From an uncultured Acidimicrobiia bacterium (GTDB lineage: Bacteria; Actinomycetota; Acidimicrobiia; Spongiisociales; Spongiisociaceae): a stretch of DNA of 64,000 nucleotides. Shown in pieces: positions 1 through 64,000 of the stretch. Both the position numbers and the translations under genes were made by a program. Positions within the stretch are counted from its first letter, which is position 1. The number at the start of each line of letters is the position of its first letter. Under the pieces are notes generated by a model. That model did no database searches, had not been told where the DNA came from, and saw only the letters and a program-made list of their open reading frames with translations. The stretch spans positions 186,001-250,000 of the forward strand of contig OY282370.1 in NCBI GenBank assembly GCA_958295745.1, given 5' to 3'.

Positions 1-1
1 C

Positions 2-394
2 CAGGACCGCCTCGGCCTCACCTACCTCTTCATCGCCCACGACCTGGCGGTCGTGCGCCACATCTGCGACGACACCGCGGTCATGTACCTGGGCAAGATC
101 GTCGAGCAGGCATCCACCGACCGGCTGTTCGCCCGGCCCATGCACCCTTACACCCACGCCCTGCTGTCGGCGGTGCCCACCCCCAACCCCAAGATCCAGC
201 GGCAGCGTTCCCGCATCCTGCTGGAAGGGGACGTGCCCAGCCCGATCAACCCCCCTCCGGGATGCCGCTTCCACACCCGCTGTCCGGTCGGGAAGGACAA
301 GGAGATATGCCGGACCGAAGAACCGCTCCTCGAGGAACGCGCCCCGGGGCACCGGGTGGCCTGCCACTTCGCCGAAGCCAAAACCATCATCTGA
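2..394 (+). CDS. Oligopeptide/dipeptide ABC transporter ATP-binding protein, 3' end only
   Basis: This is the C-terminal part of an OppF/DppF-type ATPase that energises peptide import at the cytoplasmic membrane; its 5' end lies outside the window. The visible frame opens in the region after Walker B, with the H-loop histidine in FIAHDLAVV. It then shows the VMYLGKIVE segment and the oligopeptide-transporter C-terminal extension with [12 protein letters not shown] and the cysteine-containing [11 protein letters not shown]. It ends 11 bases before the aldolase start, so the two are probably co-transcribed. It belongs to a different transporter from the one at 7272-12073, which is on the opposite strand. 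Family assignment is secure; the substrate is unknown. Confidence 0.9.
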
Positions 395-405
395 GAAACA
401 CCGCG

Positions 406-1194
406 GTGGCCTTCAGCGACATACGGGACGGCAATCCCCTCAAGGAGGCCCTCTCTGCGGGAGGAACCGCGGTGGGCATGTTCCTGCGGATGCCGGGCAT
501 GGAACCGGCCGAGCTGTGCGGACATGCGGGCTGCGACTTTGTGCTCATCGACATGGAGCACAGCACCATCACCTGGGAACAGGCCGGAGGGATGATCCTG
601 GCGGCCGAGTGGGCGGGCGCCGTCCCGGTGCTCAGGGTCTCCAACCCGGCGCGGGACCTGATAACGCGGGCGCTCGACGTCGGCGCCCACGGGATCATGG
701 TGGCGCAGGTGGAGAGTGCGGAGGAGGCCCGAGGGATAGTGGCGGCCACCAGATACGGGCCGGGCGGGACCCGGGGGACGGCGGGCAGCCGGCGGAGCGG
801 CTACGGCCTGAAGATCCCGCTCGGGGAGTTCACCGAAGCGGCCGACCGGGCCACCTTCGTAGGGGTGCAGCTCGAATCGGTCCGGGCGGTCCGCAACGCC
901 CCCGCCATCGCCGCGGTGCCGGGCGTCGACTGCGTGATGGCCGGATTGTCCGACCTGACCGTGGACCTCGGCGTGGCCGGGGAATGGGACCACCCTTCGG
1001 TTACGGCGGCGGCCATGGAGATAGAGGCGGCCTGCCGAGATCACGGGGCGGCCTTCGGGGTGCCCGCCCCCGATGTCGGGTTCGCCGCCGCATACCTCGC
1101 CCTAGGGGCGCGCTTCATCGCCGGCGGCGACGTGGGCGTGTTCGGAAGGGCCCTGCGGAGTTTCGTGGAAGGGGTGAGGGCATCAGGCGGTTGA
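406..1194 (+). CDS. HpcH/HpaI family aldolase
   Basis: A 262-residue class II (metal-dependent) aldolase-type TIM barrel of the HpcH/HpaI/citrate-lyase-beta family. Members cleave 2-keto-4-hydroxy acids such as 4-hydroxy-2-ketoheptanedioate or 2-keto-3-deoxy-rhamnonate into pyruvate plus an aldehyde. Family hallmarks are VGMFLRMPG near the N-terminus, the metal-site region DFVLIDMEHS, the VAQVESAEEA stretch, the GTRGTAGSRRSGYG loop and the QLESVRAVRN and DCVMAGLSDLTVDLG segments. The start is taken as GTG at 406, 12 bases after the preceding stop; no strong ribosome site is visible. The stop overlaps the acetamidase start (TTGA), implying translational coupling. The exact substrate cannot be read from sequence. 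Confidence 0.88.
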   Translation: MAFSDIRDGNPLKEALSAGGTAVGMFLRMPGMEPAELCGHAGCDFVLIDMEHSTITWEQAGGMILAAEWAGAVPVLRVSNPARDLITRALDVGAHGIMVAQVESAEEARGIVAATRYGPGGTRGTAGSRRSGYGLKIPLGEFTEAADRATFVGVQLESVRAVRNAPAIAAVPGVDCVMAGLSDLTVDLGVAGEWDHPSVTAAAMEIEAACRDHGAAFGVPAPDVGFAAAYLALGARFIAGGDVGVFGRALRSFVEGVRASGG

Positions 1195-2108
1195 CCCGGG
1201 ACCGGACCCATTTCGCGTTCGACGCCGCGATCCGCCCGGCCATCACGGTGGCCCCCGGCGAGACGATCGTGGTCGAGACCCAGGACGCCCACAGCGGCAC
1301 GATCACCGGCCCCGATGTGGTCTACGAGACGCTCGACGACGTGATGGGGCGCATCGGGGGGGCCAACCCGGTTACCGGACCGATCGCCGTGGAGGGAGTG
1401 GCGGCGGGAGACTGCCTCGAGGTGCGTATCGAGCATGTGGAAGGCGCCCCCGTCACCGGCTTCGGGTATATGACCACCACCCCGACTCTCCACCCCGGAT
1501 TCGCCGCCGAGACGGTGATCTGCCGCCGGAAAGGAGGCCGCGTCGAGATACCCGCCGGGCGCGGTCCGGTCCTGGTGCCCTGCCGGCCCTTCATAGGCAC
1601 CATCGGGGTGGCGCCCCGCGGGGAACCCGTCCTGTCGTTCCGGCAGGGCGCGGAGATACTCGGCAACGTGGACCTGCCGGAGATTTCCCGGGGGGCGGCG
1701 GTGGTGATGAGGGCGGCCGTGGACGGGGGCCTCGTCTCCCTGGGTGATGCGCACCTGGCCCAAGGCGACGCCGAGATACACCGCTCGGCGGTCGAGTGCC
1801 AGGCCGACGTCCGGCTGCGCATCCTCCGCCGCGACCCCGAGGAGGCCACCTTCTCCGGCCTCCCGCAGGTGAACACAGCAACCGAGCTGGGTAGCGTGGC
1901 CCCCGGGCCGGGGCATCTTGAGGATCTGGTGAGGGCCGCCTACGACGATCTGGCCCTGCGCCTGCGCCGTTCGGGTCGGTTCACCCTTCCCGAGGCGTAC
2001 CGCCTGCTGGGGGCGGTGGGCACCGTTAGGGTGGGGCAGGTGGTGCCCCCCGTCTATTCGGCCATGGCCAAGATAGAGCGACGCTACGTAGGAGAATCTG
2101 ACCAATGA
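1191..2108 (+). CDS. Acetamidase/formamidase family protein
   Basis: A 305-residue FmdA/AmdA-type amidase, a family that hydrolyses short amides to ammonia and a carboxylate. The N-terminal beta-rich segment has the ETQDAHSG metal-site region. The middle carries ITGPIAVEGVAAGD and the FIGTIGVAP strand, followed by GGLVSLGDAHLAQGDAE, all typical of the family. I chose a TTG start at 1191 because it overlaps the aldolase stop as TTGA and the homologous region begins there; a longer reading upstream would run antisense-like through the aldolase gene. Pairing with an aldolase and an aminotransferase suggests breakdown of a nitrogenous organic acid or amide, which is inference. Confidence 0.85.
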   Translation: MTRDRTHFAFDAAIRPAITVAPGETIVVETQDAHSGTITGPDVVYETLDDVMGRIGGANPVTGPIAVEGVAAGDCLEVRIEHVEGAPVTGFGYMTTTPTLHPGFAAETVICRRKGGRVEIPAGRGPVLVPCRPFIGTIGVAPRGEPVLSFRQGAEILGNVDLPEISRGAAVVMRAAVDGGLVSLGDAHLAQGDAEIHRSAVECQADVRLRILRRDPEEATFSGLPQVNTATELGSVAPGPGHLEDLVRAAYDDLALRLRRSGRFTLPEAYRLLGAVGTVRVGQVVPPVYSAMAKIERRYVGESDQ

Positions 2109-2202
2109 CGATTGCTATGTCTAGCCGCTCGTCGACCAGGGGTTTCGTCGTCGACCGACGGGATGCCGGTGGATCGATCGGCGCCATCCTCGAGAAGAAC
2201 GC

Positions 2203-3360
2203 ATGGTGAGGCCGTCAAAAGCCGTCGAGTCCCTGCCCCGGTCGGGCATCCGCGAGGTCATGGAGCTGGCCTGGTCGGTGGGCGACGCCATCCATCTCGA
2301 GGTGGGCGAACCCAACTTCTCCACCCCGGCCCACGTCGTGGAAGCCGCCCATCGGGCGGCCGCCGACGGTTTCACCCGCTACACCCCCAACGCCGGGATC
2401 CCGGAGCTGCGGGAGGTCCTGTCCGACAAAGTCCGGGAACGCAACGGCATAGAAGCCCCGCCCGACCGGATCGTGGTGACCCCGGGCGCGGTGGTGGGCG
2501 TGTACAGCGCCATCGCGGCCGTGGCGGACCACGGGACCGATATCCTCATAAGCGACCCCTGCTGGCCCAACTACCGCCTGATGATGGACCTGCTGGGGAT
2601 CCGTCCGGTCCGCTACCCGCTCTCGGCCGAGGACGGGTTCGTTCCCAACGCCGCCCGGATCGAGCCCCGCATCACGGACCGCACCAGGGCGATCCTCCTC
2701 AACTCGCCGGGCAACCCCACCGGCGCCACCATCCCGCGAAGGGCCTTGGAGGAGCTGATCGAGCTGGCCCGCTCCTACGACCTCTGGGTCCTGTCCGACG
2801 AGGTGTACGACGAGATCTGGTTCGACCGGCCGTCGGTGTCCGCCGGCCCGCTGGATCCCGATGGCCGGGTCGTCACCTTCTTCAGCTTCTCGAAGACCTA
2901 CGCCATGACCGGCTGGCGGGTCGGGTACATGGTGACCCCTCCCGGCCTGACCGAAGGCGTGGTGAAGGCGCAGGAGCCGATCACATCCTGCGTCAACGCT
3001 CCGGCCCAGAAGGCCGCCGTCGCCGCCATAACCGGCCCGCAGGACATCGTGGCCGAGATGCGCAAGGCCTATCACGAGCGGCGCGACCTGGTCTCCGACC
3101 TGCTCGATGCGGAAGGGATCCCCTATGTGAAGCCGACCGGGGCCTTCTACCTGATGGCGGACGTGAGCGGCAGCGGGCTGGACGCCCTGGCATTTGCCCG
3201 CCGCCTGGTGCTGGAACGGGGAGTGGCGGTGGTGCCCGGCACCGCCTTCGGCCCCGGCAGCGGCGCCTTCGTCCGCCTGTCCCTTGCCACCGCCGCCGAA
3301 CCCCTGCTAGAAGGAGTAAGCCGCCTAGCCGAAGCCATCAACACCTGGGGCGGCGATTAG
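2203..3360 (+). CDS. PLP-dependent class I/II aminotransferase
   Basis: A 385-residue aspartate-aminotransferase-fold enzyme that moves amino groups between an amino acid and a 2-oxo acid. Seen: the LEVGEPNFSTP substrate loop, SPGNPTGATIP, the SDEVYDEIWF aspartate/tyrosine segment that holds the pyridoxal ring, and FFSFSKTYAMTGWR with the Schiff-base lysine at residue 231. The ATG at 2203 lies downstream of GAGAAG. It is closely related to the equally long enzyme at 18887-20044. A 64-base fragment of its 3' region (3186-3249) recurs in degraded form at 5224-5287. Amino-acid specificity is unknown. Confidence 0.92.
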   Translation: MVRPSKAVESLPRSGIREVMELAWSVGDAIHLEVGEPNFSTPAHVVEAAHRAAADGFTRYTPNAGIPELREVLSDKVRERNGIEAPPDRIVVTPGAVVGVYSAIAAVADHGTDILISDPCWPNYRLMMDLLGIRPVRYPLSAEDGFVPNAARIEPRITDRTRAILLNSPGNPTGATIPRRALEELIELARSYDLWVLSDEVYDEIWFDRPSVSAGPLDPDGRVVTFFSFSKTYAMTGWRVGYMVTPPGLTEGVVKAQEPITSCVNAPAQKAAVAAITGPQDIVAEMRKAYHERRDLVSDLLDAEGIPYVKPTGAFYLMADVSGSGLDALAFARRLVLERGVAVVPGTAFGPGSGAFVRLSLATAAEPLLEGVSRLAEAINTWGGD

Positions 3361-3370
3361 AAAGGGCGGC

Positions 3371-3383
3371 AATCCGGCAGAGT
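3371..3383 (+). repeat. 13-base direct repeat, left copy
   Basis: The 13-mer AATCCGGCAGAGT lies between the aminotransferase stop and the cysteine hydrolase start. An identical copy begins at the stop codon of the membrane protein (5113-5125), so the pair brackets the hydrolase/membrane-protein unit. It could mark insertion or excision boundaries of the accessory patch; no transposase accompanies it. Confidence 0.55.
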
Positions 3384-3434
3384 GGTCGAAGGGTCAGGCC
3401 TCACAGGTGCAGCTCGTTGCTAAGGTGAAAGGCG

Positions 3435-3959
3435 ATGGATATTCATCTCCTTCCCACTGATGCCGACCTAGAGCCTCTGGACACGGCTTTGCTGATCGTG
3501 GATGTCCAGGAGGGCTTCATCAACGACTCCACCCGGCATGTGGTCCCGGCGGTCGAGAAGCTGCAATACAGATACGAACACATCTACGCCACCCGATTCA
3601 TCAACGGCGCCGACTCGCCGCACCGCAACTTTATCGACTGGCACCGTTTCGGGGAGTACTCACCAGAGATAGAGCTGGCCTTCGTCCCTTCTCCCAAAGC
3701 AGTGATCCTGGACAAGACTGCATACACCTGTGTGACACCCGCCTTTATGGACGACCTAAGAGAGCGGGGAGTGGTCGAGGTGCATATCTGCGGAATCGAC
3801 ACCGACGTGTGCGTCCTCAAATGCGCGGTCGATCTGTTCGAGAACGGAATCCGCCCGGTAGTGCTGTCACAGGCGTCGGCCAGCCACGCAGGCGATGACT
3901 ACCATCAATCCGCCCTCCATATCCTCCCCCGCCTGATCGGTGCCCGCCAGGTTCTATGA
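3435..3959 (+). CDS. Isochorismatase/nicotinamidase-like cysteine hydrolase
   Basis: A 174-residue cysteine hydrolase of the isochorismatase superfamily, which includes nicotinamidases, ureidohydrolases and N-carbamoylsarcosine amidases. The catalytic triad is intact: Asp23 in LLIVDVQEGF, Lys94 in VILDKTAYT and Cys127 in CGIDTDVCV. GAAAGG precedes the ATG. The last four bases (ATGA) overlap the start of the unknown membrane protein at 3956, so the two are translationally coupled. G+C is lower than in the flanking catabolic genes, suggesting it belongs with the AT-rich accessory patch downstream rather than with the aminotransferase. The natural amide substrate is not predictable. Confidence 0.88.
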   Translation: MDIHLLPTDADLEPLDTALLIVDVQEGFINDSTRHVVPAVEKLQYRYEHIYATRFINGADSPHRNFIDWHRFGEYSPEIELAFVPSPKAVILDKTAYTCVTPAFMDDLRERGVVEVHICGIDTDVCVLKCAVDLFENGIRPVVLSQASASHAGDDYHQSALHILPRLIGARQVL

Positions 3960-5113
3960 TCCTGAAAGAGTATGCGATCCTGCCGTTCGAAATCGGCCGC
4001 GATCATATGGAGCAGACCAGGCATCTGATCGAACAAAACGGCTGGGCGCGCTCTAGCACACCGGGAACCTATGAGCATGAGGCCTATCGCATCACCGATT
4101 CTGTACAGTTGGAAACCGGCAATACATATCGACTAGACTTGGTTTTGGTTGGCGTTTCGGGTTGTTTTCTGTTGCACCGCTCCGAGCCGGTACGCGGAGA
4201 GTCGAATACTGAATACAAGCACAATATCAGTCTATTAAAGCGAATCTTGAAAGATCAACAGCGGTTGCATGAACAGTTGCTCAAAGAAGGGGGTAGTTCT
4301 GCCTTTAACGATCTACTGGAGCTTCTGAATGTTAATAGCTGGACACAACCATATCCGAGTTATATTTTTAGCTTTTATGTGTTCAAAATACAGGGAGAAT
4401 TAACATGGGATGCTGACATAGCTCTCCGAATACTTGCTAATCCCACTTCTGTAGGTATCGAAGCGGATACGGAAAAATCGGAAGGAGATATCTTAGAGAC
4501 CGGGGAACTGTTAGACATCGATCCAAACCCCTATACTGCTGTTTACGCCACCTATTCCACAATAGTAGCCGGACTCTGGGGAAAAGCTTGTAAGGATGAC
4601 ACAACCGAAGACATGCTGGTATCGATGGAACTCGACTTGCAGGCGGTGTGGAATCAGTGCCGCCAGATGGACGAACGAGTAGCCGAAGCCATAGGAGATA
4701 CAGAGCGAGACCTGGACAGGGAAGGCATCCTGATTGACATTGTTCGCTTCCTGCAAAAAGGTAAGCCTTCATCATCATCTAAGACATCAAAACGATGGAG
4801 AGATGTTCTTGATCAACTGATTGAAACTAGCCGAATTAAAGAAAAATTTAGTTCACTCGAAGGCAGTTTGCCTTTGTTAGAACGCTCCATCGAAAGAAAC
4901 AAGGAACTACGGCAACAGAAGCGCAAAGATAGTCGTAAACGAGGTCAGGGCTGGATAACGACCATACTGGTAATACTGGCCGCGATCGGCGCTACTCAGG
5001 CGATCGGTAATCTAAACCAACTGGAAGGTTGGGAACAACCTTGGTGGTGGGAACCTATGGTCTGGGGTATCTTGGGAACAACAGCTTATCTTTTGACTGT
5101 CAGACGTACTTAA
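3956..5113 (+). CDS. Unknown protein with CorA-like topology (cytosolic domain plus two C-terminal TM helices)
   Basis: A 385-residue protein I do not recognise. Residues 1-325 are hydrophilic with helical, charged stretches. Residues about 333-351 form one hydrophobic helix, 352-367 a Trp-rich loop (EQPWWWEP), and 368-382 a second helix ending in a short positive tail. This is the topology of CorA/ZinT-type channels, but the GMN motif expected at the end of the first helix is absent, so it is not called a magnesium transporter. Codons are AT-rich (line 4321 has 20 of 60 G+C), unlike the neighbours, pointing to recent transfer. It overlaps the cysteine hydrolase by four bases, indicating a two-gene unit. 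Confidence 0.75.
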   Translation: MILKEYAILPFEIGRDHMEQTRHLIEQNGWARSSTPGTYEHEAYRITDSVQLETGNTYRLDLVLVGVSGCFLLHRSEPVRGESNTEYKHNISLLKRILKDQQRLHEQLLKEGGSSAFNDLLELLNVNSWTQPYPSYIFSFYVFKIQGELTWDADIALRILANPTSVGIEADTEKSEGDILETGELLDIDPNPYTAVYATYSTIVAGLWGKACKDDTTEDMLVSMELDLQAVWNQCRQMDERVAEAIGDTERDLDREGILIDIVRFLQKGKPSSSSKTSKRWRDVLDQLIETSRIKEKFSSLEGSLPLLERSIERNKELRQQKRKDSRKRGQGWITTILVILAAIGATQAIGNLNQLEGWEQPWWWEPMVWGILGTTAYLLTVRRT

Positions 5114-5125
5114 ATCCGGCAGAGT
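5113..5125 (+). repeat. 13-base direct repeat, right copy
   Basis: Identical to the 13-mer at 3371-3383. It starts on the last base of the TAA stop of the CorA-topology gene. Bases 5126-5223 between it and the aminotransferase remnant show no gene or clear structure. Confidence 0.55.
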
Positions 5126-5223
5126 ATCTCGCCTGCCAACAGCCTCCCGGCCACAGGTGGCCTCCGTTTATAACACCAGATTATAAGAGCCGGATATCTC
5201 CCGCAGGGCAGTCTCAGAAACAG

Positions 5224-5287
5224 CCTCGCCTTTGCCCGCCGCCTAGTGCTGGACTAGAGGGTGGCGGTGGTGCCCGGCACCGCCTTC
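5224..5287 (+). pseudogene. Degraded fragment of an aminotransferase 3' region
   Basis: These 64 bases align without gaps to 3186-3249 inside the aminotransferase gene, with 8 mismatches by hand count. The conserved part encodes the FARRLVLE and VAVVPGTAF region, but the copy has an in-frame TAG after the third leucine codon and no flanking coding sequence. It is a relic of a duplication or of a related lost gene. The tail of the small gene on the opposite strand (5243-5650) reads through it. Confidence 0.8.
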
Positions 5288-5650
5288 ATATAGATCGGGT
5301 CTATTGAAAACAAATCCTTGCTCCCTTCCCCACTGAATCCAAGCCTCAGATGCTGCCTTTAGTGTATCTGTATCCTTAGCTGGGTTGTCGCCTGTTATAG
5401 CCGCAAGAGCCCACCCCCAGTGGCGGCGACCTTTCTGCACTTCCTCTAGGATGAGAGGAACCGCGTCACGTCCAAGTCCTATCACTCTTTGATATGCCCA
5501 ATGTAAACAAATCTCGTGTGAAGAAGAACTCACCATAGTTTCACGAGTCCAGTGTTCTACAAGATCATCGAACATCGAGCGTAGCTCTTGCTTATCAATC
5601 ACGGATCTGACATCCTCGTCACCCCTTGCAACTGCTAGGTATGGTGGCAA
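5243..5650 (-). CDS. Small conserved hypothetical protein
   Basis: A 135-residue protein starting at a TTG shortly after the amidohydrolase stop. The core (about residues 20-110) has the pattern ELRSMFDDLVEHWTRET, AYQRVIGLG, VPLILEEVQ and HWGWALAAITGDNPA. I recall this as a small family of unknown function found near accessory genes; no motif tells its activity. The last 14-15 residues are the antisense reading of the aminotransferase remnant, so the native C-terminus has been replaced or extended. Composition is AT-rich like the rest of the patch. Confidence 0.6.
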   Translation of the reverse strand: MPPYLAVARGDEDVRSVIDKQELRSMFDDLVEHWTRETMVSSSSHEICLHWAYQRVIGLGRDAVPLILEEVQKGRRHWGWALAAITGDNPAKDTDTLKAASEAWIQWGREQGFVFNRPDLYEGGAGHHRHPLVQH

Positions 5651-5663
5651 GGCAAGGGCGAAA

Positions 5664-6536
5664 TCAGAAATCGAACAGGGACAGGGCTGTGCCTCCTCGG
5701 ACGGCGGCCCGCTCCTCTGGGGTCAGGCCGGGCAGGTAGTGGTCTACCAGGGAGAGCACCTCCTGGTATCCGGGATTGGTTTTGATCCAGGGCCAGTCCG
5801 AGGCGTTGAGCATCCGATGGGCGCCGAACGCGGCGTGGATCCGGTCTACCACCTCCTGCAGGTCGGGATGGGGGTATGGAGTCTGGGTGAAGGCGTACTG
5901 ACCTGACACGTGCACGTATAGATCGTCCGGATGGTCGGCCGCCATCTGCTCGATCAGCTCCAGCGAGTCGGGCGGGAGGGGAATGTCGAACCTGGGGCGC
6001 CGGTGCTCGTCGATGGCCAGCTCCATCCAGATATCCGGGCAGAACCCCAGGTGGTTGAGCACCACCTTCAGACCGGGGAGGCGCCGCATCACCTTATCCA
6101 GCAGGCGGACCTGATCCGGAGAGCCGTAGAACCACACCTTCATGTCCAAGCCGCGCATGGCTTCCAAGACGGGGAACACTTCCAGCGACTCGGCCGGACT
6201 GCCCGGCTCTCCCCCGAACCCGTAGAAGCGCAGGCCCTGTATCCCGGACTGTTCGGCCCGGCGGGCCGCCTGGCCGGCACGGTCTTCGGCCTCTTCGTCG
6301 TAGACGCCCACCCCGGCGAACTTCCCCGGGTGGTCGGACAGTACCTCCGCCAGGTATTCGTCGTGGGCGGAGATCGGGACCACGACGGCATGATCCACCT
6401 CCGCTCCGTCCATGGCCTCCAGGAACTCCCCGGCGAGCTCCTCCCGTTCCGCAGGCGCCATCCCTTCGAACACGTAGCGGGGATAGGCCTCGCTCCGGGC
6501 CTTGAAGAGATGCAGGTGAGCGTCTACTACAGCCAT
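5664..6536 (-). CDS. Amidohydrolase_2 family metal-dependent hydrolase
   Basis: A 290-residue TIM-barrel hydrolase. The N-terminal VDAHLHLF contains the metal-binding H-x-H. A later histidine lies in KVVLNHLGF (about residue 160), another in LYVHVSGQYA, and the catalytic aspartate is in NASDWPW, the usual order for the Amidohydro_2 (ACMSD/LigI-like) family. Members hydrolyse lactones or decarboxylate ring-derived acids. AGGAGG sits seven bases before the ATG at 6536. It is the last long gene of the leftward peptide-transporter operon, 43 bases after the alpha/beta hydrolase. Substrate unknown. Confidence 0.85.
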   Translation of the reverse strand: MAVVDAHLHLFKARSEAYPRYVFEGMAPAEREELAGEFLEAMDGAEVDHAVVVPISAHDEYLAEVLSDHPGKFAGVGVYDEEAEDRAGQAARRAEQSGIQGLRFYGFGGEPGSPAESLEVFPVLEAMRGLDMKVWFYGSPDQVRLLDKVMRRLPGLKVVLNHLGFCPDIWMELAIDEHRRPRFDIPLPPDSLELIEQMAADHPDDLYVHVSGQYAFTQTPYPHPDLQEVVDRIHAAFGAHRMLNASDWPWIKTNPGYQEVLSLVDHYLPGLTPEERAAVRGGTALSLFDF

Positions 6537-6579
6537 ATCGAACCTCCTGGTTGTTTCATCGGTCTGGGCAGGGCCGGTT

Positions 6580-7272
6580 TCATGCTTCTTCGGCGCCCGT
6601 CCGCCCGGCCCGCGCCGCCTCGATCTGCCCGGCGTGATCGGCTATCCACGACAGGTGGTAGGGCGTCAGGTAACGGCGCAGGAACATCATCATGTGCTCG
6701 GCCAGCCGGGGCTGATCCGCCAGTAGGGCTGGGCCGGACTCACCCGACGCTCCGGTCACATCCAGCTTCTGGCCCCTCATCCTGGGATAGATGCGACCGG
6801 CCTGTTCGTTGACCTCCCGGTTCAGCGAGCCCCTCAGCAACAGGCGCATCGCCGGACGGGTGGTCCGCCAGTCGATCTCCCCCGAAGCTTGCGGAAGGGG
6901 GGAGATCATGACCTGCACGGGCGCCCCGCACCCGCCGTCGAGGAACAGCAGGGTTTCGGTCACCGAACCGTAAGACACCAGCGCCACCGGGCCGAAGGAG
7001 GAGGTGATCTCCCCCAACATCGCCGTCATGTCCTCCTTGAGGGCGCCGGGTTCGGGATCCCCGTCGGACAGGCCGTGGCCCCTGAGCTCCAAGCTGATGA
7101 CCCGGAATCCCTGGGCGGCCACCGCGCCCGTCAGCGAGCCCCACGCATCCAGGTCGTCGCCGAGATCATGGACGAACACCACCGCCGGACCGTCCCGGGA
7201 CCACTCGTGGCCTCGGAGGACCAGCCCGCCGGGGAGCCGCACCGCCACCGGAACCGGCGTCGTCGGCCCCAT
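6580..7272 (-). CDS. Alpha/beta hydrolase
   Basis: A 230-residue alpha/beta-hydrolase-fold protein. VVFVHDLGDD is the oxyanion-hole strand, ELRGHGLSDGD the usual cap-entry loop, and VALVSYGSV the nucleophile elbow, where the first glycine of G-x-S-x-G is replaced by valine. I took ATG 7272 because its A is the last base of the upstream ATPase stop (TGATG); the longer reading would lie inside the ATPase gene. It follows the transporter genes, so it may process the imported ligand. The catalytic aspartate and histidine are not obvious, so activity is uncertain. Confidence 0.75.
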   Translation of the reverse strand: MGPTTPVPVAVRLPGGLVLRGHEWSRDGPAVVFVHDLGDDLDAWGSLTGAVAAQGFRVISLELRGHGLSDGDPEPGALKEDMTAMLGEITSSFGPVALVSYGSVTETLLFLDGGCGAPVQVMISPLPQASGEIDWRTTRPAMRLLLRGSLNREVNEQAGRIYPRMRGQKLDVTGASGESGPALLADQPRLAEHMMMFLRRYLTPYHLSWIADHAGQIEAARAGRTGAEEA

Positions 7273-8303
7273 CAGGCGGTGAACGGCTGCGGGTTGAAGC
7301 AACGGAAGGTTCGCCCTTCGGGGTCGTCGGCCAGCTCCGGATGTTCGGTCCAGCACCGATCGACGGCGTAGGAACAGCGGGGGGCGAAGCGGCAGCCCGG
7401 CGGCATGAGCTGGGGGGGCGGGACCAGTCCGGGGATGGGAACGAGGCGTTCCCTCTTGATGCTGACTTGCGGGAGGGCCCTGAGCAGGCCCTGGGTGTAC
7501 GGATGGCGGGGGTTCTCGAACAGCTCGTCGACCGGCGCCTCCTCGACTATCTCCCCGGCGTACATCACCGCCACCCGGTCGGCCACCGCCGCCACCACCG
7601 CCAAATCGTGGGTGATCAACAGCATCGACATGTTACGGCGGCGCTGCTCGTTGATCAGCTGATCGAGTATCTGCGCCTGTACGGTCACGTCGAGGGCGGT
7701 GGTCGGCTCGTCGGCGATCAGGATATCGGGGTCGAGGACCAGGGCCATGGCGATCATGACCCGCTGGCGCATGCCTCCGGAGAGCTCGTGCGGGTAGGAG
7801 TCGAGCCGGGTTATGGGATCGGGCAACCCCACCTTGGTGAGCACTTCACCGGCCATCCGGCGGGCCTCCGAACCTTTCACCTTCCGGTGGGAGCGGATGA
7901 CTTCGGCTATCACGTCCCCCACCGTGAACACCGGATCGAGGGAGGTGAGGGGGTCCTGGAAGATCATAGAGATGGAGTCGGAGCGGAGGCGCCGCATCCG
8001 GCGGTTCTTCAGCCGGAGGAGGTCCCGGCCCTTGAAGAGGATCTCCCCTTCGCGGACCCGCACCGGCGGGGTGGGAAGCAGGCGCATGATGGAGAGGGCG
8101 GTGATGCTCTTGCCGCAGCCGCTCTCCCCCACCAGGCACATGATCTCGTTGGGGTATATGTCCAGCGACAGATCCCGCACCACGTCGAACGTCTCCCCCC
8201 CGGTGGTCACCGTGGTGCGGAGACCGCGCACGGACAGCAGCGGCGAGCCGTCCGGGGCGGGCGCGGAGGCGGTCTCGACCGAGCGGGCCGCCGACGCCGT
8301 CAC
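7272..8303 (-). CDS. Oligopeptide/dipeptide ABC transporter ATP-binding protein (DppD/OppD type)
   Basis: A 343-residue ABC ATPase powering the importer encoded upstream. Walker A GESGCGKS is at residues 59-66, the signature is LSGGMRQR, Walker B is [11 protein letters not shown] and the H-loop is [10 protein letters not shown]. The C-terminal peptide-transporter extension [12 protein letters not shown] with [10 protein letters not shown] is present. The GTG at 8303 starts two bases after the DppB-like stop, and the stop shares a base with the alpha/beta hydrolase start. No DppF-type partner is adjacent on this strand, so the transporter has a single local ATPase or borrows one. Confidence 0.93.
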
Positions 8304-8305
8304 GG

Positions 8306-9223
8306 TCAGGCCTTCCTCAGCCGGGGGTTGACCACCGTGTAGCCCACGTCGGCCAGCCAGTTGCCCAACAACACGATGGTCACCAGCACCAGCGAGAAGA
8401 ACTGGGCCACCGGATAATCGCGCCGCAGCACCGCGTTGACCAGCACTTGGCCGAGCCCCGGCCACCCGAATATGGTCTCCACCACCAAGGCGTAGCCGAC
8501 GATCTGGCCGATGCGCAACCCCGCCAGGGACACGATCGGCACCAGGGCGTTGCGGAACACATGCCGCCCGACCACCGACGACTCCGACAGCCCGCCCGCC
8601 CGCAGGGTGCGCACGAAGTCCTGGTTGAGGTTCTCCAGCATGGCCGAGCGGGTCATCCGCACCGTCAACGCGATCCCCTCCATGGCGAGCACCACCGCCG
8701 GCAGCGCCAGCTGCCGGGGGCTGCAGCAGCCCGCCGACGGGAACCATCCCAGCACCGAGGCGAACAACCACACCGCCAGCAACGCCAGCCAGAAGTTGGG
8801 AACCGCCATACCCGCCACTGAGAAGGTCATGATCCCCCCGTCCCACCAGGAGTTTCGCCGCAGGGAAGCCAGCATCCCCAGCGGAATACCGATCGCGAAC
8901 ACCAGCACGAAGGCGGCAGCCCCCAGGATCAGGCTGTTGCGCCCGTGGGTGAGCAGGAGGTCGGAGATCTGGGCGTTGTTGGTGAGCGAAGTGCCCAGGT
9001 CGCCGCTGAAGACCCGCCCGATGTAGTTGAAATACTGCTCGTAGATGGGGTCGTTCAGCCCCAGCTGGTCCTTGAAGGCCTCCCGCTGCTCGTAGGTAGC
9101 CGAAGCAGGCAGCCGGGCGGCGGTCGCGTCTCCCCCCGACAGCCGGATGGCGTAGAACACGGCGATCGAAGACAGGACCAGCACCACCACCATGTAGACG
9201 GTGCGGGCCGCCAGGGTCTTCAT
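8306..9223 (-). CDS. ABC transporter permease, DppB/OppB family
   Basis: A 305-residue inner-membrane permease. It begins with a helix (VYMVVVLVLSSIAVFYAI), then a periplasmic loop with the DppB-typical QLGLNDPIYEQYFNYIG and GDLGTSL. It ends with several helices and the cytoplasmic EAA loop RTLRAGGLSESSVVGRHVFR that contacts the ATPase. Its ATG overlaps the stop of the DppC-like gene by four bases. The operon order SBP-C-B-D is unusual because B normally precedes C. Confidence 0.92.
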   Translation of the reverse strand: MKTLAARTVYMVVVLVLSSIAVFYAIRLSGGDATAARLPASATYEQREAFKDQLGLNDPIYEQYFNYIGRVFSGDLGTSLTNNAQISDLLLTHGRNSLILGAAAFVLVFAIGIPLGMLASLRRNSWWDGGIMTFSVAGMAVPNFWLALLAVWLFASVLGWFPSAGCCSPRQLALPAVVLAMEGIALTVRMTRSAMLENLNQDFVRTLRAGGLSESSVVGRHVFRNALVPIVSLAGLRIGQIVGYALVVETIFGWPGLGQVLVNAVLRRDYPVAQFFSLVLVTIVLLGNWLADVGYTVVNPRLRKA

Positions 9224-10194
9224 CCGCTCTCCACCCCTTTGGCCTCATGCCGCAGCCGAGGGTCGAACACATCGCGCAGGCCGTCACCGATCAAGGAGAC
9301 CGACAACACCAGCAACACGACGGTCAAGCCGGGAATGGTCGACTCCCAGTGGTTCTGCCGCAGGAAATTGCGGCCGTCGGACACCATCACCCCCAGGCTG
9401 GGGGTGGGAGGCTGGGCGCCCAGACCGATGAAGGAGAGGGCCGCCTCGGCGATGATCGCCACCGCCACGTAGTAGGAGGCCAGCACCAGGGCGGGGGCCA
9501 AGATGTTGGGGAACAGATGGCGGAACATTATCCGCGGCGTGGAGAGCCCGCCCGCCTTGGCCGCCTCGATGAACTCCCGTTCGCTCAGGGCCAGCACCTC
9601 CCCCCGCACCACCCGGGCGATGGCGGCGGTGTTGACCAGCCCCACCGCCAGGATCACCGGAAACAGCCCCCCGCCCAGACCGCCGGCCAGCAGCACCGCC
9701 ACCAGGATCAGCGGGAACCCCCACACGAAGTCCACCACCCCTCGGATGGCGCGGTCGCGCCAGCCGCCCAGGTAACCGCCGAACATGCCCAGCAGCAGAC
9801 CCAGGACAAGGGCGAACACGGTGACCCCGGCCGCCACCGCCAGGCTCACCCGAATGCCGATGAACAGCCGGGCGGCGATGTCGCGGCCCAGATGGTCGGT
9901 GCCCAGCAGATGGGCGCCCAGCAGATGGTCGGTGCCCAGCAGATGACCGGGGGCGCCCGGCGGCAGATGGGTGTCCCGGAAACTCTGCAGGGTGTGGTCC
10001 ACCCCGTAGATGACCGGCCCCAACACCCCCGCAAACACCACCAGTATTCCCAGGGCGCTGCCGATCAGCAGCAGCTTGTTGCGGCGCATCCGGCTCAGGG
10101 CCGCCTGGAAAGCCCCCGTATGCCGACCGGCCTCGTATTCGGCCAGCCGGTCGTTCCAGGCCTCGAGCCGGGAGGCGCCCGTTTCCGGTGTCAC
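9220..10194 (-). CDS. ABC transporter permease, DppC/OppC family
   Basis: A 324-residue inner-membrane permease with an N-terminal cytoplasmic segment, a first helix at RMRRNKLLLIGSALG, a periplasmic loop, and five later helices with the EAA loop EFIEAAKAGGLSTPRIMFRH. The loop normally written HPLGTDHLGRD is expanded here to a tandem repeat of HLLGTD, HLLGA and HLLGTD before HLGRD (bases about 9889-9950). The frame stays open, so the protein is probably functional. It follows the binding-protein gene after a strong hairpin. Confidence 0.92.
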   Translation of the reverse strand: MTPETGASRLEAWNDRLAEYEAGRHTGAFQAALSRMRRNKLLLIGSALGILVVFAGVLGPVIYGVDHTLQSFRDTHLPPGAPGHLLGTDHLLGAHLLGTDHLGRDIAARLFIGIRVSLAVAAGVTVFALVLGLLLGMFGGYLGGWRDRAIRGVVDFVWGFPLILVAVLLAGGLGGGLFPVILAVGLVNTAAIARVVRGEVLALSEREFIEAAKAGGLSTPRIMFRHLFPNILAPALVLASYYVAVAIIAEAALSFIGLGAQPPTPSLGVMVSDGRNFLRQNHWESTIPGLTVVLLVLSVSLIGDGLRDVFDPRLRHEAKGVESG

Positions 10195-10209
10195 CGGCGT
10201 TCCTTATCA

Positions 10210-10241
10210 GACAGGGAGGCGGCGGGCGCCGCCCCCCTGTC
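10210..10241 (-). terminator. Strong stem-loop after the binding-protein gene (attenuator/mRNA-stabilising hairpin)
   Basis: Arms 10210-10224 and 10227-10241 pair over 15 positions with one mismatch around a GG centre. The structure starts 12 bases after the stop of the binding-protein gene and ends 16 bases before the permease start. No U-run follows on the transcribed strand, so it is more likely a partial terminator or 3' stabiliser that keeps binding-protein mRNA in excess over permease mRNA than a full stop. Confidence 0.7.
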
Positions 10242-10252
10242 GAACGCGTACC

Positions 10253-12073
10253 TCAGGCCTCGATCCAGGTGTCGTTGTAGTACGGATACAGGTTCCATAC
10301 GAACGGCTGCCACCCGTGAACCCGGTTGTGATGAACGAACGTGGCGTTCTGGTTCATCAGCGGCAGGTAGGGCAGCTCCTCCGCCCAGGCCAGCTGGAAG
10401 TCCGAGGAAGCGGCCTGCGCCTCATCTTCGGTCGCCGACTGCTGCCAGGCGGATATCGCATCGTCGATGCGCGGCTCCACCGCGTGCGAGAAGTTGGGCA
10501 CCGGGATGAAGCCCGAACCGCTGAACAGGATCAACACGTCCAGCGGGATCGGCCACAGCCAGAAGAAGAGCGCCATCTCCGCCGAGTCCCGGCCGGGAGC
10601 GCTGATCTCGGCGAAGTGCAGGGCCCGGTCGATCACGTCCAGGTTGGCCCGCACCCCCACCTGGGAGAACTGGGCGGCCACCGCTTCCGCCACCGCCTTC
10701 TGGGTGGTCTCGTCCTCCACCGCGTACCGGAACTCGAACTTCACGCCGTTGCGCTCGCGCACCCCGTCGGAGCCCATCGTCCACCCGGCCTCGTCCAGCT
10801 TCTGGTTGGCCAGATCCACGTCGAACTGGTTGAACTCCTCCACCGCCGGGTCGTACTGACGGTCGGTGGTGGGGAACGGCCCGTAGGTGGGAGCGCCGTT
10901 GCCGTACAGGATGGCCGCCACCATCCCCTCCCGGTCCAGCGCATGGGACAGACCCTGGCGGGTCATCCGGTCGCCGAAGAGCTCGTCGTAATCCCGGTTC
11001 ATCGCCAGGTGGTAACCCGACCATTCCGGGTGACGGATCACGGTCAGGTCCGGGTTGTCTTCCAACCGGCCGATGTCCTGGTGCTGCGGGTTTATGAGCG
11101 TGTCGATGTCGCCGTTCTCTATCTGGGTGGCCCGCTGCCCGCCTTCGGTGATCACCGACCATCGGATGGCGTCCAGGTAGGCGACGCCCTTGTTCTCGAA
11201 GAACGGGGTCAGCGAACCCGGATAGTCGTCCCAGCGCCGCACCAGCACGTGGCTGCCGGGCACCCACTCCTCGTGGGTGAACGGCCCTGTGCCGTCCGCC
11301 ACCTCGGTTCCGTAGGTGGAGCCGGCGTCCAGGGTGCCGTCGTCCAGCACGGTGAGGCCCTTCCATGTGTCGATGTTGATGATCCGCCAGTAGCCGGTCT
11401 TGTGCGGGCCGAGCGTCCCCAGCCAGGCGTTCTTCATCTTGACGATCACATCGTTGCCGTCCGCCTCGTAGGTGTCCACGGGGGCGGCCAGGCCAGCGAT
11501 GAAGCTGTACTGCTGTACCGACCGGTAGAACTCCGCCACCATCTCGGCGTCGATCGTCCCGCCCGAATGAGACAGCTTGCCTTCGGGGATCGTGAACCGG
11601 TACTCCATGCCGTCGTCGGACACCGACCAATCGGATGCGAACTGGGGAACCGAAGCCCCGCTCGGATCGTTGGTGAGGATCGCCTCGTAGATGGCGAAGA
11701 AGGCGGGGTCGTACCAGTTGGTGGTGAGGGGATCGTGCTTGGAAACGTCACGGTTGTACCCCTCCCGCAGCGTGCGCCCGGACCGGCCCGCCATGTCATC
11801 CATCATGGCGGTGGTGGTCGTTTCCGCCATGGCGGCGGTGGTGGTCGGCCCCTCCGAGGCCGGGGCCGCCGTGGTGCTGGCCTGGGTTGCCTGGGTTGCC
11901 GCAGGCTGATCGTCCCCGCAGGCGGCCAGTATGGAAGCGGCCGCCGTGATGCCGATACCGGCGGCGCCCAGCATCTTCATGAACTGGCGCCTGCCGATCT
12001 GCTTGGCCTTGTACTGTTCGGTGAGACCTGTCACCTCGGATCCCAGATCGGGACCCCTCCGAGATTCGCCCAT
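10253..12073 (-). CDS. Peptide/nickel-type ABC transporter substrate-binding lipoprotein
   Basis: A 606-residue family 5 extracellular solute-binding protein. The N-terminus has a twin-arginine motif (GRRQFMKML, Arg28-Arg29), a hydrophobic stretch and a lipobox ILAAC with Cys52, then a Thr/Ala-rich linker. The mature part shows WYDPAFFAIYEAI, YRFTIPEGKLSHSGG and the family-typical RQGLSHALDREGMV. It would be anchored outside the membrane and deliver ligand to the two permeases. It is first in the leftward operon, with a 140-base divergent promoter region before it. Confidence 0.93.
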   Translation of the reverse strand: MGESRRGPDLGSEVTGLTEQYKAKQIGRRQFMKMLGAAGIGITAAASILAACGDDQPAATQATQASTTAAPASEGPTTTAAMAETTTTAMMDDMAGRSGRTLREGYNRDVSKHDPLTTNWYDPAFFAIYEAILTNDPSGASVPQFASDWSVSDDGMEYRFTIPEGKLSHSGGTIDAEMVAEFYRSVQQYSFIAGLAAPVDTYEADGNDVIVKMKNAWLGTLGPHKTGYWRIINIDTWKGLTVLDDGTLDAGSTYGTEVADGTGPFTHEEWVPGSHVLVRRWDDYPGSLTPFFENKGVAYLDAIRWSVITEGGQRATQIENGDIDTLINPQHQDIGRLEDNPDLTVIRHPEWSGYHLAMNRDYDELFGDRMTRQGLSHALDREGMVAAILYGNGAPTYGPFPTTDRQYDPAVEEFNQFDVDLANQKLDEAGWTMGSDGVRERNGVKFEFRYAVEDETTQKAVAEAVAAQFSQVGVRANLDVIDRALHFAEISAPGRDSAEMALFFWLWPIPLDVLILFSGSGFIPVPNFSHAVEPRIDDAISAWQQSATEDEAQAASSDFQLAWAEELPYLPLMNQNATFVHHNRVHGWQPFVWNLYPYYNDTWIEA

Positions 12074-12175
12074 GCGCCCTCCCTAATCCGTTGTGCATCC
12101 GGGGACCTATGTAATCGAGTAACGAGTTTACCAGGTCACCGGATAGGGTATCCAAAAAGTATCTTATCCCATTTG

Positions 12176-12193
12176 TTGCGCCGCGGTGCGCAA
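12176..12193. promoter_or_regulatory. Inverted repeat in the divergent promoter region
   Basis: TTGCGC and GCGCAA face each other across six bases, in the 140-base gap between the binding-protein gene (leftward) and the epimerase gene (rightward). It lies 20 bases before the epimerase ATG, next to its AAGGAG site. The same gap also holds GGATA-GGG-TATCC (about 12141-12153). Either could be a repressor operator; no regulator gene is adjacent. Confidence 0.45.
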
Positions 12194-12213
12194 AAGAGGA
12201 AGGAGCGGCCCAG

Positions 12214-13197
12214 ATGACCGATGGAGAGCGGATGCTCGTGACCGGATCGGCGGGATGCCTAGGCGCTTGGGCGGTCCACGAGCTGGTCCGCGAAGGCACT
12301 CCGGTGACCGCCTTCGACATCACTGACGACACCCACCGACTGCGGCTCCTGCTGGACGACGACCGGCTGTCCGAGGTGACGTTCCGGCCCGGGGACATAC
12401 GCGACCCGGCGTCTGTCGAGGGGGCGGTCAGGGAAGAAGGCATAACCCATATCGTCCACCTGGCCGCCCTGCAGGTCCCGTTCTGCGCCGCCGACCCGGT
12501 CAACGGCTCGCTGGTCAACGTCACAGGAACCCTCAACGTGCTGGAGGCCGCCCGCCGCTCGGACGGGCAGGTCCGCGGGGTCGCATACGCCAGCTCGGTG
12601 GGGGTTTTCGGCCCCGGCCACCTGTACGAAGGAGGGACGGTCCACGACGATTCACCCGCCGCCCCCGCCACCTTGTACGGGGCCTACAAGCAGGCCAACG
12701 AGTGGACCGCCCGCATCTACGGGAACGACTGGGGGGTGGGGTCGGTGGGCCTGCGGCCCTCGGTCATCTACGGCCTGGGGCGCGACCAGGGCCTCACCTC
12801 CGACGCCACCAAGGCGATGCTCGCCGCGGCGGCGGGGGTCTCCGGGCACCTGGGCTACGGCGGGGCGGTTACCTACCAGCACGCCCAAGACATGGCGGCC
12901 TTCTTCATCGCGGCCGCCCGGCTGGAATCGGACATCGCGCTGGTGCACAACGTGGGCGGTCCGGTGGCCGAGACCTCGGCGGTGGCGGCGGCCATCGATG
13001 CGGCCTCTCCGGGCATCGAGACCACCTACGAAACCGACCCCTTCCCGCTGCCTTCCGTGATCGACGGGACCGGCCTCGAGCAGATGATCGACATCCGGCA
13101 GCGCTCCATGGAGGACGGCATCGCCCGGACCGTCGACGACTTCCGCCGCCTCCTGGCCGCCGGACGGATAGACCCCCCGACGAAAGACGCCGCGTAA
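12214..13197 (+). CDS. NAD(P)-dependent epimerase/dehydratase
   Basis: A 327-residue extended short-chain dehydrogenase. The cofactor-binding GSAGCLGA is at residues 11-18, HIVHLAALQ and AYASSVGVFG are the following strands, and the catalytic Tyr and Lys are in LYGAYKQAN. LRPSVIYGLGRDQG is the substrate-domain loop. AAGGAG is positioned ahead of the ATG at 12214. The family acts on nucleotide sugars, hydroxy acids or sugar acids; the substrate is open. It is transcribed away from the peptide-transporter operon. Confidence 0.88.
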   Translation: MTDGERMLVTGSAGCLGAWAVHELVREGTPVTAFDITDDTHRLRLLLDDDRLSEVTFRPGDIRDPASVEGAVREEGITHIVHLAALQVPFCAADPVNGSLVNVTGTLNVLEAARRSDGQVRGVAYASSVGVFGPGHLYEGGTVHDDSPAAPATLYGAYKQANEWTARIYGNDWGVGSVGLRPSVIYGLGRDQGLTSDATKAMLAAAAGVSGHLGYGGAVTYQHAQDMAAFFIAAARLESDIALVHNVGGPVAETSAVAAAIDAASPGIETTYETDPFPLPSVIDGTGLEQMIDIRQRSMEDGIARTVDDFRRLLAAGRIDPPTKDAA

Positions 13198-13311
13198 CGT
13201 CTATCCCCGTCCTCGACGACACAACCGCGATCCGACCGCCCGGAAGGCGCCGGCCGCCTCGACGGACCAGGCCGGACCCGGGGTTCCGGGGCAGGCCGCC
13301 GTTCCCGTCCG

Positions 13312-13325
13312 TGATACGTGTATCA
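13312..13325. promoter_or_regulatory. Palindromic operator candidate of the toxin-antitoxin operon
   Basis: TGATAC and GTATCA form a perfect inverted repeat around GT, ending seven bases before the antitoxin ATG at 13333. Ribbon-helix-helix antitoxins bind such palindromes to repress their own operon, so this is the expected autoregulatory site. A GTG inside it (13318) would give a five-residue longer antitoxin, which I consider unlikely. Confidence 0.6.
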
Positions 13326-13332
13326 TGACCGT

Positions 13333-13584
13333 ATGACGATGCTCAGTTTCCGAGTCAGCGATACAGATGCCGCCGAGGTGCGGCGATGGGCCGAAAAGTT
13401 GGGTGTGGGCCGCACGGAGGTACTGTGTGAAGCCCTTCATCGCCATCTGATCATGCTCAAAGCCGAACACGACATCGATGCTTGGAATGCAACGCCGTTG
13501 ACCGACGAGGAGCAGGTCTTGGCCGCCATTGCCGACTGGGGTCCCGCCGAGGATTGGTCGGATTGGGCGGATGCAGCGGGGTGA
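13333..13584 (+). CDS. Antitoxin-like protein, ribbon-helix-helix type
   Basis: About 83 residues. The N-terminus MLSFRVSDTDAAEVRRWAE followed by VGRTEVLCEALHRHL fits a beta-strand plus two helices of a MetJ/Arc-type DNA-binding fold. The acidic, Trp-rich tail (WGPAEDWSDW) fits a flexible toxin-binding region. It overlaps the MazF-type toxin gene by 14 bases and is preceded by a palindrome. It should neutralise the toxin and repress the operon. Call rests on size, fold pattern and partner. Confidence 0.72.
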   Translation: MTMLSFRVSDTDAAEVRRWAEKLGVGRTEVLCEALHRHLIMLKAEHDIDAWNATPLTDEEQVLAAIADWGPAEDWSDWADAAG

Positions 13585-13879
13585 GATCTGGTTCGCGGCC
13601 GTCCCGGGCGGGGACCGTCCGGTGCTAATTTTGACAAGGGACTCCATAGCAGACCGTATCGGTTCAGTGGTAGTGGCCACTTTGACCCGTACCAAAAGGG
13701 GCATCGTCTCCGAGATGGAGTTGGCCGCCGACACCGACGGCGTGCTGACAGACTGTGTGGTCAACTTCGACAACATTCATACGCTCCCCCGCCGTTCCTT
13801 GCGGCGGCGGATTACACGGTTGGGCCCGGCGCGGATGGCAGAAGCCTGCCGTGTTCTCCGAGACGCAACCGCCTGCTGA
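13571..13879 (+). CDS. MazF/PemK-family endoribonuclease toxin
   Basis: A 102-residue toxin that in this family cleaves mRNA at short sequence sites. The N-terminal QRGEIWFAAVPGGDRPVLIL is the usual first strand pair with the conserved Arg-Pro, VVVATLTRTKRG matches the region holding the catalytic Thr/Arg cluster, and VNFDNIHTLPR is the conserved strand near the C-terminus. The ATG at 13571 was chosen over an upstream in-frame start because similarity begins there and it gives the usual overlap with the antitoxin. Chromosomal role is unknown. Confidence 0.88.
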   Translation: MQRGEIWFAAVPGGDRPVLILTRDSIADRIGSVVVATLTRTKRGIVSEMELAADTDGVLTDCVVNFDNIHTLPRRSLRRRITRLGPARMAEACRVLRDATAC

Positions 13880-13966
13880 ACAACCCTCGCCTTCACCAGG
13901 GGGGTGAACTCACGGTTCTGAACCCCTGATTGTTCATGTGCTTTCGCGTCGGGTTCAGGGGCTTGC

Positions 13967-14776
13967 TCAGCCAGGGACCGGCGCCCGCTCCGACGGATAG
14001 GCGGACAGGAAGGCATCGGCCGTCTCGGGGGACCAGGCCGGATCCAGGGGAAGCTCCAGCTCGATGCGGGGCTGTTCCCCGCAGGGCCGCCCCCGGCTGA
14101 CGAACAGGGTGGTGACGCCCGCCGTCCTGCGCAGCACATAGCTGTAGACGGTGGTGTAGAGGGCGTGGTTGCAGACGCCGGTGTCCCCTTGGTCGTGGCT
14201 GCGGAGCAGGGCGAACACGTCTTCCAGCGACCCCGCCAGGTCGAGGCGCCGCTGGGCGGAGGCCAGCCGGTCCTGGGTGGTCACGGTGTCGTCGTCGGCG
14301 GGGTGCACCCCCATCTCGACGTGGTGGTTGGTGCGGGCGGTGGGGCCGGTCGGCCGCAGCACCGCGGTGCGGCGGCCCCGCACCTCGACCGCCGTCTGGT
14401 CCCGTCCGTCGATCAGCAACAGGTTCCCCCACAGGTAGGGCCGGGCGGCCGCCGCCTCCTGAACCGCCGCCGCGCCCGAGGCCGCATCCACACCCCTCCT
14501 CAGGGCTATCTCCACCAGATCGTCGTAGTTGGCATGGCCGTCCAGGGTGCGCACGTTGGAGTCGCACACCAGCAGGCCCGAGGAGTTGGCCCCGATCGAG
14601 AAACCGGAGAAACAGTCCAGCGCCGGGTCGTCGCCCGCCCAGGTGGTGACCCCCTCCACCCCGAACACATCCCGTTCCAGGACGATGCGGTCCTCGAAAC
14701 CGGCCCGTCCGAAGTCCTTGTTCTTGAACAGCACGTAGTCGTCAGGCCCGAGCCTGAGAAACCCCGTCGTACACAT
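13967..14776 (-). CDS. C45-like Ntn hydrolase (acyl-transferase/amidase family)
   Basis: A 269-residue protein starting MCTTGFLRL, so removal of Met exposes an N-terminal cysteine nucleophile as in choloylglycine hydrolases and acyl-CoA:6-aminopenicillanate acyltransferases. Supporting segments are LFKNKDFGR, the GFSIGANSSGLLVCDSNV core strand pair, and the ARTNHHVEM loop carrying the conserved asparagine. No signal peptide is visible. It would hydrolyse or transfer an amide-linked acyl group in the cytosol. It diverges from the M20 gene at 14843, which also acts on amide bonds. Confidence 0.78.
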   Translation of the reverse strand: MCTTGFLRLGPDDYVLFKNKDFGRAGFEDRIVLERDVFGVEGVTTWAGDDPALDCFSGFSIGANSSGLLVCDSNVRTLDGHANYDDLVEIALRRGVDAASGAAAVQEAAAARPYLWGNLLLIDGRDQTAVEVRGRRTAVLRPTGPTARTNHHVEMGVHPADDDTVTTQDRLASAQRRLDLAGSLEDVFALLRSHDQGDTGVCNHALYTTVYSYVLRRTAGVTTLFVSRGRPCGEQPRIELELPLDPAWSPETADAFLSAYPSERAPVPG

Positions 14777-14842
14777 CGCGATCCTCCCGCCCCGCTCCCC
14801 GGGATGTTAGGCATCGAGTTTCCGGGTCGGTAGGGTTCCGAC

Positions 14843-16072
14843 ATGGCGACTCGACTCCATGGGGCTTCCCGATTCCTCGGACGCGCCGACCGCAATGCCG
14901 TCGAGCGGCGCCTGTTGCGCTACGTGGGCGCCCACTCGGTCAACCCAGCCATCGACGGCGGCCCCGGAGAGGCGGAGCTGGCCGGCATCCTCGCGGCCGA
15001 CCTGCGGGCGGAGGGATTCGAACCGGTCCGCGAGGCGGTCCATCCGGGAGGCCGGGACAACATCTCAGCCACCCTGTCAGGCCGCGCCGGAGCGCCGGTC
15101 GTGATGTTCCAAGCCCATCTCGACACCGTAGGGCTGTCGGGCAAGGCCGGCACGGAGGCCCTCTCCTCCGGCGGGCGGGTCTATGGCCGCGGAGCGTGCG
15201 ACACGAAGGGGTCTCTGGCGGCGATGGTCGAGGCGCTCTTCCTGCTCCGGGGCGTCGACCCGGACGAGCGGGCCACCGTGATGCTGGCGGGGGGAATCGA
15301 CGAGGAAGTGTCCGGCACCGGAGCGCAGGCCCTGGCGGCCGCCCATCCCGAGATCGACATGGCGGTGGTGGGGGAACCCACCGGCCTGGAGATCGCCGCC
15401 GCCCACAAGGGGGTGTTGTTCTTCGAGATAGCCGCCGCCGGCGTTCCGGCCCATTCCTCCAAACCCCACCTGGGGCGCAACGCCATCTACGCCATGGCCC
15501 GTGTGCTGGACGCCCTCGAAACCCGGTACCTGCCGGCGCTGGATCCCGTAGGCCACCCGCTGGTAGGACCGGCCACCCTCAGCGTTACCACCATCGCGGG
15601 CGGGACCGCCCTCAACGTGGTCCCCGCCGAGTGCGTCATCTCCCTGGACCGCAGGGTGATCCCCGGCGAGGACCACGCCGGGTTGCTGGACGAGTTCGAC
15701 GAGCTGCTGGACGGGCTGGAGGGCGTGAGCCTGCAGCGGCGCCAACCGTTGATGGCCGCCGCCCCCCTCGACACGCCGCCCGACAGCCCGGTGGTGCAGG
15801 CCCTCTCCCGGGCGCGGGAGTCGGTGATCGGCGGCGGCCCGGCCACTCCGATCGGCGTTACCTACGGAACCGACGCGTCGGCTTTCGGACCGGCGGGGAT
15901 CAGCTGCGTGGTCTTCGGCCCCGGCAGCATCGACCAAGCCCACTCCGACGAGGAATGGGTCGGCATCGAAGAAACGGCCCTGGCCGCGGAGATCCTGGCC
16001 CAGACCGCCCTCGAGCTGGCGGCCGGCCCTCCTCCGGCGTCTCCGGCGCCTCAGTCCTCCGGAACGTCGTAG
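14843..16072 (+). CDS. M20 family metallopeptidase (ArgE/DapE-like)
   Basis: A 409-residue two-zinc amidohydrolase. VMFQAHLDTV holds the first zinc histidine and the adjacent aspartate, VYGRGACDTKGSLAAMV has the bridging aspartate, and GGIDEEVSGTG contains the general-base Glu and a zinc ligand. GEPTGLEIAAAHKG starts the lid domain. Substrates in the family are N-acyl amino acids or small peptides. The last 22 bases overlap the convergent SDR gene's 3' end. A similar but distinct member is at 20041-21285. Confidence 0.9.
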   Translation: MATRLHGASRFLGRADRNAVERRLLRYVGAHSVNPAIDGGPGEAELAGILAADLRAEGFEPVREAVHPGGRDNISATLSGRAGAPVVMFQAHLDTVGLSGKAGTEALSSGGRVYGRGACDTKGSLAAMVEALFLLRGVDPDERATVMLAGGIDEEVSGTGAQALAAAHPEIDMAVVGEPTGLEIAAAHKGVLFFEIAAAGVPAHSSKPHLGRNAIYAMARVLDALETRYLPALDPVGHPLVGPATLSVTTIAGGTALNVVPAECVISLDRRVIPGEDHAGLLDEFDELLDGLEGVSLQRRQPLMAAAPLDTPPDSPVVQALSRARESVIGGGPATPIGVTYGTDASAFGPAGISCVVFGPGSIDQAHSDEEWVGIEETALAAEILAQTALELAAGPPPASPAPQSSGTS

Positions 16073-16836
16073 GTGCGGGCCGTCAGCGCCCCGTCGACGA
16101 CCAGGTTGACCCCGCTCACGTACTTGGCGGCGTCGGACGCCAGGTAGAGGAAGGCCTCGGCAATATCGATGTCGTCGGCCAGCCGGTTGGCGGGGACCAC
16201 CGGGAAACCATGGCGGCGCCACTTGTCCATGAGCTCCTCCCCCACCAGGTCGACCGACTGCTGGGTGTCGGCCGGGCCGGGGCTCACGCAGTTGGCCCGG
16301 ATGCCGTAGGGGGCGCACTCGACCGCGATCGCCCTGGCCAGCGAGACCAGCCCCGCCTTGGCGGCGCAATAGGCGGTGAAACCCTGCCCGTGGCCGAGCG
16401 CCGCGATCGAGGCGGTGAACAGGATCACACCCCCTCCCGTCTCCTTCATGGCCCTGGCCGCCTCGCGGGCCAGCACGAAGTAGGCGTCGAGGTTGACCGA
16501 CAGCACCCGCCTCCAGTCGGCGGTTTCCAAGTCGATGAACGGAACGTCCACCCAGGCGGCGGCGTTCGATACCAGCACGTCGAGTTTCGGATCGACGGCC
16601 AGCGCCCTCCCCACGGCCTCGACGCAGCTGTCCATGTCGCCCAGGTCCAGGCAGATCTTGTGGGCCGCCGCGCCGTACTCCTCGATGGCGGGGGCGGTGT
16701 CGTCGAGGCGCTCCTGGTTGTAGTCGACCAGGTACACACGGCGGGCGCCCTCCTCGGCGAACCGCTGGGCGGTGCGCCTCCCGAAGCCGCTCCCGGCCCC
16801 GGTTACGAATACGTTCTTTCCTTCGAACCGCCTCAT
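16051..16836 (-). CDS. SDR family oxidoreductase
   Basis: A 261-residue classical short-chain dehydrogenase. The dinucleotide site TGAGSGFG is at residues 12-19, followed by DVLVSNAAAW, the catalytic serine in FTASIAALG and Tyr/Lys in YCAAKAG, and the family-typical RANCVSPGPADT. ATG 16836 is preferred because AAGGAG lies at proper spacing; a GTG six bases upstream overlaps that site. Substrate unknown. Its 3' end overlaps the M20 gene tail by 22 bases in antisense. Confidence 0.9.
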   Translation of the reverse strand: MRRFEGKNVFVTGAGSGFGRRTAQRFAEEGARRVYLVDYNQERLDDTAPAIEEYGAAAHKICLDLGDMDSCVEAVGRALAVDPKLDVLVSNAAAWVDVPFIDLETADWRRVLSVNLDAYFVLAREAARAMKETGGGVILFTASIAALGHGQGFTAYCAAKAGLVSLARAIAVECAPYGIRANCVSPGPADTQQSVDLVGEELMDKWRRHGFPVVPANRLADDIDIAEAFLYLASDAAKYVSGVNLVVDGALTARTYDVPED

Positions 16837-16927
16837 GTTCACTCCTTCGCTTCCTCCCCCGAATCTACCGATCGAATCTACCGAACTTCGATCCCGGCGG
16901 GCCGGGAAGCGTCTGCCCGGTCAGCGG

Positions 16928-18679
16928 TCAGCGCCGCAATACCGGCAAGGACACTCTGGACGGGTGGGAACGGTTGTGCAGGACGGTATGGGTGGCGGGC
17001 GTCGAATCGAGCGGGCCGTCGGTGAGGGGCTTCGCGCCGGTGTTCAGGTTGCGGTCCCACTGCGGGAAGTCCGAGCCGGCGATATCCAGGCGCAGGCGCG
17101 ACCCGGCGCCGACCAGCGCCCCCACCGGGCCCAGCTCTATCTTGAGCTCGTAGACCTTGCCGGGGGTGAGGGGCTTCGGCGCCGACAGCGACTCCCGGTA
17201 ACGGGCCCGCAGGATCCCCTCTTGGAGGTTGACCGATCTTCCGGCCTCGTCGACCACGCACAGCCGGGCCGTGAAGTCGGTGTCGGCGGCCGTGGCGGCG
17301 GCGTACAGGGTCACCTCTACGCCGCCCACCAGCTCGATGTCCTCGGAGAGGGGCTCCGACGTGTACACCAGCATCATGCGGGAGACCTCCGCGGGGTGCT
17401 GGTCGGCGGGGCCCATGGGGGTGATGCTGTCGAAGCAGCACGAGTGCCCCCCCATCGAAGGGATCGGGACGCCCGGATCGTGGATGTACAGGTCGGGGGG
17501 CTCGTCTCCCGGCGGGGTTCGATCCAGGACGCCGTCCCCGAACTTGGAGTTGGCGCACCCCTGCGAGTGGATGAACCAGTCCTCGAGGACGGCCTCACGG
17601 GGAGGCCATGCGTCGAAGTCCCGCCACTCCCCGTCGAGTGTGAACATCGTCACCGGACTGTCGAGGACGCCCGTGTCCCGGCCCTTCAGCGTCTGGTCGA
17701 ACCATCGGATCAGCCAGGAATCGATCTCCTTAGTCGACGGACCGTCCTCCGATCCGAGGCGTCCGACCGGGGTCCACGGCATATGCGCCCACGGCCCCAC
17801 CAGCAACTTCTGGCTCCGGCGGGTCCGCTCGCCGCTCCCGGACTCCGACAACCCCAGGAAGTTCTTCACGTTGCCGGTAAGGAAAACGTCGTACCAACCG
17901 GCCACATGCAGCGCCGGGACGCCGATCCGGCTGTAGTCCTCGTCGATGCTCCACTGTTTCCAGTAGTCGTCGTAGGAGCAGTGATCGACCCAATCCTGGA
18001 AATAGGAAGCGTAAGGGGTCTGGAGCGGCGGGTATCCGGCCACCGGCAGCGACCAATACCAGGCCGGGGCGTTGCCGAGGCTGGTGCTCAGCTGGACCAG
18101 GGCCTCCACATCCCCGGCCCGCCGGGCGGTCTCCAGCGCCAGCAGGTTGGCCCAGTAGCCGATGAACGCCAGGGCGAAGGCGCCCCCGTTGTAGGTCCAT
18201 CCGTCGTAATACTGGGAAGAGGTGAAGGCGGGGGTGATCGAGGCCAGCGACGGCGGTGCGGTCACGGCGGCCAGCAGCTGGGTGGCGCCGACGTAGGAGA
18301 AGCCCATCATCCCCACCTGACCGTCCACGCCGGGCAGGCGGGCCGCCCACTCGACCGAGTCGTAGCCGTCGTCCATCTCGTGCCGGTAGGGGTAGAACTC
18401 CCCTTCCGAGGCATAGCGCCCGCGGCAGTCCTGCACCGCCACCACATATCCCTGCGCGGCGAACCAGGCGGGATGGGCGCTGCCGAAGGTAGGGACGCCG
18501 GACCGCTTGTCGTAGATGGTGCGCGTCAGCAGCGCCGGCAGATCGGCCTCGGTCCCGGGCCGGTACACGTCCGCCCGCAGAACCGTTCCGTCCCGCATGA
18601 CGGCTTCGACGTCGCGCTCGACGGTGACATCGAGGCCGGGGATCTCCTCGACGAGGGGGGCGGCTTTCTCGGCGGTCAT
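16928..18679 (-). CDS. CocE/NonD family hydrolase (X-Pro dipeptidyl-peptidase-like)
   Basis: A 583-residue serine hydrolase. The alpha/beta-hydrolase core has MRDGTVLRADVYRP at the start, QDCRGRYASEGEFYP and the nucleophile motif GMMGFSYVGATQ (about residues 120-131). VPALHVAGWYDVF precedes the catalytic-acid region. The C-terminal third is the jelly-roll XPP domain (SRLRLDIAGSDFPQWDRN). Known members cleave cocaine-like esters, glutaryl-7-ACA or X-Pro peptides. It diverges from the second aminotransferase across about 207 bases. Confidence 0.9.
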   Translation of the reverse strand: MTAEKAAPLVEEIPGLDVTVERDVEAVMRDGTVLRADVYRPGTEADLPALLTRTIYDKRSGVPTFGSAHPAWFAAQGYVVAVQDCRGRYASEGEFYPYRHEMDDGYDSVEWAARLPGVDGQVGMMGFSYVGATQLLAAVTAPPSLASITPAFTSSQYYDGWTYNGGAFALAFIGYWANLLALETARRAGDVEALVQLSTSLGNAPAWYWSLPVAGYPPLQTPYASYFQDWVDHCSYDDYWKQWSIDEDYSRIGVPALHVAGWYDVFLTGNVKNFLGLSESGSGERTRRSQKLLVGPWAHMPWTPVGRLGSEDGPSTKEIDSWLIRWFDQTLKGRDTGVLDSPVTMFTLDGEWRDFDAWPPREAVLEDWFIHSQGCANSKFGDGVLDRTPPGDEPPDLYIHDPGVPIPSMGGHSCCFDSITPMGPADQHPAEVSRMMLVYTSEPLSEDIELVGGVEVTLYAAATAADTDFTARLCVVDEAGRSVNLQEGILRARYRESLSAPKPLTPGKVYELKIELGPVGALVGAGSRLRLDIAGSDFPQWDRNLNTGAKPLTDGPLDSTPATHTVLHNRSHPSRVSLPVLRR

Positions 18680-18703
18680 GACACTCCTCGGTATTCTTGG
18701 CCC

Positions 18704-18730
18704 CTCGAGATTCCTGGCTCTCGAGATTCC
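18704..18730. promoter_or_regulatory. Two direct repeats in a divergent promoter region
   Basis: CTCGAGATTCC occurs at 18704-18714 and 18720-18730, a 16-base period, about 25 bases upstream of the CocE-type gene start and within the 207-base gap shared with the second aminotransferase. CTCGAG is itself palindromic. The spacing would suit a dimeric regulator, but the elements could also be a small duplication. Confidence 0.35.
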
Positions 18731-18886
18731 AGTCCTCGATCCGGGCTTCGCCCGCGGTTTCCATTAGATTCTGGCGGAAGGGAGGCGCAGCAGACAACCG
18801 CTCCTTCCCCCCGCAAATCCGACAAGAGGGTAGTGGGCGGCCCCGCACAGGTCCTCCCCCGCCCGGTCGAAAGGAGAAAGTCGCTC

Positions 18887-20044
18887 ATGAAGAATCCGGC
18901 CGCCCGGGCGGCCGCCTTTCCACGCTCCGAGATACGGGTGCTCTTCGACCGGGCGGCGGCCCGAGAGGGCGCCATCCGGCTGGAGGTGGGCGAACCCAGC
19001 TTCAAAACCCCGGACCACATCGTAGAGGCCGCCGCCGAAGCGGCCAGGGCCGGTCATACCGGCTACGGACCCAACGGCGGCCTGGCCGGCCTGAGGGAGC
19101 TGCTCTCACACAAGATCGCCCGGGTGGACGGCTTCACGGCGCCTCCGGAGAACATAGTGGTCACCCCGGGCGGTATGAACGCCCTCTTCTCCTGCTTCCT
19201 GGCGCTGCTGGACCCGGGCGACGAGGTGCTGATACCCACCCCGGGCTTCCCCAACCTGGACCACATCGTCCGCCTGCTGGGGGGCCGCCCGGTGTTCTAC
19301 CCGCTCTCCGCCGCCGACGGCTTTCTGCCCGACCCCGACCGGCTGGCCTCCCTCGTGACCGGCCGCACCTCCATGCTGTTCGTCAACACCCCGGCCAATC
19401 CCACCGGCGCCGTCTACCCCGCCGGGCTGATGCAGAACCTGGTCGAGCTCTGCGACCGCAGCGACCTGTGGCTGCTGTCCGACGAGGTGTACGACGAGCT
19501 GATCCTGGACGAAGATGCGGTTCATACCTCCGCCGCCCGATACGACACCGCCGGACGGGTGATCACCGTCTACAGCTTCTCGAAGGTGTACGCCATGACC
19601 GGCTGGCGGGTGGGGTACGCGGCGGCGCCCGGACCGGTGGCCGGCCTGCTCAGCAAGCTGCAGGAACCGCAGGTGTCGTGCCCCAGCACCATCTCGCAGA
19701 AGGCGGCGGAGGCCGCTCTGCTGGGGCCGAGGGAACCGATCAGGGCCATGCTCGACGCCTACCGGAGGCGCCGCCGGGCCGCATTGGCGGCCGCCTCCGA
19801 AGCCGGGCTGTCCTTCGTAGCTCCGGCCGGGACCATGTATATGCTGGTGCGGGTGGAGACGGGCGGGCGCTCGATGATCCGGTTCGCGCTGGATCTGCTG
19901 GACGACCACGGGGTCAGCGTGGCCCCCGGATCGGTCTTCGGACCGGGCGGGGAGGGATACGTGCGCATCTCGCTGGCCGCCGACGACCTCCGCATCGTCG
20001 AGGGCCTGCACCGCTTGGCGGCCGCCGTCCGGGTGGGTTCGTGA
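18887..20044 (+). CDS. PLP-dependent class I/II aminotransferase (paralogue)
   Basis: A 385-residue aminotransferase, the same length as the one at 2203-3360 and sharing LEVGEPSFKTP, TPANPTGAVYP, SDEVYDELIL and VYSFSKVYAMTGWRVGY with the Schiff-base lysine at residue 233. The start is ATG 18887 behind AAAGGAG; the frame is open further upstream but without similarity. The stop overlaps the M20 gene's GTG as GTGA. Coupling to a deacylase suggests release of an amino acid by the M20 enzyme and transamination here. Confidence 0.92.
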   Translation: MKNPAARAAAFPRSEIRVLFDRAAAREGAIRLEVGEPSFKTPDHIVEAAAEAARAGHTGYGPNGGLAGLRELLSHKIARVDGFTAPPENIVVTPGGMNALFSCFLALLDPGDEVLIPTPGFPNLDHIVRLLGGRPVFYPLSAADGFLPDPDRLASLVTGRTSMLFVNTPANPTGAVYPAGLMQNLVELCDRSDLWLLSDEVYDELILDEDAVHTSAARYDTAGRVITVYSFSKVYAMTGWRVGYAAAPGPVAGLLSKLQEPQVSCPSTISQKAAEAALLGPREPIRAMLDAYRRRRRAALAAASEAGLSFVAPAGTMYMLVRVETGGRSMIRFALDLLDDHGVSVAPGSVFGPGGEGYVRISLAADDLRIVEGLHRLAAAVRVGS

Positions 20045-21285
20045 GCACGCTCGCGGCGGTAGAGCGCCGCATCCTCGCCTATCTGGCAGCCCGGGAGGAC
20101 GAGATACTCCAGTTCGCCCGCGATCTGATCCGCACCCCCTCGCCCAACCCGCCCGGGGATGAGCGGGCGGCGGCGGATCTGGTCACTGCCCGGCTGGAGG
20201 AGCTGGGCGTCACCGGAGTGGAGCGGGCGGGCGCTAGGCCGGAGCGCCCCAACCTGATCGTGCGCATGAGTGGGTCGGACGAGGGGCGCAGGCTGATGCT
20301 GTCGGGGCATCTGGACACCAAACCGGCGGGCGACCTCGACGCCTGGGAGACCGATCCCTGGGATCCGGTGTTGCGGGGAGGGGACCTGGTCGGGCTGGGG
20401 TCGGGCGACATGAAGGCCGCGGTGGCCGCCATTGTGTACGCCCTGGCTGCGATCCGCAACGCCGGTGCCTTCACCGGCGAGCTGTCGGCCGTCTTCACCG
20501 CCGACGAGGAGGCAGGCTCGGTGCTGGGATCCAAGTGGCTGGCCGAGAACGGCCTGCTCGAGGCCGATGCGGCGGTGATCGGCGAGCCGAGCGGCGTCGA
20601 GCGCGAGTGGGAGTCGCTCCACCTGGTGTCACGGGGCGCGGCTCTGTTCAAGGTCAAGATCTACGGCACCCAGATGCATTCGTCGATCTCGGACCGCATA
20701 GAAGGGGTGAACGCCACCGTCGAGATGGCCCGGCTCATCGACCGCATGGACCGCGACCTGGAGGCGTACCTCACCTTCGAACCCCATCCCCTATGCCCCA
20801 CCGGCCCCACCGTGAACGTCGGGGTGATGGCCGAGGCCGGCGTCTTCTACGGGGTCTACCCCGGCAACGCCGAGTTCGCCTGCGACATCCGCACCCTGCC
20901 GGGGATGAGCGAGCGCCGGCTGATCGACGACATCAACCGGTTCCTGACCGCCGCCATGGCCGACAACCCCAACCTGCGCGCCGAGCTGGTGTGGGAGCTG
21001 ATGGTGCCGGCCACCGAGATATCACCCGACGAGCCCATCGTCGGGATACTGCAGGCCGCCGCCGGGGAGGTGCTCGGCCGGGAACCGCGCCTGGACGCCT
21101 TTCCCGGCGCCACCGACGCCCCCCACTTCCAGCTGACCGCCGGCATCCCCTGCGTGGCGGCCTTCGGGCCGGGTTTGCTGCCCCGCGCCCACAGCCCCAA
21201 CGAGTACATGGCCGCCGAGAGCGTCGCCCAGGCCGCCCGCATCTACGCCCTCGCTTCGATCCGTTACCTGGGCGTACCCGACTGA
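20041..21285 (+). CDS. M20 family metallopeptidase (ArgE/DapE-like)
   Basis: A 414-residue two-zinc amidohydrolase beginning at a GTG that overlaps the aminotransferase stop. RTPSPNPPGDE is the typical N-terminal loop, MLSGHLDTKP and LGSGDMKAAVAAIVYA carry zinc ligands, and FTADEEAGSVLGSKW has the catalytic Glu. HSSISDRIEGVNA is the lid-domain histidine loop and GATDAPHFQ is near the last zinc ligand. It probably deacylates an N-acyl amino acid or cleaves a dipeptide, feeding the coupled aminotransferase (inference). Confidence 0.92.
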   Translation: MSTLAAVERRILAYLAAREDEILQFARDLIRTPSPNPPGDERAAADLVTARLEELGVTGVERAGARPERPNLIVRMSGSDEGRRLMLSGHLDTKPAGDLDAWETDPWDPVLRGGDLVGLGSGDMKAAVAAIVYALAAIRNAGAFTGELSAVFTADEEAGSVLGSKWLAENGLLEADAAVIGEPSGVEREWESLHLVSRGAALFKVKIYGTQMHSSISDRIEGVNATVEMARLIDRMDRDLEAYLTFEPHPLCPTGPTVNVGVMAEAGVFYGVYPGNAEFACDIRTLPGMSERRLIDDINRFLTAAMADNPNLRAELVWELMVPATEISPDEPIVGILQAAAGEVLGREPRLDAFPGATDAPHFQLTAGIPCVAAFGPGLLPRAHSPNEYMAAESVAQAARIYALASIRYLGVPD

Positions 21286-21319
21286 ACGTCTCGAAGACCC
21301 GTCACTGCCTTGGCCAGAA

Positions 21320-21658
21320 TCACAATGCACTCGAAAGCCTGTCAAGCAATCCAGCCGCAACCGAACCCAAGAGCACGGCACTTATCGCCGCTACCACCAA
21401 CCAGAACAGGAAAAACCCGAACGCCAACTTAAACCCCCGCATAACCCAACCCTTATCAGCCCTGACGAAAGTACCGAGCCGATCCACCTCCAACATTACG
21501 GTATGCCCCAAATCCGCCAGCCGATGGATGTCCTGCCTATCCGCATACACGGGAGCATCTCGACCGTCCTCCTCGACCGTCGCATCCCCCTCAACTGGCG
21601 GCTCGGCCGCACCGCCATCCTGCTCCTGAGCCTTCTGCTGGTTATCCCGCACCATCAT
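21320..21658 (-). CDS. Small membrane protein of unknown function
   Basis: A 112-residue protein with an acidic, low-complexity N-terminus (residues 1-40). A soluble segment DIHRLADLGHTVMLEVDRL follows, then one long hydrophobic region at about residues 75-105 (FKLAFGFFLFWLVVAAISAV) that could be one or two helices. AAAGGA precedes the ATG-ATG start. Lower G+C than the flanks. It lies convergent to the M20 gene with no partner of known function. Coding status is likely but not proven. Confidence 0.55.
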   Translation of the reverse strand: MMVRDNQQKAQEQDGGAAEPPVEGDATVEEDGRDAPVYADRQDIHRLADLGHTVMLEVDRLGTFVRADKGWVMRGFKLAFGFFLFWLVVAAISAVLLGSVAAGLLDRLSSAL

Positions 21659-21818
21659 CGATCCTTTCTTCGTGAGTCATGTACCTTCCTTGTCGGGAAG
21701 AATCCACCACGCTTCGTCTAGTTCGGCAAACTCGATGTAGACGCTACCGAGAGCAAGGTAATCGAACGAACGTCCCCCGAACCCCCTGTCCAAACCTCCG
21801 GCGCCCCGCCGGACGGAC
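21659..21818. other. Intergenic stretch with an orphan coding-like tail
   Basis: On the minus strand, an open frame ending at 21677 reads FDYLALGSVYIEFAELDEAW just before the small membrane protein. It looks protein-like but has no start codon before it runs antisense-like into the neighbouring dehydrogenase gene. It may be the tail of a lost gene that preceded the membrane protein. No other feature is seen here. Confidence 0.3.
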
Positions 21819-22694
21819 TCAACCGCCCGACTCCCGCACGAGGTTGTAGATGACGGTCCAGTCCCGGCGGCCCAGACCCTGGCGGTGGGCTCGGTCGTAG
21901 AACGGACGGGCGGCGGCGCCCATCTGCAGGGACGCACCCGCATCGGCGCCCATCTGCAGGGCGAGGTCGAGGTCCTTGCGGGCCAAGTCGATCATGAAAC
22001 CCGGCTCGAGGTCGCCCGCCAGCACCTTGGCCGGGTAGGTGGTGCCGAGGTGACCCCGTCCGGCCGTGGTGCCCATCAGCACCTCGACCACGATGTCCCG
22101 GTCGAGGCCGGCGCTCTCCGCGATGTCGAGCGCCTCGGCCACCGCGACGTTGGACACGATCGACAGGTAGTTGTTGACCAGCTTGGTGCGGATTCCGGCG
22201 CCGCGGGGCCCGCAGTGGACGATCGTGTCGCCCATACATTCCAGGAGGGGGCGGGCCCGCGACGCGTCCTCGGCCTCTCCGCCCACCATGATCAGGAGGG
22301 TTCCCTCCTCCGCATCCTTGGATGTACGTCCGACGGGCGCATCGATCACCCGCAGGCCCTTCGACTCCAACCGCCGGGCCAACGCATCGAAATGGGCGGG
22401 CAGCCCGGTGCTCATATCGATGAGGAGCGATTCCGGGCCGAGCGACTCGGCGGCGCCGTCGGACCCGAACACGGCGGCGGCCACGTGATCGCCGGTGGGC
22501 AGCATCGTGACGACGAACTCGGCACCGTCGGCGGCATGTTTCGCGGAACCCGCCGCCTCGGCCCCGCTCCGGACAATGTCCGCCAAGGCGTCGTCGTCGA
22601 GGTCGAAGGCGCGCACCCGGTGACCGTTCTCCATCAGGTTGCGGGCCATAGGCATGCCCATCACGCCAACGCCGATGAAACCGATCCTGCTCAT
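21819..22694 (-). CDS. Beta-hydroxyacid dehydrogenase (3-hydroxyisobutyrate/tartronate-semialdehyde reductase family)
   Basis: A 291-residue NAD(P)-dependent dehydrogenase. GFIGVGVMGMPMARNL is the Rossmann motif (residues 5-20), VVTMLPTGDHV the family's second segment, and IDAPVGRTSKDAEEGTL the substrate loop. KLVNNYLSIVSNVAVAEAL holds the catalytic lysine at its start. Near the C-terminus the phrase LQMGA occurs twice close together, encoded by a short repeat at about 21917-21961. It diverges from the formylglycine-generating enzyme gene across 57 bases. Confidence 0.9.
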   Translation of the reverse strand: MSRIGFIGVGVMGMPMARNLMENGHRVRAFDLDDDALADIVRSGAEAAGSAKHAADGAEFVVTMLPTGDHVAAAVFGSDGAAESLGPESLLIDMSTGLPAHFDALARRLESKGLRVIDAPVGRTSKDAEEGTLLIMVGGEAEDASRARPLLECMGDTIVHCGPRGAGIRTKLVNNYLSIVSNVAVAEALDIAESAGLDRDIVVEVLMGTTAGRGHLGTTYPAKVLAGDLEPGFMIDLARKDLDLALQMGADAGASLQMGAAARPFYDRAHRQGLGRRDWTVIYNLVRESGG

Positions 22695-22751
22695 CCCGAT
22701 CCCTTCCCGTCGGAGCGCATCACCTTCCGGCCATGTTAGTTTTACCGGTCG

Positions 22752-23687
22752 ATGACGGCGATGCCAGACCGGGAACAGGTCTTGATCCCGGGCGGGGAGT
22801 TCCTGATGGGATCCGACCGCCACTATCCCGAGGAAGCCCCCGCCCGCAGGGTGAGGGTCGGCCCCTTCCGGATCGACGCCTACCCGGTCACCAACCGCCG
22901 GTTCGAGGAGTTCGTGGATGCCACCGGTTACGCGACGGTCGCCGAGCTGGCCCCCGACCCCGCCCTCTACCCGGGGGCGAAACCCGAGGACCTGGTTCCG
23001 GGATCGCTCGTGTTCACGATGACGCCGGGGCCGGTGAACCTGGGCGACTTCCGCCGATGGTGGGCCTGGACCCCCGGCGCCTGCTGGCGGCGCCCTCTCG
23101 GTCCGGGATCGTCCCTCGACGGCCTCGAAGACCACCCTGCGGTGCATGTGGCCTACCCGGACGCCGCCGCCTTCGCCCGGTGGGCCGGCATGCGGCTCCC
23201 CTCGGAAGCCGAGTGGGAATACGCCGCCCGGGGCGGTCTCCACGGCGCCGAGTTCACCTGGGGGGACGGCGATCCCCAGGAAACGGCGCCCCGGGCCAAC
23301 ACCTGGCAGGGCCGGTTCCCCTACGAGAACACCGAGCTCGACGGATGGACCCGCACCAGCCCGGTGGGCGCCTACGCCCCCAACGGTTACGGGCTCTACG
23401 ACATGGCCGGCAACGTGTGGGAATGGACCTCCGGCCGCTACGACCCCTCCCCGAAGCCGCGGCGGGCGCCCTGCTGCGCCCCCCCGATCCGCGGCGCCCG
23501 CACCGCAGCCGGCGGCGCCGCGGCCGGCGGACGGGATCTCTTCCCGGCCCGCACCATCAAAGGGGGGTCACATCTCTGCACCGTCCAGTACTGCTTCCGC
23601 TACCGGCCGGCGGCCCGCCAGCCCCAGACGATCGACACCTCCGCCGGCCACCTGGGGTTTCGCTGCCTGTCACGGGGCCGGTCGTGA
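22752..23687 (+). CDS. Formylglycine-generating enzyme (SUMF1 family)
   Basis: A 311-residue copper-dependent oxidase that converts the active-site cysteine of sulfatases to formylglycine. Family landmarks are IPGGEFLMGSD near the N-terminus, DAYPVTNRRFEEFV, RLPSEAEWEYAARGG and YDMAGNVWEW. The catalytic copper-binding pair is present as Cys276 and Cys281 in KGGSHLCTVQYCFRYR, the exact Cys-x4-Cys spacing of authentic family members and not of EgtB/PvdO-type relatives. The likely client is the sulfatase at 46815-49076 with its C-S-P-T-R site. No signal peptide is visible, so modification would be cytosolic. Confidence 0.93.
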   Translation: MTAMPDREQVLIPGGEFLMGSDRHYPEEAPARRVRVGPFRIDAYPVTNRRFEEFVDATGYATVAELAPDPALYPGAKPEDLVPGSLVFTMTPGPVNLGDFRRWWAWTPGACWRRPLGPGSSLDGLEDHPAVHVAYPDAAAFARWAGMRLPSEAEWEYAARGGLHGAEFTWGDGDPQETAPRANTWQGRFPYENTELDGWTRTSPVGAYAPNGYGLYDMAGNVWEWTSGRYDPSPKPRRAPCCAPPIRGARTAAGGAAAGGRDLFPARTIKGGSHLCTVQYCFRYRPAARQPQTIDTSAGHLGFRCLSRGRS

Positions 23688-23757
23688 TCTATCACCGTAT
23701 CCGTTTCCGGACCGCCTCGGTCGCCGCCGGCCTTGCGGGCGGTAGGATGGGCCGGAC

Positions 23758-25395
23758 ATGAGGATATGTGACGTAGACCTGCTGGGTTTCGGCAGCTACG
23801 AGGCTTTGGTCGACGGTTTCGAGTGGGACATCCCCGAACGGATGAACATCGCGTCGGAAGTCTTCGACCGTTGGCATCGGGACCGCAACCGGATCGCGCT
23901 CTACGTGGAGCGGTCCGACGGCGGCCGCGACATCTGGTCCTACCGGCGCCTGATCAGGCTGGCGAAGCGTTACGCCAACTTCCTGGTGTCGGCGGGGGTG
24001 CGGCGGGGAGATCGGGTCTCGCTGGTCATGCCCCAGGGAGCGGAGCTGGCCGCCCTCCACCTGGCCGTCTATTCGGCGGGGGCGGTCGTCCTGCCGATGT
24101 CCAGCCTCTACGGCCCCGACTCCTACCTGCATATCCTGTCGGATGCCGGGGCGGGCGTCATAGTCGTGGCCGAGGACTACGCGGAAAAGATCAGGCTGGT
24201 CAGAGGTGAGCTGCCGGATCTCCACACCGTGGTGATCTCGGGGCGGGCGGAGGACGGCGAGCGGTCGCTGGCCGAAGCCGACGCCTTCCCGGACGACTTC
24301 GATCCGTTGGACACCTCGTCGGAGGATCCGGCCATGCTCCTCTACACCTCGGGCAGCACCGGCCATCCCAAAGGCGCCCTCCACGCTCACCGTATACTCG
24401 AAGGTTACCTGCTGACCTTCAAGCTCTTCTTCGATGCAGCGTTCGACGAGGACACCGTCTTCTACACCCCCTCGGATTGGGCCTGGGTGGGCGGCCTCCT
24501 CGACATACTCCTCCCCGCCTTGGTGTTGGGACACCCGGTCGTGGCCGATGAACAGCGGTTCAGCGCCGGGCGCGCCTTCGAGGTCATGGCCCGCAACAAG
24601 GTCACGCATGCCTTCCTGACCCCCACCGCCCTCAAGATGATGGCGCAGGTGCCCGACCCGGCCCAAAGGTTCGACCTCGACTTGAAGGTAATAGGCAGCG
24701 GCGGCGAGTCGGTGGCCGACGAGCTGCACCGGTGGAGCGAACGCGACCTTGGCGCGGTCATCAACGAGTTCTACGGCCTGACCGAAGTCAACCACCTGGT
24801 GGGGGGATGCGCCGCCCTGTGGCCCGGCAAACCGGGCTGGATGGGCCTTCCCTATCCGGGCCGGACGGTCGCCCTGCTCGACGACCAAGGCGCCGAGACC
24901 GCACCGGGCGGCATCGGCGAGATCGCAGTGCGGCCGGGCGACCCGACCCAGATGATCGAGTACTGGGGCAACCCCGCCGCAACGGCCGCCCGGCGCCGGG
25001 GCGGCTGGATAATGACCGGCGACCTCGCCGTCCGCGACGCCGCCGGTTACATCCGGTTCCTGGGCCGCGACGACGACATGATCTCGAGCGCCGGTTACCG
25101 GATCGGTCCCGCCGAGGTCGAAGAATCACTGGTGCGCCACCCCTCGGTCGCCGAGGTGGCGGTCATCCCGGCCCCCGACGAGATCAGAGGACAAGTGGTC
25201 AAGGCGATGGTGGTCCTGGCCGAGGGGCATCGGGGCGGCGGCGAGCTGACGGCCGAGCTCCAGGCGCAGGTCAAGACCCAGCTGGCCGCCTACAAGTATC
25301 CCCGCATCGTCGAGTACGTGGACAGCCTGCCCAAGACCTCGACCGGAAAGCTCAACCGGAAGCTGCTGGCCGGCCGAACGCTGAGAGGGCGTTGA
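23758..25395 (+). CDS. AMP-dependent acyl-CoA synthetase
   Basis: A 545-residue ANL-superfamily ligase that activates a carboxylic acid via an acyl-adenylate and transfers it to CoA. The P-loop LLYTSGSTGHPKGALHAH is at about residue 200, NEFYGLTEVNHLVG is the A5 motif, MTGDLAVRDAAGYI the A7 aspartate region, and GYRIGPAEVEE the hinge. PKTSTGKLNRKLL carries the catalytic A10 lysine. Length and medium-chain/acetyl-type motifs resemble ACSM or acetyl/propionyl-CoA synthetases. It ends convergent to the reductase at 25482. Confidence 0.9.
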   Translation: MRICDVDLLGFGSYEALVDGFEWDIPERMNIASEVFDRWHRDRNRIALYVERSDGGRDIWSYRRLIRLAKRYANFLVSAGVRRGDRVSLVMPQGAELAALHLAVYSAGAVVLPMSSLYGPDSYLHILSDAGAGVIVVAEDYAEKIRLVRGELPDLHTVVISGRAEDGERSLAEADAFPDDFDPLDTSSEDPAMLLYTSGSTGHPKGALHAHRILEGYLLTFKLFFDAAFDEDTVFYTPSDWAWVGGLLDILLPALVLGHPVVADEQRFSAGRAFEVMARNKVTHAFLTPTALKMMAQVPDPAQRFDLDLKVIGSGGESVADELHRWSERDLGAVINEFYGLTEVNHLVGGCAALWPGKPGWMGLPYPGRTVALLDDQGAETAPGGIGEIAVRPGDPTQMIEYWGNPAATAARRRGGWIMTGDLAVRDAAGYIRFLGRDDDMISSAGYRIGPAEVEESLVRHPSVAEVAVIPAPDEIRGQVVKAMVVLAEGHRGGGELTAELQAQVKTQLAAYKYPRIVEYVDSLPKTSTGKLNRKLLAGRTLRGR

Positions 25396-25481
25396 AATCC
25401 ACCCGCGTCCGCCGGTCGGTGTCTGAAATCCCTGTTCGGGCGAGCGCCGACGCAACACCGAATCGTCATTTCAACCCCCTT

Positions 25482-27446
25482 CTAGGCTGAGACGGAGGCG
25501 CCCGCAACCAGCCCGATCCGTTCGGCAACCTCGGCCGCCTCCTGGCCGGCCGCATACAGGTCCCGAGCCCGGACCGCATCCCCGATGGTGTAGATCGCCG
25601 CCCGCAGCCCGGCCCGCCGCAGCTCGTCCGACAGCTCCGTATCGGGAACCCGCCCCCCGATCACCACGGCGCCGACCTCCAACCAAGCCTCCTCCCCCCG
25701 GGTCTGGATGCCCACCCGGCCGCCGGTGAGCAGCTCGGCGGTGGTTTCCCGGTAGATGCGCACTCCTTCATCGGCTTCGAGCTCCATCTCCATCAGCAAC
25801 CCGTTGAACTCCCCGTCCGCCGCCAAGGAAGCTCCCCCCTCGACGATGTGGACCACCGACCCCGACCGGCGCAGGTGCTGTGACACCGTGCAGGCCGCGA
25901 AGTCGCCGCCGAGTACGGCCACCTCGCCCTCCCATCGGTCGGCGGGCCGCTCCAGCGCCGACAGGACATCGAACACCGGGATGGTCCGATCCTGCTGGTC
26001 CGCCCACAGACGGCCGCCCCGGGCGCCGGCGGCAACCACCACCGCGTCGGGGTCCATACCGCGTACGTCCTCGACGGCGACGGGTCGGCGCGTCTCCACC
26101 GCAACACCCAGCTTCTCGAGCTCGAGGGCCAGCCAATCGACCAGCATCCCGTACTCGGGCAGGGCCTTGCGCAGATAGTGGAGCTGCCCGCCCAGCCGTC
26201 CGGACGCCTCGCACAGCAACACATCATGACCCTGGAGGCCGAGGAAGCGCGCCGCGTGCATCCCCGCCGCCCCGGCCCCGACCACCAGCACGCACTGCGG
26301 GGCCGGGACGGTCCGGCGGATTCGCGATATCTCGTGAGTGCTCGAAGGGTTGGCCGCACACCCGGCCGGGGTCCGGGCCACCGTGAGGTTCACACAGGTG
26401 TTGCATCCGATGCAGGGCAGTATCTCGGCGGCCCGGCCCTCGATCAGCTTCTGTACGTAGTCCGGGTCGGCATGGAAGGCGCGGGCCAGGGTTATGTACT
26501 CGAACCCTTCCCGTTCCATGACCATGTCGGCGAACACGGGATCGTTCATCCGCTGCGCCACGCTCACCGGCGTCCGGTCCCCTACCGCCCGGCGGATCAC
26601 GGCCGCTTCCGACACGAAACCGCCCTTCGGAGTTTCCGGGCCCTGGAATATCTTCGACATCGACTCGTACGTACCGCCGGCCACGTCGATCAGATCGATG
26701 CCGGCGTCGGCCAGCATGACCGCGAAGCGGGCCGACTCCTCCGCCTCCAGCCCGCCTTCGACGTATTCGACGGCCGATATGCGGTATCCGATCGGATACT
26801 CCGGCCCCACCACCCCCCTGACAGCCGCCAGCACCTCGAGCGGGAATCGGGCCCGGTTCTCGAGGGGGCCTCCGTACCCGTCGGTCCGCCGGTTCGACTG
26901 CGGAGAGAGGAACTGTCCGAGCAGGTAGCCGTGCGCCCCGTGGAGATGGATCATGTCCACGCCCGCCTCCAGGCACCGCTCGGCCGCCCGTGCGAAGTCG
27001 TCGACGACCCTCCGTATGTCAGCCCGGGTCATCGGGCGCGGGACCGCTCCGCGGTCCATGAACGTCGAGGGGACCGCCGACGGAGCGATCGGCCGCCGGT
27101 GATGGGCCGTCGGGGAGGCCTGCCGTCCGCCGTGGTGGAGCTCCATGGCCAGCTTGGCGCCGTGCCGGTGTATCTCGCCGGCCATCCGCGCCAGGGCCGG
27201 AACGACGTGATCACCGTGGCATCCGACCTGGTAGGGGTTCCCCCGGCCCTCGGGCGACACGTAGGTCGATTCGAGCTGGATCAACGCCGCCCCGCCCATC
27301 GCCCTCCGGCGGGCGTAGGCGATGTAGCGCTCGTTGAGGCTGCCGTCGAGGTCGGCCAGCGACTTCTCCATCGGACCGACGATGAGGCGGTTGCGCATGT
27401 ACATCCCGTTGATGCGCCCCGGGCGAAGCAGGTTCTCGAAAGCCAT
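25482..27446 (-). CDS. NADH:flavin oxidoreductase with FAD domain (Old Yellow Enzyme, dienoyl-CoA reductase type)
   Basis: A 654-residue multidomain reductase. Residues 1-330 form the FMN-binding TIM barrel (MRNRLIVGPM, MIHLHGAHGYLLGQFLSP, ITLARAFHADPDY). A cysteine cluster follows at about 340-360 (CIGCNTCVNLTVARTPAGC), expected to bind a 4Fe-4S cluster. The rest has the FAD/NAD-binding GAGAAGMHAARFLG. Relatives include 2,4-dienoyl-CoA reductase and trimethylamine dehydrogenase. It is the last gene of the long leftward block, 21 bases after the Tm-1-like gene. Substrate unknown. Confidence 0.9.
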   Translation of the reverse strand: MAFENLLRPGRINGMYMRNRLIVGPMEKSLADLDGSLNERYIAYARRRAMGGAALIQLESTYVSPEGRGNPYQVGCHGDHVVPALARMAGEIHRHGAKLAMELHHGGRQASPTAHHRRPIAPSAVPSTFMDRGAVPRPMTRADIRRVVDDFARAAERCLEAGVDMIHLHGAHGYLLGQFLSPQSNRRTDGYGGPLENRARFPLEVLAAVRGVVGPEYPIGYRISAVEYVEGGLEAEESARFAVMLADAGIDLIDVAGGTYESMSKIFQGPETPKGGFVSEAAVIRRAVGDRTPVSVAQRMNDPVFADMVMEREGFEYITLARAFHADPDYVQKLIEGRAAEILPCIGCNTCVNLTVARTPAGCAANPSSTHEISRIRRTVPAPQCVLVVGAGAAGMHAARFLGLQGHDVLLCEASGRLGGQLHYLRKALPEYGMLVDWLALELEKLGVAVETRRPVAVEDVRGMDPDAVVVAAGARGGRLWADQQDRTIPVFDVLSALERPADRWEGEVAVLGGDFAACTVSQHLRRSGSVVHIVEGGASLAADGEFNGLLMEMELEADEGVRIYRETTAELLTGGRVGIQTRGEEAWLEVGAVVIGGRVPDTELSDELRRAGLRAAIYTIGDAVRARDLYAAGQEAAEVAERIGLVAGASVSA

Positions 27447-27467
27447 GGCCGTCTCCTGATTCTTCGA

Positions 27468-28685
27468 CTAGCTCGGCGGTGAACTCGTCCGCGAACGAGC
27501 GGCCGCCCCGACCAGCGCCTCGGCGAATACGGGGTCGTTGATGTGCCGGTCCACCTCCACCAGCGACACGGCGGGCGACATCCGGGACCGCACCCCCTCG
27601 ACGAAGGCGTCCACCGCCTCCGGATCGTAGAAAGGGCCTCCCTCGATGTCGAGGGCGGAGAAGCCCTTCATCGGCACCAGCACGGAGGCCGCCCCTATCG
27701 GGTCGCCGAGGCGCTCCGCCACCGATTCGCCGAGCCGGTAGTTCTCCTCCGGGGTGGTGCGGACCAGCGTCACCAGATCGTTGTGGGGCTGGTGGGTGCG
27801 GCTGCGAAATCCGGGAGGAAGGCTCGCTATGGGACCCAGGCAGATCATGTCGACCGCGCCGGGAGCGACGGCCTGGGGGACGCCGAGCCGGGCAGCCGTC
27901 CGGAGGCGGTCGGGCCCGGCGGGCCAGAGACCCCCGAAAAGCTCGTCGGTCAGCTCGCTGATGGTGACGTCGATCACCGACGAGACGAGGCCCTGCGCGA
28001 CGAACGACTCGAAGGACCGCCCGCCCGTTCCGTTGGCGTGGAAGACCAGTGACTCCCGGCCGGCGGAGGAAAGCAGGGCCCGGCAGTGCGTCACACACTG
28101 GTTGGTGACGCCGTACATCGTCAGGCCGACCGAGCGGTCCGGGCCTACCTCCTGCTGCAGCCGCCCCGACCGCCGCAGCGCCGCCGCTACGCCGGCCAGC
28201 CGCGCGATCATGCCGCGCAGGATGCTGTTGCCGCCCTCTATGTCCACTATCGGGTAGAGCATGGTCACGTCGCCGCCGCCGACCAGCGGTCTTGTCTCCC
28301 CGGCCACCGAGGTGGCCATGAGCACCTTCGGGATACCCACGGGAAGGACCGGCGCCAGGTGCGAGAACACCACGGCGGCGTTGGAACCCCCCATACATAC
28401 CAGCGCCCCCACCTCGCCGTTCTCGAGGAGGCGGCCCAGGATCCGGGACGCGCCTCTGGACATCGCCGAGACGGCCTCCGCCCGGCCGAGCGCAGGCATA
28501 TCCCCGAGCGGGCGTCCGGCCGCCTCGGCCACGGCTTCGGCGGGGTGATCGCAGCCGTGTTCGCCGCCGAACACTCCGGTGTCGATGGTGATGGGCCGCT
28601 CCCCCAGGGCCCGGAGGGACTCCACCAGCAGGCCGAGCGGTTCGGCCTTGGTGTCGAAGGCCCCCGCCACGACGACCCGGCTCAC
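27468..28685 (-). CDS. Tm-1-like ATP-binding domain protein (UPF0261)
   Basis: A 405-residue protein starting VVVAGAFDTKAEPL, the diagnostic opening of the UPF0261/Tm-1 N-terminal family. Further segments are GGSNAAVVFSHLAPVLPVG, KVLMATSVAG, YPIVDIEGGNSI and VFHANGTGGRSFE. The plant homologue Tm-1 binds ATP and a viral protein; the bacterial role is not established. It is 40 bases downstream of its usual partner, the PEP-hydrolase-family TIM barrel, so the two probably form one functional unit. Confidence 0.88.
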   Translation of the reverse strand: MSRVVVAGAFDTKAEPLGLLVESLRALGERPITIDTGVFGGEHGCDHPAEAVAEAAGRPLGDMPALGRAEAVSAMSRGASRILGRLLENGEVGALVCMGGSNAAVVFSHLAPVLPVGIPKVLMATSVAGETRPLVGGGDVTMLYPIVDIEGGNSILRGMIARLAGVAAALRRSGRLQQEVGPDRSVGLTMYGVTNQCVTHCRALLSSAGRESLVFHANGTGGRSFESFVAQGLVSSVIDVTISELTDELFGGLWPAGPDRLRTAARLGVPQAVAPGAVDMICLGPIASLPPGFRSRTHQPHNDLVTLVRTTPEENYRLGESVAERLGDPIGAASVLVPMKGFSALDIEGGPFYDPEAVDAFVEGVRSRMSPAVSLVEVDRHINDPVFAEALVGAAARSRTSSPPS

Positions 28686-28725
28686 GGCCGTCGGCTCATG
28701 ATCGGCTCATAGTGACGGCGTCGGC

Positions 28726-29556
28726 TCAAAGGGCGACGCTCTTGAACGCCCGCACGGTGTCCGCCACGGCTTTCTCGGTCGGCAGCCGTTCCATCGTGGA
28801 GGCGCCGATGAACCCGTAGCAGCCCGACCCGCGCATCACCGTCTCGACCTCCCGGGGGCCTTCGAGAGGACCGCCGTGCAGTACCACCAGGATGTCGGGG
28901 TTCACCGCCGCGGAGATCTCCCTGGTCTCGACGGCCTGCTCGATGCAGGCATCGAGGGATATCGTGAAGGAGTCGTCGGCGCCGATACTGCCTCCGGTGG
29001 TGAGGCCCAGGTGAACCACCATCATGTCCACCCCGGCCTCGGCGAAGGCGGCCGCCTCATGGGTCTCGTAGCAGTAGGCCATGGTGAACATCCCCCGCTC
29101 CGACGCCTTCCTGAGCATGCCTACCTCTTTGTCCAAGCCGAACCCGGTGGCTTCCAGGCTCTTCCGCCATCTTCCGTCCGTATACCCGATGGAGGGAAAG
29201 TTGATGACCCCCGAAAAACCCATCTCCTCCACCCGGCCCAGGAACCTGTCCATGACCCGGGTGGGATCCGTGCCGTTCACCCCGGCTATCACCGGCGTGT
29301 CCCGAACCACCGGCAGCACCTCCCGCTCCCCCATCTCCATGACGATGGCGTTGGCGTCCCCGATGGGCAGCAGCCCGGCGTTGGAACCGTGGCCGGCCAT
29401 CCGGTATTTGCCCGAGTTGTAGATCAGGATCAGGTCGGCCCCGCCCGCCTCGGCGAACTTGGCCGAAATCCCGGTTCCGGCCCCGGCCCCGATGATCGGG
29501 CTGCCCATGGCCAGCGTATTTCGCAGTCGTTCCAGAACCTGATCCCTGGTGAACAT
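28726..29556 (-). CDS. Phosphoenolpyruvate hydrolase-family TIM-barrel protein
   Basis: A 276-residue TIM barrel. IGAGAGTGISAKFAEAGGA, ILIYNSGKYRMAGHGS, LPVVRDTPVIAGVNGTDP and the C-terminal GFIGASTMERLP are typical of the family annotated as phosphoenolpyruvate hydrolase, which is distantly related to PEP mutase/isocitrate lyase and often adjoins or is fused to UPF0261. The ATG at 29556 follows GGAG; a longer reading is possible but lacks similarity. Biochemical function in this context is unknown. Confidence 0.85.
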   Translation of the reverse strand: MFTRDQVLERLRNTLAMGSPIIGAGAGTGISAKFAEAGGADLILIYNSGKYRMAGHGSNAGLLPIGDANAIVMEMGEREVLPVVRDTPVIAGVNGTDPTRVMDRFLGRVEEMGFSGVINFPSIGYTDGRWRKSLEATGFGLDKEVGMLRKASERGMFTMAYCYETHEAAAFAEAGVDMMVVHLGLTTGGSIGADDSFTISLDACIEQAVETREISAAVNPDILVVLHGGPLEGPREVETVMRGSGCYGFIGASTMERLPTEKAVADTVRAFKSVAL

Positions 29557-29662
29557 CGCTGCTCCTATTCCTTTCCATAGAGGTGCTGAACTTTGATATA
29601 TCCCTCGCTGACCAGGCGTTTCAGTCATAGACCGGCAGCAGGGGTATTTGCCCGCCCCCGGC

Positions 29663-30472
29663 TCAGTCCACCATCAGCAGGCCGCCGTTGACATGGATGG
29701 TCTGGCCGGTGACGTAGGCGCCGGCTTCCGAAGCCAAGAATACGGCGGGGCCCACCAGATCCTCGGCTACCTCCATACGCCCCAGCGGAATGTACTTCTC
29801 GTACTCGAACAGGTAGTCGCGGTGGTGGGCATGCATCGGGGTGTCCACGGCGCCGGGGGCTATGGCGTTGACCCGCACCCCGTGAGGGGCCGCGTCCTGG
29901 GCGGCCGCCCTGCTCAAGGATTGGAGGGCGGCCTTGGCGGAGCAGTAGTCGACCCCGCCGCCGTCCTGGTTGAACACCGACGCCCGCGAAGACCAGGAGC
30001 TGCCGATGTTGATCACGCTGCCCCGCCCCGCGGCGACCATCTCCGCCAGAACCGCCCGCATGATCCGCATCGGCGCCCGCAGGTTGACCCCGTACATCCG
30101 GTCCCATTCCTCATCGGTTATCCCGATGATGTCCGCATAGCCCATGATCCCGGCGTTGTTGATCAGGACATCGATGCCGCCGCCCATATCCAGGGCGGCC
30201 CGAACGATCCGCTCGGGCGTGTCTTGGGCCGTCACATCGGCGTGCACGGTGGATGCCTTCCGACCGATCGCCCTTATCTCCTCCGCGGCCCCTTCCAGAT
30301 GGCCGGCGTTCAGATCGACCAGCACCAGATCGCTGCCGGCGTAGGCCAGACCCTTCGAGAGAGCCAGACCGATGCCCCGGCCGGCGCCCGTGACCGCGCT
30401 GACGCAGCCGCTCAAGTCGAACAGGTTGCGGGATATGTCAGGGAAAGGAAGACTCAACTTCGGCCCTTTCAT
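29663..30472 (-). CDS. SDR family oxidoreductase
   Basis: A 269-residue classical short-chain dehydrogenase with a roughly 20-residue N-terminal extension. TGAGRGIG is at residues 28-35, DVLINNAGIMG in the middle, the catalytic serine is in INIGSSWSS, Tyr/Lys in YCSAKAA, and NAIAPGAVDTPM follows. It resembles gluconate 5-dehydrogenase/3-oxoacyl reductase members. It lies between the nucleoside phosphorylase and the PEP-hydrolase-family gene in the long block, with gaps of 113 and 106 bases. Confidence 0.9.
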   Translation of the reverse strand: MKGPKLSLPFPDISRNLFDLSGCVSAVTGAGRGIGLALSKGLAYAGSDLVLVDLNAGHLEGAAEEIRAIGRKASTVHADVTAQDTPERIVRAALDMGGGIDVLINNAGIMGYADIIGITDEEWDRMYGVNLRAPMRIMRAVLAEMVAAGRGSVINIGSSWSSRASVFNQDGGGVDYCSAKAALQSLSRAAAQDAAPHGVRVNAIAPGAVDTPMHAHHRDYLFEYEKYIPLGRMEVAEDLVGPAVFLASEAGAYVTGQTIHVNGGLLMVD

Positions 30473-30585
30473 CAGCGGGGGGCGTCTTCATCGGCTGTCA
30501 TCAGCGGGGGCGCCGCATCGAAACGCAAGGATACCCCTCATGGCGGCGCGAGGGTTGCTCACCGAGGCGTCGGCTGAGCCTATCT

Positions 30586-31341
30586 TCAGTCGAGGAGGGT
30601 GATCGACAGGGCCGCCTCGAACACCGCGGCGTTGGCGGCGTCCAACCTCGCCTGTTCCTCCTGGGCGAGCGGGTCCAGGAAGCTCCGGTCGGCGTCGAGC
30701 TGATCCCACACCGCCAGGAGGGCGGCGGCCTCGAAGCCGAAGTACCGGGCGACCGCGTAGAGGGTGGCCGCCTCCATGTCCACCGACCCGTAGCCGCGCT
30801 CCCGCCACTCCTCCACCATCGCCCCGCTCTGGGCGAATATCGAGCTCCAGGTCAGGTGAAGGGAGTCGGCGGCCCTGACACCCCTCGCCTCGAGCTCCGT
30901 CCGGCCGAGCTCGGTCAGACGAGGGTCGGCGGCGACCGCATCGGAGGCCCCGTACAGGTGCGCCACTCCTTCACGGGCCGCGGCCGTGGAAGGCGCCACC
31001 ACGTCGCCGGTGGCCAAGCCGGGGTCCAGCGCACCGCAGGTTCCGATCATCACCATCCGGGGAGTTCCGAGAACGCCGAAGAGGTGCGCCAACTCCACGG
31101 CCCTCGGGGCGCCGTAGACGCACGAGTACACCACCGGCGACCCGCGCCACCGGCCCCAGAACATGTCGGGAAAGGCGAGCTCCCGCACCTCGTCGAGCCG
31201 GCCCAGCCGCCAGGCAGTGCGTTCCGCCCGCCACCACGAGCCTTCCATGATCACGGCTCGGGGTATGTCGCCGGCGTCCATTCCCAGGGCCGCCAACCAT
31301 TCGTCCCGCCCCAGGTCCATAACCGCCTTGCGTCCGGTCAT
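30586..31341 (-). CDS. Nucleoside phosphorylase (uridine phosphorylase/PNP superfamily)
   Basis: A 251-residue member of the PNP_UDP_1 family, which splits nucleosides with phosphate into base and ribose 1-phosphate. MVMIGTCGALDPGLATGDVVAP is the phosphate/ribose-binding strand-loop, and SVDMEAATLYAVA is the ribose-binding motif with the conserved Glu. The ATG at 31341 overlaps the MFS stop by four bases; a longer frame upstream runs through the MFS gene. Its presence with a nucleoside hydrolase in the same block argues that nucleoside-derived sugar enters this pathway (inference). Confidence 0.85.
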   Translation of the reverse strand: MTGRKAVMDLGRDEWLAALGMDAGDIPRAVIMEGSWWRAERTAWRLGRLDEVRELAFPDMFWGRWRGSPVVYSCVYGAPRAVELAHLFGVLGTPRMVMIGTCGALDPGLATGDVVAPSTAAAREGVAHLYGASDAVAADPRLTELGRTELEARGVRAADSLHLTWSSIFAQSGAMVEEWRERGYGSVDMEAATLYAVARYFGFEAAALLAVWDQLDADRSFLDPLAQEEQARLDAANAAVFEAALSITLLD

Positions 31342-32549
31342 CGGTGCCTCCCGCCGGTTTCCTGGATAGATCGGGCCCGGGCGTACCAGCCGTAGGTCCA
31401 GACCGCGCCGGCCAGAACGGTACCGGCCAGGAACAGGAAGACCGCGTCCCAGGCGCCCCGCCCCACGAAACCGCCCACCAGCGGCGAGCCGGCGCCGCCC
31501 CCGAGGTTGAAGGCGAGGATGAAGACGCCGCCCGCGAAACCCGCACCCGCAGGGTTGACCATCCGGGGGAAAAGGCCCAGCACCAGGGAGGAGGAGGCGC
31601 CGACCAGCGCCGTAGCCGCCGCCACCGCCGCGAAACCTCCCGCCAGGCTCGAAACCTGGTTGATCGTGATCAACGCGGCGGCCGCGGCGGTCAGCACGAT
31701 TCCGCCCTTCAGGGCGGGCCGGTGGCCGGCGGCGAGCCGGAACCAGCGTCCCAGGGCGATGGTCGCCGCGACGGCGATGGCCGGCATGGCGGCGGACAGC
31801 AGCCCGGAGCGCGCCACCGACACGCCGTGGACTTCGACGAAGTAGGAGGGCGTCCAGACCAGGAGAGCGACATAGGCCGCCCCGATCGCCGCCGCCGGGG
31901 GCAGCAGCCCGAGCAATCTGCCCGCCGCACCGCGCGGGCGCTCGGAATCCGGCGGTTCCACGATCGGATCCCGCACCCCGATCCACCAGACCACGCCGAC
32001 CGGCACGAGCACCGCCGCCGCGGCGATGAACACCGCCGCCGCACCGCCGCGCTCCACGATGAACCCGCCGAGCGCGAAAGTGAGGGCGCTGCCCGCCGCG
32101 AAGCAGGAACCGAACGAAGCCATCACCCGGCCGGCCCGTTCCTCCGGCACCCAGCGGCCCAACGCTCCGACGAGGGGGGTCCATCCCATGGCCTGGAACA
32201 GGCCGTTGGCGGACCACACGAGGAGGGCCGGGACGAAGCTCCCGGACGAGACGACGAACAACACGTTCATGACCCCGCTCCCCACCAGACCGAGGCCCAC
32301 CAACCGACGGGCGCCGATCCGGTCGGCCAGACGCCCGATGGGCACCGCCGAGAGGGAGTAGACCCAGAAGAAGCCGGCCGCCAGGGCGCCGATCTCCGCC
32401 GCTTCGAGGCCCGCTTCCTCACCGAGGCGCGGCGCCGCCGCCGAGAAGTTCACCCTTCCCAGGTAGTAGACGGCGTACACCGACCATCCGGCCGCCACCA
32501 AGCCCCACCGGGCGTTCGGTCCGGTCGCCGAGCGGGCGGCGGCGGTCAA
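31338..32549 (-). CDS. MFS transporter
   Basis: A 403-residue protein with about 12 hydrophobic helices. The first loop motif of the major facilitator superfamily appears as PIGRLADRIGARRLVG (about residues 70-86), and the start resembles organophosphate/sugar-phosphate or hexuronate transporters (YAVYYLGRVNFSAAAP). The TTG start overlaps the ATPase stop as TTGA, with no clear ribosome site, so it is probably translated by coupling. It may export or import a pathway intermediate. Confidence 0.87.
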   Translation of the reverse strand: MTAAARSATGPNARWGLVAAGWSVYAVYYLGRVNFSAAAPRLGEEAGLEAAEIGALAAGFFWVYSLSAVPIGRLADRIGARRLVGLGLVGSGVMNVLFVVSSGSFVPALLVWSANGLFQAMGWTPLVGALGRWVPEERAGRVMASFGSCFAAGSALTFALGGFIVERGGAAAVFIAAAAVLVPVGVVWWIGVRDPIVEPPDSERPRGAAGRLLGLLPPAAAIGAAYVALLVWTPSYFVEVHGVSVARSGLLSAAMPAIAVAATIALGRWFRLAAGHRPALKGGIVLTAAAAALITINQVSSLAGGFAAVAAATALVGASSSLVLGLFPRMVNPAGAGFAGGVFILAFNLGGGAGSPLVGGFVGRGAWDAVFLFLAGTVLAGAVWTYGWYARARSIQETGGRHR

Positions 32550-33643
32550 CCGGCGGGCTGCCGCGCCGAATCCGAGTCGGCCCGCCCGTCCTTTCCGTCC
32601 GCGGCCGGCCCGAGTATCCAGATCTTGTCGGGATCGAACCTCACCGAGACCTCGTCCCCGTCCGAGAGCTTCTTGACCTGCCCGGGGTCGGTTATCACCT
32701 CGATCTCGACCTCGCCGATCATGACCCGGAAACGGGCGTAGCGGCCTACGTACACATGGGAGCGGATCCTCCCCCGGACGCTGTTGCCCCCGCCGCCGCC
32801 CAGCTCGACCGCCTCGGGCCGGATGCTGAGCACGGCCTCGCCGCGGTCCACGGCCGTGTGCGGCGCCCGGAACCGGCCGATGGCGGTGGTTATCCGGCCA
32901 TCCTCGCAGCGGCCGGGAATGAAGTTGGTTCCGCCGAAGAACTTGGCGATGTCGACGGTCCCGGGGGTTTCGTAGAAGGCGTCGGGAACATCGAACTGCT
33001 GCAGCCGGCCTTCGAACAGGAGGGCGATCTTGTCGGCGAGCACCACCGCTTCCTCCTGATCGTGGGTCACGAAAACGGTCGTGATTCCCAGCTCGGTCTG
33101 GATGCCGCTGATCAGCTCCCGCATCTCGTCGCGCAGGTGGGCGTCGAGGTTGCTGAGCGGTTCGTCCAACAGGAGCACATTGGGCTGGACGATCAGCGCC
33201 CGGGCCAGCGCGATCCGTTGCTGCTGGCCGCCCGACAGCTGCTTCGGTCTGCGCTCCTCGAAGCCGGGCATCTGCACCAGGTCCAACATGTCGCGGACCC
33301 GCGTCCTTATCTCACTGCGGCTCACCCCCCGCATCTTCAAACCGAACCCGATGTTGTCGGCGACGCTCATGTACGGGAACAGGAGGTAGTTCTGGAATAC
33401 CATCACCGCACCGCGATCCTCCGGCGCGATGCCCACTATCGAGCTGCCGTCGAACAGGATGTCGCCGTCGGTCGGCCGCAACAGCCCGGCGATCATCTTC
33501 ATGGTGGTGGTCTTGCCGCAGCCGGAAGGCCCCAGCAGGGCCGTGAGCTTCCCGGATTCGATCTCGATATCGAGCCGATCCACGGCGGGCTCCGACTTCT
33601 CGTCGAACCGCTTGGTCAGGCCGCTGAGTTTCACTTGGGTCAT
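32546..33643 (-). CDS. ABC transporter ATP-binding protein (PotA/UgpC type)
   Basis: A 365-residue ATPase. Walker A LGPSGCGKTT lies at residues 37-46, the Q-loop is VFQNYLLFPYM, the signature LSGGQQQR, Walker B LLLDEPLSNLD and the H-loop FVTHDQEEAV. The last 110 residues form the TOBE domain (LSIRPEAVEL). This domain layout is that of spermidine/putrescine, iron(III) or polyol importers. The ATG overlaps the upstream permease stop by four bases. Confidence 0.93.
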   Translation of the reverse strand: MTQVKLSGLTKRFDEKSEPAVDRLDIEIESGKLTALLGPSGCGKTTTMKMIAGLLRPTDGDILFDGSSIVGIAPEDRGAVMVFQNYLLFPYMSVADNIGFGLKMRGVSRSEIRTRVRDMLDLVQMPGFEERRPKQLSGGQQQRIALARALIVQPNVLLLDEPLSNLDAHLRDEMRELISGIQTELGITTVFVTHDQEEAVVLADKIALLFEGRLQQFDVPDAFYETPGTVDIAKFFGGTNFIPGRCEDGRITTAIGRFRAPHTAVDRGEAVLSIRPEAVELGGGGGNSVRGRIRSHVYVGRYARFRVMIGEVEIEVITDPGQVKKLSDGDEVSVRFDPDKIWILGPAADGKDGRADSDSARQPAG

Positions 33644-34485
33644 ATGTTGCCGATACCTCCTACTGCGGCGCTGTCCCCGGACAGGTAACGCGAGCTCAAG
33701 AGCAGAACCAAAACGGCCGGCAGGATGAACACCACGCTCAGCGCCCCGGCGATGGCCGGGTCGGAACGGACGAAACTGAACAGGAGCAGGGGCAGGGTCT
33801 GCACCTGACCGCCGCCGATCAACAGCGTCAGTACGTACTGGCTCCACGAGATGATAAACGCGAACATCGCCCCCACCACCACCCCGGGGAAGATGGCGGG
33901 CAGGGTCACATACCACTGCGTGGCCAGGCGGCCCGCCCCCAGAGAGCGCGCCTGCAGCTCGAAATCGGTGTCGTAGTTGGCGAACACCCCCGACATCACC
34001 AGCGTCATATAGGGAAGGGTGGGCACCAAGTGCACCAATATCACCCCGGGCAGGCTGTTGGACAGGCCGGCGCGGATGAAAAGGACGTGGATGCCCAGCA
34101 CCACCGCCAGGCCGGGAACGATGATCGGGGCCAGGATCAGCCACTCCACCAGCCGCTTGCCCCGAAACTCGTACAACCCCAAGGCCCGGCCGGCGGGCAC
34201 GCCCAGCAGGATGGAGAAGGCGGTGACGACCAGGGCGATGAGTGCGGTGTTCCAGGCCACCCCCACCACGTCGTTGTTGGGGTTGATCACCTCCGTCCAG
34301 GCGCGGGCGCTGTACTCGGTGGGCAGGATGGCGGGGTAGAACCATCGGAAACTGATCGACCATATGAAGAGCGGAACGATGGGCGCGATGAGGAAGGCCA
34401 GCAGACCGGTGATCCCCACCCAGCGTCCGGTCACCCGCCAAGCAGGGCGATGGACAAGGGTCGTCTTCGCCGCCGCGCCCGCCAT
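33640..34485 (-). CDS. ABC transporter permease (PotC-like)
   Basis: A 281-residue inner-membrane permease with six predicted helices, the first at GLLAFLIAPIVPLFIWSI. The EAA loop is ELQARSLGAGRLATQWYVTLP, which docks to the ATPase. It is preceded by the second permease with only three bases between stop and ATG and overlaps the ATPase gene by four bases. Together these encode a type I importer of the polyamine/sugar/phosphonate class. Confidence 0.92.
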   Translation of the reverse strand: MAGAAAKTTLVHRPAWRVTGRWVGITGLLAFLIAPIVPLFIWSISFRWFYPAILPTEYSARAWTEVINPNNDVVGVAWNTALIALVVTAFSILLGVPAGRALGLYEFRGKRLVEWLILAPIIVPGLAVVLGIHVLFIRAGLSNSLPGVILVHLVPTLPYMTLVMSGVFANYDTDFELQARSLGAGRLATQWYVTLPAIFPGVVVGAMFAFIISWSQYVLTLLIGGGQVQTLPLLLFSFVRSDPAIAGALSVVFILPAVLVLLLSSRYLSGDSAAVGGIGNI

Positions 34486-34488
34486 CTC

Positions 34489-35415
34489 CTAACTCCTTAT
34501 ATACCGGCGGGAGAGCTTCATGTAGGCCAGGATCATCAGGCTGCTCATGAAGGCGATCACCATCGCCATCGCCATAGCCTGGGGGCGCGCCGCCAGATCG
34601 ACGTCGGTGTAGCTCTCGAAGGCCAGCACCGGCAGCGCCTTGGGGAAGGTGGCGCCCAGCAACCAGGGTATCTCGAAGGCGCCGAAGGTGAAGGCGAACA
34701 CGATCACCGAGGCGGACACCACGCCGGGCATTACCAGCGGCAGGGTCACGTGCCGGAAGGCCTGCCAGCGGTTGGCGCCCAGCGACCGGGCCACCGATTC
34801 GTAGTCCTCCCCCACCGAAAGCAGGATGGCCAGCACGATCACCCCAATGAACGGAATCTCCTTCCACACATATTGGATGATGATTCCTATCGCCCACGGA
34901 TCGAACACCAGGGCCGGGAACTCGGCCGGGGCGTCGATCAGGCCGGCGCCGGTGGCCAGACGGGAGACCAGGCCGCTGCCGGAGAAGAGGTAGAGAACGC
35001 CCACCGCCCCCACCAGATGGGGAATGGTCAGGTTGAGCGAGAAGATGAACTGCACGAACCGCTTACCCCGGAAGGCGGGCCGCAGCAGCATCGCCGAGGC
35101 TATCGCCAGGATGGAGGCTATGACGGTGGAGGTGAAGGCGATGTGGAAGGTGAGGACGAAGCTGCGGATGAAACCGTTGTCGGTGAAGATGCTCAGGTAG
35201 GCGTCGAAGTTGAAATCGTTGAGCCCGATCAGGGGGAAGTAACCCAGGCTGCGCAGGAACCCCGTTATCAGCCCGCCCATGAACAGCAGGAGGATCACCA
35301 CTATCACCGGGGCGAGCAACACCCCGATGGTCATCCGCCGCGCCCCCTTCTCGGACAGGCGCATCCGGGGCAGAGACGGCAGTCGGGACGGGTTGGCCGG
35401 AGCTTTTTCGTTCAC
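34489..35415 (-). CDS. ABC transporter permease (PotB-like)
   Basis: A 308-residue inner-membrane permease. The first helix is MTIGVLLAPVIVVILLLFMG after a 27-residue cytoplasmic segment, and the EAA loop is YESVARSLGANRWQAFRHVTLP. Its start is 85 bases from the binding-protein stop, a gap holding a strong perfect hairpin. It pairs with the PotC-like permease to form the membrane channel. Confidence 0.92.
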   Translation of the reverse strand: MNEKAPANPSRLPSLPRMRLSEKGARRMTIGVLLAPVIVVILLLFMGGLITGFLRSLGYFPLIGLNDFNFDAYLSIFTDNGFIRSFVLTFHIAFTSTVIASILAIASAMLLRPAFRGKRFVQFIFSLNLTIPHLVGAVGVLYLFSGSGLVSRLATGAGLIDAPAEFPALVFDPWAIGIIIQYVWKEIPFIGVIVLAILLSVGEDYESVARSLGANRWQAFRHVTLPLVMPGVVSASVIVFAFTFGAFEIPWLLGATFPKALPVLAFESYTDVDLAARPQAMAMAMVIAFMSSLMILAYMKLSRRYIRS

Positions 35416-35453
35416 GTAACTTCCGGGGTTTCAGCCTGTCGGTCAGGGTAAGG

Positions 35454-35488
35454 GTCGGCGGCGCGCCTCGGCGTTGCGCGCCGCCGAC
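35454..35488 (-). terminator. Perfect 13-bp stem-loop after the second binding-protein gene
   Basis: Arms 35454-35466 and 35476-35488 are perfectly complementary over 13 G+C-rich positions with a nine-base loop. It lies 12 bases beyond the binding-protein stop and 38 before the permease start. No U-run follows. Position and strength match the hairpin at 10210-10241 in the other importer operon, suggesting the same role: attenuation of distal genes or stabilisation of the binding-protein message. Confidence 0.75.
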
Positions 35489-35500
35489 CGGTTCTTCGTC

Positions 35501-36904
35501 TTATCGCTCGGCTACGTTGGTCTTCCATCCCTCTTCGATGGCCGGCACCCAATCACCGAGCAGCTCGGGAAGGGCTGACACGGTGGCCGGGTCCACCACC
35601 GACGGGTGGCGGGGCACATCGACGAAGGCCGACTGGGCGGCCGCGTTCAACACGTTGATCTGACCCCAGACCTCGGGATAGGCCTTTTGCAGCTGGGCGT
35701 CGATGCTCAGCAGCAGGTCGGCCACCAACAAGGTCGCGGCCTTGTTGGGCGAGTTGTAGGGGATGGCCACGAAGTTGGTGTTGCCGATCTGACCGCTCGA
35801 CAACCCGTAGGTGCGGGTCGACTCGGGGAAGACCCCGCTGTCCACCTTGGAACCGGCCGAGGCCGGGCCGTAGGCCAGGAAGTGCGAGACCTCCTGGTTG
35901 GCGTACAGCTGCTCGAGGGCCGGCTGGTCCACCGGATAGGTCTCCCCGGACCGCCACAGGCACGGCTCCAGCTCGTTCAGGGTCGCCCAGGTAGCCGGCG
36001 CCACCTGGTCGTAGAGCGCCTGGTCGAAGGGGATGCCGACCATGTCCTGGTACCCGCCCGGCAGGATCTTGTTGGCCTCGTTGTAGAACACGTGGCGCAC
36101 GAACACGCTGCCGGTGAAGTCGGGCGGCGCCGGATAGGTGAAGGTTCCCGGGCTGGCGCAGGCCTGCGCCAGCAGGGCGTCCATGTCCGCCGGGGGCTGG
36201 GGCAACAGGGCGCTGTTGTAGAACACGGCCGACTGGGCCTGGTTCCATGGAACCTCACACTCGTTCACCGGGGTGCCGAAGTCGTAGGCCACCGTGCCGG
36301 CCTCCTGGTCCACGTTGGCCATGCTGGGCATGATGCCCCAGTAGCCGCAGAACAGCAGACCGCCCTGCTTCATCGTCTTGAAGTTCTCACCGTTGATCCA
36401 GATCAGATCCACCGAACCGCTGTTGAACTCACCGGCTTCGGTCTCGCTGATCACGGTGTCCACCGCGTTGACGGTGTCGGTGATGCGCACCTGGTTGAGG
36501 TCGATGTTGTAGCGCGACTTGGCCTCGTCGGCCACCCAGTCGTTGACGTAGGCGTTGATCACCGCGCTGCCGCCCCACATGAACCAGTTGACCCGGCCTC
36601 CGTCGGCCGCGGCCACGATCTCGTCCCAGCTCATCCCGCCTATCTCGGAATCAGCCAGGTCCAGGATGCCCGGCCCGGTGGGACCCATCGGTTCCGGCGT
36701 AACCTCCACCGGCACCGTTACCGTCACCTCTACCGTCTCGGTAACCGTTTCGGTCTGGGTAACGATGGACGTGACCACCACTTCCACTTCCACTTGCTCC
36801 GTCACGATGGACGTTATGACTTCCGGCTCGCTGCTGCACGCCGCCGCCACCAGGGCGAACACGAACAACAACGCCGAAAGGCTTAGACCTCTTCTACTTC
36901 TCAT
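35501..36904 (-). CDS. ABC transporter substrate-binding lipoprotein (family 1 type)
   Basis: A 467-residue lipoprotein. The signal peptide has a basic start (MRSRRG), a hydrophobic core and the lipobox LVAAAC with Cys23. A 40-residue low-complexity linker rich in Val, Thr and Glu follows. The mature part begins near NWFMWGGSAVINAYVNDWVAD, as in putative thiamine/spermidine/polyol-binding proteins. ATG 36904 is behind AAAAGGAGG. It should capture the pathway substrate outside the cell for the permeases that follow. Confidence 0.9.
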   Translation of the reverse strand: MRSRRGLSLSALLFVFALVAAACSSEPEVITSIVTEQVEVEVVVTSIVTQTETVTETVEVTVTVPVEVTPEPMGPTGPGILDLADSEIGGMSWDEIVAAADGGRVNWFMWGGSAVINAYVNDWVADEAKSRYNIDLNQVRITDTVNAVDTVISETEAGEFNSGSVDLIWINGENFKTMKQGGLLFCGYWGIMPSMANVDQEAGTVAYDFGTPVNECEVPWNQAQSAVFYNSALLPQPPADMDALLAQACASPGTFTYPAPPDFTGSVFVRHVFYNEANKILPGGYQDMVGIPFDQALYDQVAPATWATLNELEPCLWRSGETYPVDQPALEQLYANQEVSHFLAYGPASAGSKVDSGVFPESTRTYGLSSGQIGNTNFVAIPYNSPNKAATLLVADLLLSIDAQLQKAYPEVWGQINVLNAAAQSAFVDVPRHPSVVDPATVSALPELLGDWVPAIEEGWKTNVAER

Positions 36905-36965
36905 GCTTGGTTCCTCCTTTTGAAAAGTTGGAAATTTCGGGTGCGTTTTCATCTACCGTTTCTGC

Positions 36966-37979
36966 TCATCCACTCGCGCCCCCTTCCGCCGCGGCGGTCG
37001 TACGTCCCAGCACACGATATAGACGCCGCTCCGCAGCCCGCATCTCGTGCTGCATGTTCAGGTTCCTGACCCGGGTGAACTCCGGGAATCCGGCCTGCTG
37101 CTCGGAGGCCCACTCCCTGGCGAAAGAACCGTCCTGGATGTGGGAGATGATGCTCCTGAGCTTCGTCCGCTCGGCCTCCTCGTCCTCGGGAGACAGACGG
37201 GCGGTCACCTCCTGCCCGTACTGGCTGGTACGGGAATGTAGCGTGATCTGGTCCCAGAGACCAATATCACGGTACGCCTTGGCGGTCTCCACCCCCTCCC
37301 CCGACGCGTAGAACTCCAGCATGGCCGCCTCCGGGCTGCACCCGGCCTCGACCAGCACCTCGCAGCAACGGCGCACCGCGTAGAGGTATCCCACCTGTTC
37401 CGCGAAGAGGTCCACGGTGGCCTCCTCGAGAAAGCTCGACACGATCACCCCCATCCTGGTGGAACCGATCCCCTTGCAGAGGGCCAGCGTGCGATCGAGG
37501 GCGGCCTCCCCGGCGGCCTGGTGAACGGCGATCAGGCTGGGGAACCCCTCGCCGCTCAGGAAGGTCTCCCGCACCCCCGATCCGATCATGCGGGGAGCGA
37601 TCAACACCACATCCACGTCGGGGGGCGGCGTTATCAGATCGAAGGCGATGTTGTAGCCGCTGGCGAACACCAGCATGCCGCCCGACCGCAGGCCCGGAGC
37701 GATCTCGGTCTCGAACACCTCCGGCATCACCTCGTCGGGCACCAGGAGGAATACGATGTCGGCCCGCGCCGCCGCCTCGGTGACCGGGAACACGGCGAAG
37801 CCGTCCGCCTCGGCCTGTTCGTAGGACCGGTCCCGGCGGCTTCCCACGATCACCGTGATGCCGCTGTCCCGAAGGTTGAGAGCCTGGGAGCGGCCCTGGT
37901 TGCCGAACCCGACGATGCAGACGGTGCGGCCTTCGATGTGCCGCAGGTCGGCGTCGTCGTCGAAGTACATCCTGGCCAT
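36966..37979 (-). CDS. Ketol-acid reductoisomerase-family protein with altered active site
   Basis: A 337-residue protein with the length and layout of class I IlvC: opening MYFDDDADLRHIEGR, Rossmann GFGNQG (residues 24-29), and the knotted C-terminal domain with VDLFAEQ holding Asp190 and Glu194 (two magnesium ligands). Against the canonical enzyme, His107 is Ser, Lys130 in the usual APKGPGH is Arg in APRMIGS, and the equivalent of Glu230 is Ser226. The first catalytic Glu (222 here) and the late Ser are kept. It shares one base with the dehydrogenase stop. I infer a different reductase or isomerase substrate, not branched-chain synthesis. Confidence 0.82.
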   Translation of the reverse strand: MARMYFDDDADLRHIEGRTVCIVGFGNQGRSQALNLRDSGITVIVGSRRDRSYEQAEADGFAVFPVTEAAARADIVFLLVPDEVMPEVFETEIAPGLRSGGMLVFASGYNIAFDLITPPPDVDVVLIAPRMIGSGVRETFLSGEGFPSLIAVHQAAGEAALDRTLALCKGIGSTRMGVIVSSFLEEATVDLFAEQVGYLYAVRRCCEVLVEAGCSPEAAMLEFYASGEGVETAKAYRDIGLWDQITLHSRTSQYGQEVTARLSPEDEEAERTKLRSIISHIQDGSFAREWASEQQAGFPEFTRVRNLNMQHEMRAAERRLYRVLGRTTAAAEGGASG

Positions 37980-39028
37980 CAGATGCCGGCCCCGGAGGGC
38001 GGGGAGGTTTCGATCATGACCTTGACGGCCCCTCCGCCGACCGAGGCGGTCTCCATGGCCTCGGCCGCCTTCTCCAGGGGGAAGCGGTGGGTGACCAGCA
38101 GGTGCCCGGCGATCCGCCCCGACGACAGGAGCTCGATCGCCTCCGGGAAGGCGTCGCGGCCCAGGTACACGGGAAGCACGGTCGCTTCCTTCGATTGGGC
38201 GAGCATCAGGTCGAAGGGTATCCGCCCCTCTATGTTGACGCCCACCGCCGCCACCCTTCCTCCCGGCCGGACCACCCGCAGGGCCGTCTCCAGAGTGGCG
38301 GGGCTTCCCACCGCCTCGAAGGCGACATCCACCCCCGACGGCTCGGTGCGCTCCAGTATCTCGGCGGCTTCCAGCCCTCCCGCGTCGACGGTCCCGGCGG
38401 CGCCCAGCTCCGCCGCGATGTCCAGACGGCTCTGGTCGAGGTCGGTGGAGTAGACCGCGCCGGCGCCGTAGGCCCGCGCCGCCGCCAGGATCAGCAGTCC
38501 GATGGGCCCCGCCCCGATGATCATGACCGTTTCGCCCGGACGGAGCCCGCTCCGGCGGACCGCATGCACCGCGATCGATGTGGGTTCTACCAAGGCGCCG
38601 AGCGTCGACGGCATCCCGGCGGGCAGATGATGCGCCCCCCGCGCCGGCACCGCCACCAGCTCCTGGAGCGCTCCGTCGGTGTGGGGGGACCCGGTGAACC
38701 GGATATAGGGGCATACGTTGTACAGGCCCCGCCGGCAGGCGCCGCAGCCGCCGCAGGGGATGATCGGTTCCACGGCGATGCGGTCACCGACCGCCGCGGA
38801 ATCCACTTGCGGCCCGACCTCCGCCACCACCCCGGTGAACTCGTGCCCCAGCACATGGGGCCGGAGGATCCGCCAGTCGCCGATGCGGCCGTCCTGGTAG
38901 TAATGCAGGTCGGAACCGCAGATGCCCACCAGCCGGGGCGCGACCAGTATCTGGCCGGGACCGGGCGAAGGCGCGGGGCGGTCCTCCATGGCGAGGCCGC
39001 CTCCCGGATGGAGAACCGCCGCTCTCAT
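37979..39028 (-). CDS. Zinc-dependent polyol/alcohol dehydrogenase
   Basis: A 349-residue medium-chain dehydrogenase. Catalytic zinc residues are in CGSDLHYY and LGHEFTG, and the structural zinc loop is CGGCGACRRGLYNVC. The NAD(P) site is IIGAGPIGL (about residue 170), followed by an acidic STDLDQ suggesting NAD preference. It resembles sorbitol, threonine and L-idonate dehydrogenases. The ATG overlaps the nucleoside hydrolase stop by four bases. In context it would oxidise a polyol or sugar acid to a keto product. Confidence 0.9.
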   Translation of the reverse strand: MRAAVLHPGGGLAMEDRPAPSPGPGQILVAPRLVGICGSDLHYYQDGRIGDWRILRPHVLGHEFTGVVAEVGPQVDSAAVGDRIAVEPIIPCGGCGACRRGLYNVCPYIRFTGSPHTDGALQELVAVPARGAHHLPAGMPSTLGALVEPTSIAVHAVRRSGLRPGETVMIIGAGPIGLLILAAARAYGAGAVYSTDLDQSRLDIAAELGAAGTVDAGGLEAAEILERTEPSGVDVAFEAVGSPATLETALRVVRPGGRVAAVGVNIEGRIPFDLMLAQSKEATVLPVYLGRDAFPEAIELLSSGRIAGHLLVTHRFPLEKAAEAMETASVGGGAVKVMIETSPPSGAGI

Positions 39029-40125
39029 CCGCCGGCGGCCGCGGTCAGGATTCTCTCCTGGTCGTCGAGTTTGGCGATCAGGTCGCGGAAGATCGCATCC
39101 CGATCCACGCCGACCGCTTCGAGCATGACCGGCCCGTCGGCGCGCGGCCTCCAGAAGAGCCGGTCGTCGAGCCGGGGAGTGGCCGTCTCCCTGGTAGGCG
39201 CCCAGCGGCGGTCGATCAGCCACGCGATGTTGATGAGGTCCCAGATCACCCAGGACTGCCCGGGGAAGGGCTCGACCCCCCGCTGGATATGGATCGGGTT
39301 GTTGGTGTACAGATGGAAGAGGTAGTCGCCGATCTCACCCTTGCCCCGGATCCAGGCCTCCATCTCGGGAAGGGAGAACCGCAGCTGGGCGCCGACGTGG
39401 AAGCCCGGCAGGTACACCATCGGGACTCCCGAGTCGAACAGCAGCCGGGAGGCGTGGGGGTCCTGCACCAGGTTCAGGGACGGGCGGTTGCCGAGGCCGG
39501 TCCAGGTCGGGTAACCGGAGGTCCAGGTCACCACCATCCGGGCGGCGATCTCCGGGGCCATCAGCAGGGCCGAGGCGATGTTCGTGACCGCGCCGATGGC
39601 GGCGATGTGCAGGACGCGCTCGTCGTCGGCGAGGGCCGCCTCGACGATGCGCCGGGCCCCCTCGCTCTCCACCGGCACATCGGCGGCCGGCAGGTACCGA
39701 TCCGACCCGCGCCACACCAGGCCCTCGGAGGGTGCGCCCAGCTTGTGGAACACGTTCTCGATCTCGGCGAAGGAGAGCTCCATGCCCTCGTCCGGGCCGG
39801 TCAGATCCATAGTGGCCGGATCGACGCCCAGGGCGGCCAGACGGCGCGCCCAGGGCATGAACCGGTTGGTCGATTCCGAGGCGGCGCCCCGTTCCAGTTC
39901 CTCGGTCGCGGCGATGAGGGGTTCCCGCATATGGAGATGGCCGTAGGGCTCGGCGACCACCGCCTCGATGTCGATGCGCTCGGGCGACAGGGCGGCCCAG
40001 GCCAGAGCGAACTGGTCGTCGATCTCGTTGGCGGCGTCGGTGTCGATCAAGACCCGCACAGGACCGGGCCGGTCTGCCAACATCTCCCGGCGGCGGGCGT
40101 CGCTCACCTTCGGAAACACGGTCAA
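39025..40125 (-). CDS. Nucleoside hydrolase family protein
   Basis: A 366-residue inosine/uridine-preferring-type hydrolase. The calcium/ribose-binding motif is LIDTDAANEIDDQFAL (residues about 26-41), with NLVQDPHASRLLFDSG in the middle and a later aspartate-containing WVIWDLINIAW. Members split N-glycosidic bonds to base plus free ribose. A TTG start at 40125 overlaps the aldolase stop as TTGA, with GGAGG seven bases upstream. It provides a source of free sugar for the isomerase/kinase genes in the block. Confidence 0.87.
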   Translation of the reverse strand: MTVFPKVSDARRREMLADRPGPVRVLIDTDAANEIDDQFALAWAALSPERIDIEAVVAEPYGHLHMREPLIAATEELERGAASESTNRFMPWARRLAALGVDPATMDLTGPDEGMELSFAEIENVFHKLGAPSEGLVWRGSDRYLPAADVPVESEGARRIVEAALADDERVLHIAAIGAVTNIASALLMAPEIAARMVVTWTSGYPTWTGLGNRPSLNLVQDPHASRLLFDSGVPMVYLPGFHVGAQLRFSLPEMEAWIRGKGEIGDYLFHLYTNNPIHIQRGVEPFPGQSWVIWDLINIAWLIDRRWAPTRETATPRLDDRLFWRPRADGPVMLEAVGVDRDAIFRDLIAKLDDQERILTAAAGG

Positions 40126-41066
40126 GGAACATCCTCCATTGTCGGCTTTCCACCTGCGGCGGTCCGGTCACCCGGGGAACGGGTCCTCCAATCTACACCT
40201 TCGTCTTCGGCGATGGTGCGCAGCTCGCGGAGCCGGTCGGCGCAGCTCTCGAGGCTGGCTCGGCCCGTGGCCGCGTCGCGCCACACCGCCCGGCCGGCTA
40301 CGAAGCCCGACGCCCCGGCCCGGCACGCCGCCCCCAACATGTCCCGGAACAGCCGGTAGTCGCTTCCCTCCGACAGAACGGTCCACGGAACGGGGCTGAG
40401 CCGGTCGATCTGCTCGCAGGACTCGGCCCAGGCCTGCCGGGAGGGGTTCTCGACCGGCTGCTCGGGAAACTGGAGCTTGAGCACGTCTGCGCCCAGCCCC
40501 CCAAATCGTCTCACCCCTTCGAGCACCGCCCTCCTGCGGTCGGACGGATCCTCGTACAGGGCCAGCGGCTCGGAGAAAAGCGGCATCTCCGCGGCGGCGC
40601 ACCGTTCCGCCGCATCCGCCGCGAACCGCTCCGCCGCCGAAGTGTCGCCGTCAGGATCGAAGTAGAAGGAGATCTTCACCGCATCGACCCCGAGCCGGGC
40701 CGCCCGCGCCGCGTCCCATCCCGGCAGGAGGCGCGGGGCGGAGCGGGCGTCCTCGTAGTCACCGTCCTCGATGCCCAATACGAGGCCCGCCCCATGCTGC
40801 GTACCCGGCCCGGCGGCGCCCGCCCCGGTCCAGAAACCCGGATCGACCAGCACCGCCCCGGCGTGGGGCCCCAGCCCCTCGACCAGCCGCAGCTTGGCGG
40901 CCCGGAGCTCGTCCGCGCCCATCGAATCCGGATCGCCGGGCCGCACGGCGGCGGCGAACGACCTCACGTGGTCGATGGCCAGGACCGCGAAGCGTCCGGT
41001 GTCGGTGGCCGTCCGCCCGAGACGTTCCGAGCGCATTCCGGATGCCCCGGCGGACCATCCCGTCAT
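40122..41066 (-). CDS. LacD/YihT-like class I aldolase
   Basis: A 314-residue TIM barrel of the tagatose-1,6-bisphosphate / sulfofructose-1-phosphate aldolase type. VLAIDHVRSF opens the barrel, DAVKISFYFDPDG and DVLKLQFPEQP have the two conserved lysines (the latter the Schiff-base candidate), FSEPLALYED is between them, and VLSEGSDYRLF is the phosphate-site strand. It would cleave a phosphorylated ketose into dihydroxyacetone phosphate and an aldehyde. It overlaps the isomerase gene by four bases. Confidence 0.78.
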   Translation of the reverse strand: MTGWSAGASGMRSERLGRTATDTGRFAVLAIDHVRSFAAAVRPGDPDSMGADELRAAKLRLVEGLGPHAGAVLVDPGFWTGAGAAGPGTQHGAGLVLGIEDGDYEDARSAPRLLPGWDAARAARLGVDAVKISFYFDPDGDTSAAERFAADAAERCAAAEMPLFSEPLALYEDPSDRRRAVLEGVRRFGGLGADVLKLQFPEQPVENPSRQAWAESCEQIDRLSPVPWTVLSEGSDYRLFRDMLGAACRAGASGFVAGRAVWRDAATGRASLESCADRLRELRTIAEDEGVDWRTRSPGDRTAAGGKPTMEDVP

Positions 41067-42502
41067 CGGTTCAGGCCGTCGATCTGCAGGTGGTCGCGCA
41101 TGGGCAAGGGCCGGGTGGTCCGCATACCTAGCCAGGCGGCTACCTCGCTCAGCTCCGAGGAAAGGTCACCCTGAGCTACCGCGTAGTGGTGCTCGTGACC
41201 CCCCACGACCAGGGTGTTCACCAGGTCCAACATCTCGATCGGCTCGCCGGCGAGGCGGAACTTCGAGAACCAGCCGCGGGTGCCGTCGAACCCGGCCCGG
41301 CCCGTCTCGACCACTTCGGCGGCAGCGATGAACATCTCGCTGAAGTCGTCCCCGGTGTAGGCGATGGTGGTCTGCTGGGGGGCGAACCGCAGATCGCCCG
41401 AGACCCCGTAGCGCACGTCCGACTTGCGCCCCAGGGTCACATGGTCGACCCAGCGGATTCCGTTGTCCCCGCCGAAGTGCCGGGGCGTCACCCCGCAGTG
41501 CCACAGCAGGGCGGCGTCGGCTTCGTGATCGAGGGCGGTGAGGTCCAACAGGGTGGAAGATCCGTGTATCGGCGACATGGAGTTCATCAGCAGCATCGAC
41601 ACCGCTCCCGGCACGTCGCCCTCGCACGAGACCGCCAGACCGTCCTCCGACCCCAGCAGGCTGTAGGCCATGCACGGGGCCGCCTGGAAGTCGTCCTGGA
41701 AGGTGGGCCAGCACTGCACGGCCAGCGCGTCGTACCCCTCGGCCTCGATGAGCCGCTTGAGGGCCAGGTAGATGCGGGCGTTGCGGTCCATCCCGATTCG
41801 GGGCGCGGTCACCTCGACGGCCAGGTCGGCGGCCGTCTGCACCACCGAGTCCGCCGACCGCTCGTCGACGGCGCGGGCCAATGCGACCACCTCGGCGATC
41901 GAGTGGCGGCCGATCCTCGTACCGAACCGCTCCTCCAGCTTCGCCTCGTCGAACAGCATGTTGTAGAAGCCCGGCGAGACACCGCCGATCCACCCGATAC
42001 GCGCCGAGGCCATCGTCTTGATCCCCTGGAGGGCCCGGATGGTCACGCGGAGCCGCCTGTCCATGTCCGGCTCGTCGATATGGCCGAGGAACCACTTGAA
42101 GGGGATGCGGCGGTCTCGCAGGTATCGGCGGATGATCGAGGCGTAGTGGTTGACCGAGACCAGCGAATGCAGCTGGATGGACCCTTCCAGCACCGGCTCC
42201 GGGGTCGCCCAGAGGCCGATCCGGGGCGCCGCGCCCGCCAGCGGTTCCAGCAGCTCGCCGGAGGCGCAGGCGGCGGCCTGGATCAGAAGGAAGTCGACCC
42301 GCTCCGACGACATGCGGGCGGCCGCCTGCCGCGCCTGCTCCACTTCCTGCACGCCGGTATCGACGGCGATCAGGTCGAAGTCCATCTCGTCGGCTAGGCG
42401 CCGGAGGCCGCCGACGGCGCGCCCGTACTGGTCGTGCTCGTCGGCGTAGTAGGTGCCGAACGCCGCTCCTACATACCCGACCCGAAGCCGCCGGTCCTTC
42501 AT
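41063..42502 (-). CDS. L-fucose/L-arabinose isomerase-family protein
   Basis: A 479-residue protein of the aldose-ketose isomerase superfamily. The N-terminal domain begins RVGYVGAAFGTYY with a Rossmann-like pattern, and the central part includes VQCWPTFQDDFQAAPCMAYS and SCEGDVPGAVSML, matching the conserved metal-site region of FucI-like proteins. C-terminal HEHHYAVAQGDL supplies a likely metal-ligand histidine. ATG 42502 was chosen because the preceding residues are not family-like. Sulfoquinovose isomerases belong to this broad family, but nothing here is specific to them. Confidence 0.8.
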   Translation of the reverse strand: MKDRRLRVGYVGAAFGTYYADEHDQYGRAVGGLRRLADEMDFDLIAVDTGVQEVEQARQAAARMSSERVDFLLIQAAACASGELLEPLAGAAPRIGLWATPEPVLEGSIQLHSLVSVNHYASIIRRYLRDRRIPFKWFLGHIDEPDMDRRLRVTIRALQGIKTMASARIGWIGGVSPGFYNMLFDEAKLEERFGTRIGRHSIAEVVALARAVDERSADSVVQTAADLAVEVTAPRIGMDRNARIYLALKRLIEAEGYDALAVQCWPTFQDDFQAAPCMAYSLLGSEDGLAVSCEGDVPGAVSMLLMNSMSPIHGSSTLLDLTALDHEADAALLWHCGVTPRHFGGDNGIRWVDHVTLGRKSDVRYGVSGDLRFAPQQTTIAYTGDDFSEMFIAAAEVVETGRAGFDGTRGWFSKFRLAGEPIEMLDLVNTLVVGGHEHHYAVAQGDLSSELSEVAAWLGMRTTRPLPMRDHLQIDGLNR

Positions 42503-42553
42503 GACATCACCTCGCAGCCCGCCGAACACTCCCCCGGCCGTCCAAAGAACCCG

Positions 42554-43210
42554 TCATCGATCAGCCTCCTCGCGGTTCATCTCGTCGGCCCAAGCCTCGA
42601 ATATGAGAGCCACGGTAGTAGCGCCGGGGTCCTGATATCCCAGGCTGCGGTCCGGTGCGTAGCGGGCCCGGCCCGCCTTGGGCGGCATACCGGCGGTCGA
42701 AACGGCGCCCCGGCGGGCGGCCCTCGCCGCGGCCGACATGACCCCGGCCAGGGCCTCCCCCGCCTCGAGCGCTGCCCCGGCGCCCTCGACCGCCGGGGCT
42801 AGGGCGTCCAGCATCGTCTTGTGGCCCGGCTCGGCCCTTCCCAACCTCATGACCCGGGCCGTTCCCTTCCCCAGGGCGGCCACGAAGTCGGACGCGTCCG
42901 GCTCGGCAATCCCGGACAGGCGGCCGGCCGCCGCCCCGAAGAACGCCCCGAACAGCGCTCCGGCGGCGCCCCCAACGGTCTCGTGGAAGGCTCCCCCGGT
43001 GGTGCGGAAAACCCCGGCCGCGCCGCGGTCGTCCTGCCCGCCGATCCGGCGCCCGGCCTCGGCGAGAGCTTCGGCCATGTTCACGCCGTGGTCGCCGTCG
43101 CCGGCCACCGCATCCAGACGGGACAGCTCGTCCTGGTGTTCGGCCACCCGGCGGGAGGCCGAGACGATCATTCGGGCGGCCAGGCTGCGGTCCATCGATG
43201 TAACCGCCAT
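42554..43210 (-). CDS. dhaL: Dihydroxyacetone kinase subunit L (DhaL)
   Basis: A 218-residue all-helical nucleotide-binding subunit. VAGDGDHGVNM carries the magnesium-binding aspartates, GGAAGALFGAFFGAAAG the helix around the ADP site, and GHKTMLDAL and PDRSLGYQDPGATTVA the conserved C-terminal half. It supplies ADP/ATP chemistry to DhaK. DAK-family pairs act on dihydroxyacetone or on tetruloses in polyol pathways. No DhaM phosphocarrier is present, so the ATP-dependent mode is likelier. Confidence 0.9.
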   Translation of the reverse strand: MAVTSMDRSLAARMIVSASRRVAEHQDELSRLDAVAGDGDHGVNMAEALAEAGRRIGGQDDRGAAGVFRTTGGAFHETVGGAAGALFGAFFGAAAGRLSGIAEPDASDFVAALGKGTARVMRLGRAEPGHKTMLDALAPAVEGAGAALEAGEALAGVMSAAARAARRGAVSTAGMPPKAGRARYAPDRSLGYQDPGATTVALIFEAWADEMNREEADR

Positions 43211-43227
43211 GGTCGTCTTCGATCCCC

Positions 43228-44232
43228 TCACATCGTGAACCCCGCCCCGCGGGCGGGGGCGTCGTACAGATCGAGCATCTCGTCGTCCATGCTGCATAGC
43301 GCGAACGCGAAGCCGGCCTGGTCCAGAGTGGTGGCGTACGGTCCGATCCACGACCGGACCACTTCGATCCCCCTGTCCGCTAGGGCGGCCCGCGCCCCCC
43401 GGTAGAGGATGGACAGCTCCATCAGCGTGAGCGAACCGGCGTTGTTCAGCAGCAGGCCGACCCGGGCGCCGGGACCCGGCTCGGCGTCGTCCACCAGCCG
43501 CCCGATCATCATCTCCGAGATATCGTCCGCCCCCGCCTCCTCGCCGAGGCGGGTTCCCGGCTCCCCGTGCACTCCCATCCCCACCGAGACCGAGGTGTCT
43601 TCGGGGTCCCCGAGGGGCTGGCCGCTGATCGGGTGGGCCACCGTGCCGAGCGCCGCCGACAGCGACCGGGTGTTGTCCCTCACCCTCCGGGCCATCTCTG
43701 CGCACGCCGGCAGCGCCCCGCCCCGTTCGGCCAGCGCCCCGACGATCTTCCACACGAAGAACAGGCCCGCCCCGCCCCGCCGCTCGGTGCTCCGGTCCTT
43801 GGGGGCCGACGCCACATCGTCGTAGAGGACCACCATCTCGACGCCGTCGATTCCCTCGTCCTCGGCCTCGGCGACGGCCAAGGAGGCGTTCATGATGTCG
43901 CCGGTGTGGCTGGAGACCAGCAGCAGTACGCCCCCGCCGCGATCGGCGGCGGCGATGCCTTCCAGTATCCCGCCGGGTCCCGGCGAGGAAAAGATCGGCC
44001 CGGGTACGTTCACATCCAGCAGCCCCTCGCCCACCCAGCCGATCATGGCGGGTTCGTGCCCCGAGCCGTTGCCGATCACCAACCCGACCCGGCCCTCCGG
44101 TTTGGGGACCGCCCGCACCACCAAGGCGCCGGACAGCCGGATTATGTCGGCGTGGGCCGCCGCATAACCCTCCAGCATCTCCTGGACCGCCCGGCGGGGT
44201 TGGTTGAAGAACCGCCGGGTGCGGATGCTCAT
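43228..44232 (-). CDS. dhaK: Dihydroxyacetone kinase subunit K (DhaK)
   Basis: A 334-residue substrate-binding subunit. GNGSGHEPAMIGWVGEGLLD is the ligand loop, LVSSHTGDIMNASLA the central strand, and GMGVHGEPGTRLGE contains the histidine that forms the hemiaminal with the ketone. VGLLLNNAGSLTLMEL is typical of the C-terminal domain. It overlaps the epimerase gene by four bases and is followed by dhaL after 17 bases. The neighbouring isomerase, epimerase and aldolase suggest a ketose substrate rather than plain dihydroxyacetone (inference). Confidence 0.92.
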   Translation of the reverse strand: MSIRTRRFFNQPRRAVQEMLEGYAAAHADIIRLSGALVVRAVPKPEGRVGLVIGNGSGHEPAMIGWVGEGLLDVNVPGPIFSSPGPGGILEGIAAADRGGGVLLLVSSHTGDIMNASLAVAEAEDEGIDGVEMVVLYDDVASAPKDRSTERRGGAGLFFVWKIVGALAERGGALPACAEMARRVRDNTRSLSAALGTVAHPISGQPLGDPEDTSVSVGMGVHGEPGTRLGEEAGADDISEMMIGRLVDDAEPGPGARVGLLLNNAGSLTLMELSILYRGARAALADRGIEVVRSWIGPYATTLDQAGFAFALCSMDDEMLDLYDAPARGAGFTM

Positions 44233-45071
44233 GCGATGTTCTCCCTGATGAAGCGGGCCGCGTCGGCGGCGTCCCGGTCGAGGTCGTCGGAGAGATCCCG
44301 CCATGCGTAGGTGGCCCGGCCCGTCTCGGCGCCCGAGTTGGGGAAGGTCTCGAAGACCACCCAGCCGCCGTAGCCCGCCTCGTCGAGAGCCGTCTTGAAG
44401 GAGGCCCAGTCGATATGGCCGTACTGGGGGGCGCGGCGGTTGTTGGCCGCCGCCTGGACGTGGCCGATGCGCCCGGCCGCCAGGCGGACCGCCCCGGCCA
44501 GGTCGTCCTCCTCCATGTTCATGTGGAAGGTGTCGAGCTCGACCTCGACGGAGGGATGGTCCACCGAGTCGATGAAGTCCAGGCACTCGGCGACCGTGTT
44601 GAACATGAAGCTCTCGAAACGGTTCAGCACCTCGAGGCAGATGGTGACACCCAGCGCGGCGGCGTGTTCGGCCGCTTCGTGGAGCGACGCCGCCGAACGT
44701 TTCCGGCGGACGTCGAGATCGCCCTCGGGGAACCCCATCCACGGGGCGTAGGTCACACCTCCCAGGATCGGGCTCCCCAGCCGGGCCGCCTGATCGAGGC
44801 AGCGCCGGAGATGCTCCACCCCGGCGGCGCGCACACCGGCGTCTGGGCTCGAGATGTCCATCTCCGGGGTGAGGCCGGTGCTGCACAGGACGCTCAGGCC
44901 CAGAGACTCGGCGGTGCGGGCGATCCGCTCCACCCCGACGTCGACCCCGGCCACGAACGACATCTCCACCCCGTCGTAACCGGCCTCGGCCGCCTTGGCG
45001 AAAACCGAGGCCTGGTCGTCGTACCAGCTGTCCAGCCAGTAGAAGATCTCGATTCCGACCGGCCGGGTCAT
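44229..45071 (-). CDS. Sugar isomerase/epimerase, ketose 3-epimerase-like
   Basis: A 280-residue AP endonuclease 2-family TIM barrel. The four metal ligands of the D-tagatose/D-psicose 3-epimerase group can be placed: Glu in CLEVLNRFE, Asp in ELDTFHMNM, His in GHVQAAANN and Glu in VVFETF. The AAANNRRAPQYGHIDW stretch is also typical. It would interconvert ketose C3 epimers. It overlaps the DUF35 gene upstream and dhaK downstream, both by four bases. Confidence 0.88.
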   Translation of the reverse strand: MTRPVGIEIFYWLDSWYDDQASVFAKAAEAGYDGVEMSFVAGVDVGVERIARTAESLGLSVLCSTGLTPEMDISSPDAGVRAAGVEHLRRCLDQAARLGSPILGGVTYAPWMGFPEGDLDVRRKRSAASLHEAAEHAAALGVTICLEVLNRFESFMFNTVAECLDFIDSVDHPSVEVELDTFHMNMEEDDLAGAVRLAAGRIGHVQAAANNRRAPQYGHIDWASFKTALDEAGYGGWVVFETFPNSGAETGRATYAWRDLSDDLDRDAADAARFIRENIA

Positions 45072-45544
45072 GCGGCCCTCCCTTCGATCTCGAACGCCGC
45101 CCTCAGCAGAGGGTGGGCGGGGACCCCTTCCATGAACTTCACGGCTACCACCGTACCTTTCTCCGGTATCCGGTCGCCCAGCACCCTGTGGGTGATACCT
45201 CCTTCCACCCCGTCCAGGCGTATCGAGGCGAGCAGGTAGGGCGCCTCCACGCCGCCGAAGGGCGGGGGGATGTGAACGCGGGTGGCGGCGGTTACCGTCC
45301 CGGTCCCGGGCAGGTCGTACCAGGCGGTTTCCGCCAGATCGACCGGGCAGAACGGGCGGGGGGGAAACCACGCCGCCCCGCACCCGTCGCAGCGGGTGGC
45401 CCTCAGGACGCCCTGGTCGATCCCCCGATAGAAAGGGTCGGCGAACCCGGCCGTATGGCGGTAGCGCTGCGACATCTCGATATGGAACAGGGAGGTCGGC
45501 CGCCCCGCCCTACTCACACCGCGCTCCACGCCGTGCACCCGCAT
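45068..45544 (-). CDS. DUF35 Zn-ribbon/OB-fold protein
   Basis: A 158-residue protein with a rubredoxin-like zinc ribbon (CDGCGAAWFPPRPFC) followed by an OB-fold (GTGTVTAATRVHI, APYLLASIRLDGVEGG, VVAVKFMEG). Such proteins are obligate partners of thiolase-fold enzymes, for example ChsH2-DUF35 with the aldolase Ltp2. ATG 45544 is behind TTGGAG; an internal ATG (MSQRYRH) would give a shorter form. It sits 47 bases after the thiolase-like gene. Confidence 0.85.
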   Translation of the reverse strand: MRVHGVERGVSRAGRPTSLFHIEMSQRYRHTAGFADPFYRGIDQGVLRATRCDGCGAAWFPPRPFCPVDLAETAWYDLPGTGTVTAATRVHIPPPFGGVEAPYLLASIRLDGVEGGITHRVLGDRIPEKGTVVAVKFMEGVPAHPLLRAAFEIEGRAA

Positions 45545-45591
45545 CAGACGGGCGGCTCCAAGGACGGGGGCGGGCAGCTGGAACCATCCAT

Positions 45592-46818
45592 CTAGGCCGC
45601 CCTCCCGAAGACGTTCACCACGCTGAGGGCGCCGACCCCGGCGTGGGTGTCCGTAATCCCGATCCGGGCGTCCGGCACCGCCCTGGGGCCCGCCGCCTCG
45701 CCTCGGAGCTGGGCGACGATCTCCACCGCCTGGGCGATCCCGGTGGCGCCCACCGCCGAGCCCCGTCCGAGCAGGCCGCCCGAGGTGTTGACCGGCGTCT
45801 GCCCGCCGAGGTCGAACCGCCCTTCGGCCGCCGCCGGGCCGCCCTTGCCCACCGGGCACAACCCCAGGTCCTCGTATGCTTGGAGCTCCGCTCCGCTGAA
45901 GGAGTCGTACACCTCGGCCACATCTATCTCGTCTGCGGGGTCGTCGAGGCCCGCCGACCGGTAGGCCTGCTCGGCGGCCCGGCGCTTGGCCGCGAAGTGG
46001 GGGAACATGTCATCGGGGCGGTCGGACAGGCGGGGATGGTCGGTCGCCGAACCCGTACCCAGGACCGCCACCGGGGGGCGGTCCCCGAAGGTGGAGGCAT
46101 GCCGCTCGGCCCAGTCCCCGGTCGCCAGGAGGACGGCGGCGGCGCCGTCGCTGAGCAGGCTCGCATCGAGCAGCCGGTAGGGATCCGACAACGGCCTCGA
46201 CGCCAGCACGTCGTCCACGGTGATGGACATGCCCTTGTGGGCGTAGGGGTTGTCGAGGGCCATGCGGCGGTTCTTGACGGCCACGGCGGCGAACTGTTCG
46301 GGGGTGGTGCCGTAACGCCGCATGTGTTCGGTGATCATCAGGGCGTAGGGGGCGGCGAAGGTCCCGAAGACGGGCGTCTCCCACTCGAAATCGGCCGACA
46401 TGGCCAGTATCTCGGAGGCGGTGGAACGGTCCACGGAGCGGCCGTTGGCCTCTCCTCCGAACACGAGGACGGAGCGGGCAGCGCCCGAGCCCAAGGCCAT
46501 CACGGCCGTCCGTATGGCGAGGGCGCCGGTGGCGCCGCCCCCCTCGACCCGCACCGCGGGCTTGCCCACCAGCCCCACGGCCTCGTGCAGTACGTGTCCG
46601 AGGCTCATCTGGCGGTTGAAGTGGTCGCTTTCGTAGGCGGCCACCCCCATATCGACGGCCGCGGCGCCCGCGCCGGCGTCGATCAGGGCCGATCGGGCCG
46701 CCTCGACCACCATGTCCCGCACGGTCGCATCGTCCCGAAACCCCGCGAACGGCGTCATGCCGACGCCGACCACGAACACCCGGTCACCCGCGTCCCGCCG
46801 CCGGGTTGGTCCGTTCAC
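45592..46818 (-). CDS. Thiolase-fold protein (SCP-x/Ltp2-like) lacking the catalytic cysteine
   Basis: A 408-residue thiolase-superfamily member with VFVVGVGMTPF at the start, EGGGATGALAIRTA in the nucleophile loop, YDSFSGAELQAYEDLG and GSAVGATGIAQAVE. The position of the usual Cys in VEGACASG is Gly95 here, the usual His of the HDCF motif is Tyr, and the GHPxGATG histidine is Ser. Claisen chemistry is therefore unlikely. With the adjacent DUF35 gene it resembles Ltp2-type acyl-CoA retro-aldolases. GTG start overlaps the sulfatase stop as GTGA. Confidence 0.85.
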   Translation of the reverse strand: MNGPTRRRDAGDRVFVVGVGMTPFAGFRDDATVRDMVVEAARSALIDAGAGAAAVDMGVAAYESDHFNRQMSLGHVLHEAVGLVGKPAVRVEGGGATGALAIRTAVMALGSGAARSVLVFGGEANGRSVDRSTASEILAMSADFEWETPVFGTFAAPYALMITEHMRRYGTTPEQFAAVAVKNRRMALDNPYAHKGMSITVDDVLASRPLSDPYRLLDASLLSDGAAAVLLATGDWAERHASTFGDRPPVAVLGTGSATDHPRLSDRPDDMFPHFAAKRRAAEQAYRSAGLDDPADEIDVAEVYDSFSGAELQAYEDLGLCPVGKGGPAAAEGRFDLGGQTPVNTSGGLLGRGSAVGATGIAQAVEIVAQLRGEAAGPRAVPDARIGITDTHAGVGALSVVNVFGRAA

Positions 46819-49076
46819 GGCGCCCCGAGCTCGAAGTCGACCCGCTCGAGGCCTCCGCTGAAGGCATATTCCCCCTCGTATGAGCTGCTGACCGGCGAGA
46901 GAGTATCGGCGCCGACGCTCAACGAACCCCACGAGATCATGCCGCGGGCCATATCGGCCATGGCCAGCTCGCCCAGCACCGTTCCGTCCGCCTCCAGGCG
47001 CCCCACGCCCCGGCAGCCGCCGGTTCGCTCGAACCGGAAGGACAGGGTGCGGGTTCCGGGGGCCAAGGGGACCGAGGAGGCCAACGTCTGGCGGTTCCCG
47101 AGATAGCAGTACTCGAACACGAGGCGCCCGCCCCTGACATACAGCACATAGCCGCCGCTCACGTCGCCCACCGCCACCAGCACCCCCTCGTCGGATTCGT
47201 CCAGCGGATCGATCCGGGCGGTGATCGAGAAGGAACGGTCGAAGATCAGGGGCGTGACGCCGCCCGGGACCCGCACCGAACCGCCCAGATAGGTGAAGGT
47301 GTCCCTGGCCCGCGGGGAGCCGGGCGTCTGGAAGGTCGAGGCCCGGACGGCCAGGTAGCGGTCGTCGAGGGGAAACACGGAGTACCGGCCCGCCTCCTCC
47401 GACCACTGCCCGACCAGCTCCTGGAGCTTCTCGGGATGGCCGGCGGCCACGTCGCGGCATTCCGAGAAATCCGAGTCTATGTGATACAGCTCCCAGGGGT
47501 CGTCCTCGAAGGGCTCGTTGCGCCGGTGCCGGGTGAGCGCCTTCCATCCGTCCTGCCACATGGCCCGGTGGCCGATCATCTCGAAGTACTGCCGATCCCG
47601 CGGCGGCGGGGAGTCCGGGTCGTCGAGCACCCCCCGGATGCTGGCGCCGTGGTAGGGCATCTGGGCCACCCCCCCATACGAGGCCTGCGGCGCCACCCCG
47701 GCCAGGTCCAGGAGGGTGGGGGCGATGTCGATGGCGTGCAGGAACTGGGACCGCACCCCGCCGGTGTCGGACAGACCCTGCGGCCAGGAGATGACGAGCG
47801 GGGTCCGGACGCCGCCCGCGTAGGTGTTCTGCTTGTACCACCGCAGGGGGGTGTTGGCCGCCTGGGCCCATCCCCACGGGATGTTGGTCTGGGAGTGGGG
47901 GCCGCCGATCGTGTCGAACCGCTCCAGGTTGAAATCCACCGTGCAGAATCGGTCCTCCTCGTAGGTCACGATGTCGGCGCCCCCGTCGGGGCCGCCCTCC
48001 TGGCTGGCTCCGTTGTCGGACAGGACCACCAGGATGGTGTTGTCGAGCCGGCCGATCGAATCGAGGAAGTCCACCAGCCTGCCCAGCTGCGCATCGGTGT
48101 GATCGAGCATGGCGGCGTAGGCCTCCTGGAAACGGGCGAACAGCCGCTGCTGGTCCGGTGTCAGATCCGCCCATTCCTCCACCCCGGGGTTGAGGGGCGC
48201 CAAGACCGCATCCGGGGGGACCACCCCCAGATCCTTCTGCTGTTCGAACCGGCGCCGGCGGATCACATCCCACCCTTCGTCGTAGCAACCCCGGTACTTG
48301 TCGAGATACTCCCGGGGCGCCTGGTGCGGGCAGTGGGCCGTCCCGAAGGCCGCGTAGAGGAAGAAGGGCTGCTCCGGTTTGACCGAAACCTGGTCCCTCA
48401 CGTAGTCGATGGCGTGATCGATGAGGTCTTCGGTCAGGTGGTAGCCGTCCTCGGGCCTTCCCGGCGGATCCACCCGGTGGTTGTCCTCGACGACATCCGG
48501 GTAGAAGTGGTCGGTCAGCGCATCCAGGAACCCGTAGTAGCGCCCGAACCCGCGGCCGAGGGGCCACTGATCGTAGGGTCCGGCGGCGGTCGTCTCTTCG
48601 AGCGGGGCCAGATGCCATTTGCCCACCGCCAAGGAGGCGTAACCGGCGTGCCGGAGCACCTCGGCGAGGGTGGCGGCCGATTCCGTCACCCGGCCGCGGT
48701 ATCCGGGGAAGCCGGAATCCACATTGGAGAGGTAGGCCATGCCGACGCTGTGGTGGTTGCGGCCGGTGAGCAGGCAGGCCCGGGTCGGCGAGCAGAGCGG
48801 GGTGACGTTGAAATCGTTGAACCGCAGCCCCCGCTCGGCCAGGGTGTCGATCACCGGCGTGTCGATCTCCGCCCCGTAGCACCCGAGACCCGCAAAGCCG
48901 ACGTCGTCGAGGACCACCACCACGATGTCCGGCTTGCCCCGGGCGTCGTTCTCGACCGGCGGCCACCACGGCGCCGAATCCCGGAAGTCGGATCCGATGA
49001 CGCCCCTGAAATCCTCTGCGGGTGAACCCGGCGCCGCCTGTTCTTCCCTGCCGGATGAGGTGCTGGCAGATGTCAT
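46815..49076 (-). CDS. Type I (formylglycine-dependent) sulfatase
   Basis: A 753-residue arylsulfatase-family enzyme that hydrolyses sulfate esters. The metal aspartates are Asp57-Asp58 in VVVLDDVGF, and the modified residue is Cys95 in NVTPLCSPTRACLLTGRN, a perfect C-x-P-x-R site. GKWHLAP and LVVLSDNGASQEGG provide other active-site residues. The C-terminal 200 residues form a beta-rich domain. No signal peptide is seen, so it may act in the cytosol on imported substrate. It starts the leftward 21-gene block; the formylglycine-generating enzyme is encoded at 22752-23687. Confidence 0.92.
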   Translation of the reverse strand: MTSASTSSGREEQAAPGSPAEDFRGVIGSDFRDSAPWWPPVENDARGKPDIVVVVLDDVGFAGLGCYGAEIDTPVIDTLAERGLRFNDFNVTPLCSPTRACLLTGRNHHSVGMAYLSNVDSGFPGYRGRVTESAATLAEVLRHAGYASLAVGKWHLAPLEETTAAGPYDQWPLGRGFGRYYGFLDALTDHFYPDVVEDNHRVDPPGRPEDGYHLTEDLIDHAIDYVRDQVSVKPEQPFFLYAAFGTAHCPHQAPREYLDKYRGCYDEGWDVIRRRRFEQQKDLGVVPPDAVLAPLNPGVEEWADLTPDQQRLFARFQEAYAAMLDHTDAQLGRLVDFLDSIGRLDNTILVVLSDNGASQEGGPDGGADIVTYEEDRFCTVDFNLERFDTIGGPHSQTNIPWGWAQAANTPLRWYKQNTYAGGVRTPLVISWPQGLSDTGGVRSQFLHAIDIAPTLLDLAGVAPQASYGGVAQMPYHGASIRGVLDDPDSPPPRDRQYFEMIGHRAMWQDGWKALTRHRRNEPFEDDPWELYHIDSDFSECRDVAAGHPEKLQELVGQWSEEAGRYSVFPLDDRYLAVRASTFQTPGSPRARDTFTYLGGSVRVPGGVTPLIFDRSFSITARIDPLDESDEGVLVAVGDVSGGYVLYVRGGRLVFEYCYLGNRQTLASSVPLAPGTRTLSFRFERTGGCRGVGRLEADGTVLGELAMADMARGMISWGSLSVGADTLSPVSSSYEGEYAFSGGLERVDFELGAP

Positions 49077-49225
49077 TCGTTCATCGGGCCTTTCAAGGTA
49101 TCGGCGCCGCCGGTGGAACAGGCGCGAGCGGCGCGACGTCTCGCCTTCGGCATCGGCGGTAACCATACTCGCGTATGGGGCATCGTCCTTCCTGTTGCAG
49201 CACGCCGCCGGACGAGAGGAAACAG

Positions 49226-50155
49226 ATGGAACCCGTTCGGAGTTTCGGCGCCGGAGGCCGCACGGCGCCGCTCATACCCCGGGCGCTGGCCGCCGTTTGC
49301 CTGGCCTCGGCGGCCGCCGCCTGCGGGACCCCTGCCCCCGAACCGGCTGCCGTGATGCCGCCGCGGGCGGAACCAGCCCCGGCGGGCGGCGGCGAACCCG
49401 GCATGAACGAACCCGGCATGGGCATCTGGGCCGACGTGGTGCGGATCATCGACGGCGACACGCTGGTGATCTCCCTCGAAGGGGACGAGCACAGACTGCG
49501 TTTGATCGGGATCGACGCCCCGGAAACAGGTGAATGCCTGTCCCGGGAGGCCGGGATTCGTCTGGGGGAGCTGGCGTCGGTGACGGTGTGGATTGAAACC
49601 GACCGGCAGCCCTACGACCGGCACGGGCGGTTGCTGGCCTACCTGTGGGCGGAAGGCGATCTGGTCAACGAGCGGCTGGCGGCCGAAGGTCTGGCGGCCG
49701 CCCGGGCCTACGAACCGAACACGGCCCGCCAGCCGGCGCTGCAGGCAGCCGAAGACGCCGCCCGCCGCAGCCGGCTGGGGATGTGGGCGGACGGGGCCTG
49801 CGGCGCCCCGCCCCCGTTCGACATCGAGATAACCGAGATCCGTTGGAACCCGCCCGGCCCCGACGGAGACGACCTGAACGGCGAATACCTGGTGCTGACC
49901 AACCTGTCCGACCGGCCCGTAGACCTGAGTGGATTCACCCTGCGCGACGCATCGGCCTCCAACCGCTACCGGTTCCCGCCCGGCCGGGCGCTGCCCGCAC
50001 GCAGCCGGGTCACCGTCCACACCGGAAACGGACAGGACGGCCCCGACCGCCTGTATTGGGGAAGCGACCGGCCGATATGGAACAACGACGGCGACCGGGC
50101 CCTCCTGGTGGACCCCGCCGGAAACGCAGCCGCCGAATACTCCTATCGGGGCTGA
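49226..50155 (+). CDS. Lipoprotein with thermonuclease-like and lamin-tail domains
   Basis: A 309-residue exported protein. A basic N-terminus, hydrophobic stretch and lipobox (ASAAAACG) predict lipidation. Residues about 65-195 are a staphylococcal-nuclease fold: DVVRIIDGDTLVI with the calcium aspartates, LRLIGIDAPETGE with the catalytic Glu region, and YDRHGRLLAYLW with an Arg. Residues about 205-309 are a lamin-tail (LTD) beta domain (GEYLVLTNLSDRPVDLSGF). ATG 49226 is behind GAGAGGA. Probably degrades extracellular DNA, possibly for nutrient use. Confidence 0.85.
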   Translation: MEPVRSFGAGGRTAPLIPRALAAVCLASAAAACGTPAPEPAAVMPPRAEPAPAGGGEPGMNEPGMGIWADVVRIIDGDTLVISLEGDEHRLRLIGIDAPETGECLSREAGIRLGELASVTVWIETDRQPYDRHGRLLAYLWAEGDLVNERLAAEGLAAARAYEPNTARQPALQAAEDAARRSRLGMWADGACGAPPPFDIEITEIRWNPPGPDGDDLNGEYLVLTNLSDRPVDLSGFTLRDASASNRYRFPPGRALPARSRVTVHTGNGQDGPDRLYWGSDRPIWNNDGDRALLVDPAGNAAAEYSYRG

Positions 50156-50201
50156 CCCGCCCCCCGCCGCAGGGGAGACCGCCGCAGGGGGATCGGGCCG
50201 G

Positions 50202-50681
50202 TCAGACCCGCCGCCGGGACACCGCCCGCTCGGCCTCCCGCCGCATCTCGCGGGTCTTTATCTTCTGCCGCTTGTCGTAGCGGCGGGCCCCGCGGCCCAC
50301 CCCCAACCAGACCTTGACCCGCCCGCCCTTCCAGTACATCTCTACGGGCACGATGGCGAGGCCCCGCTCCCGGACCCGCCGGGTGATGCGGGCTATCTCA
50401 CCCGAATTGAGCAGCAGCTTGCGTTCCCGGGTGGGGTCGTGCCCCCCGTCGCGAGCCATCCGGTAGGGGGCGATATGCATGCCCGCCAGCCACACCTCCC
50501 CCCGCCTGACCAGGCCGTAAGCCTCTTTGAGCTGGGCTTGGCCCTCCCTGAGGCTCTTCACCTCCGATCCGGTCAGCACGATGCCCGCCTCGTACTCGTC
50601 CTCGAAGGTGTAGTCATACCGGGCGCGCCGGTTGGAGGCGATGACCGCCCGCCTGCCCTGTTTGCCCTGTTTGCGGCTCAT
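50202..50681 (-). CDS. smpB: SsrA-binding protein SmpB
   Basis: A 159-residue tmRNA partner that brings SsrA RNA to stalled ribosomes. VIASNRRARYDYTFEDEYEA, GIVLTGSEVKSLREGQAQL and WLAGMHIAPYRMA are diagnostic, as is the basic tail with GARRYDKRQKIKTREM. It is the last gene of the ftsE-ftsX-M23-smpB run, as in other Actinobacteria. I did not find tmRNA itself in the window. Confidence 0.97.
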   Translation of the reverse strand: MSRKQGKQGRRAVIASNRRARYDYTFEDEYEAGIVLTGSEVKSLREGQAQLKEAYGLVRRGEVWLAGMHIAPYRMARDGGHDPTRERKLLLNSGEIARITRRVRERGLAIVPVEMYWKGGRVKVWLGVGRGARRYDKRQKIKTREMRREAERAVSRRRV

Positions 50682-50743
50682 CTCTCGGCTCTCCCGCCTC
50701 TGTTCACAACACGGCCGTCCGCCCGTCCGGGCCCCGGCCCCCC

Positions 50744-51979
50744 TCAGCCCAGATAGAGCATCGGGTCCACGGGTTCACCCAGCTCGCGCACCTCGAAATG
50801 GAGGTGCGGGCCGGTGCAGTAACCCGTACATCCTATGTAGCCGATCACATCGCCGGCGAGCACATTTTCGTCCACCGCCACCGCGATAGACGACTGATGA
50901 GCGTACAGGGTGGCCAGCCCGCCCCCGTGGTCGATCACCACCGTCCGTCCGTAGCCCCCCCACCACTCGGCCAGGATGACCCGCCCGTTGGCGGCGGCAT
51001 GGATCGGATCTCCGGTGGCGGCCCTCTGGTCGAGGCCGTTGTGCATCCGGCGGCCTCCCAGGATGGGATGGATGCGCCATCCGAACGGCGAGGTTACCGA
51101 GCCGCCCACCGGCCAGGCCAACCGTCCGGGCGCCCGGCCCTCCCTCACCTGCCGCCGGAGTATCTCCAGCGCCAGCCGCTCCGACTCCGCCTCGAGGGCC
51201 TCCACGTGCCCTTCGTGATCCGAGATATCCTCGGTCACCCGGGCCAGAAGGCTTTCCTGCCGCCGGAGCTCCTCGAGCAGCTCCTCCCGGGCGGCGTCCA
51301 CCACCGTCCGGTGCTCCTCGGCCCGGGCCAGCTCCACCTCCAGCTCCCCCAGCAGCGCCGTTTCCTGCTCCCGCTCCTCGCTCAGCCGGTCCTGGCGCTC
51401 CAGCTCCTGGCGCTCCACCAGCTCCAGGGAACGCAGCAACACCTCGGTGTCCGCCAACAGGTCCCGCATGTACTGGACCCGTATCGAGGCGGCGTTGAAG
51501 TCCTCCGACCCCAGGAACGCGCCGTCCACCCCCGCCGAGGCGCTCATGTAAAGCTCGACGCCCCGTTCCCGAACCAGGTCGAGGGTCAGCCTCTTCTCCA
51601 GCCTGGTGCCGGCCAGCTCCGCGTCGAGCAGACGGATGCGGCGTCCGAGATCGGCCACGGACTCCTCACGGAACACCACCGCCGTCTCCGCCTCGGCCAG
51701 CGCCGTCTCCGCCTCGGCCAGCGCCGCCTTCACCCCGGCCATGCGCACCTCCGTCTCCTCGATGTCGTCGGCGAGCTCGGTGCGCTCGGTGCGGGCGGTG
51801 TCTATACGGCGGCGCAGATCGGTCAGCCTCCGCTCGACCTCCTCGAGCCGGTCTTCCTCGTTCTGGGCGGACACCGGCCGGGGCCCGGAGAGGAAGAACA
51901 CCCCCGCCAGAACCACCGCCGCCCCCAAGCCCGCCGCCCCCAAAATCGACGCCCAGGGAGCCCGCCCGCCCCTCCGCAC
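50744..51979 (-). CDS. Coiled-coil M23 peptidase (EnvC/RipC-like murein hydrolase activator)
   Basis: A 411-residue exported protein: signal anchor at about residues 12-32, long coiled coil rich in Glu/Arg/Leu (about 40-270, including a repeated AEAETALAEAETA), and a C-terminal LytM domain. The LytM zinc site is visible as MHNGLDQRA, TLYAHQS and HLHFEVRE. It begins four bases after ftsX, and EnvC/RipC proteins are activated through the FtsEX complex at the septum to cut peptidoglycan during division. Confidence 0.93.
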   Translation of the reverse strand: MRRGGRAPWASILGAAGLGAAVVLAGVFFLSGPRPVSAQNEEDRLEEVERRLTDLRRRIDTARTERTELADDIEETEVRMAGVKAALAEAETALAEAETAVVFREESVADLGRRIRLLDAELAGTRLEKRLTLDLVRERGVELYMSASAGVDGAFLGSEDFNAASIRVQYMRDLLADTEVLLRSLELVERQELERQDRLSEEREQETALLGELEVELARAEEHRTVVDAAREELLEELRRQESLLARVTEDISDHEGHVEALEAESERLALEILRRQVREGRAPGRLAWPVGGSVTSPFGWRIHPILGGRRMHNGLDQRAATGDPIHAAANGRVILAEWWGGYGRTVVIDHGGGLATLYAHQSSIAVAVDENVLAGDVIGYIGCTGYCTGPHLHFEVRELGEPVDPMLYLG

Positions 51980-51983
51980 CGGA

Positions 51984-52856
51984 TCACACCCTCAGGAACC
52001 GCCTCAAACCGAGGCTGCTCCCCAGGAATCCGGCTATGACCCCGAAGGTGAGGATCAAGACGCCGCGCTGGAGCAGGAAGTCCGATTGGACCTGGAACCG
52101 AAGGAGTATGTCGGTCGGAACCCGCGCCAACAGCTGATGGCTGACGTACACCGCGGCCACCGCCAGACCGCCCCCCAACAGGCCCACCGTGGCGCCCTCC
52201 AGGATGAACGGCACCCGAATGAACCAGTTTCCCGCCCCTACCAGCTTCATTATGGCTATCTCCTCCCGCCGGGCGTATATGGCCATGCGGATGGTGTTGG
52301 CGATCAGCACCACCGCCGCCGCACCCAGAACCGCCACCAGGCCGATGCCGATCGAGTTGAGCACCTGGGTGAGGCTCAGCAGCCGTTCGATGCCCTCGCT
52401 GAACACCGAGAGCCGCCTGAGCAGCTGATGCCCCACCAGTCGGAACTGCACCTCCTGGTAGGAGGAGATGTCGTCCAGCTCCACCCGGATGGAGGCCGGG
52501 AGCTCGGCGGCGGTCATGGTTTCGACCAGGGCCGGCTGGTTGCTGAACATCTCCTGGAACTCCCGGTAGGCCCCCGCCTTGTCCAGGTACCAGGCCCGCC
52601 TCACCTCCTCGAAGCCCTGTATCTCTTCCAGCAAAGCCCGATGCGCGGCGGGGCCGCCTTCGTCCTTCAGGAAGATGATGATGTGTTCGCCCTCCTGCCA
52701 CTGCAGCGTGTTGACCCGCACCAGCTCGTTGAACACCAGAGCGCCGAAGGCCAGGGTGAGGGAGACGAACACCGCCAACACCGCACCGGTCACCACCAGG
52801 ATGTTGCGGCGCAGGTTGGTGAAGGCCTCGCCTATCAGGTAGAGAACGGTGCTCAT
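51984..52856 (-). CDS. ftsX: Cell division protein FtsX
   Basis: A 290-residue membrane protein. An N-terminal helix (NILVVTGAVLAVFVSLTLAF), a periplasmic domain with IIIFLKDEGG and LPASIRVELDD, then three helices near the C-terminus with the ARREEIAIMKLVGA segment typical of FtsX/MacB permeases. It pairs with FtsE (19 bases upstream) to gate the downstream M23 hydrolase. Confidence 0.95.
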   Translation of the reverse strand: MSTVLYLIGEAFTNLRRNILVVTGAVLAVFVSLTLAFGALVFNELVRVNTLQWQEGEHIIIFLKDEGGPAAHRALLEEIQGFEEVRRAWYLDKAGAYREFQEMFSNQPALVETMTAAELPASIRVELDDISSYQEVQFRLVGHQLLRRLSVFSEGIERLLSLTQVLNSIGIGLVAVLGAAAVVLIANTIRMAIYARREEIAIMKLVGAGNWFIRVPFILEGATVGLLGGGLAVAAVYVSHQLLARVPTDILLRFQVQSDFLLQRGVLILTFGVIAGFLGSSLGLRRFLRV

Positions 52857-52875
52857 ATCCCTGGGGCGGCCACCG

Positions 52876-53577
52876 CTAGAGGTCCACCAGGTCGGCCGAG
52901 GATTCGTATCCCGACCCGGCCTGGTCGCGCACCACCCGGCCCCGTTCGAGCTGCACCACCCGGCGGCGCATGGCGTCCACGATGGCATGGTCGTGGGTGG
53001 CCATCATCACCGTGGTGCCGGTCCGGTTGATGCGGTCCAGGAGCCGCATTATCCCCACCGATGTGGCGGGGTCCAGGTTGCCGGTGGGTTCGTCTGCCAG
53101 GAGGATCGGGGGCCGGTTGACGAAGGCCCGGGCGAGGGAAACCCTCTGCTGCTCCCCCCCGGACAGCTGGCGGGGGTAGCGGTCGGCCTTGGCGGACAGC
53201 CCCACCAGCTCCAGCACCTGCGGCACCTGGCTGCGCACTACGGAGCGGGGCCGCCCCGTGACCTTGAGGGCAAAGGCCACGTTCTCCGCCACCGTCTTGT
53301 TGGGCAGCAGCTTGAAGTCCTGGAACACGGTGCCCACCGTGCGGCGGAGGTAGGGCACCCTCCACGAGGTCATCTTGGTGATCTCCTTGCCCGCCACCCA
53401 GATCTTGCCCTTGGTGGCCTTCTCCTCCCGCAGGCACATCCGGATCAGGGTCGACTTCCCCGAACCCGAAGGCCCGACCAGGAACACGAACTCGCCCCGC
53501 CTCACATCCATATCGATTTCCCGCACGGCGACGATTCCGCCGTCGTAGACCTTGGCGACGTTCTCGAGCCTGATCAT
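52876..53577 (-). CDS. ftsE: Cell division ATP-binding protein FtsE
   Basis: A 233-residue ABC ATPase. Walker A VGPSGSGKST is at residues 34-43, the FtsE-typical RRTVGTVFQDFKLLPNKTVAEN follows, the signature is LSGGEQQR, and Walker B is ILLADEPTGNLD. It ends with a short tail past the H-loop ATHDHAIVD. It works with FtsX at the division site. About 110 bases without clear signals separate it from prfB. Confidence 0.96.
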   Translation of the reverse strand: MIRLENVAKVYDGGIVAVREIDMDVRRGEFVFLVGPSGSGKSTLIRMCLREEKATKGKIWVAGKEITKMTSWRVPYLRRTVGTVFQDFKLLPNKTVAENVAFALKVTGRPRSVVRSQVPQVLELVGLSAKADRYPRQLSGGEQQRVSLARAFVNRPPILLADEPTGNLDPATSVGIMRLLDRINRTGTTVMMATHDHAIVDAMRRRVVQLERGRVVRDQAGSGYESSADLVDL

Positions 53578-53687
53578 GAACCTTCCAGTGCCGCTCGTTC
53601 GCGGTGAGCGCGGGCCTTTCAGGTTAACAACGGAGGGTTGCTAATCAGAGGCTTTACCACGCACGCCCGCCCCGATGAAAGATCAGG

Positions 53688-54816
53688 TCAACCATCCGCC
53701 CGTTCCCGGCGCTCCTGGCCGGCCCGCCGCCAATGCAGATACGACTTGGTGAACCGGTCCAGGGAACCGTCCAGCACCCCTTGTACGTTGCCGACCTCGA
53801 GACCGGTGCGCAGGTCCTTGACGAGCTGATAGGGCTGGAGGACGTATGACCGGATCTGGCGCCCCCACCCCGCCTCGGTCTGCTCGCCCCTGATCTGATC
53901 CATCTCCCGCAGCTGCTCCTCGCGGGCCCGGTCGGCCAGTTTGGCCTTCAGCTGGGTCATGGCCCTGGCCCGGTTCCGGATCTGGGACCGCTCCGCCTGG
54001 CAGGCCACCACGATCCCGGTCGGCAGGTGGGTGATGCGCACGGCCGAGTCGGTGGTGTTGACGTGCTGGCCGCCCGCGCCCTGCGACCGGTAGGTGTCGA
54101 TGCGGAGGTCGTCTACGGCGATATCGACCCGGACATCCTCGACCAGCGGGACGACATCCACCCCGGCGAACGAAGTGTGGCGGCGGGAGTTGGAATCGAA
54201 TGGCGAGATCCTCACCAGCCGATGCACGCCCCGCTCCCCCTCGAGGGCGGCGTAGGCGTAGCGGCCCTTCACCATGAGGGCGGCGGACTTGACGCCCGCT
54301 TCCTCGCCCGGCTGGAGGTCCTCGATCTCGTGATCGAGGTTCATCTCGGAGAGGTACTTCGTGTACATGCGGAGCATCATCTCCACCCAATCCTGGGCGT
54401 CCACCCCGCCGGCGCCCGCATGAACGCTCAGGATGGCCGGATGGTCGTCGTACTCGCCGAAGTAGAGCGATTCCTCTTCGAGCTCGGCGATGCGCCGCCC
54501 AGTCGAGGCGAGATCGGCGGCCACCTCCGCCAGGGTGTCCGCATCGTCCTCCTCCACCGCCAGGCCCGCCAGTATCTCGGCGTCCTCCAGCTGCCCGGAC
54601 AATGCTTCGACCCGGCCGACCAGCCTCTCGATCCGGCCGAGCCGGCGGGTCAGGCTGGTGGCGCGGCCGGGGTCCGCCCACAGGTCGGGGCGGGAGACCA
54701 GGGTGCGCAGCTCCTCCAGCTCGGAGAGCTTGGCGTCGACATCAAAGGAACCTCCTGGCGTCGGAGAGCCGGGCGCGGAGGTCATCCATGATCGAACGGA
54801 GGTCGGATCGGTCCAT
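53688..54816 (-). CDS. prfB: Peptide chain release factor 2, programmed +1 frameshift
   Basis: RF2 recognises UGA and UAA stop codons. Reading from ATG 54816 gives 24 codons ending in Leu ([12 protein letters not shown]... up to RRFL), then an in-frame TGA at 54744-54742. Skipping one base continues as [11 protein letters not shown] and runs 351 codons to the stop at 53688, total 375 residues, the usual length. The codon-recognition motif [10 protein letters not shown] and the peptidyl-hydrolase GAGGQHVN are present. A frame without shift from 55019 is open but its N-terminus is not RF2-like. Expression is autoregulated by RF2 level. Confidence 0.96.
54742..54756 (-). promoter_or_regulatory. 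RF2 programmed frameshift site
   Basis: On the coding strand the site reads AGGAGG, three bases, then CTTTGA. The internal Shine-Dalgarno-like AGGAGG (54756-54751) stands three bases before the CTT slip codon (54747-54745) and the TGA. This is the canonical arrangement: slow decoding of UGA when RF2 is scarce lets the ribosome slip +1. Confidence 0.95.
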
Positions 54817-54952
54817 AGCGGATGAAAGCCTAGCGCCTGATCCGGGAGCGTCTGCCTCCGCGGCCTAGTCCGGCTCGATTCGGAAGCAGGAATCCGGCGG
54901 ATGATTCCGTCTGAGGCTGGTATCGTTCTACATGAGCAAACCAGGAGGCCTG

Positions 54953-55168
54953 ATGAGTTTGCGTAGATTCTTTCGGTTGTTGTTGCGCGACCCGGGACCC
55001 TCCGGAGTGGATCACTCACTCGCCAAGACCGCCAAAGACGCCCTACACATACGCGGCGCCGGCGGTCAGACTTGTGGCGGCGGTTTCAGCGGCACCAGCA
55101 CGGCGTACAAGCACATCGAAGAAGGCCACAAGAACTACGCCGAGTCGTTCAAGAAAAAGGACGGCTAG
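54953..55168 (+). CDS. Small basic protein, copy A of a duplicated gene
   Basis: A 71-residue protein of unknown function beginning MSLRRFFRLLLRD, then a hydrophilic middle, a short glycine-rich run and the tail YKHIEEGHKNYAESFKKKDG. AGGAGG lies seven bases before ATG 54953, a very strong ribosome site. The N-terminus is amphipathic/basic and could touch membrane; no domain is recognised. It is almost identical to copy B, differing in the glycine run and a few residues. Confidence 0.7.
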   Translation: MSLRRFFRLLLRDPGPSGVDHSLAKTAKDALHIRGAGGQTCGGGFSGTSTAYKHIEEGHKNYAESFKKKDG

Positions 55169-55174
55169 ACCGGC

Positions 55175-55351
55175 CTACCTTATCCCCATGCAGTCGGCGG
55201 TCGCGGTGCACCGCTTGGATTTGACCCTCGACCCGCAGGGGCAGGGAGCGTTGCGCCCCACCTTCTTGGATGTGGCCTGCCGCGGCCCGCGAGACCCCGA
55301 CGAAACCGCCGCCCGCGGCCTAGCCCGGGACCGGGGATCGGCCTTCTCCAC
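55175..55351 (-). pseudogene. Orphan copy of the secA 3' tail
   Basis: The minus strand encodes a near copy of the last 58 residues of SecA ([14 protein letters not shown] through [20 protein letters not shown]) with three visible substitutions. It lacks the rest of secA: upstream on the same strand lies the antisense of small gene copy B. It arose from the tandem duplication and has no start of its own that would give a SecA-like protein. Confidence 0.88.
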
Positions 55352-55393
55352 CTGATGCTGGTATCGTTCTACCGGAGCAAACCAGGAGGCCTG

Positions 55394-55618
55394 ATGAGTT
55401 TGCGTAGATTCTTTCGGTTGTTGTTGCGCGACCCGGGACCGTCCGGAGTGGATCACTCACTCGCCAAGACCGCCAAAGACGCCCTACACATACGCGGCGG
55501 CAGCGGTCAGGGTGGCGGTGGTGGTGGCGGTGGTTTCAGCGCCACCAGCACGGCGTACAAGCACGTCGAAGAGGGCCACAAGAACTACGCCGAGTCGTTC
55601 AAGAAAAAGGACGGCTAG
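55394..55618 (+). CDS. Small basic protein, copy B of a duplicated gene
   Basis: A 74-residue protein, the second copy of the gene at 54953, with the same AGGAGG ribosome site and start. The glycine run is expanded to SGQGGGGGGGGF by GGT/GGC triplet repeats, and a few other residues differ (for example YKHVEEG). Its stop lies eight bases before the secA stop on the other strand. In the ancestral arrangement this was probably the only copy. Confidence 0.7.
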   Translation: MSLRRFFRLLLRDPGPSGVDHSLAKTAKDALHIRGGSGQGGGGGGGGFSATSTAYKHVEEGHKNYAESFKKKDG

Positions 55619-55625
55619 AACCGGC

Positions 55626-58262
<2,637 letters not shown>

Positions 58263-58440
58263 GCTCACCGCACCTGTTTGGCCTGGCTGGGATCGGCCTG
58301 CGCCGGTCCGGTCATATACCGCCATATACCGCACCCAAGGATCACAGGCTTGGGCCATGCTATCCCAAAAGCGGAGGCAGCAGGCGGCGGGGCCGAAGAA
58401 GAACGCCCTCCGGTCGGCGCCGCGATGGAACGGCGGCGGG

Positions 58441-59025
58441 TCATTCGGCTTCCACCAACCCCAGCCTGCCGTCGCCGCGCCGGTACATGACCGAGAACCC
58501 GCCGGATTCGGCGTCGATGAACAGCAGGACGGGGCCGTCTCTCTCTTCCATGACCAATGCGGCGTCTTCCGGGGTCATCGGTTTGGCGCCCTGCCATCTC
58601 TCCCGCACGATCTCCGGCAGATCGATATCCGGGACGACCGGATCGGTCTCGAGGAGGCGCGGCCCCCCTTGGGCGGCGGCCCGCTTCGGGCCCTTCGAGC
58701 GTTGTTTGCGGCGGTCGATCAGCCGTTCACCGAGACGCCGCAACCGGGCGGCGAAGCGGTCGGCGGCGGCGTCCAATGCCCGGTCGACCGTGTCCCCCAG
58801 GCCTTCGGCCCGCACGTCGTGACGCGCCGAACGGGTGGCTATCTCGGCCCTGAACCGCTGCCCGCCGGCGGGTCGATGGTCGAGCTTCACGAGGTTGACA
58901 TCCACATCCCCCACCCGGGAGAAGTACCGGGTGGAGCGGCCCACCCTGTCCTGCACGCGGGCCCGTATCTCATCGGTGATCTGGACGCCGCGGCCCCGAA
59001 CCCGAACCACCGGAACCCTTTCCAT
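58441..59025 (-). CDS. hpf: Ribosome hibernation promoting factor, long form
   Basis: A 194-residue protein. Residues 1-100 are the HPF/RaiA domain ([55 protein letters not shown]) that blocks the decoding and P sites. The C-terminal 55 residues ([20 protein letters not shown]) form the dimerisation domain used for 100S ribosomes. GGAGGA precedes ATG 59025. It lies upstream of secA by about 178 bases. Confidence 0.93.
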
Positions 59026-59074
59026 AGTCTCCTCCCGCCCCCCGCATGGGGTGCTGCGAACCAACCCCGCCAGA

Positions 59075-59740
59075 TTAAGCCCTCCGGGATGCATATGTTG
59101 GACGAACCGCCGAAGAAGTTTCGCGGGGTGCGCCGGGCTGCTTCGGTGCGGCGGGCGAGCGGGTCAGGGTAACCGCCCCTGAAACATATCCCCGGCAGGC
59201 CGCCGCGGCGGCAGTGAGGGTGGCGCCGGTGGTAAGCACATCGTCCACGAGAACCGCCCCCCTGGGAGGCCGGCCGGCCAGACCGAACCGCAGACCCTCC
59301 GCCCTGCGAAGCCGCAGCTGGCTCCTATGCACCAAAGGGGCGCGCAACACGTCCGCCACCGGCAGCCCCGCCGCCCGCCCTACTGCGCCGGCCAGCGCCC
59401 GGCCGGGATCCACCCCGTAACGCATCCGCCTGGTCAAGGCCCTCGGCACCGGAACCAAAGCCGAAGCATCCGGCGGCAGGAGCTCCGCCGCCATCCAGGG
59501 CCCGAGGACGGCGGCGATCCGGTCCACCCCCCGATACTTCAAAGCATGAACGGCCGACCGGATCGGACCGTCGTGAAGAAACAACGACCGCACCAGCAAC
59601 CCCGACCCAAGCCGCACCTCCCCTCCCCGGCGGACCGAACCGGCGCACCCACGGCAGAGCACCCCGCGTCCCGGCCCGCCCGCACCATCGGGCTGCCCGG
59701 CCCTCCGGCCTCTCCACCATCCACACATGACACATACCAT
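59075..59740 (-). CDS. ComF family protein (phosphoribosyltransferase-like)
   Basis: A 221-residue protein with an N-terminal zinc ribbon (CVMCGWW and LCRGCAG) and a phosphoribosyltransferase fold. LKYRGVDRIA, VPVPRALTRRMRYGVDPG and the PRPP motif GAVLVDDVLTTGATL (about residue 170) are conserved. Homologues act in DNA uptake or purine metabolism; the exact reaction is not settled. It precedes hpf and abuts the AT-rich island at its 5' side. Confidence 0.9.
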   Translation of the reverse strand: MVCVMCGWWRGRRAGQPDGAGGPGRGVLCRGCAGSVRRGGEVRLGSGLLVRSLFLHDGPIRSAVHALKYRGVDRIAAVLGPWMAAELLPPDASALVPVPRALTRRMRYGVDPGRALAGAVGRAAGLPVADVLRAPLVHRSQLRLRRAEGLRFGLAGRPPRGAVLVDDVLTTGATLTAAAAACRGYVSGAVTLTRSPAAPKQPGAPRETSSAVRPTYASRRA

Positions 59741-59818
59741 GCCCCCAAGGTACCGCCCCCCTGTGACACCATTCGGCCAAACCCTTCTCCGCGTTCTGCA
59801 AGCTTGCCGAAGAGGGTA

Positions 59819-60853
59819 TCAGCCGTCGGTATCTGAAGGCGGATCTATACCCATCCTCTCCATTATCTTTATCGCTAAATCTCTAAAGTCTTCACCAGCA
59901 TCCTTGACAGCAGCGGCATGACCTCCGAAGGCACCATCAGCAGTGGTGAGATTAAAAATCGGCTTGCGTGCTTCCTGAGCCATCGGCATCAGGCTTCTAT
60001 AATGCTTTAAGGTAGTCAAGAGATTATCCTTATCTTCCGTTGGTGAACTAGGATATGGACCCTCTTCAACTCCAAGTAGACTACGGGCATATTCTGCTGG
60101 CATACGGTTTACCCATTTGTCATATGCTTTGACAGGTCGACCCAATCTAACACTATGTTGTTGTACAACATAACCGATAGGTTCCATATCGCCATTAGGC
60201 AAAGGAAATTCAGGTTGACTCCAACTATCCTTACGTTTCTTCCAACCTCCTCTCCAATTATTCAAGGTGGGACCTAAATTACGCAATCCTTGCAGAGAAA
60301 ATATATCTGCCCCTAATGGAACAATTATTCTATCCGTTGCTATCAAAGCAGACCGATTTATTGCACCTAGATTAGGGCCTACATCAATTATGATAATGGA
60401 AGCATTCATCTGTTGGCCTCCATTTTGGATGATAGAAGAAAAGGCCGTCAAAATACGAAAGGCACGATACTGATTAGTATCATCTAATGCCCTAGGCCAT
60501 TCTGTTGATAACATATCTTCGAATCCGGCTAAAGACAGGTCTCCTGGTAGAATGAAAAGTTCCGGATTGATTTCCTCAAGCGTCGGATCTAATATATCTC
60601 TTACTTTAGTCAAAGGCTTGAGGCACTCCATTATGGTTCGACCAGATGACCGGGTAGCTGAAACTTCCTCCTTAAAAATATCTTCAAGCTTTTCTTCCGA
60701 TAGAAAGGCTGCTGTAAGATTAGCTTGAGGATCAAGATCACAAGCTAGAACGCGGTAACCCAGATCAGACAACATCCATGCCGTGTGGTAAACCAAAGAA
60801 GTCTTACCAACGCCTCCTTTGTTATTGAAAAATGTCAATACAGGGATAGTCAT
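59819..60853 (-). CDS. ParA/MinD-family ATPase in an AT-rich island
   Basis: A 344-residue P-loop ATPase. The deviant Walker A FFNNKGGVGKTS has the signature Lys12 and Lys17; ACDLDPQANLTAAFL is the switch I region with Asp, and IIIIDVGPNLGAINRSAL the switch II/Walker B. The C-terminal 130 residues (KAYDKWVNRMPAEYARSLLG onward) are not those of a plasmid ParA. Line 60301 has 22 of 60 G+C, far below neighbours, so it is likely acquired. It is 24 bases downstream of the AlbA_2 gene. No ParB or parS is seen, so partitioning is unlikely. Confidence 0.88.
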   Translation of the reverse strand: MTIPVLTFFNNKGGVGKTSLVYHTAWMLSDLGYRVLACDLDPQANLTAAFLSEEKLEDIFKEEVSATRSSGRTIMECLKPLTKVRDILDPTLEEINPELFILPGDLSLAGFEDMLSTEWPRALDDTNQYRAFRILTAFSSIIQNGGQQMNASIIIIDVGPNLGAINRSALIATDRIIVPLGADIFSLQGLRNLGPTLNNWRGGWKKRKDSWSQPEFPLPNGDMEPIGYVVQQHSVRLGRPVKAYDKWVNRMPAEYARSLLGVEEGPYPSSPTEDKDNLLTTLKHYRSLMPMAQEARKPIFNLTTADGAFGGHAAAVKDAGEDFRDLAIKIMERMGIDPPSDTDG

Positions 60854-60877
60854 CTCAAAGTCTCCATTTCTAGTACA

Positions 60878-62080
60878 TTAGCGGGCACGTATATGTACGA
60901 TTACAAAGTTACTGCTAACATCAAAGATAGGTTCGGGGTTACCAGCTTCCTGTAGCCTCTTCTTGGCAGCAGAGATACCAACTCCAAAACCCTGAACGAA
61001 TCCCAAAGTTTTCATGGCTCCAGCTAGACTAAGATTACGATAATCGGTAATACCTGACTTGCCAAAGTTTTCTATGGTAACTTCTCCAAATGGTCCACCA
61101 GGGCTTATGACTTCAATATGATCGTTGAACCAGTAAATACGAATCGGGGAATTAGTACCTTCATAATTTCTATGCATAACTGCGTTATAGGCAAACTGAC
61201 GTATTGCTTCCAAAGGGTAAGTTTCTGTTCTACGCTCTACAGAATCCGAAAGAAAATCTATAGCGACATGGTTGTTACCTAATAGCTTTTCATCTAGTCT
61301 ACGCAACATATCTGAGAAGGTGCCTCCTATCATTTCACTATCAATTACTTCTTCTCCCCATTCATTTCCATCTATTCTAAGAAACTGTATATAGGCTCCA
61401 GGCAAAAAATCTTGTGGATTTTTACCAATAGTAAGCACACCTAAAACCGTAGCTATAGGCTCGTCAACAGATGCGATCATGTTGGTAGCTGCTAGTTGTG
61501 CCTCAAGGCTTCTTTCGTTGTAATCTAGAACTTCCCTTGAAAAGGCTCGCACCAAATATTCATACCGGAATTTTATTAGATCAAGATCAGCTAAGCCAGC
61601 AATAGGAATAGGCTGTATATCAAAGGAGCGATTCCAGCGAGCTTTTTCTTTGAGAATCCTTTCATCTTGAAGTGTAGCAAAACCGCGCCGAGAACCGATT
61701 CGTATCATAGTATTCCCATAGCAACGGACCGGAGGTGAGTCAGACACTTGGACTGTTATTAACGCTATCTCTTTGCCTTCCAGAACTCGCCTATGAACCG
61801 TCATTGAAGGCAGAGGTATAATATTGCCATCGAATTTCATATCAGCCAACTGTCGGAGCATATTATCCGTTACCTCTACACCGGTAATCCCTCGATTGTC
61901 ATTTACCCCTACTAGAACATAGCCGGGCTGTCGGTGGTTGGGCAGATCGTTGGCGAAGGCGCAAATCGCCTCTCTTATTCGCTTGGGGGCATCACCTGAC
62001 AAGGACTCCTTGAACTCAACGCGGTCGGATTCACCTTTAGCGATGATCTGCAACAGTTGTTCGTCTGTCAGGTCCGGCAC
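60878..62080 (-). CDS. AlbA_2 (Schlafen-like) plus HATPase_c_4 domain protein
   Basis: A 400-residue two-domain protein. Residues 1-150 are AlbA_2: GESDRVEFKESLSG, AICAFANDLPN, GYVLVGVNDNRGITG and MIRIGSRRGFATLQDERIL. Residues about 290-400 are a GHKL-type ATPase: AIRQFAYNAVMHRNY (N box), IEVISPGGPFG and FGVGISAAKKRLQEAG. GTG 62080 is behind GAGGAG. Such proteins are annotated as transcriptional regulators or ATP-dependent helicases and also occur in defence loci. AT-rich like the ParA gene, with which it forms an operon. Confidence 0.87.
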   Translation of the reverse strand: MPDLTDEQLLQIIAKGESDRVEFKESLSGDAPKRIREAICAFANDLPNHRQPGYVLVGVNDNRGITGVEVTDNMLRQLADMKFDGNIIPLPSMTVHRRVLEGKEIALITVQVSDSPPVRCYGNTMIRIGSRRGFATLQDERILKEKARWNRSFDIQPIPIAGLADLDLIKFRYEYLVRAFSREVLDYNERSLEAQLAATNMIASVDEPIATVLGVLTIGKNPQDFLPGAYIQFLRIDGNEWGEEVIDSEMIGGTFSDMLRRLDEKLLGNNHVAIDFLSDSVERRTETYPLEAIRQFAYNAVMHRNYEGTNSPIRIYWFNDHIEVISPGGPFGEVTIENFGKSGITDYRNLSLAGAMKTLGFVQGFGVGISAAKKRLQEAGNPEPIFDVSSNFVIVHIRAR

Positions 62081-62163
62081 ATCTACTCCTCTGCCCCTCC
62101 ATCTTACACTTGGATGCAAACCAATCCGGGCAACCGGCCGCCGAGGCCCTCCGAACACCACAG

Positions 62164-63576
62164 CTAGGAGAAAGCGGCGATCAGGTCTTTGACTTCGGAT
62201 ACTAGGTCGTCCACGGCCTCTTGGTCGGGGGCTTCCACGTTCAGGCGCAACAAAGGTTCGGTGTTGCTGGGGCGGAGGTTGAACCAGCGGTCTCCCAGAT
62301 CAACGGTGAGGCCGTCGAGGCGGTCTTGGGGCCGTCCGGCATAGGCAACCGCCGCGGCCTCTATCGCCCCGGACGGATCGGCGGCCTCGGTGTTGATCTC
62401 ACCCGACGCGGCGTACGGTTCGTAACCTTGGCGCAGCTCCGACAGCGGCATCCCTGCCTCGGTGAGCACCGTCAACAGCACCAGCATGGCCAGCATCCCG
62501 CTGTCCGCCCCGTAGTTGTCCCTGAAGTAGTAGTGGCCCGAGTGCTCGCCGCCGAACACCGCCCCCGTCTCGGCCATCACCCTCTTGATGAACGAATGGC
62601 CCACCCTGGTGCGCACCGGCGTCCCCCCGGCGGCCAGGACGGCCTCGGCCACCGCCCTGGAGCAGATCAGGTTGTGAACGATGCGGGCGCCCGGCCGGCG
62701 GGCCAGGAACCAGGCCGAGATGATGGCGGCGGCGGTGCTCCCCGACAGCGGCACCCCCGTCTCGTCCACGAAGACCGCCCGGTCGGCGTCGCCGTCGAAG
62801 GCCACCCCCGCGTCGGCCCGCCCCGAGCGCACCAGCTCCTGGAGGTCCACGAGGTTGGAAGGGTCGAGCGGGTCGGCGGGGTGGTTGGGGAAAGACCCGT
62901 CCGGCGTCAGGTACAAACCCAGCAGCCGGGCATCCAGGCGCTCGAACAGCCTGCCGATGACCGCCCCCGCCATACCGTTGCCGCCGTCCACCGCCACCAG
63001 CAGCCCTCCGATGCCGGACGGGTCGGCCACTCCCAGCAGATGTTCCAGATAACCGTCCATCGCATCGAACGGCCTCACCCGCCCCCTGGCAGCGCCGGAA
63101 ACAACGCCGGCAACCGCACCGCCGACATCAGCGCCGCCGCCGCCGCTCCGGGCGTATTCCCTGATCTCCTCCAGCCCCGCACCCATGCCGATGGGCGCCG
63201 CCCCGGCCAGGCACAGCTTGAACCCGTTGTATCCGGCGGGGTTGTGCGAGGCGGTAACCATGGCCCCCGGCGTCCGGTACAGGCCCGAATAGTGATACAC
63301 CACCTCGGTCGGCACCGCACCCAGATCGACCACATCCACCCCTCGAGATGCCACCCCCTCGGCGAAGGCATCGGCCAGCATCGGGGAGGAAAACCGGCAG
63401 TCGCGGCCCAGCGCCACCTCCGGCGCATCCGCATAACGGGCGAATCCGGCCCCGATCCGCTCCGCCGCCTCCTCGTCCAGCCCGCCCGGACCCGCCCGCC
63501 CCCGCACGTCGTAGGCCTTGAAAACCTCGTCCAGCACCGCATCGAAGGCGCCCGGCCCCCGTTCAGACCGGCCCAT
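62164..63576 (-). CDS. Phosphomannomutase/phosphoglucomutase
   Basis: A 470-residue alpha-D-phosphohexomutase interconverting sugar 1- and 6-phosphates. FKAYDVRG opens domain 1, the phosphoserine loop is VTASHNPAGYNGFK, the magnesium loop VAFDGDADRAVFVD, the sugar loop FGGEHSGHYYFRD, and domain 4 has LRPSNTEPLLRLNVEA. ATG 63576 was chosen because the preceding residues are not family-like. It diverges from a glycosyltransferase gene, suggesting roles in GDP-mannose supply for surface glycans. Confidence 0.94.
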   Translation of the reverse strand: MGRSERGPGAFDAVLDEVFKAYDVRGRAGPGGLDEEAAERIGAGFARYADAPEVALGRDCRFSSPMLADAFAEGVASRGVDVVDLGAVPTEVVYHYSGLYRTPGAMVTASHNPAGYNGFKLCLAGAAPIGMGAGLEEIREYARSGGGGADVGGAVAGVVSGAARGRVRPFDAMDGYLEHLLGVADPSGIGGLLVAVDGGNGMAGAVIGRLFERLDARLLGLYLTPDGSFPNHPADPLDPSNLVDLQELVRSGRADAGVAFDGDADRAVFVDETGVPLSGSTAAAIISAWFLARRPGARIVHNLICSRAVAEAVLAAGGTPVRTRVGHSFIKRVMAETGAVFGGEHSGHYYFRDNYGADSGMLAMLVLLTVLTEAGMPLSELRQGYEPYAASGEINTEAADPSGAIEAAAVAYAGRPQDRLDGLTVDLGDRWFNLRPSNTEPLLRLNVEAPDQEAVDDLVSEVKDLIAAFS

Positions 63577-63713
63577 GCCCGCCCCCCTCTCGTACCCGGA
63601 CCGCGGCATCACCCGGACCGGCCGCCGGCGCCGCACTCCGGGAACCGACCGCCGCCCTTCTATCTACACTCACCACACTCGCCGCGAGAACCACGGGAAC
63701 AAACCGTACACCA

Positions 63714-64000
63714 ATGACCGCACCGTCCTTCACCATCATCATCCCGGTACACAACGAGGCGGGCTTCATGGGTCCCGCCCTGGACCGCATCCGCAGCCAG
63801 GTAGACGCCGTCACCTCCGGCTGCTGGATCATCCTGGTCGAGAACGGCTCCACCGACAGCACCTACCGAGAGGCCGACCGCCTGGCCTCCGCCGACCCCC
63901 GCATCGAGGTGATCCGCCTCCCCGAAGCCGACTACGGGCTGGCCGTCCGGGCCGGTATGGACCGGGCGGTCATGGAGATGGAGGTCATGGAGATGATGGC
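63714..64000 (+). CDS. Family 2 glycosyltransferase, 5' end only
   Basis: The start of a GT-A-fold glycosyltransferase that runs off the window. From ATG 63714 the reading is FTIIIPVHNEAGFMGPALD, then WIILVENGSTDST, which are the first strand and the nucleotide-binding loop of GT2 enzymes. VIRLPEADYGLAVRAGMDRA follows. The last visible bases are a short ATGGAG-type repeat coding MEMEVMEMM. The divergent phosphomannomutase could supply its sugar nucleotide precursor. Confidence 0.85.
   Translation, partial: MTAPSFTIIIPVHNEAGFMGPALDRIRSQVDAVTSGCWIILVENGSTDSTYREADRLASADPRIEVIRLPEADYGLAVRAGMDRAVMEMEVMEMM

Follow-up and report, generated by a model that had tools for sequence, protein, structure and literature searches.

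A conserved gene cluster with a proposed catabolic pathway for C5-modified ribofuranosides, possibly arsenosugars

Closest described pathways

L-fucose and D-arabinose catabolism, like the DHAP shunt (5-deoxyribose/MTA), runs through a ketose-1-phosphate that is cleaved to DHAP and a two-carbon or substituted aldehyde. The locus described here, found in a window of 64,000 nt (the whole stretch of DNA analysed), would share this cleavage, and its isomerase has a fold in common with L-fucose isomerase. It would differ in using a DhaKL kinase and a LacD-type aldolase acting after 3-epimerisation, and in activating the aldehyde-derived acid with CoA. The sulfo-EMP pathway (YihS-YihV-YihT-YihU), as outlined in excerpts of its description, offers a second likeness, since there too a modified aldose is isomerised, phosphorylated at O1 and cleaved by a class I aldolase to DHAP and a modified aldehyde, and the heteroatom-bearing fragment is exported (PMC12890257). 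In our locus DhaKL replaces YihV, and a 3-epimerase, a ribosidase and a CoA/retro-aldol second stage would be added. The window isomerase is also of the AraA type rather than of the YihS fold, which is a different one.

For the second stage, the comparison is with thiolase-fold enzymes. Thiolases (EC 2.3.1) carry a catalytic Cys and GHP/CxG motifs. In the steroid side-chain retro-aldolases Ltp2-ChsH2 and Sal-Shy, according to the excerpted source, the Tyr of a YDx[F/Y] motif (YDHF/YDCY) is the catalytic base, the second catalytic residue is His/Tyr in Ltp2 and Cys in Sal, and changing the Cys of the Sal YDCY motif to Ser abolishes activity (PMC12329534).

Gene content and conservation of the locus

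Gene calling gave 21 genes in an unbroken series, all on the minus strand, from 25482 to 49166 (Table 1). An earlier note on this DNA had placed about 21 co-directional genes at 25482-49076; number and direction hold, and the sulfatase start lies 90 bases past that end. Its count of at least ten junctions with overlaps of 1-4 bases falls to nine of 20 with the starts used here; DhaK and DhaL overlap by 10 bases under one start choice. Profile matches agree with the families it named, which are sulfatase, nucleoside-hydrolase-like, PNP-like, isomerase, ketose-3-epimerase-like, DhaK/DhaL, LacD-like aldolase, Zn-ADH, KARI-like, ABC and MFS transporters, SDR and OYE. It was silent on the thiolase-fold protein and its DUF35/OB partner (45068-46818), on the PEP-hydrolase-like/UPF0261 pair, and on the plus-strand neighbours at 22752-25395 (an AMP-forming ligase and an FGE-type gene).

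Table 1. Genes of the locus and its plus-strand neighbours, in window coordinates; "beside" gives counts among 52 close isomerases.
Product	Coordinates	Strand	Basis
Sulfatase, 783 aa	46815..49166	-	PF00884; Cys-type signature CSPTR (presumed); beside 12/52
Thiolase-fold protein without catalytic Cys, proposed acyl-CoA retro-aldolase	45592..46818	-	Pfam; EGGGATG, YDSF, GRGSAVGATG, DTHAG
DUF35/OB-fold Zn-ribbon partner of thiolase-fold protein	45068..45544	-	PF01796, PF12172; beside 31/52
Ketose 3-epimerase (D-tagatose/D-psicose 3-epimerase family)	44229..45071	-	Profile matches, conserved motifs
DhaK subunit, proposed ketose C1-kinase	43228..44232	-	Profile matches, conserved H, D, H
DhaL subunit	42554..43237	-	Start 43195 or 43237; GDGDHG conserved
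Aldose-ketose isomerase, L-arabinose/L-fucose isomerase fold (predicted)	41063..42529	-	NCBIfam SftI 157.9 bits; AF2 model
Class I LacD/YihT-like aldolase	40122..41066	-	Profile matches; Lys of DVLKLQFP conserved
Nucleoside-hydrolase-family ribosidase (DTD..NE.DDQ)	39025..40125	-	PF01156
Zn-dependent alcohol/polyol dehydrogenase; accessory, lineage-specific	37979..38989	-	Beside 8/52
Ketol-acid-reductoisomerase-like protein; accessory	36966..37979	-	Beside 2/52
ABC substrate-binding protein, PRK11622 family	35501..36952	-	416.8 bits, cut-off 203; beside 36/52
ABC permease 1	34489..35415	-	Profile matches
ABC permease 2	33640..34485	-	Profile matches
ABC ATPase (TOBE_2)	32546..33643	-	Profile matches; beside 36/52
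MFS transporter (PgtP/UhpC-like)	31338..32549	-	Profile matches
PNP-family nucleoside phosphorylase/hydrolase homologue, final block A gene	30586..31341	-	PF01048; beside 14/52
SDR, block B	29663..30472	-	Profile matches, co-occurrence
PEP-hydrolase-like TIM barrel, block B	28726..29628	-	PF09370
UPF0261, block B	27468..28685	-	Profile matches, co-occurrence
OYE-like flavoprotein with pyridine-nucleotide domain, block B	25482..27446	-	Profile matches, co-occurrence
AMP-forming acyl-CoA ligase	23758..25395	+	PF00501
Formylglycine-generating-enzyme-like protein	22752..23687	+	PF03781

The run is two conserved blocks: block A, the 17 genes from the sulfatase to the PNP-like gene, and block B, the last four genes (SDR, PEP-hydrolase-like, UPF0261 and OYE). 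Block B was on different contigs in five of seven relatives, and a formylglycine-generating-enzyme-like gene was close to it in six of the seven. The earlier idea of one locus thus survives for the core of block A, which is conserved as a neighbourhood, and fails for block B, which is separable, and for the KARI-like and ADH genes (beside 2/52 and 8/52 close isomerases), which we regard as accessory to the pathway.

Records of Acidimicrobiia, Chloroflexota, Alphaproteobacteria and SAR324 also contain the block A core, and the co-localisation of isomerase-locus homologues across phyla contradicts the case in which they never co-localise elsewhere. Because the core neighbourhood persists in other families and phyla, where isomerase identity is about 48-59%, the locus is more than chance. 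Neighbourhoods were counted around 52 close isomerases, with 12 distant isomerase paralogues as control; the counts are lower bounds, as many loci stop at contig ends. Beside close versus distant isomerases we found DhaK in 48 versus 0, DhaL in 47 versus 0, the substrate-binding protein in 36 versus 0, the aldolase in 34 versus 0, DUF35 in 31 versus 0, the thiolase-fold gene in 28 versus 0 and the nucleoside hydrolase in 26 versus 0. Within the window's own family, the nucleoside hydrolase is present in 12/12 genomes with the isomerase and in 0/2 without it. In the Chloroflexota stretches searched we saw no 3-epimerase.

Among 99 relatives, which represent few independent lineages, the thiolase subfamily (E<=1e-120) is confined to 17 genomes, own included, which are precisely those with an isomerase of at least 77% identity. 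An AMP ligase match above 640 bits (one partial), frequently on another contig, accompanies it in 16 of these 17, own included, and is found in 0 of the other 82. By this co-occurrence the AMP-forming acyl-CoA ligase, just beyond the borders drawn earlier, is part of block A. Six relatives with 57-59% isomerases gave no thiolase-subfamily or AMP-ligase match (E<=1e-120).

The same enzymes form a compact 15- to 16-gene cassette on three Rhodobacterales plasmids, which suggests the logic of the pathway: ABC uptake, ribosidase, AraA-fold isomerase, ketose 3-epimerase, DhaKL and YihT/LacD-like aldolase, and then aldehyde dehydrogenase, CoA ligase and the 'thiolase'/DUF35 pair. The window nucleoside hydrolase shares 54% identity with its Paracoccus cassette counterpart, and the AMP ligase 47% with the cassette ligase. 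The best models for the cassette aldehyde dehydrogenase are phenylacetaldehyde and betaine-aldehyde dehydrogenases, both under cut-off; no aldehyde dehydrogenase was seen in the window's block.

Enzyme families and active-site residues

The sole Pfam match of the isomerase, AraA_central, is under cut-off (20.4 of 24 bits), and its best NCBIfam model is the sulfoquinovose isomerase SftI, at 157.9 bits against a curated cut-off of 700. We rejected SftI membership on this score; the sequence appears to be that of a distant relative. The AF2 model (pLDDT 88) has the AraA/FucI fold, with L-arabinose isomerases as best PDB matches (TM ~0.77) and arabinose or fucose isomerases as all 41 best Foldseek matches (E 1.2e-26 to 2.2e-14). 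E303, H344, H447 and H448 are present in 55/55 rows and are candidate metal ligands. The nearest solved relatives of the aldolase include sulfofructosephosphate aldolases, YihT among them; the substrate of these, as of SftI, is a sugar whose terminal carbon bears a heteroatom.

Active-site residues are also conserved in the other sugar-stage enzymes. The Schiff-base Lys of the aldolase (DVLKLQFP) is in 31/31 rows, and DhaK retains its H, D and H in 52/52. DhaL has GDGDHG in all 50 rows with letters at that site. In the 3-epimerase the E, D, H and E of four motifs are invariant (32/32), with the His of GHVQ in 30/32; the nucleoside hydrolase keeps the metal-binding Asp cluster DTD..NE.DDQ and the QD of NLVQDP in 29/29 rows each.

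The EGGGATG, YDSF, GRGSAVGATG and DTHAG motifs of the thiolase-fold protein are in 31/31 aligned rows, window included; one more homologue (L076) was excluded for length. A true thiolase (EC 2.3.1) was considered and rejected, as the catalytic Cys and GHP/CxG motifs are in 0/31 of these rows. A DUF35/OB gene adjoins it (45068-45544), and we propose on sequence grounds that the two form an acyl-CoA retro-aldolase. The pair resembles Ltp2-ChsH2 and Sal-Shy, as excerpted, in thiolase fold, DUF35 partner and YDx[F/Y] motif, but has YDS[FY] in place of YDHF/YDCY (PMC12329534). This Tyr motif, as in retro-aldolases, is in 31/31 rows, with Ser at the His/Cys place in the family alignment. A sugar-derived acid would be expected here instead of a steroid, and acetyl/acetoacetyl-CoA and SCP2 thiolases are closer in sequence than Ltp2. 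Two Alphaproteobacteria have a homologous ligase/thiolase/DUF35 trio, and the stretches retrieved around it contain no isomerase. The one scanned (L154) adjoins a DctP-type binding protein, an acyl-CoA dehydrogenase and an enoyl-CoA hydratase, so the trio may serve ordinary acids too.

Proposed pathway and the identity of X

We infer every reaction and substrate from family and context. Block A plus the adjoining AMP ligase is tentatively read as a catabolic pathway for a C5-modified ribofuranoside whose substituent, X, is most likely dimethylarsinoyl; the architecture, taken separately, is likely. Its logic would be copied from sulfo-EMP glycolysis and the fucose pathway, with a CoA-dependent second stage. 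A charged riboside would be imported by the ABC transporter, and sulfated forms would be desulfated by the sulfatase, which the formylglycine-generating-enzyme-like protein probably matures. The nucleoside-hydrolase-family enzyme would release 5-deoxy-5-X-D-ribose, and the AraA-fold isomerase would convert it to the 2-ketose. Because LacD/FBP-type aldolases need 3S, the 3-epimerase would next convert 3R to 3S; DhaKL would phosphorylate O1 of the ketose, and the aldolase would yield DHAP and X-CH2-CHO. Aldehyde dehydrogenase and CoA ligase, the latter activating X-CH2-COOH, would give X-CH2-CO-SCoA (in Chloroflexota, a CoA-transferase III would stand in for the ligase). The Cys-less thiolase/DUF35 pair would then cut the X-C bond in a retro-aldol-type reaction to acetyl-CoA and X-OH, which the MFS pump would expel.

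The earlier order of uptake, deglycosylation, isomerisation/epimerisation, phosphorylation and aldol cleavage is supported, as is a single catabolic pathway, new within the literature searched; generic nucleoside or sulfate-ester catabolism is not. Overlooked then was the second stage, from aldehyde to acid, acyl-CoA and retro-aldol cleavage, because of which the substrate should be unusual.

With X as dimethylarsinoyl, (CH3)2As(O)-, the substrates would be arsenosugars, the intermediates dimethylarsinoylacetaldehyde and dimethylarsinoylacetate, and the exported waste dimethylarsinate. Hydrated and placed beta to the thioester, As=O would mimic the beta-hydroxyacyl-CoA cleaved by Ltp2-type retro-aldolases. 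If true, this would be a genetic route for the breakdown of arsenic-containing sugars, ending in acetyl-CoA. Against this reading stands the scarcity of arsenosugars, given how large a cluster would be dedicated to them.

In four alphaproteobacterial genomes an ArsK-related MFS pump gene lies directly before the retro-aldolase gene. ArsK is the best NCBIfam model for the cassette MFS (102 bits, next 26) and likewise for the three others (75, 85 and 162 bits), thus for 4/4; at 75-162 bits against the NF033733 cut-off of 400, these pumps are relatives of the ArsK efflux pumps and not members. Arsenosugars and an exported organoarsenical had already been proposed before this scoring. A 13-row tree places the Rhodobacterales cassette pumps, with a second Paracoccus copy, apart from those of Hyphomicrobiales, which group with ars-island pumps; an ArsK-related pump was apparently recruited twice into the cassette. 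Three more homologues belong to ars islands that also contain arsH, arsN2, ACR3 or arsenate reductase. The window MFS has no listed ArsK match and groups in the tree with Chloroflexota MFS, outside the ArsK-like rows; it may fill the exporter slot.

The second P. seriniphilus copy, 77% identical, is alongside OsmC, thioredoxin, a permease (best models SaoE and a Cu/Zn exporter, none arsenic) and an ArsR/SmtB-family regulator, the sole arsenic mark on that run. Ten strong ArsK-like matches (140-167 bits) occur in pathway genomes; one (G100) adjoins a cassette gene, and the other nine have no adjacent cassette gene in the stretches fetched. These two results lowered our estimate for arsenic, which we hold as a possible identity of X, short of probable. 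Outside the Rhodobacterales plasmids, a search of the tested isomerase loci with ten ars-type probes turned up a single ars gene, an ACR3 lying some 16 kb from the isomerase in locus L056.

The same pathway could instead act on a 5-deoxy ribofuranoside in which X is a carbon or sulfur group, for example a methylthio or C5'-extended nucleoside; the retro-aldolase would then cut a true beta-hydroxyacyl-CoA and the pump would export a different waste acid. This seems doubtful, although several neighbourhoods agree with it: the PNP-like gene next to 14/52 close isomerases, a 32%-identical nucleoside hydrolase adjoining a nucleoside transporter and a PfkB kinase on another plasmid, the trio beside ordinary acid-catabolism genes, and one ArsK-like pump inside a phosphonate C-P lyase (phn) operon. 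However, we know of no abundant marine riboside of this type, it would remain unexplained why pumps from two tree branches, both ArsK-related, stand next to the retro-aldolase, and in the methylthio variant the beta atom bears no group for retro-aldol cleavage.

Ordinary pentose or ribonucleoside catabolism, taking D-ribose or D-arabinose through a ketose-1-phosphate to DHAP and glycolaldehyde, and turning glycolate into glycolyl-CoA for condensation, is improbable. It would need no more than isomerase, 3-epimerase, C1-kinase and aldolase, and L-fucose and D-arabinose isomerases share the fold group, but glycolaldehyde or glycolate should require no CoA ligase, retro-aldolase or exporter, and the nearest modelled isomerase and aldolase relatives use a terminally modified sugar.

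We give still less credence to a sulfoglycolysis variant converting sulfoquinovose or a sulfopentose to DHAP and a sulfo-aldehyde. SftI and YihT kinship and the identical order of isomerase, kinase, aldolase and export argue for it, whereas retro-aldolase, ribosidase and DhaKL are absent from the pathways described in the excerpts (PMC12890257). The isomerase reaches 157.9 of the 700 bits set for SftI, and profile searches of the 21 genes saw no sulfoquinovosidase or YihV-type (PfkB) kinase, so that the sulfo-EMP set of SQ isomerase, YihV-type kinase and SFP aldolase is incomplete here. Finally, a chance run of unrelated operons facing the same way, which a separable block B and seldom-kept ADH, KARI and SDR genes would allow, is very unlikely, being contradicted for block A by a core that recurs across phyla and on plasmids.

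The gene run and its conserved core

Codon-usage gene calling gives 21 consecutive minus-strand genes in the window, which bears out the co-directional run that an earlier note had read as a single catabolic locus of about 21 genes for sugars, nucleosides and sulfate esters. The overlaps of 1-4 bases it described are also real, at nine of the 20 junctions rather than at the ten or more claimed. In order of transcription, the first 17 genes (block A) encode a sulfatase, a thiolase-fold protein, a DUF35/OB protein, a ketose 3-epimerase, DhaK, DhaL, an isomerase, a LacD-like aldolase, a nucleoside-hydrolase-like protein (the ribosidase), a Zn-ADH, a KARI-like protein, an SBP, two permeases, an ABC ATPase, an MFS protein and a PNP-like protein. 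The last four (block B) encode an SDR, a PEP-hydrolase-like protein, UPF0261 and OYE. Upstream lie a plus-strand nuclease/LTD gene and the housekeeping genes smpB, M23 peptidase, ftsX, ftsE and release factor; downstream, the plus strand encodes an AMP-forming ligase and, in addition, an FGE-type protein. The sulfatase and the FGE-like gene flank the locus, 23 kb apart, which suggests that they are maturation partners. Two stretches of low G+C (0.66-0.71 in the other 4-kb windows) could be foreign DNA or rich in intergenic sequence.

Coordinates of features in the window and in loci of other genomes (L-numbers, loci around the isomerase or related genes)
Feature	Location	Coordinates	Strand	Remark
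21-gene run	window	25482-49166	minus	
Block B	window	25482-30472	minus	
Sulfatase	window	46815-49166	minus	Cys-type
FGE-like gene	window	22752-23687	plus	
Low-G+C stretch	window	60001-64000		G+C 0.554
Low-G+C stretch	window	4001-8000		G+C 0.594
Rieske oxygenase	L083	3895-5241		
Rieske oxygenase	L040	2075-3322		
Rieske oxygenase	L042	8974-10290		
Class I SAM methyltransferase	L082	12404-13168		scanned
Class I SAM methyltransferase	L083	12249-13196		scanned
E1/transketolase-like TPP enzyme subunit	L084	19606-20643		
E1/transketolase-like TPP enzyme subunit	L115	8886-9887		

We searched for the isomerase in 99 genomes, our own included, and obtained a match of some kind in 40, at 77% identity or more in 17 and at 57-59% in six more. 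Around these 23 isomerases, block A appears, with changes, in our own family and in g36, a genus of another family. The g36 loci have no KARI in view, and their SBP lies beyond the sulfatase or out of view; in one genome of a further genus, g4, the aldolase and ribosidase are about 25 kb apart on the same contig. In the 57-59% group the core runs epimerase-DhaK-DhaL-isomerase-SBP-permeases-ABC-aldolase-ribosidase-PNP, contiguous in four loci and interrupted by a contig end in two.

A scan of the genome contigs with alignment A1 gave 64 loci. By tblastn score, 52 of them count as close isomerases, and the remaining 12, more distant, serve as a control. Beside the close isomerases stand DhaK (48), DhaL (47), SBP (36), ABC (36), aldolase (34), DUF35 (31), thiolase-fold (28), epimerase (27), ribosidase (26), PNP (14), sulfatase (12) and CoA-transferase III (11), and more rarely ADH (8), GH51-like (7), ALDH (6), SDR (6) and KARI (2); these counts are lower bounds where contigs end, as several loci do, and include the near-duplicates L072/L073 and L114/L115. 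PEP-hydrolase-like, UPF0261 and OYE genes adjoin none of the 52. The 12 controls have epimerase (3), ADH (2), SDR (2), ABC (1), sulfatase (1) and GH51-like (1) neighbours, and every other counted gene, DhaK, DhaL, aldolase and thiolase-fold included, is beside none of them. By record title, the close loci belong to Acidimicrobiia, Actinomycetota, Chloroflexi/Anaerolineae, Fraserbacteria, Alphaproteobacteria and SAR324; isolate codes suggest that many of the MAGs come from sponges. A Truepera-labelled locus (L089) has the isomerase and no other core gene.

The neighbourhood that the earlier note expected to be conserved thus holds for the isomerase, DhaK/DhaL, aldolase and epimerase and fails for KARI; we dropped both KARI and ADH as core genes on these counts. 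Block B is a separate module. Its four genes occur together in 10 of 10 loci examined, our own included, among 27 places where UPF0261 matched. Two g2 genomes have them next to PNP, which is also the arrangement of the window; in five g4 genomes they lie on another contig with no block A genes in the stretch examined. The run of 21 thus consists of two modules, which are neighbours in some genera. The note's observation is real, and its claim of a pathway is correct for a core of block A whose borders were drawn slightly wrong. Block B is near an FGE-like gene in six of seven relatives. Plant Tm-1 is made up of a UPF0261 half and a PEP-hydrolase-like half.

The plasmid cassette and the proposed sugar stage

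With the window isomerase as tblastn query, 17 plasmid records matched. The best three, on which our description rests, are Rhodobacterales plasmids at 29-32% identity: Paracoccus seriniphilus p599725, Marinovum algicola pMaD8 and Parasedimentitalea marina pW43B. The cassette order in the first two is MFS-thiolase-DUF35-AMP ligase-epimerase-DhaL-DhaK-aldolase-ALDH-GntR-isomerase-ABC-SBP-permease-permease-ribosidase; pW43B differs in lacking ALDH between aldolase and GntR, and an ALDH is encoded about 5 kb upstream, on the opposite strand. One of these plasmids is typed as mobilizable. Identity between window and cassette is highest for the ribosidase (54%) and 25-47% for the other enzymes compared; the window MFS has no match among plasmids. 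At E<=1e-40, the Rhodobacterales isomerase is found in none of 384 sampled Alphaproteobacteria besides the seed genome, G100. In two genomes (loci L191 and L192), the trio of ligase, thiolase-fold protein and DUF35 partner adjoins a second isomerase, 54% identical to the Rhodobacterales one and additional to that by which the genomes, G104 and G099, were found.

Chloroflexota and Fraserbacteria loci have CoA-transferase III (11 of 52) and ALDH (6 of 52) instead. The pairing of ALDH with either of two unrelated makers of CoA thioesters is good evidence that the aldehyde released by the aldolase is oxidised and activated. A GH51-like furanosidase is added in some Alphaproteobacteria and one Anaerolineae. 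In two loci scanned, a methyltransferase gene follows the aldolase (see table); ORFs of like size occupy this position in most loci of our own family and are absent from the window.

The ribosidase belongs to the nucleoside-hydrolase family, which makes a ribofuranoside the likely substrate; a homologue (32% identity) adjoins a nucleoside transporter and a PfkB kinase. Each of the 29 ribosidase rows retains the metal motif. The AF2 model of the isomerase (pLDDT 88) has the AraA/FucI fold, with TM about 0.77 to L-arabinose isomerase. By DHAP-aldolase stereochemistry, a D-ribo aldose yields a 3R,4R ketose, and FBP/LacD-type aldolases require 3S; the 3-epimerase would supply that configuration. 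DhaK forms a covalent bond with a hydroxymethyl ketone, whose hydroxyl it phosphorylates, so a ketose-1-phosphate is expected; all 52 rows have the H-D-H residues. These residue counts leave out short rows, and alignment A3 omits L119 and L120, which have a stop within the match frame.

Sulfofructosephosphate aldolases are among the nearest solved relatives of the aldolase, and sulfoquinovose isomerase is the best curated model for the isomerase, a kinship that hints that the last carbon of the sugar bears a substituent other than oxygen. It counts against one rival, a simple ribonucleoside route, and in favour of another, sulfoglycolysis; against the latter, the isomerase score is far under the model's cut-off, and no sulfoquinovosidase or YihV-type kinase is seen among the 21 genes. 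A third rival, a chance run of genes, is at odds with the contrast between close and control isomerases. The pathway architecture proposed here is, on sequence grounds, probably correct.

The proposed acyl-CoA stage

Judged by its motifs, the window "thiolase" is not a thiolase: the thiolase cysteine is absent in 31 of 31 aligned rows (homologue L076 excluded by a length filter), which have EGGGATG or EGGGASG instead, together with YDS[FY], G[RQ]G[SA]xVGATG and DTH[AG]G. A passage on the steroid retro-aldolases Ltp2 and Sal names the Tyr of YDHF/YDCY as the base and DUF35 as the partner, and states that Sal with Ser replacing the Cys of YDCY is inactive (PMC12329534). The window subfamily, in contrast to Sal, has this Ser, which calls for caution in reading it as a retro-aldolase. 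Such an enzyme would cleave a beta-hydroxyacyl-CoA-like thioester to acetyl-CoA and a carbonyl-like fragment; if it acts on X-CH2-CO-SCoA, where X is the C5 substituent of the ribofuranoside, X needs an OH-bearing or hydratable centre. The AF2 model of the protein (mean pLDDT 39) is unusable.

At E<=1e-120, the subfamily occurs in exactly the 17 genomes with an isomerase of at least 77% identity and in none of the 82 others; the 99 relatives are nested, and 17 of 17 stands for perhaps two or three independent lineages, drawn from three genera of one family and g36 of another. The window AMP ligase, which lies outside the borders first drawn, matches above 640 bits (one partial) in 16 of these 17 genomes, where it frequently lies on another contig, and in none of the 82 others. 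We assign it to the pathway because of this co-occurrence. Identity by itself does not suffice to equate it with the cassette ligase, because the 47% between them is no higher than the 44-48% that general paralogues reach elsewhere among the relatives.

No thiolase-subfamily or AMP-ligase match at E<=1e-120 occurs in the six genomes whose isomerases are 57-59% identical. Several such loci carry E1-type TPP enzyme subunits and an HIBDH-like gene instead. Each of the two E1 subunits is seen in five loci, as is the HIBDH-like gene. The E1 genes occur in loci where no retro-aldolase module is seen, and are possibly an alternative second stage. Homologues of the ligase-thiolase-DUF35 trio, the thiolase again of the Cys-less type, are present in two of 385 sampled Alphaproteobacteria (L154, L155), with no isomerase in the stretch. 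The one scanned, L154, adjoins a DctP-type binding protein, an acyl-CoA dehydrogenase and an enoyl-CoA hydratase; the trio is perhaps a stand-alone module of acid catabolism.

Arsenosugars as candidate substrates

On the gene content, the substrates could quite possibly be arsenosugars. A phosphorylative route would lead from arsenosugar to dimethylarsinoylacetaldehyde and -acetate, and CoA-dependent, retro-aldol-type cleavage of the C-As bond would then yield acetyl-CoA and dimethylarsinate. Arsenosugars fit because dimethylarsinoylacetyl-CoA imitates a beta-keto/beta-hydroxy thioester and a useless arsenical would need export. Rather more tentatively, the whole may be an arsenosugar catabolic pathway with C-As cleavage, spread over four bacterial phyla by record title, plasmid-borne, and fed with arsenobetaine in some relatives; if so, arsenosugars, dimethylarsinoylacetate and arsenobetaine would be joined through known genes.

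Arsenic in seaweed is mostly in arsenosugars and arsenolipids. The route from arsenosugar to dimethylarsinate is unsettled, and a well-delimited cassette carried by marine bacteria that can be cultured opens it to direct experiment. Should X prove not to be arsenic, the set conserved across phyla would still be unusual: it combines DhaKL as a ketose-1-kinase, an isomerase of the AraA fold that takes a modified sugar, and a retro-aldolase of the thiolase fold whose acyl-CoA substrate derives from a sugar. In titles and abstract openings of the open-licence literature, we found no description of this gene combination or of arsenosugar-catabolism genes; among known systems within that scope, no genetic arsenosugar catabolism is described. 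One passage calls the mechanism of arsenosugar degradation during digestion "not clear" (PMC6656958, 2019), and another says that to 2015 no study had asked what part bacteria associated with invertebrates play in the response to arsenic (PMC4340220).

Known arsenosugar chemistry fits the proposed substrate. Passages of PMC6656958 give the commonest arsenosugar as a 5-deoxy-5-dimethylarsinoyl-ribofuranoside of glycerol and list sulfur- and phosphorus-containing forms; they report a gut-flora digest whose product is one aglycone shorter with the sugar kept, and, as human metabolites, dimethylarsenoethanol and dimethylarsenoacetic acid (as thio forms) and DMA.

The arsenosugar idea was set down before we saw that the cassette pump resembles ArsK. 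ArsK, an arsenite-efflux MFS, is its best model (102 bits; next, 26) and is the best model for four of four alphaproteobacterial cassette pumps tested (75-162 bits). Among ArsK-model matches in 23 genomes or records, ten score 140-167 bits, the three plasmid cassette pumps and a second Paracoccus copy 73-101, one more 73, and the rest 55 or less. The second copy in P. seriniphilus (77% identical) shares a run of genes with OsmC, thioredoxin, an ArsR/SmtB regulator and a permease; the best models for this permease are SaoE and a Cu/Zn exporter, which makes the run only probably an ars run. In Rhodobacter CZR27, a similar trio of thioredoxin, permease and ArsR belongs to an island that also contains arsN2, ACR3, arsenate reductase and a related MFS. 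Two Burkholderiales pump homologues are direct neighbours of arsN2 and have arsH nearby; one of them is close to ArsI as well. In a tree of 13 hand-picked rows, some on long branches, the second Paracoccus copy clusters with the pumps of the three Rhodobacterales plasmids (98/98), and the pump of G100, a Hyphomicrobiales genome, clusters with the Burkholderiales ars pumps (97/94). The G100 pump directly precedes the same retro-aldolase, which continues at another contig end, with about 77 residues missing between the parts, beside DUF35, AMP ligase, GntR and ribosidase. From these two positions, ArsK-related pumps seem to have been recruited twice.

Other observations count against arsenic. 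The window MFS is PgtP-like and groups in the tree with a Chloroflexota MFS, outside the ArsK-like group. With ten ars-type probes, isomerase loci outside the Rhodobacterales plasmids gave one match, an ACR3 gene that a single genome has at a distance of about 16 kb from its isomerase. A cassette gene adjoins one of the ten strong ArsK-like matches (that of G100), and one ArsK-like relative lies in a phosphonate operon. The L154 trio, beside ordinary acid-catabolism genes without isomerase, also weighs on this side, as does the PNP-like gene, which suits nucleosides better than arsenosugars.

A Rieske oxygenase gene lies between sulfatase and retro-aldolase in several relatives and is absent from the window. 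For the one scanned of three (L083), the best NCBIfam model is GbcA, glycine betaine monooxygenase, at 124.8 bits against a cut-off of 670. In some Acidimicrobiia relatives this GbcA-like enzyme might feed arsenobetaine into the pathway, and a role as arsenobetaine demethylase would fit the arsenic reading.

Follow-up and report, generated by a model that had tools for sequence, protein, structure and literature searches.

The reaction of the D-apionate oxidoisomerase ApnO is formally the reverse of the ketol-acid reductoisomerase (KARI) step and takes place in sugar catabolism. The KARI fold has been recruited to a new reaction in BurG, a remodelled KARI from a genome with a normal ilvC gene that uses two Mg2+ ions and NAD, carries out a transient oxidation of an alpha-hydroxy acid and reduces hydroxypyruvate (PMC9359912). 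The best sequence match in the PDB to the protein described here (E-value: 1.7e-84) is the Saccharolobus solfataricus "putative ketol-acid reductoisomerase 2" (Sso-KARI, 6JCV/6JD2), which is dodecameric in the solved structures (PMC8615647). A limited search of the open literature yielded no description of the KARI-like subfamily to which we assign our protein and nothing relevant on a KARI-like catabolic enzyme. The gene encoding it is located in a 64,000-nucleotide stretch of a contig from an uncultured Acidimicrobiia bacterium (the window, that is, the whole stretch analyzed).

The KARI-like gene and the ilvC gene of the same genome

The KARI-like gene has the coordinates and strand given in the original prediction (Table 1). 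Its reading frame closes with a stop codon and contains no internal stops, and its start codon overlaps the stop codon of the Zn-dependent dehydrogenase gene as TGATG. The protein matches the Pfam domains KARI_N (198.8 bits) and KARI_C (77.2 bits), both above cut-off. With respect to NCBIfam models, it scores above the cut-off of TIGR00465 (ilvC; 256.1 vs. 226.15) and below those of NF004017 (282.9 vs. 336) and NF009940 (233.8 vs. 406). This is a genuine, intact gene coding for a KARI-fold protein. A pseudogene or decaying duplicate was ruled out, as the KARI-like orthologues are conserved nearly as strongly (78-85% identity) as the ilvC products (82-87% identity).

A normal ilvC gene is found elsewhere in the genome. 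It immediately follows ilvN and a partial ilvB (an ilvB-ilvN-ilvC locus), and its product matches KARI_C with an E-value of 2.1e-63, compared to 6.1e-22 for the KARI-like protein. Both genes occur in 13 genomes of the family, that of the window included, while ilvC occurs alone in two. A misplaced housekeeping ilvC was ruled out on the grounds that the genome has a true ilvC and that the AU test (see below) is against it. A distinctly unlikely explanation is that the protein is a second genuine KARI in which a Ser/Arg/MIG site still turns over acetolactate, its operon position being incidental or its role being promiscuous branched-chain synthesis. The TIGR00465 score, which counts against the function that we favour below, supports this explanation, but all of the family genomes that carry the KARI-like gene also carry a normal ilvC.

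A subfamily separate from IlvC

Among 84,980 species genomes scanned, 137 relatives were identified and the 80 best were retained. These best 80 are from the Acidimicrobiia, Rhodobacterales and other Alphaproteobacteria, Trueperaceae, Chloroflexota, Desulfobacterota, Bacillota, Verrucomicrobiota, Binatota, haloarchaea, Thermoplasmata, Bathyarchaeota and Marsarchaeota. The KARI-like proteins were split from IlvC with an SH-aLRT of 100 in a 74-row tree and with bootstrap/SH-aLRT values of 100/100 in a 33-row tree. The window protein falls within a clade that contains Sso-KARI and excludes IlvC, and a tree in which it was forced together with IlvC was rejected (p-AU 0.0095). The subfamily has the signature FA[S/H]GYN...APRM[ILV]G...YxSxE...HSxTSQ[YF]G, and the window protein matches the APRM[ILV]G, YxSxE and HSxTSQ[YF]G elements. 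Judging from these trees and motifs, the window protein is a member of a separate, ancient and widespread KARI-like subfamily of bacteria and archaea that is marked by its substitutions. The earlier expectation of a separate clade with common substitutions, outside of housekeeping IlvC, agrees with these trees; however, the clade extends well beyond this gene, being ancient and widespread and having a solved member in Sso-KARI. That the clade and its signature are maintained over many phyla argues against a second genuine KARI.

Several KARI-like relatives are labelled ilvC in RefSeq with branched-chain amino acid terms. For example, KARI-like proteins on Sulfitobacter and haloarchaeal plasmids (L120-L123) are annotated as ilvC with valine/isoleucine biosynthesis terms, which is probably a misannotation.

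Active-site residues

Residues were compared in an alignment of 113 KARI-like relatives and 26 IlvC proteins. Near copies occur among the 113 rows, and an alignment of 35 diverse members gives a fairer residue count. The genome scan had picked its sequences using two motifs of the N-terminal half (GNQGRSQA and [LF]LVPDEVM) and not the residues counted. In IlvC numbering, the window protein has Ser107, Arg130, Met131, Ile132, Gly133, Ser134, Asp190 and Glu194, so that three proposed changes are borne out: Ser in place of His107, Arg in place of Lys130 and an APRMIGS loop instead of APKGPGH. His107 and Lys130 are each kept in 26/26 IlvC rows. As the change at position 107 is variable in the subfamily (Ser in 90/113 rows, His in 23/113), Arg130 and Met131 (112/113 and 113/113, respectively) are the better hallmark. 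Among the 35 diverse members, Met131, Gly133, Asp190, Glu194, Ser226, Glu228 and Ser249 are invariant and Arg130 is present in at least 90%. Substitutions conserved to this degree are not due to chance.

It had also been claimed that Asp190, Glu194 and the first C-terminal Glu (Glu222 in the window protein) are kept, which is correct, and that the second C-terminal Glu is replaced by Ser, which is an artefact of an ungapped comparison. KARI-like proteins have, family-wide, two extra residues (Ser226-Gly227) before this second Glu. When the gap is taken into account, Glu222 corresponds to Glu226 of IlvC and Glu228 to Glu230, the latter pair being aligned in 113/113 rows. Ser251 is retained as well. 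In the AlphaFold monomer model, helices 216-225 and 228-239 are separated by a break, as expected from an insertion at this point and in agreement with the gapped alignment. That the second catalytic Glu has been lost was ruled out on this basis. The IlvC ligands of the two Mg2+ ions (Asp190, Glu194, Glu226 and Glu230) are matched in the alignment by Asp190, Glu194, Glu222 and Glu228, and the two-metal site looks complete. The extent to which the active site has been rewritten was therefore overstated in the original prediction, as all of the metal ligands are retained.

These ligands are in keeping with a second genuine KARI. They bear differently on an unlikely alternative, that the protein is a simple reductase without isomerase activity, acting on an aldehyde or 2-keto acid from the aldolase or dehydrogenase of the operon in the manner of the tartronate-semialdehyde or sulfolactaldehyde reductases of the wider 6PGDH-like superfamily. 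The replacement of His107 and Lys130 fits such an enzyme, as do the reduction of hydroxypyruvate by KARI-fold enzymes such as BurG (PMC9359912) and the presence of aldolase, SftI-like isomerase and DhaKL genes in the same run. However, the subfamily-wide retention of the metal ligands suggests that two-metal chemistry is still required, and most orthologous loci do not retain the aldolase and isomerase genes alongside the KARI-like gene.

Predicted structure and comparison with Sso-KARI

The AlphaFold monomer of the window protein (pLDDT 94.2, pTM 0.89) superimposes on 6JD2 with a Z-score of 37.2 and an rmsd of 1.6 over 322 residues (45% identity). Ordinary KARIs have similar Z-scores against the model, and the fold alone has no discriminating power. 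Sso-KARI belongs to the same clade as the window protein and has the motifs FASGYN, APRMVG, LEFYASGE and HSTTSQYG, with the same Ser/Arg/Met and YASGE residues. The cofactor loops differ (GNVKDK in Sso-KARI vs. GSRRDR in the window protein). The PDB entry titles name Mg2+, either NADH or NADPH, and the KARI inhibitor CPD as the ligands in the Sso-KARI complexes. Because a protein with these residues was solved with such ligands, the substitutions alone do not exclude ketol-acid chemistry, and the step from substitutions to a new reaction that was made originally is not upheld. A second genuine KARI gains from this comparison, as the nearest solved relative is named a KARI, was solved with KARI ligands and reportedly showed acetolactate activity in the hands of its authors.

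Genes surrounding the KARI-like gene

The KARI-like gene is part of a run of genes on one strand. The run begins with genes encoding a sulfatase, a thiolase and an OB-fold protein (the identity of the last was read from its translation) and continues with the genes of Table 1 in the order listed, including a four-gene ABC importer.

Table 1. Features of the gene run in the window, in the order of the run
Feature	Coordinates	Strand	Basis or remark
Ketose 3-epimerase, D-tagatose/D-psicose 3-epimerase family	44229..45080	-	NCBIfam
Dihydroxyacetone kinase subunit DhaK	43228..44232	-	domain models
Dihydroxyacetone kinase subunit DhaL	42554..43195	-	domain models
Sugar isomerase, fucose/arabinose-isomerase type	41063..42505	-	best NCBIfam match SftI, 158 bits vs. 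cut-off 700
Class I aldolase, DeoC/LacD family	40122..41066	-	nearest solved relatives include DUF2090 protein, YihT, LacD
Nucleoside-hydrolase-like (IU_nuc_hydro)	39025..40125	-	DTDAANEIDD motif
Zn-dependent alcohol/polyol dehydrogenase (Zn-ADH)	37979..39022	-	best NCBIfam relatives IolM, Tdh, L-idonate 5-dehydrogenase, all below cut-off
KARI-like oxidoreductase (P0001, 337 aa)	36966..37979	-	Pfam, NCBIfam, alignment, model, tree
ABC importer solute-binding protein (PRK11622 family)	35501..36952	-	starts 13 bases after KARI-like stop
ABC importer permease	34489..35415	-	88-93% identity across orthologous loci
ABC importer permease	33640..34485	-	orthologous loci
ABC importer ATPase	32546..33646	-	start approximate
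MFS transporter	31338..32549	-	orthologue in locus L043
Nucleoside-phosphorylase-like (PNP_UDP_1)	30586..31389	-	domain models, orthologous loci
SDR-family dehydrogenase, end of run	29663..30472	-	some distant loci have SDRs of 32-36% identity

The neighbour annotation agrees with the earlier description of a polyol-type dehydrogenase on one side, an ABC importer on the other and no ilv or leu genes. A neighbourhood that looks catabolic rather than dedicated to branched-chain biosynthesis was also read correctly, while the sugar-derived substrate that was proposed with it remains a suggestion drawn from the neighbouring genes. The sulfatase gene (46815-49166) is followed in the run by the thiolase-like gene (45592-46815), and in a Paracoccaceae locus (L066) the KARI-like gene again has a sulfatase beside it. 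At the end of the run (27468-29628), a UPF0261 (Tm-1-like) gene is found beside a phosphoenolpyruvate-hydrolase-like (PF09370) gene, followed by an SDR; these are two uncharacterized families side by side.

The SftI-like isomerase, YihT-like aldolase and upstream sulfatase hint at sulfoquinovose catabolism, but this lead is unsupported for three reasons. First, the SftI match is far below the cut-off. Second, the aldolase matches LacD about equally. Third, no known sulfosugar gene set was recognized in the annotated stretch. The breakdown of ara-nucleosides in sponges, which the nucleoside hydrolase and phosphorylase neighbours bring to mind, is an idea only.

Gene context in orthologous and distant loci

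In Acidimicrobiia loci of the window's family, the nucleoside-hydrolase-like, Zn-ADH, KARI-like, solute-binding protein, permease (two), ATPase, MFS and nucleoside-phosphorylase-like genes are conserved in this order as far as the contigs reach, and the Zn-ADH gene adjoins the KARI-like gene in 10 orthologous loci. The epimerase-DhaK-DhaL-isomerase-aldolase block is present in L040 and L043, absent within the up to 10 kb examined in L041, L042, L049, L052 and L056, and a class I aldolase gene occurs in only part of the orthologous loci. Further afield, a nucleoside-hydrolase-like gene is near the KARI-like gene in Trueperaceae (52% identity) and Paracoccaceae (51% identity) loci, a linkage that extends across three phyla, and the ABC importer is near it in a Rhodovibrionaceae locus (48-62% identity). 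The hydrolase and importer linkages thus recur in Deinococcota and Pseudomonadota. Both this conserved gene order and the absence of ilv gene families from the 25 commonest neighbour families of KARI-like genes speak against a second genuine KARI. In a different family of the same order, orthologues (77-79% identity; L046-L048, L051 and L053) lack the nucleoside hydrolase and ADH genes, and several of them adjoin a family-5 ABC importer instead; with these partners missing, the link to sugars is not universal.

Distant members of the subfamily have enolase-superfamily dehydratases of sugar-acid type, cupins and SDRs as neighbours. Elsewhere, they are found near glycerate kinase, TRAP importer and aldehyde dehydrogenase genes, near LarA racemases, GntP permeases, GntR regulators and ABC importers, or near hydantoinase A/B, glycyl radical enzyme and MurT ligase genes. 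There is no dominant neighbour gene family, and neighbours this mixed make a single substrate for the whole subfamily unlikely.

Several individual settings were also noted. In Desulfofustis glycolicus (L068, 5736-9000), the KARI-like gene is located by a glycyl radical enzyme of trans-4-hydroxy-L-proline dehydratase type and its activase, a hint that the substrate of that branch is a different one. A sulfonate lyase was ruled out for this glycyl radical enzyme, which is hydroxyproline-dehydratase-like and above the cut-off of that model. In L072 (666-2943) and L075 (5463-7744), the gene directly after the KARI-like gene belongs to the cluster of LarA nickel-dependent 2-hydroxyacid racemases, which would fit a 2-hydroxy acid as the substrate of that branch. 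In a Rhodobacteraceae locus (L063, 17230-18780), the KARI-like gene is followed by a TAXI-type TRAP importer, CoA-transferases and a thiamine-diphosphate enzyme, and in L073 (8706-12357) it has the odd setting of an ADP-ribosylglycohydrolase and a MurT-type ligase on its two sides.

The sugar-acid-type dehydratases beside distant members lend some weight to a catabolic oxido-isomerase, in which KARI chemistry would run in reverse and a branched sugar acid or polyol would be oxidized and rearranged to a keto acid, as proposed for the D-apionate oxidoisomerase. The complete-looking two-metal site is in line with this, and BurG is a KARI fold able to oxidize a 2,3-dihydroxy acid (PMC9359912). Even so, we regard such an enzyme as very doubtful here: no apiose or branched-sugar genes were recognized in the operon, and the direction of a reaction is not readable from sequence.

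Proposed function

We favour, as the somewhat more probable account, a Mg2+/NAD(P)-dependent catabolic oxidoreductase that possibly still isomerizes and whose substrate is a small hydroxy-keto acid or ketol derived from a glycoside taken up by the cell. Mg2+/NAD(P)-dependent chemistry beside a carboxylate or ketol is favoured by the conserved metal ligands and fold, and another substrate by the changes at His107, Lys130 and the GPGH loop; the conserved linkage to an importer and a hydrolase, in genomes that have a normal ilvC, argues for a catabolic role. Besides the TIGR00465 score, a further point against this account is that most orthologous loci lack the isomerase, aldolase, DhaKL and epimerase genes within 10 kb.

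Most likely, two Mg2+ ions would be bound through Asp190, Glu194, Glu222, Glu228 and Ser249, as in IlvC, and the N-terminal Rossmann domain would hold NAD(P)H. With Arg130 and the MIG loop in place of the Lys/GPGH grip on the substrate, the substrate pocket would be altered, while metal-assisted hydride transfer beside a carboxylate or ketol would be retained. The ABC importer may bring in a glycoside that is then cut by the nucleoside-hydrolase-like enzyme, and the KARI-like enzyme would probably reduce, oxidize or reducto-isomerize the resulting small hydroxy-keto acid or ketol. We infer the catalytic direction, the substrate and the retention or loss of alkyl migration. It is quite improbable that the whole subfamily is catabolic and uses ketol-acid reducto-isomerase chemistry, running oxidatively in this operon, to convert branched hydroxy acids derived from sugars; if true, this would add new steps to the breakdown of glycosides or nucleoside sugars.

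The main value of the finding is a widespread, mislabelled sister subfamily of IlvC. A textbook biosynthetic enzyme has a large sister subfamily in catabolic settings, and where these genes are counted as ilvC, valine/isoleucine synthesis would be wrongly credited and probable catabolic enzymes would be hidden. The two can be told apart by eye using the APRM[ILV]G and HSxTSQ signature. The subfamily also raises a question of enzymology, namely how KARI chemistry would proceed with His107 and Lys130 replaced and the two-metal site retained.

Comparison with other KARI-fold enzymes

The KARI-like protein shares its fold, domains, metal ligands and NAD(P)-binding domain with class I IlvC. It differs in the replacement of His107, Lys130, the GPGH loop and TAE, in a 2-residue insertion before the second Glu and in a 4-residue deletion shortly after Glu194. 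Furthermore, it is encoded outside of an ilv operon, belongs to a separate clade and is only 38% identical to the IlvC of its own genome. Among enzymes with other reactions, ApnO may be compared with the KARI-like protein through its reaction. BurG (PDB 7PCC-7PCT) resembles it in being a remodelled KARI alongside a normal ilvC in the genome, although its match to the window protein (E-value: 6e-56) is weaker than that of most ordinary KARIs and, in contrast to the catabolic role that we read for the KARI-like gene, BurG is biosynthetic.
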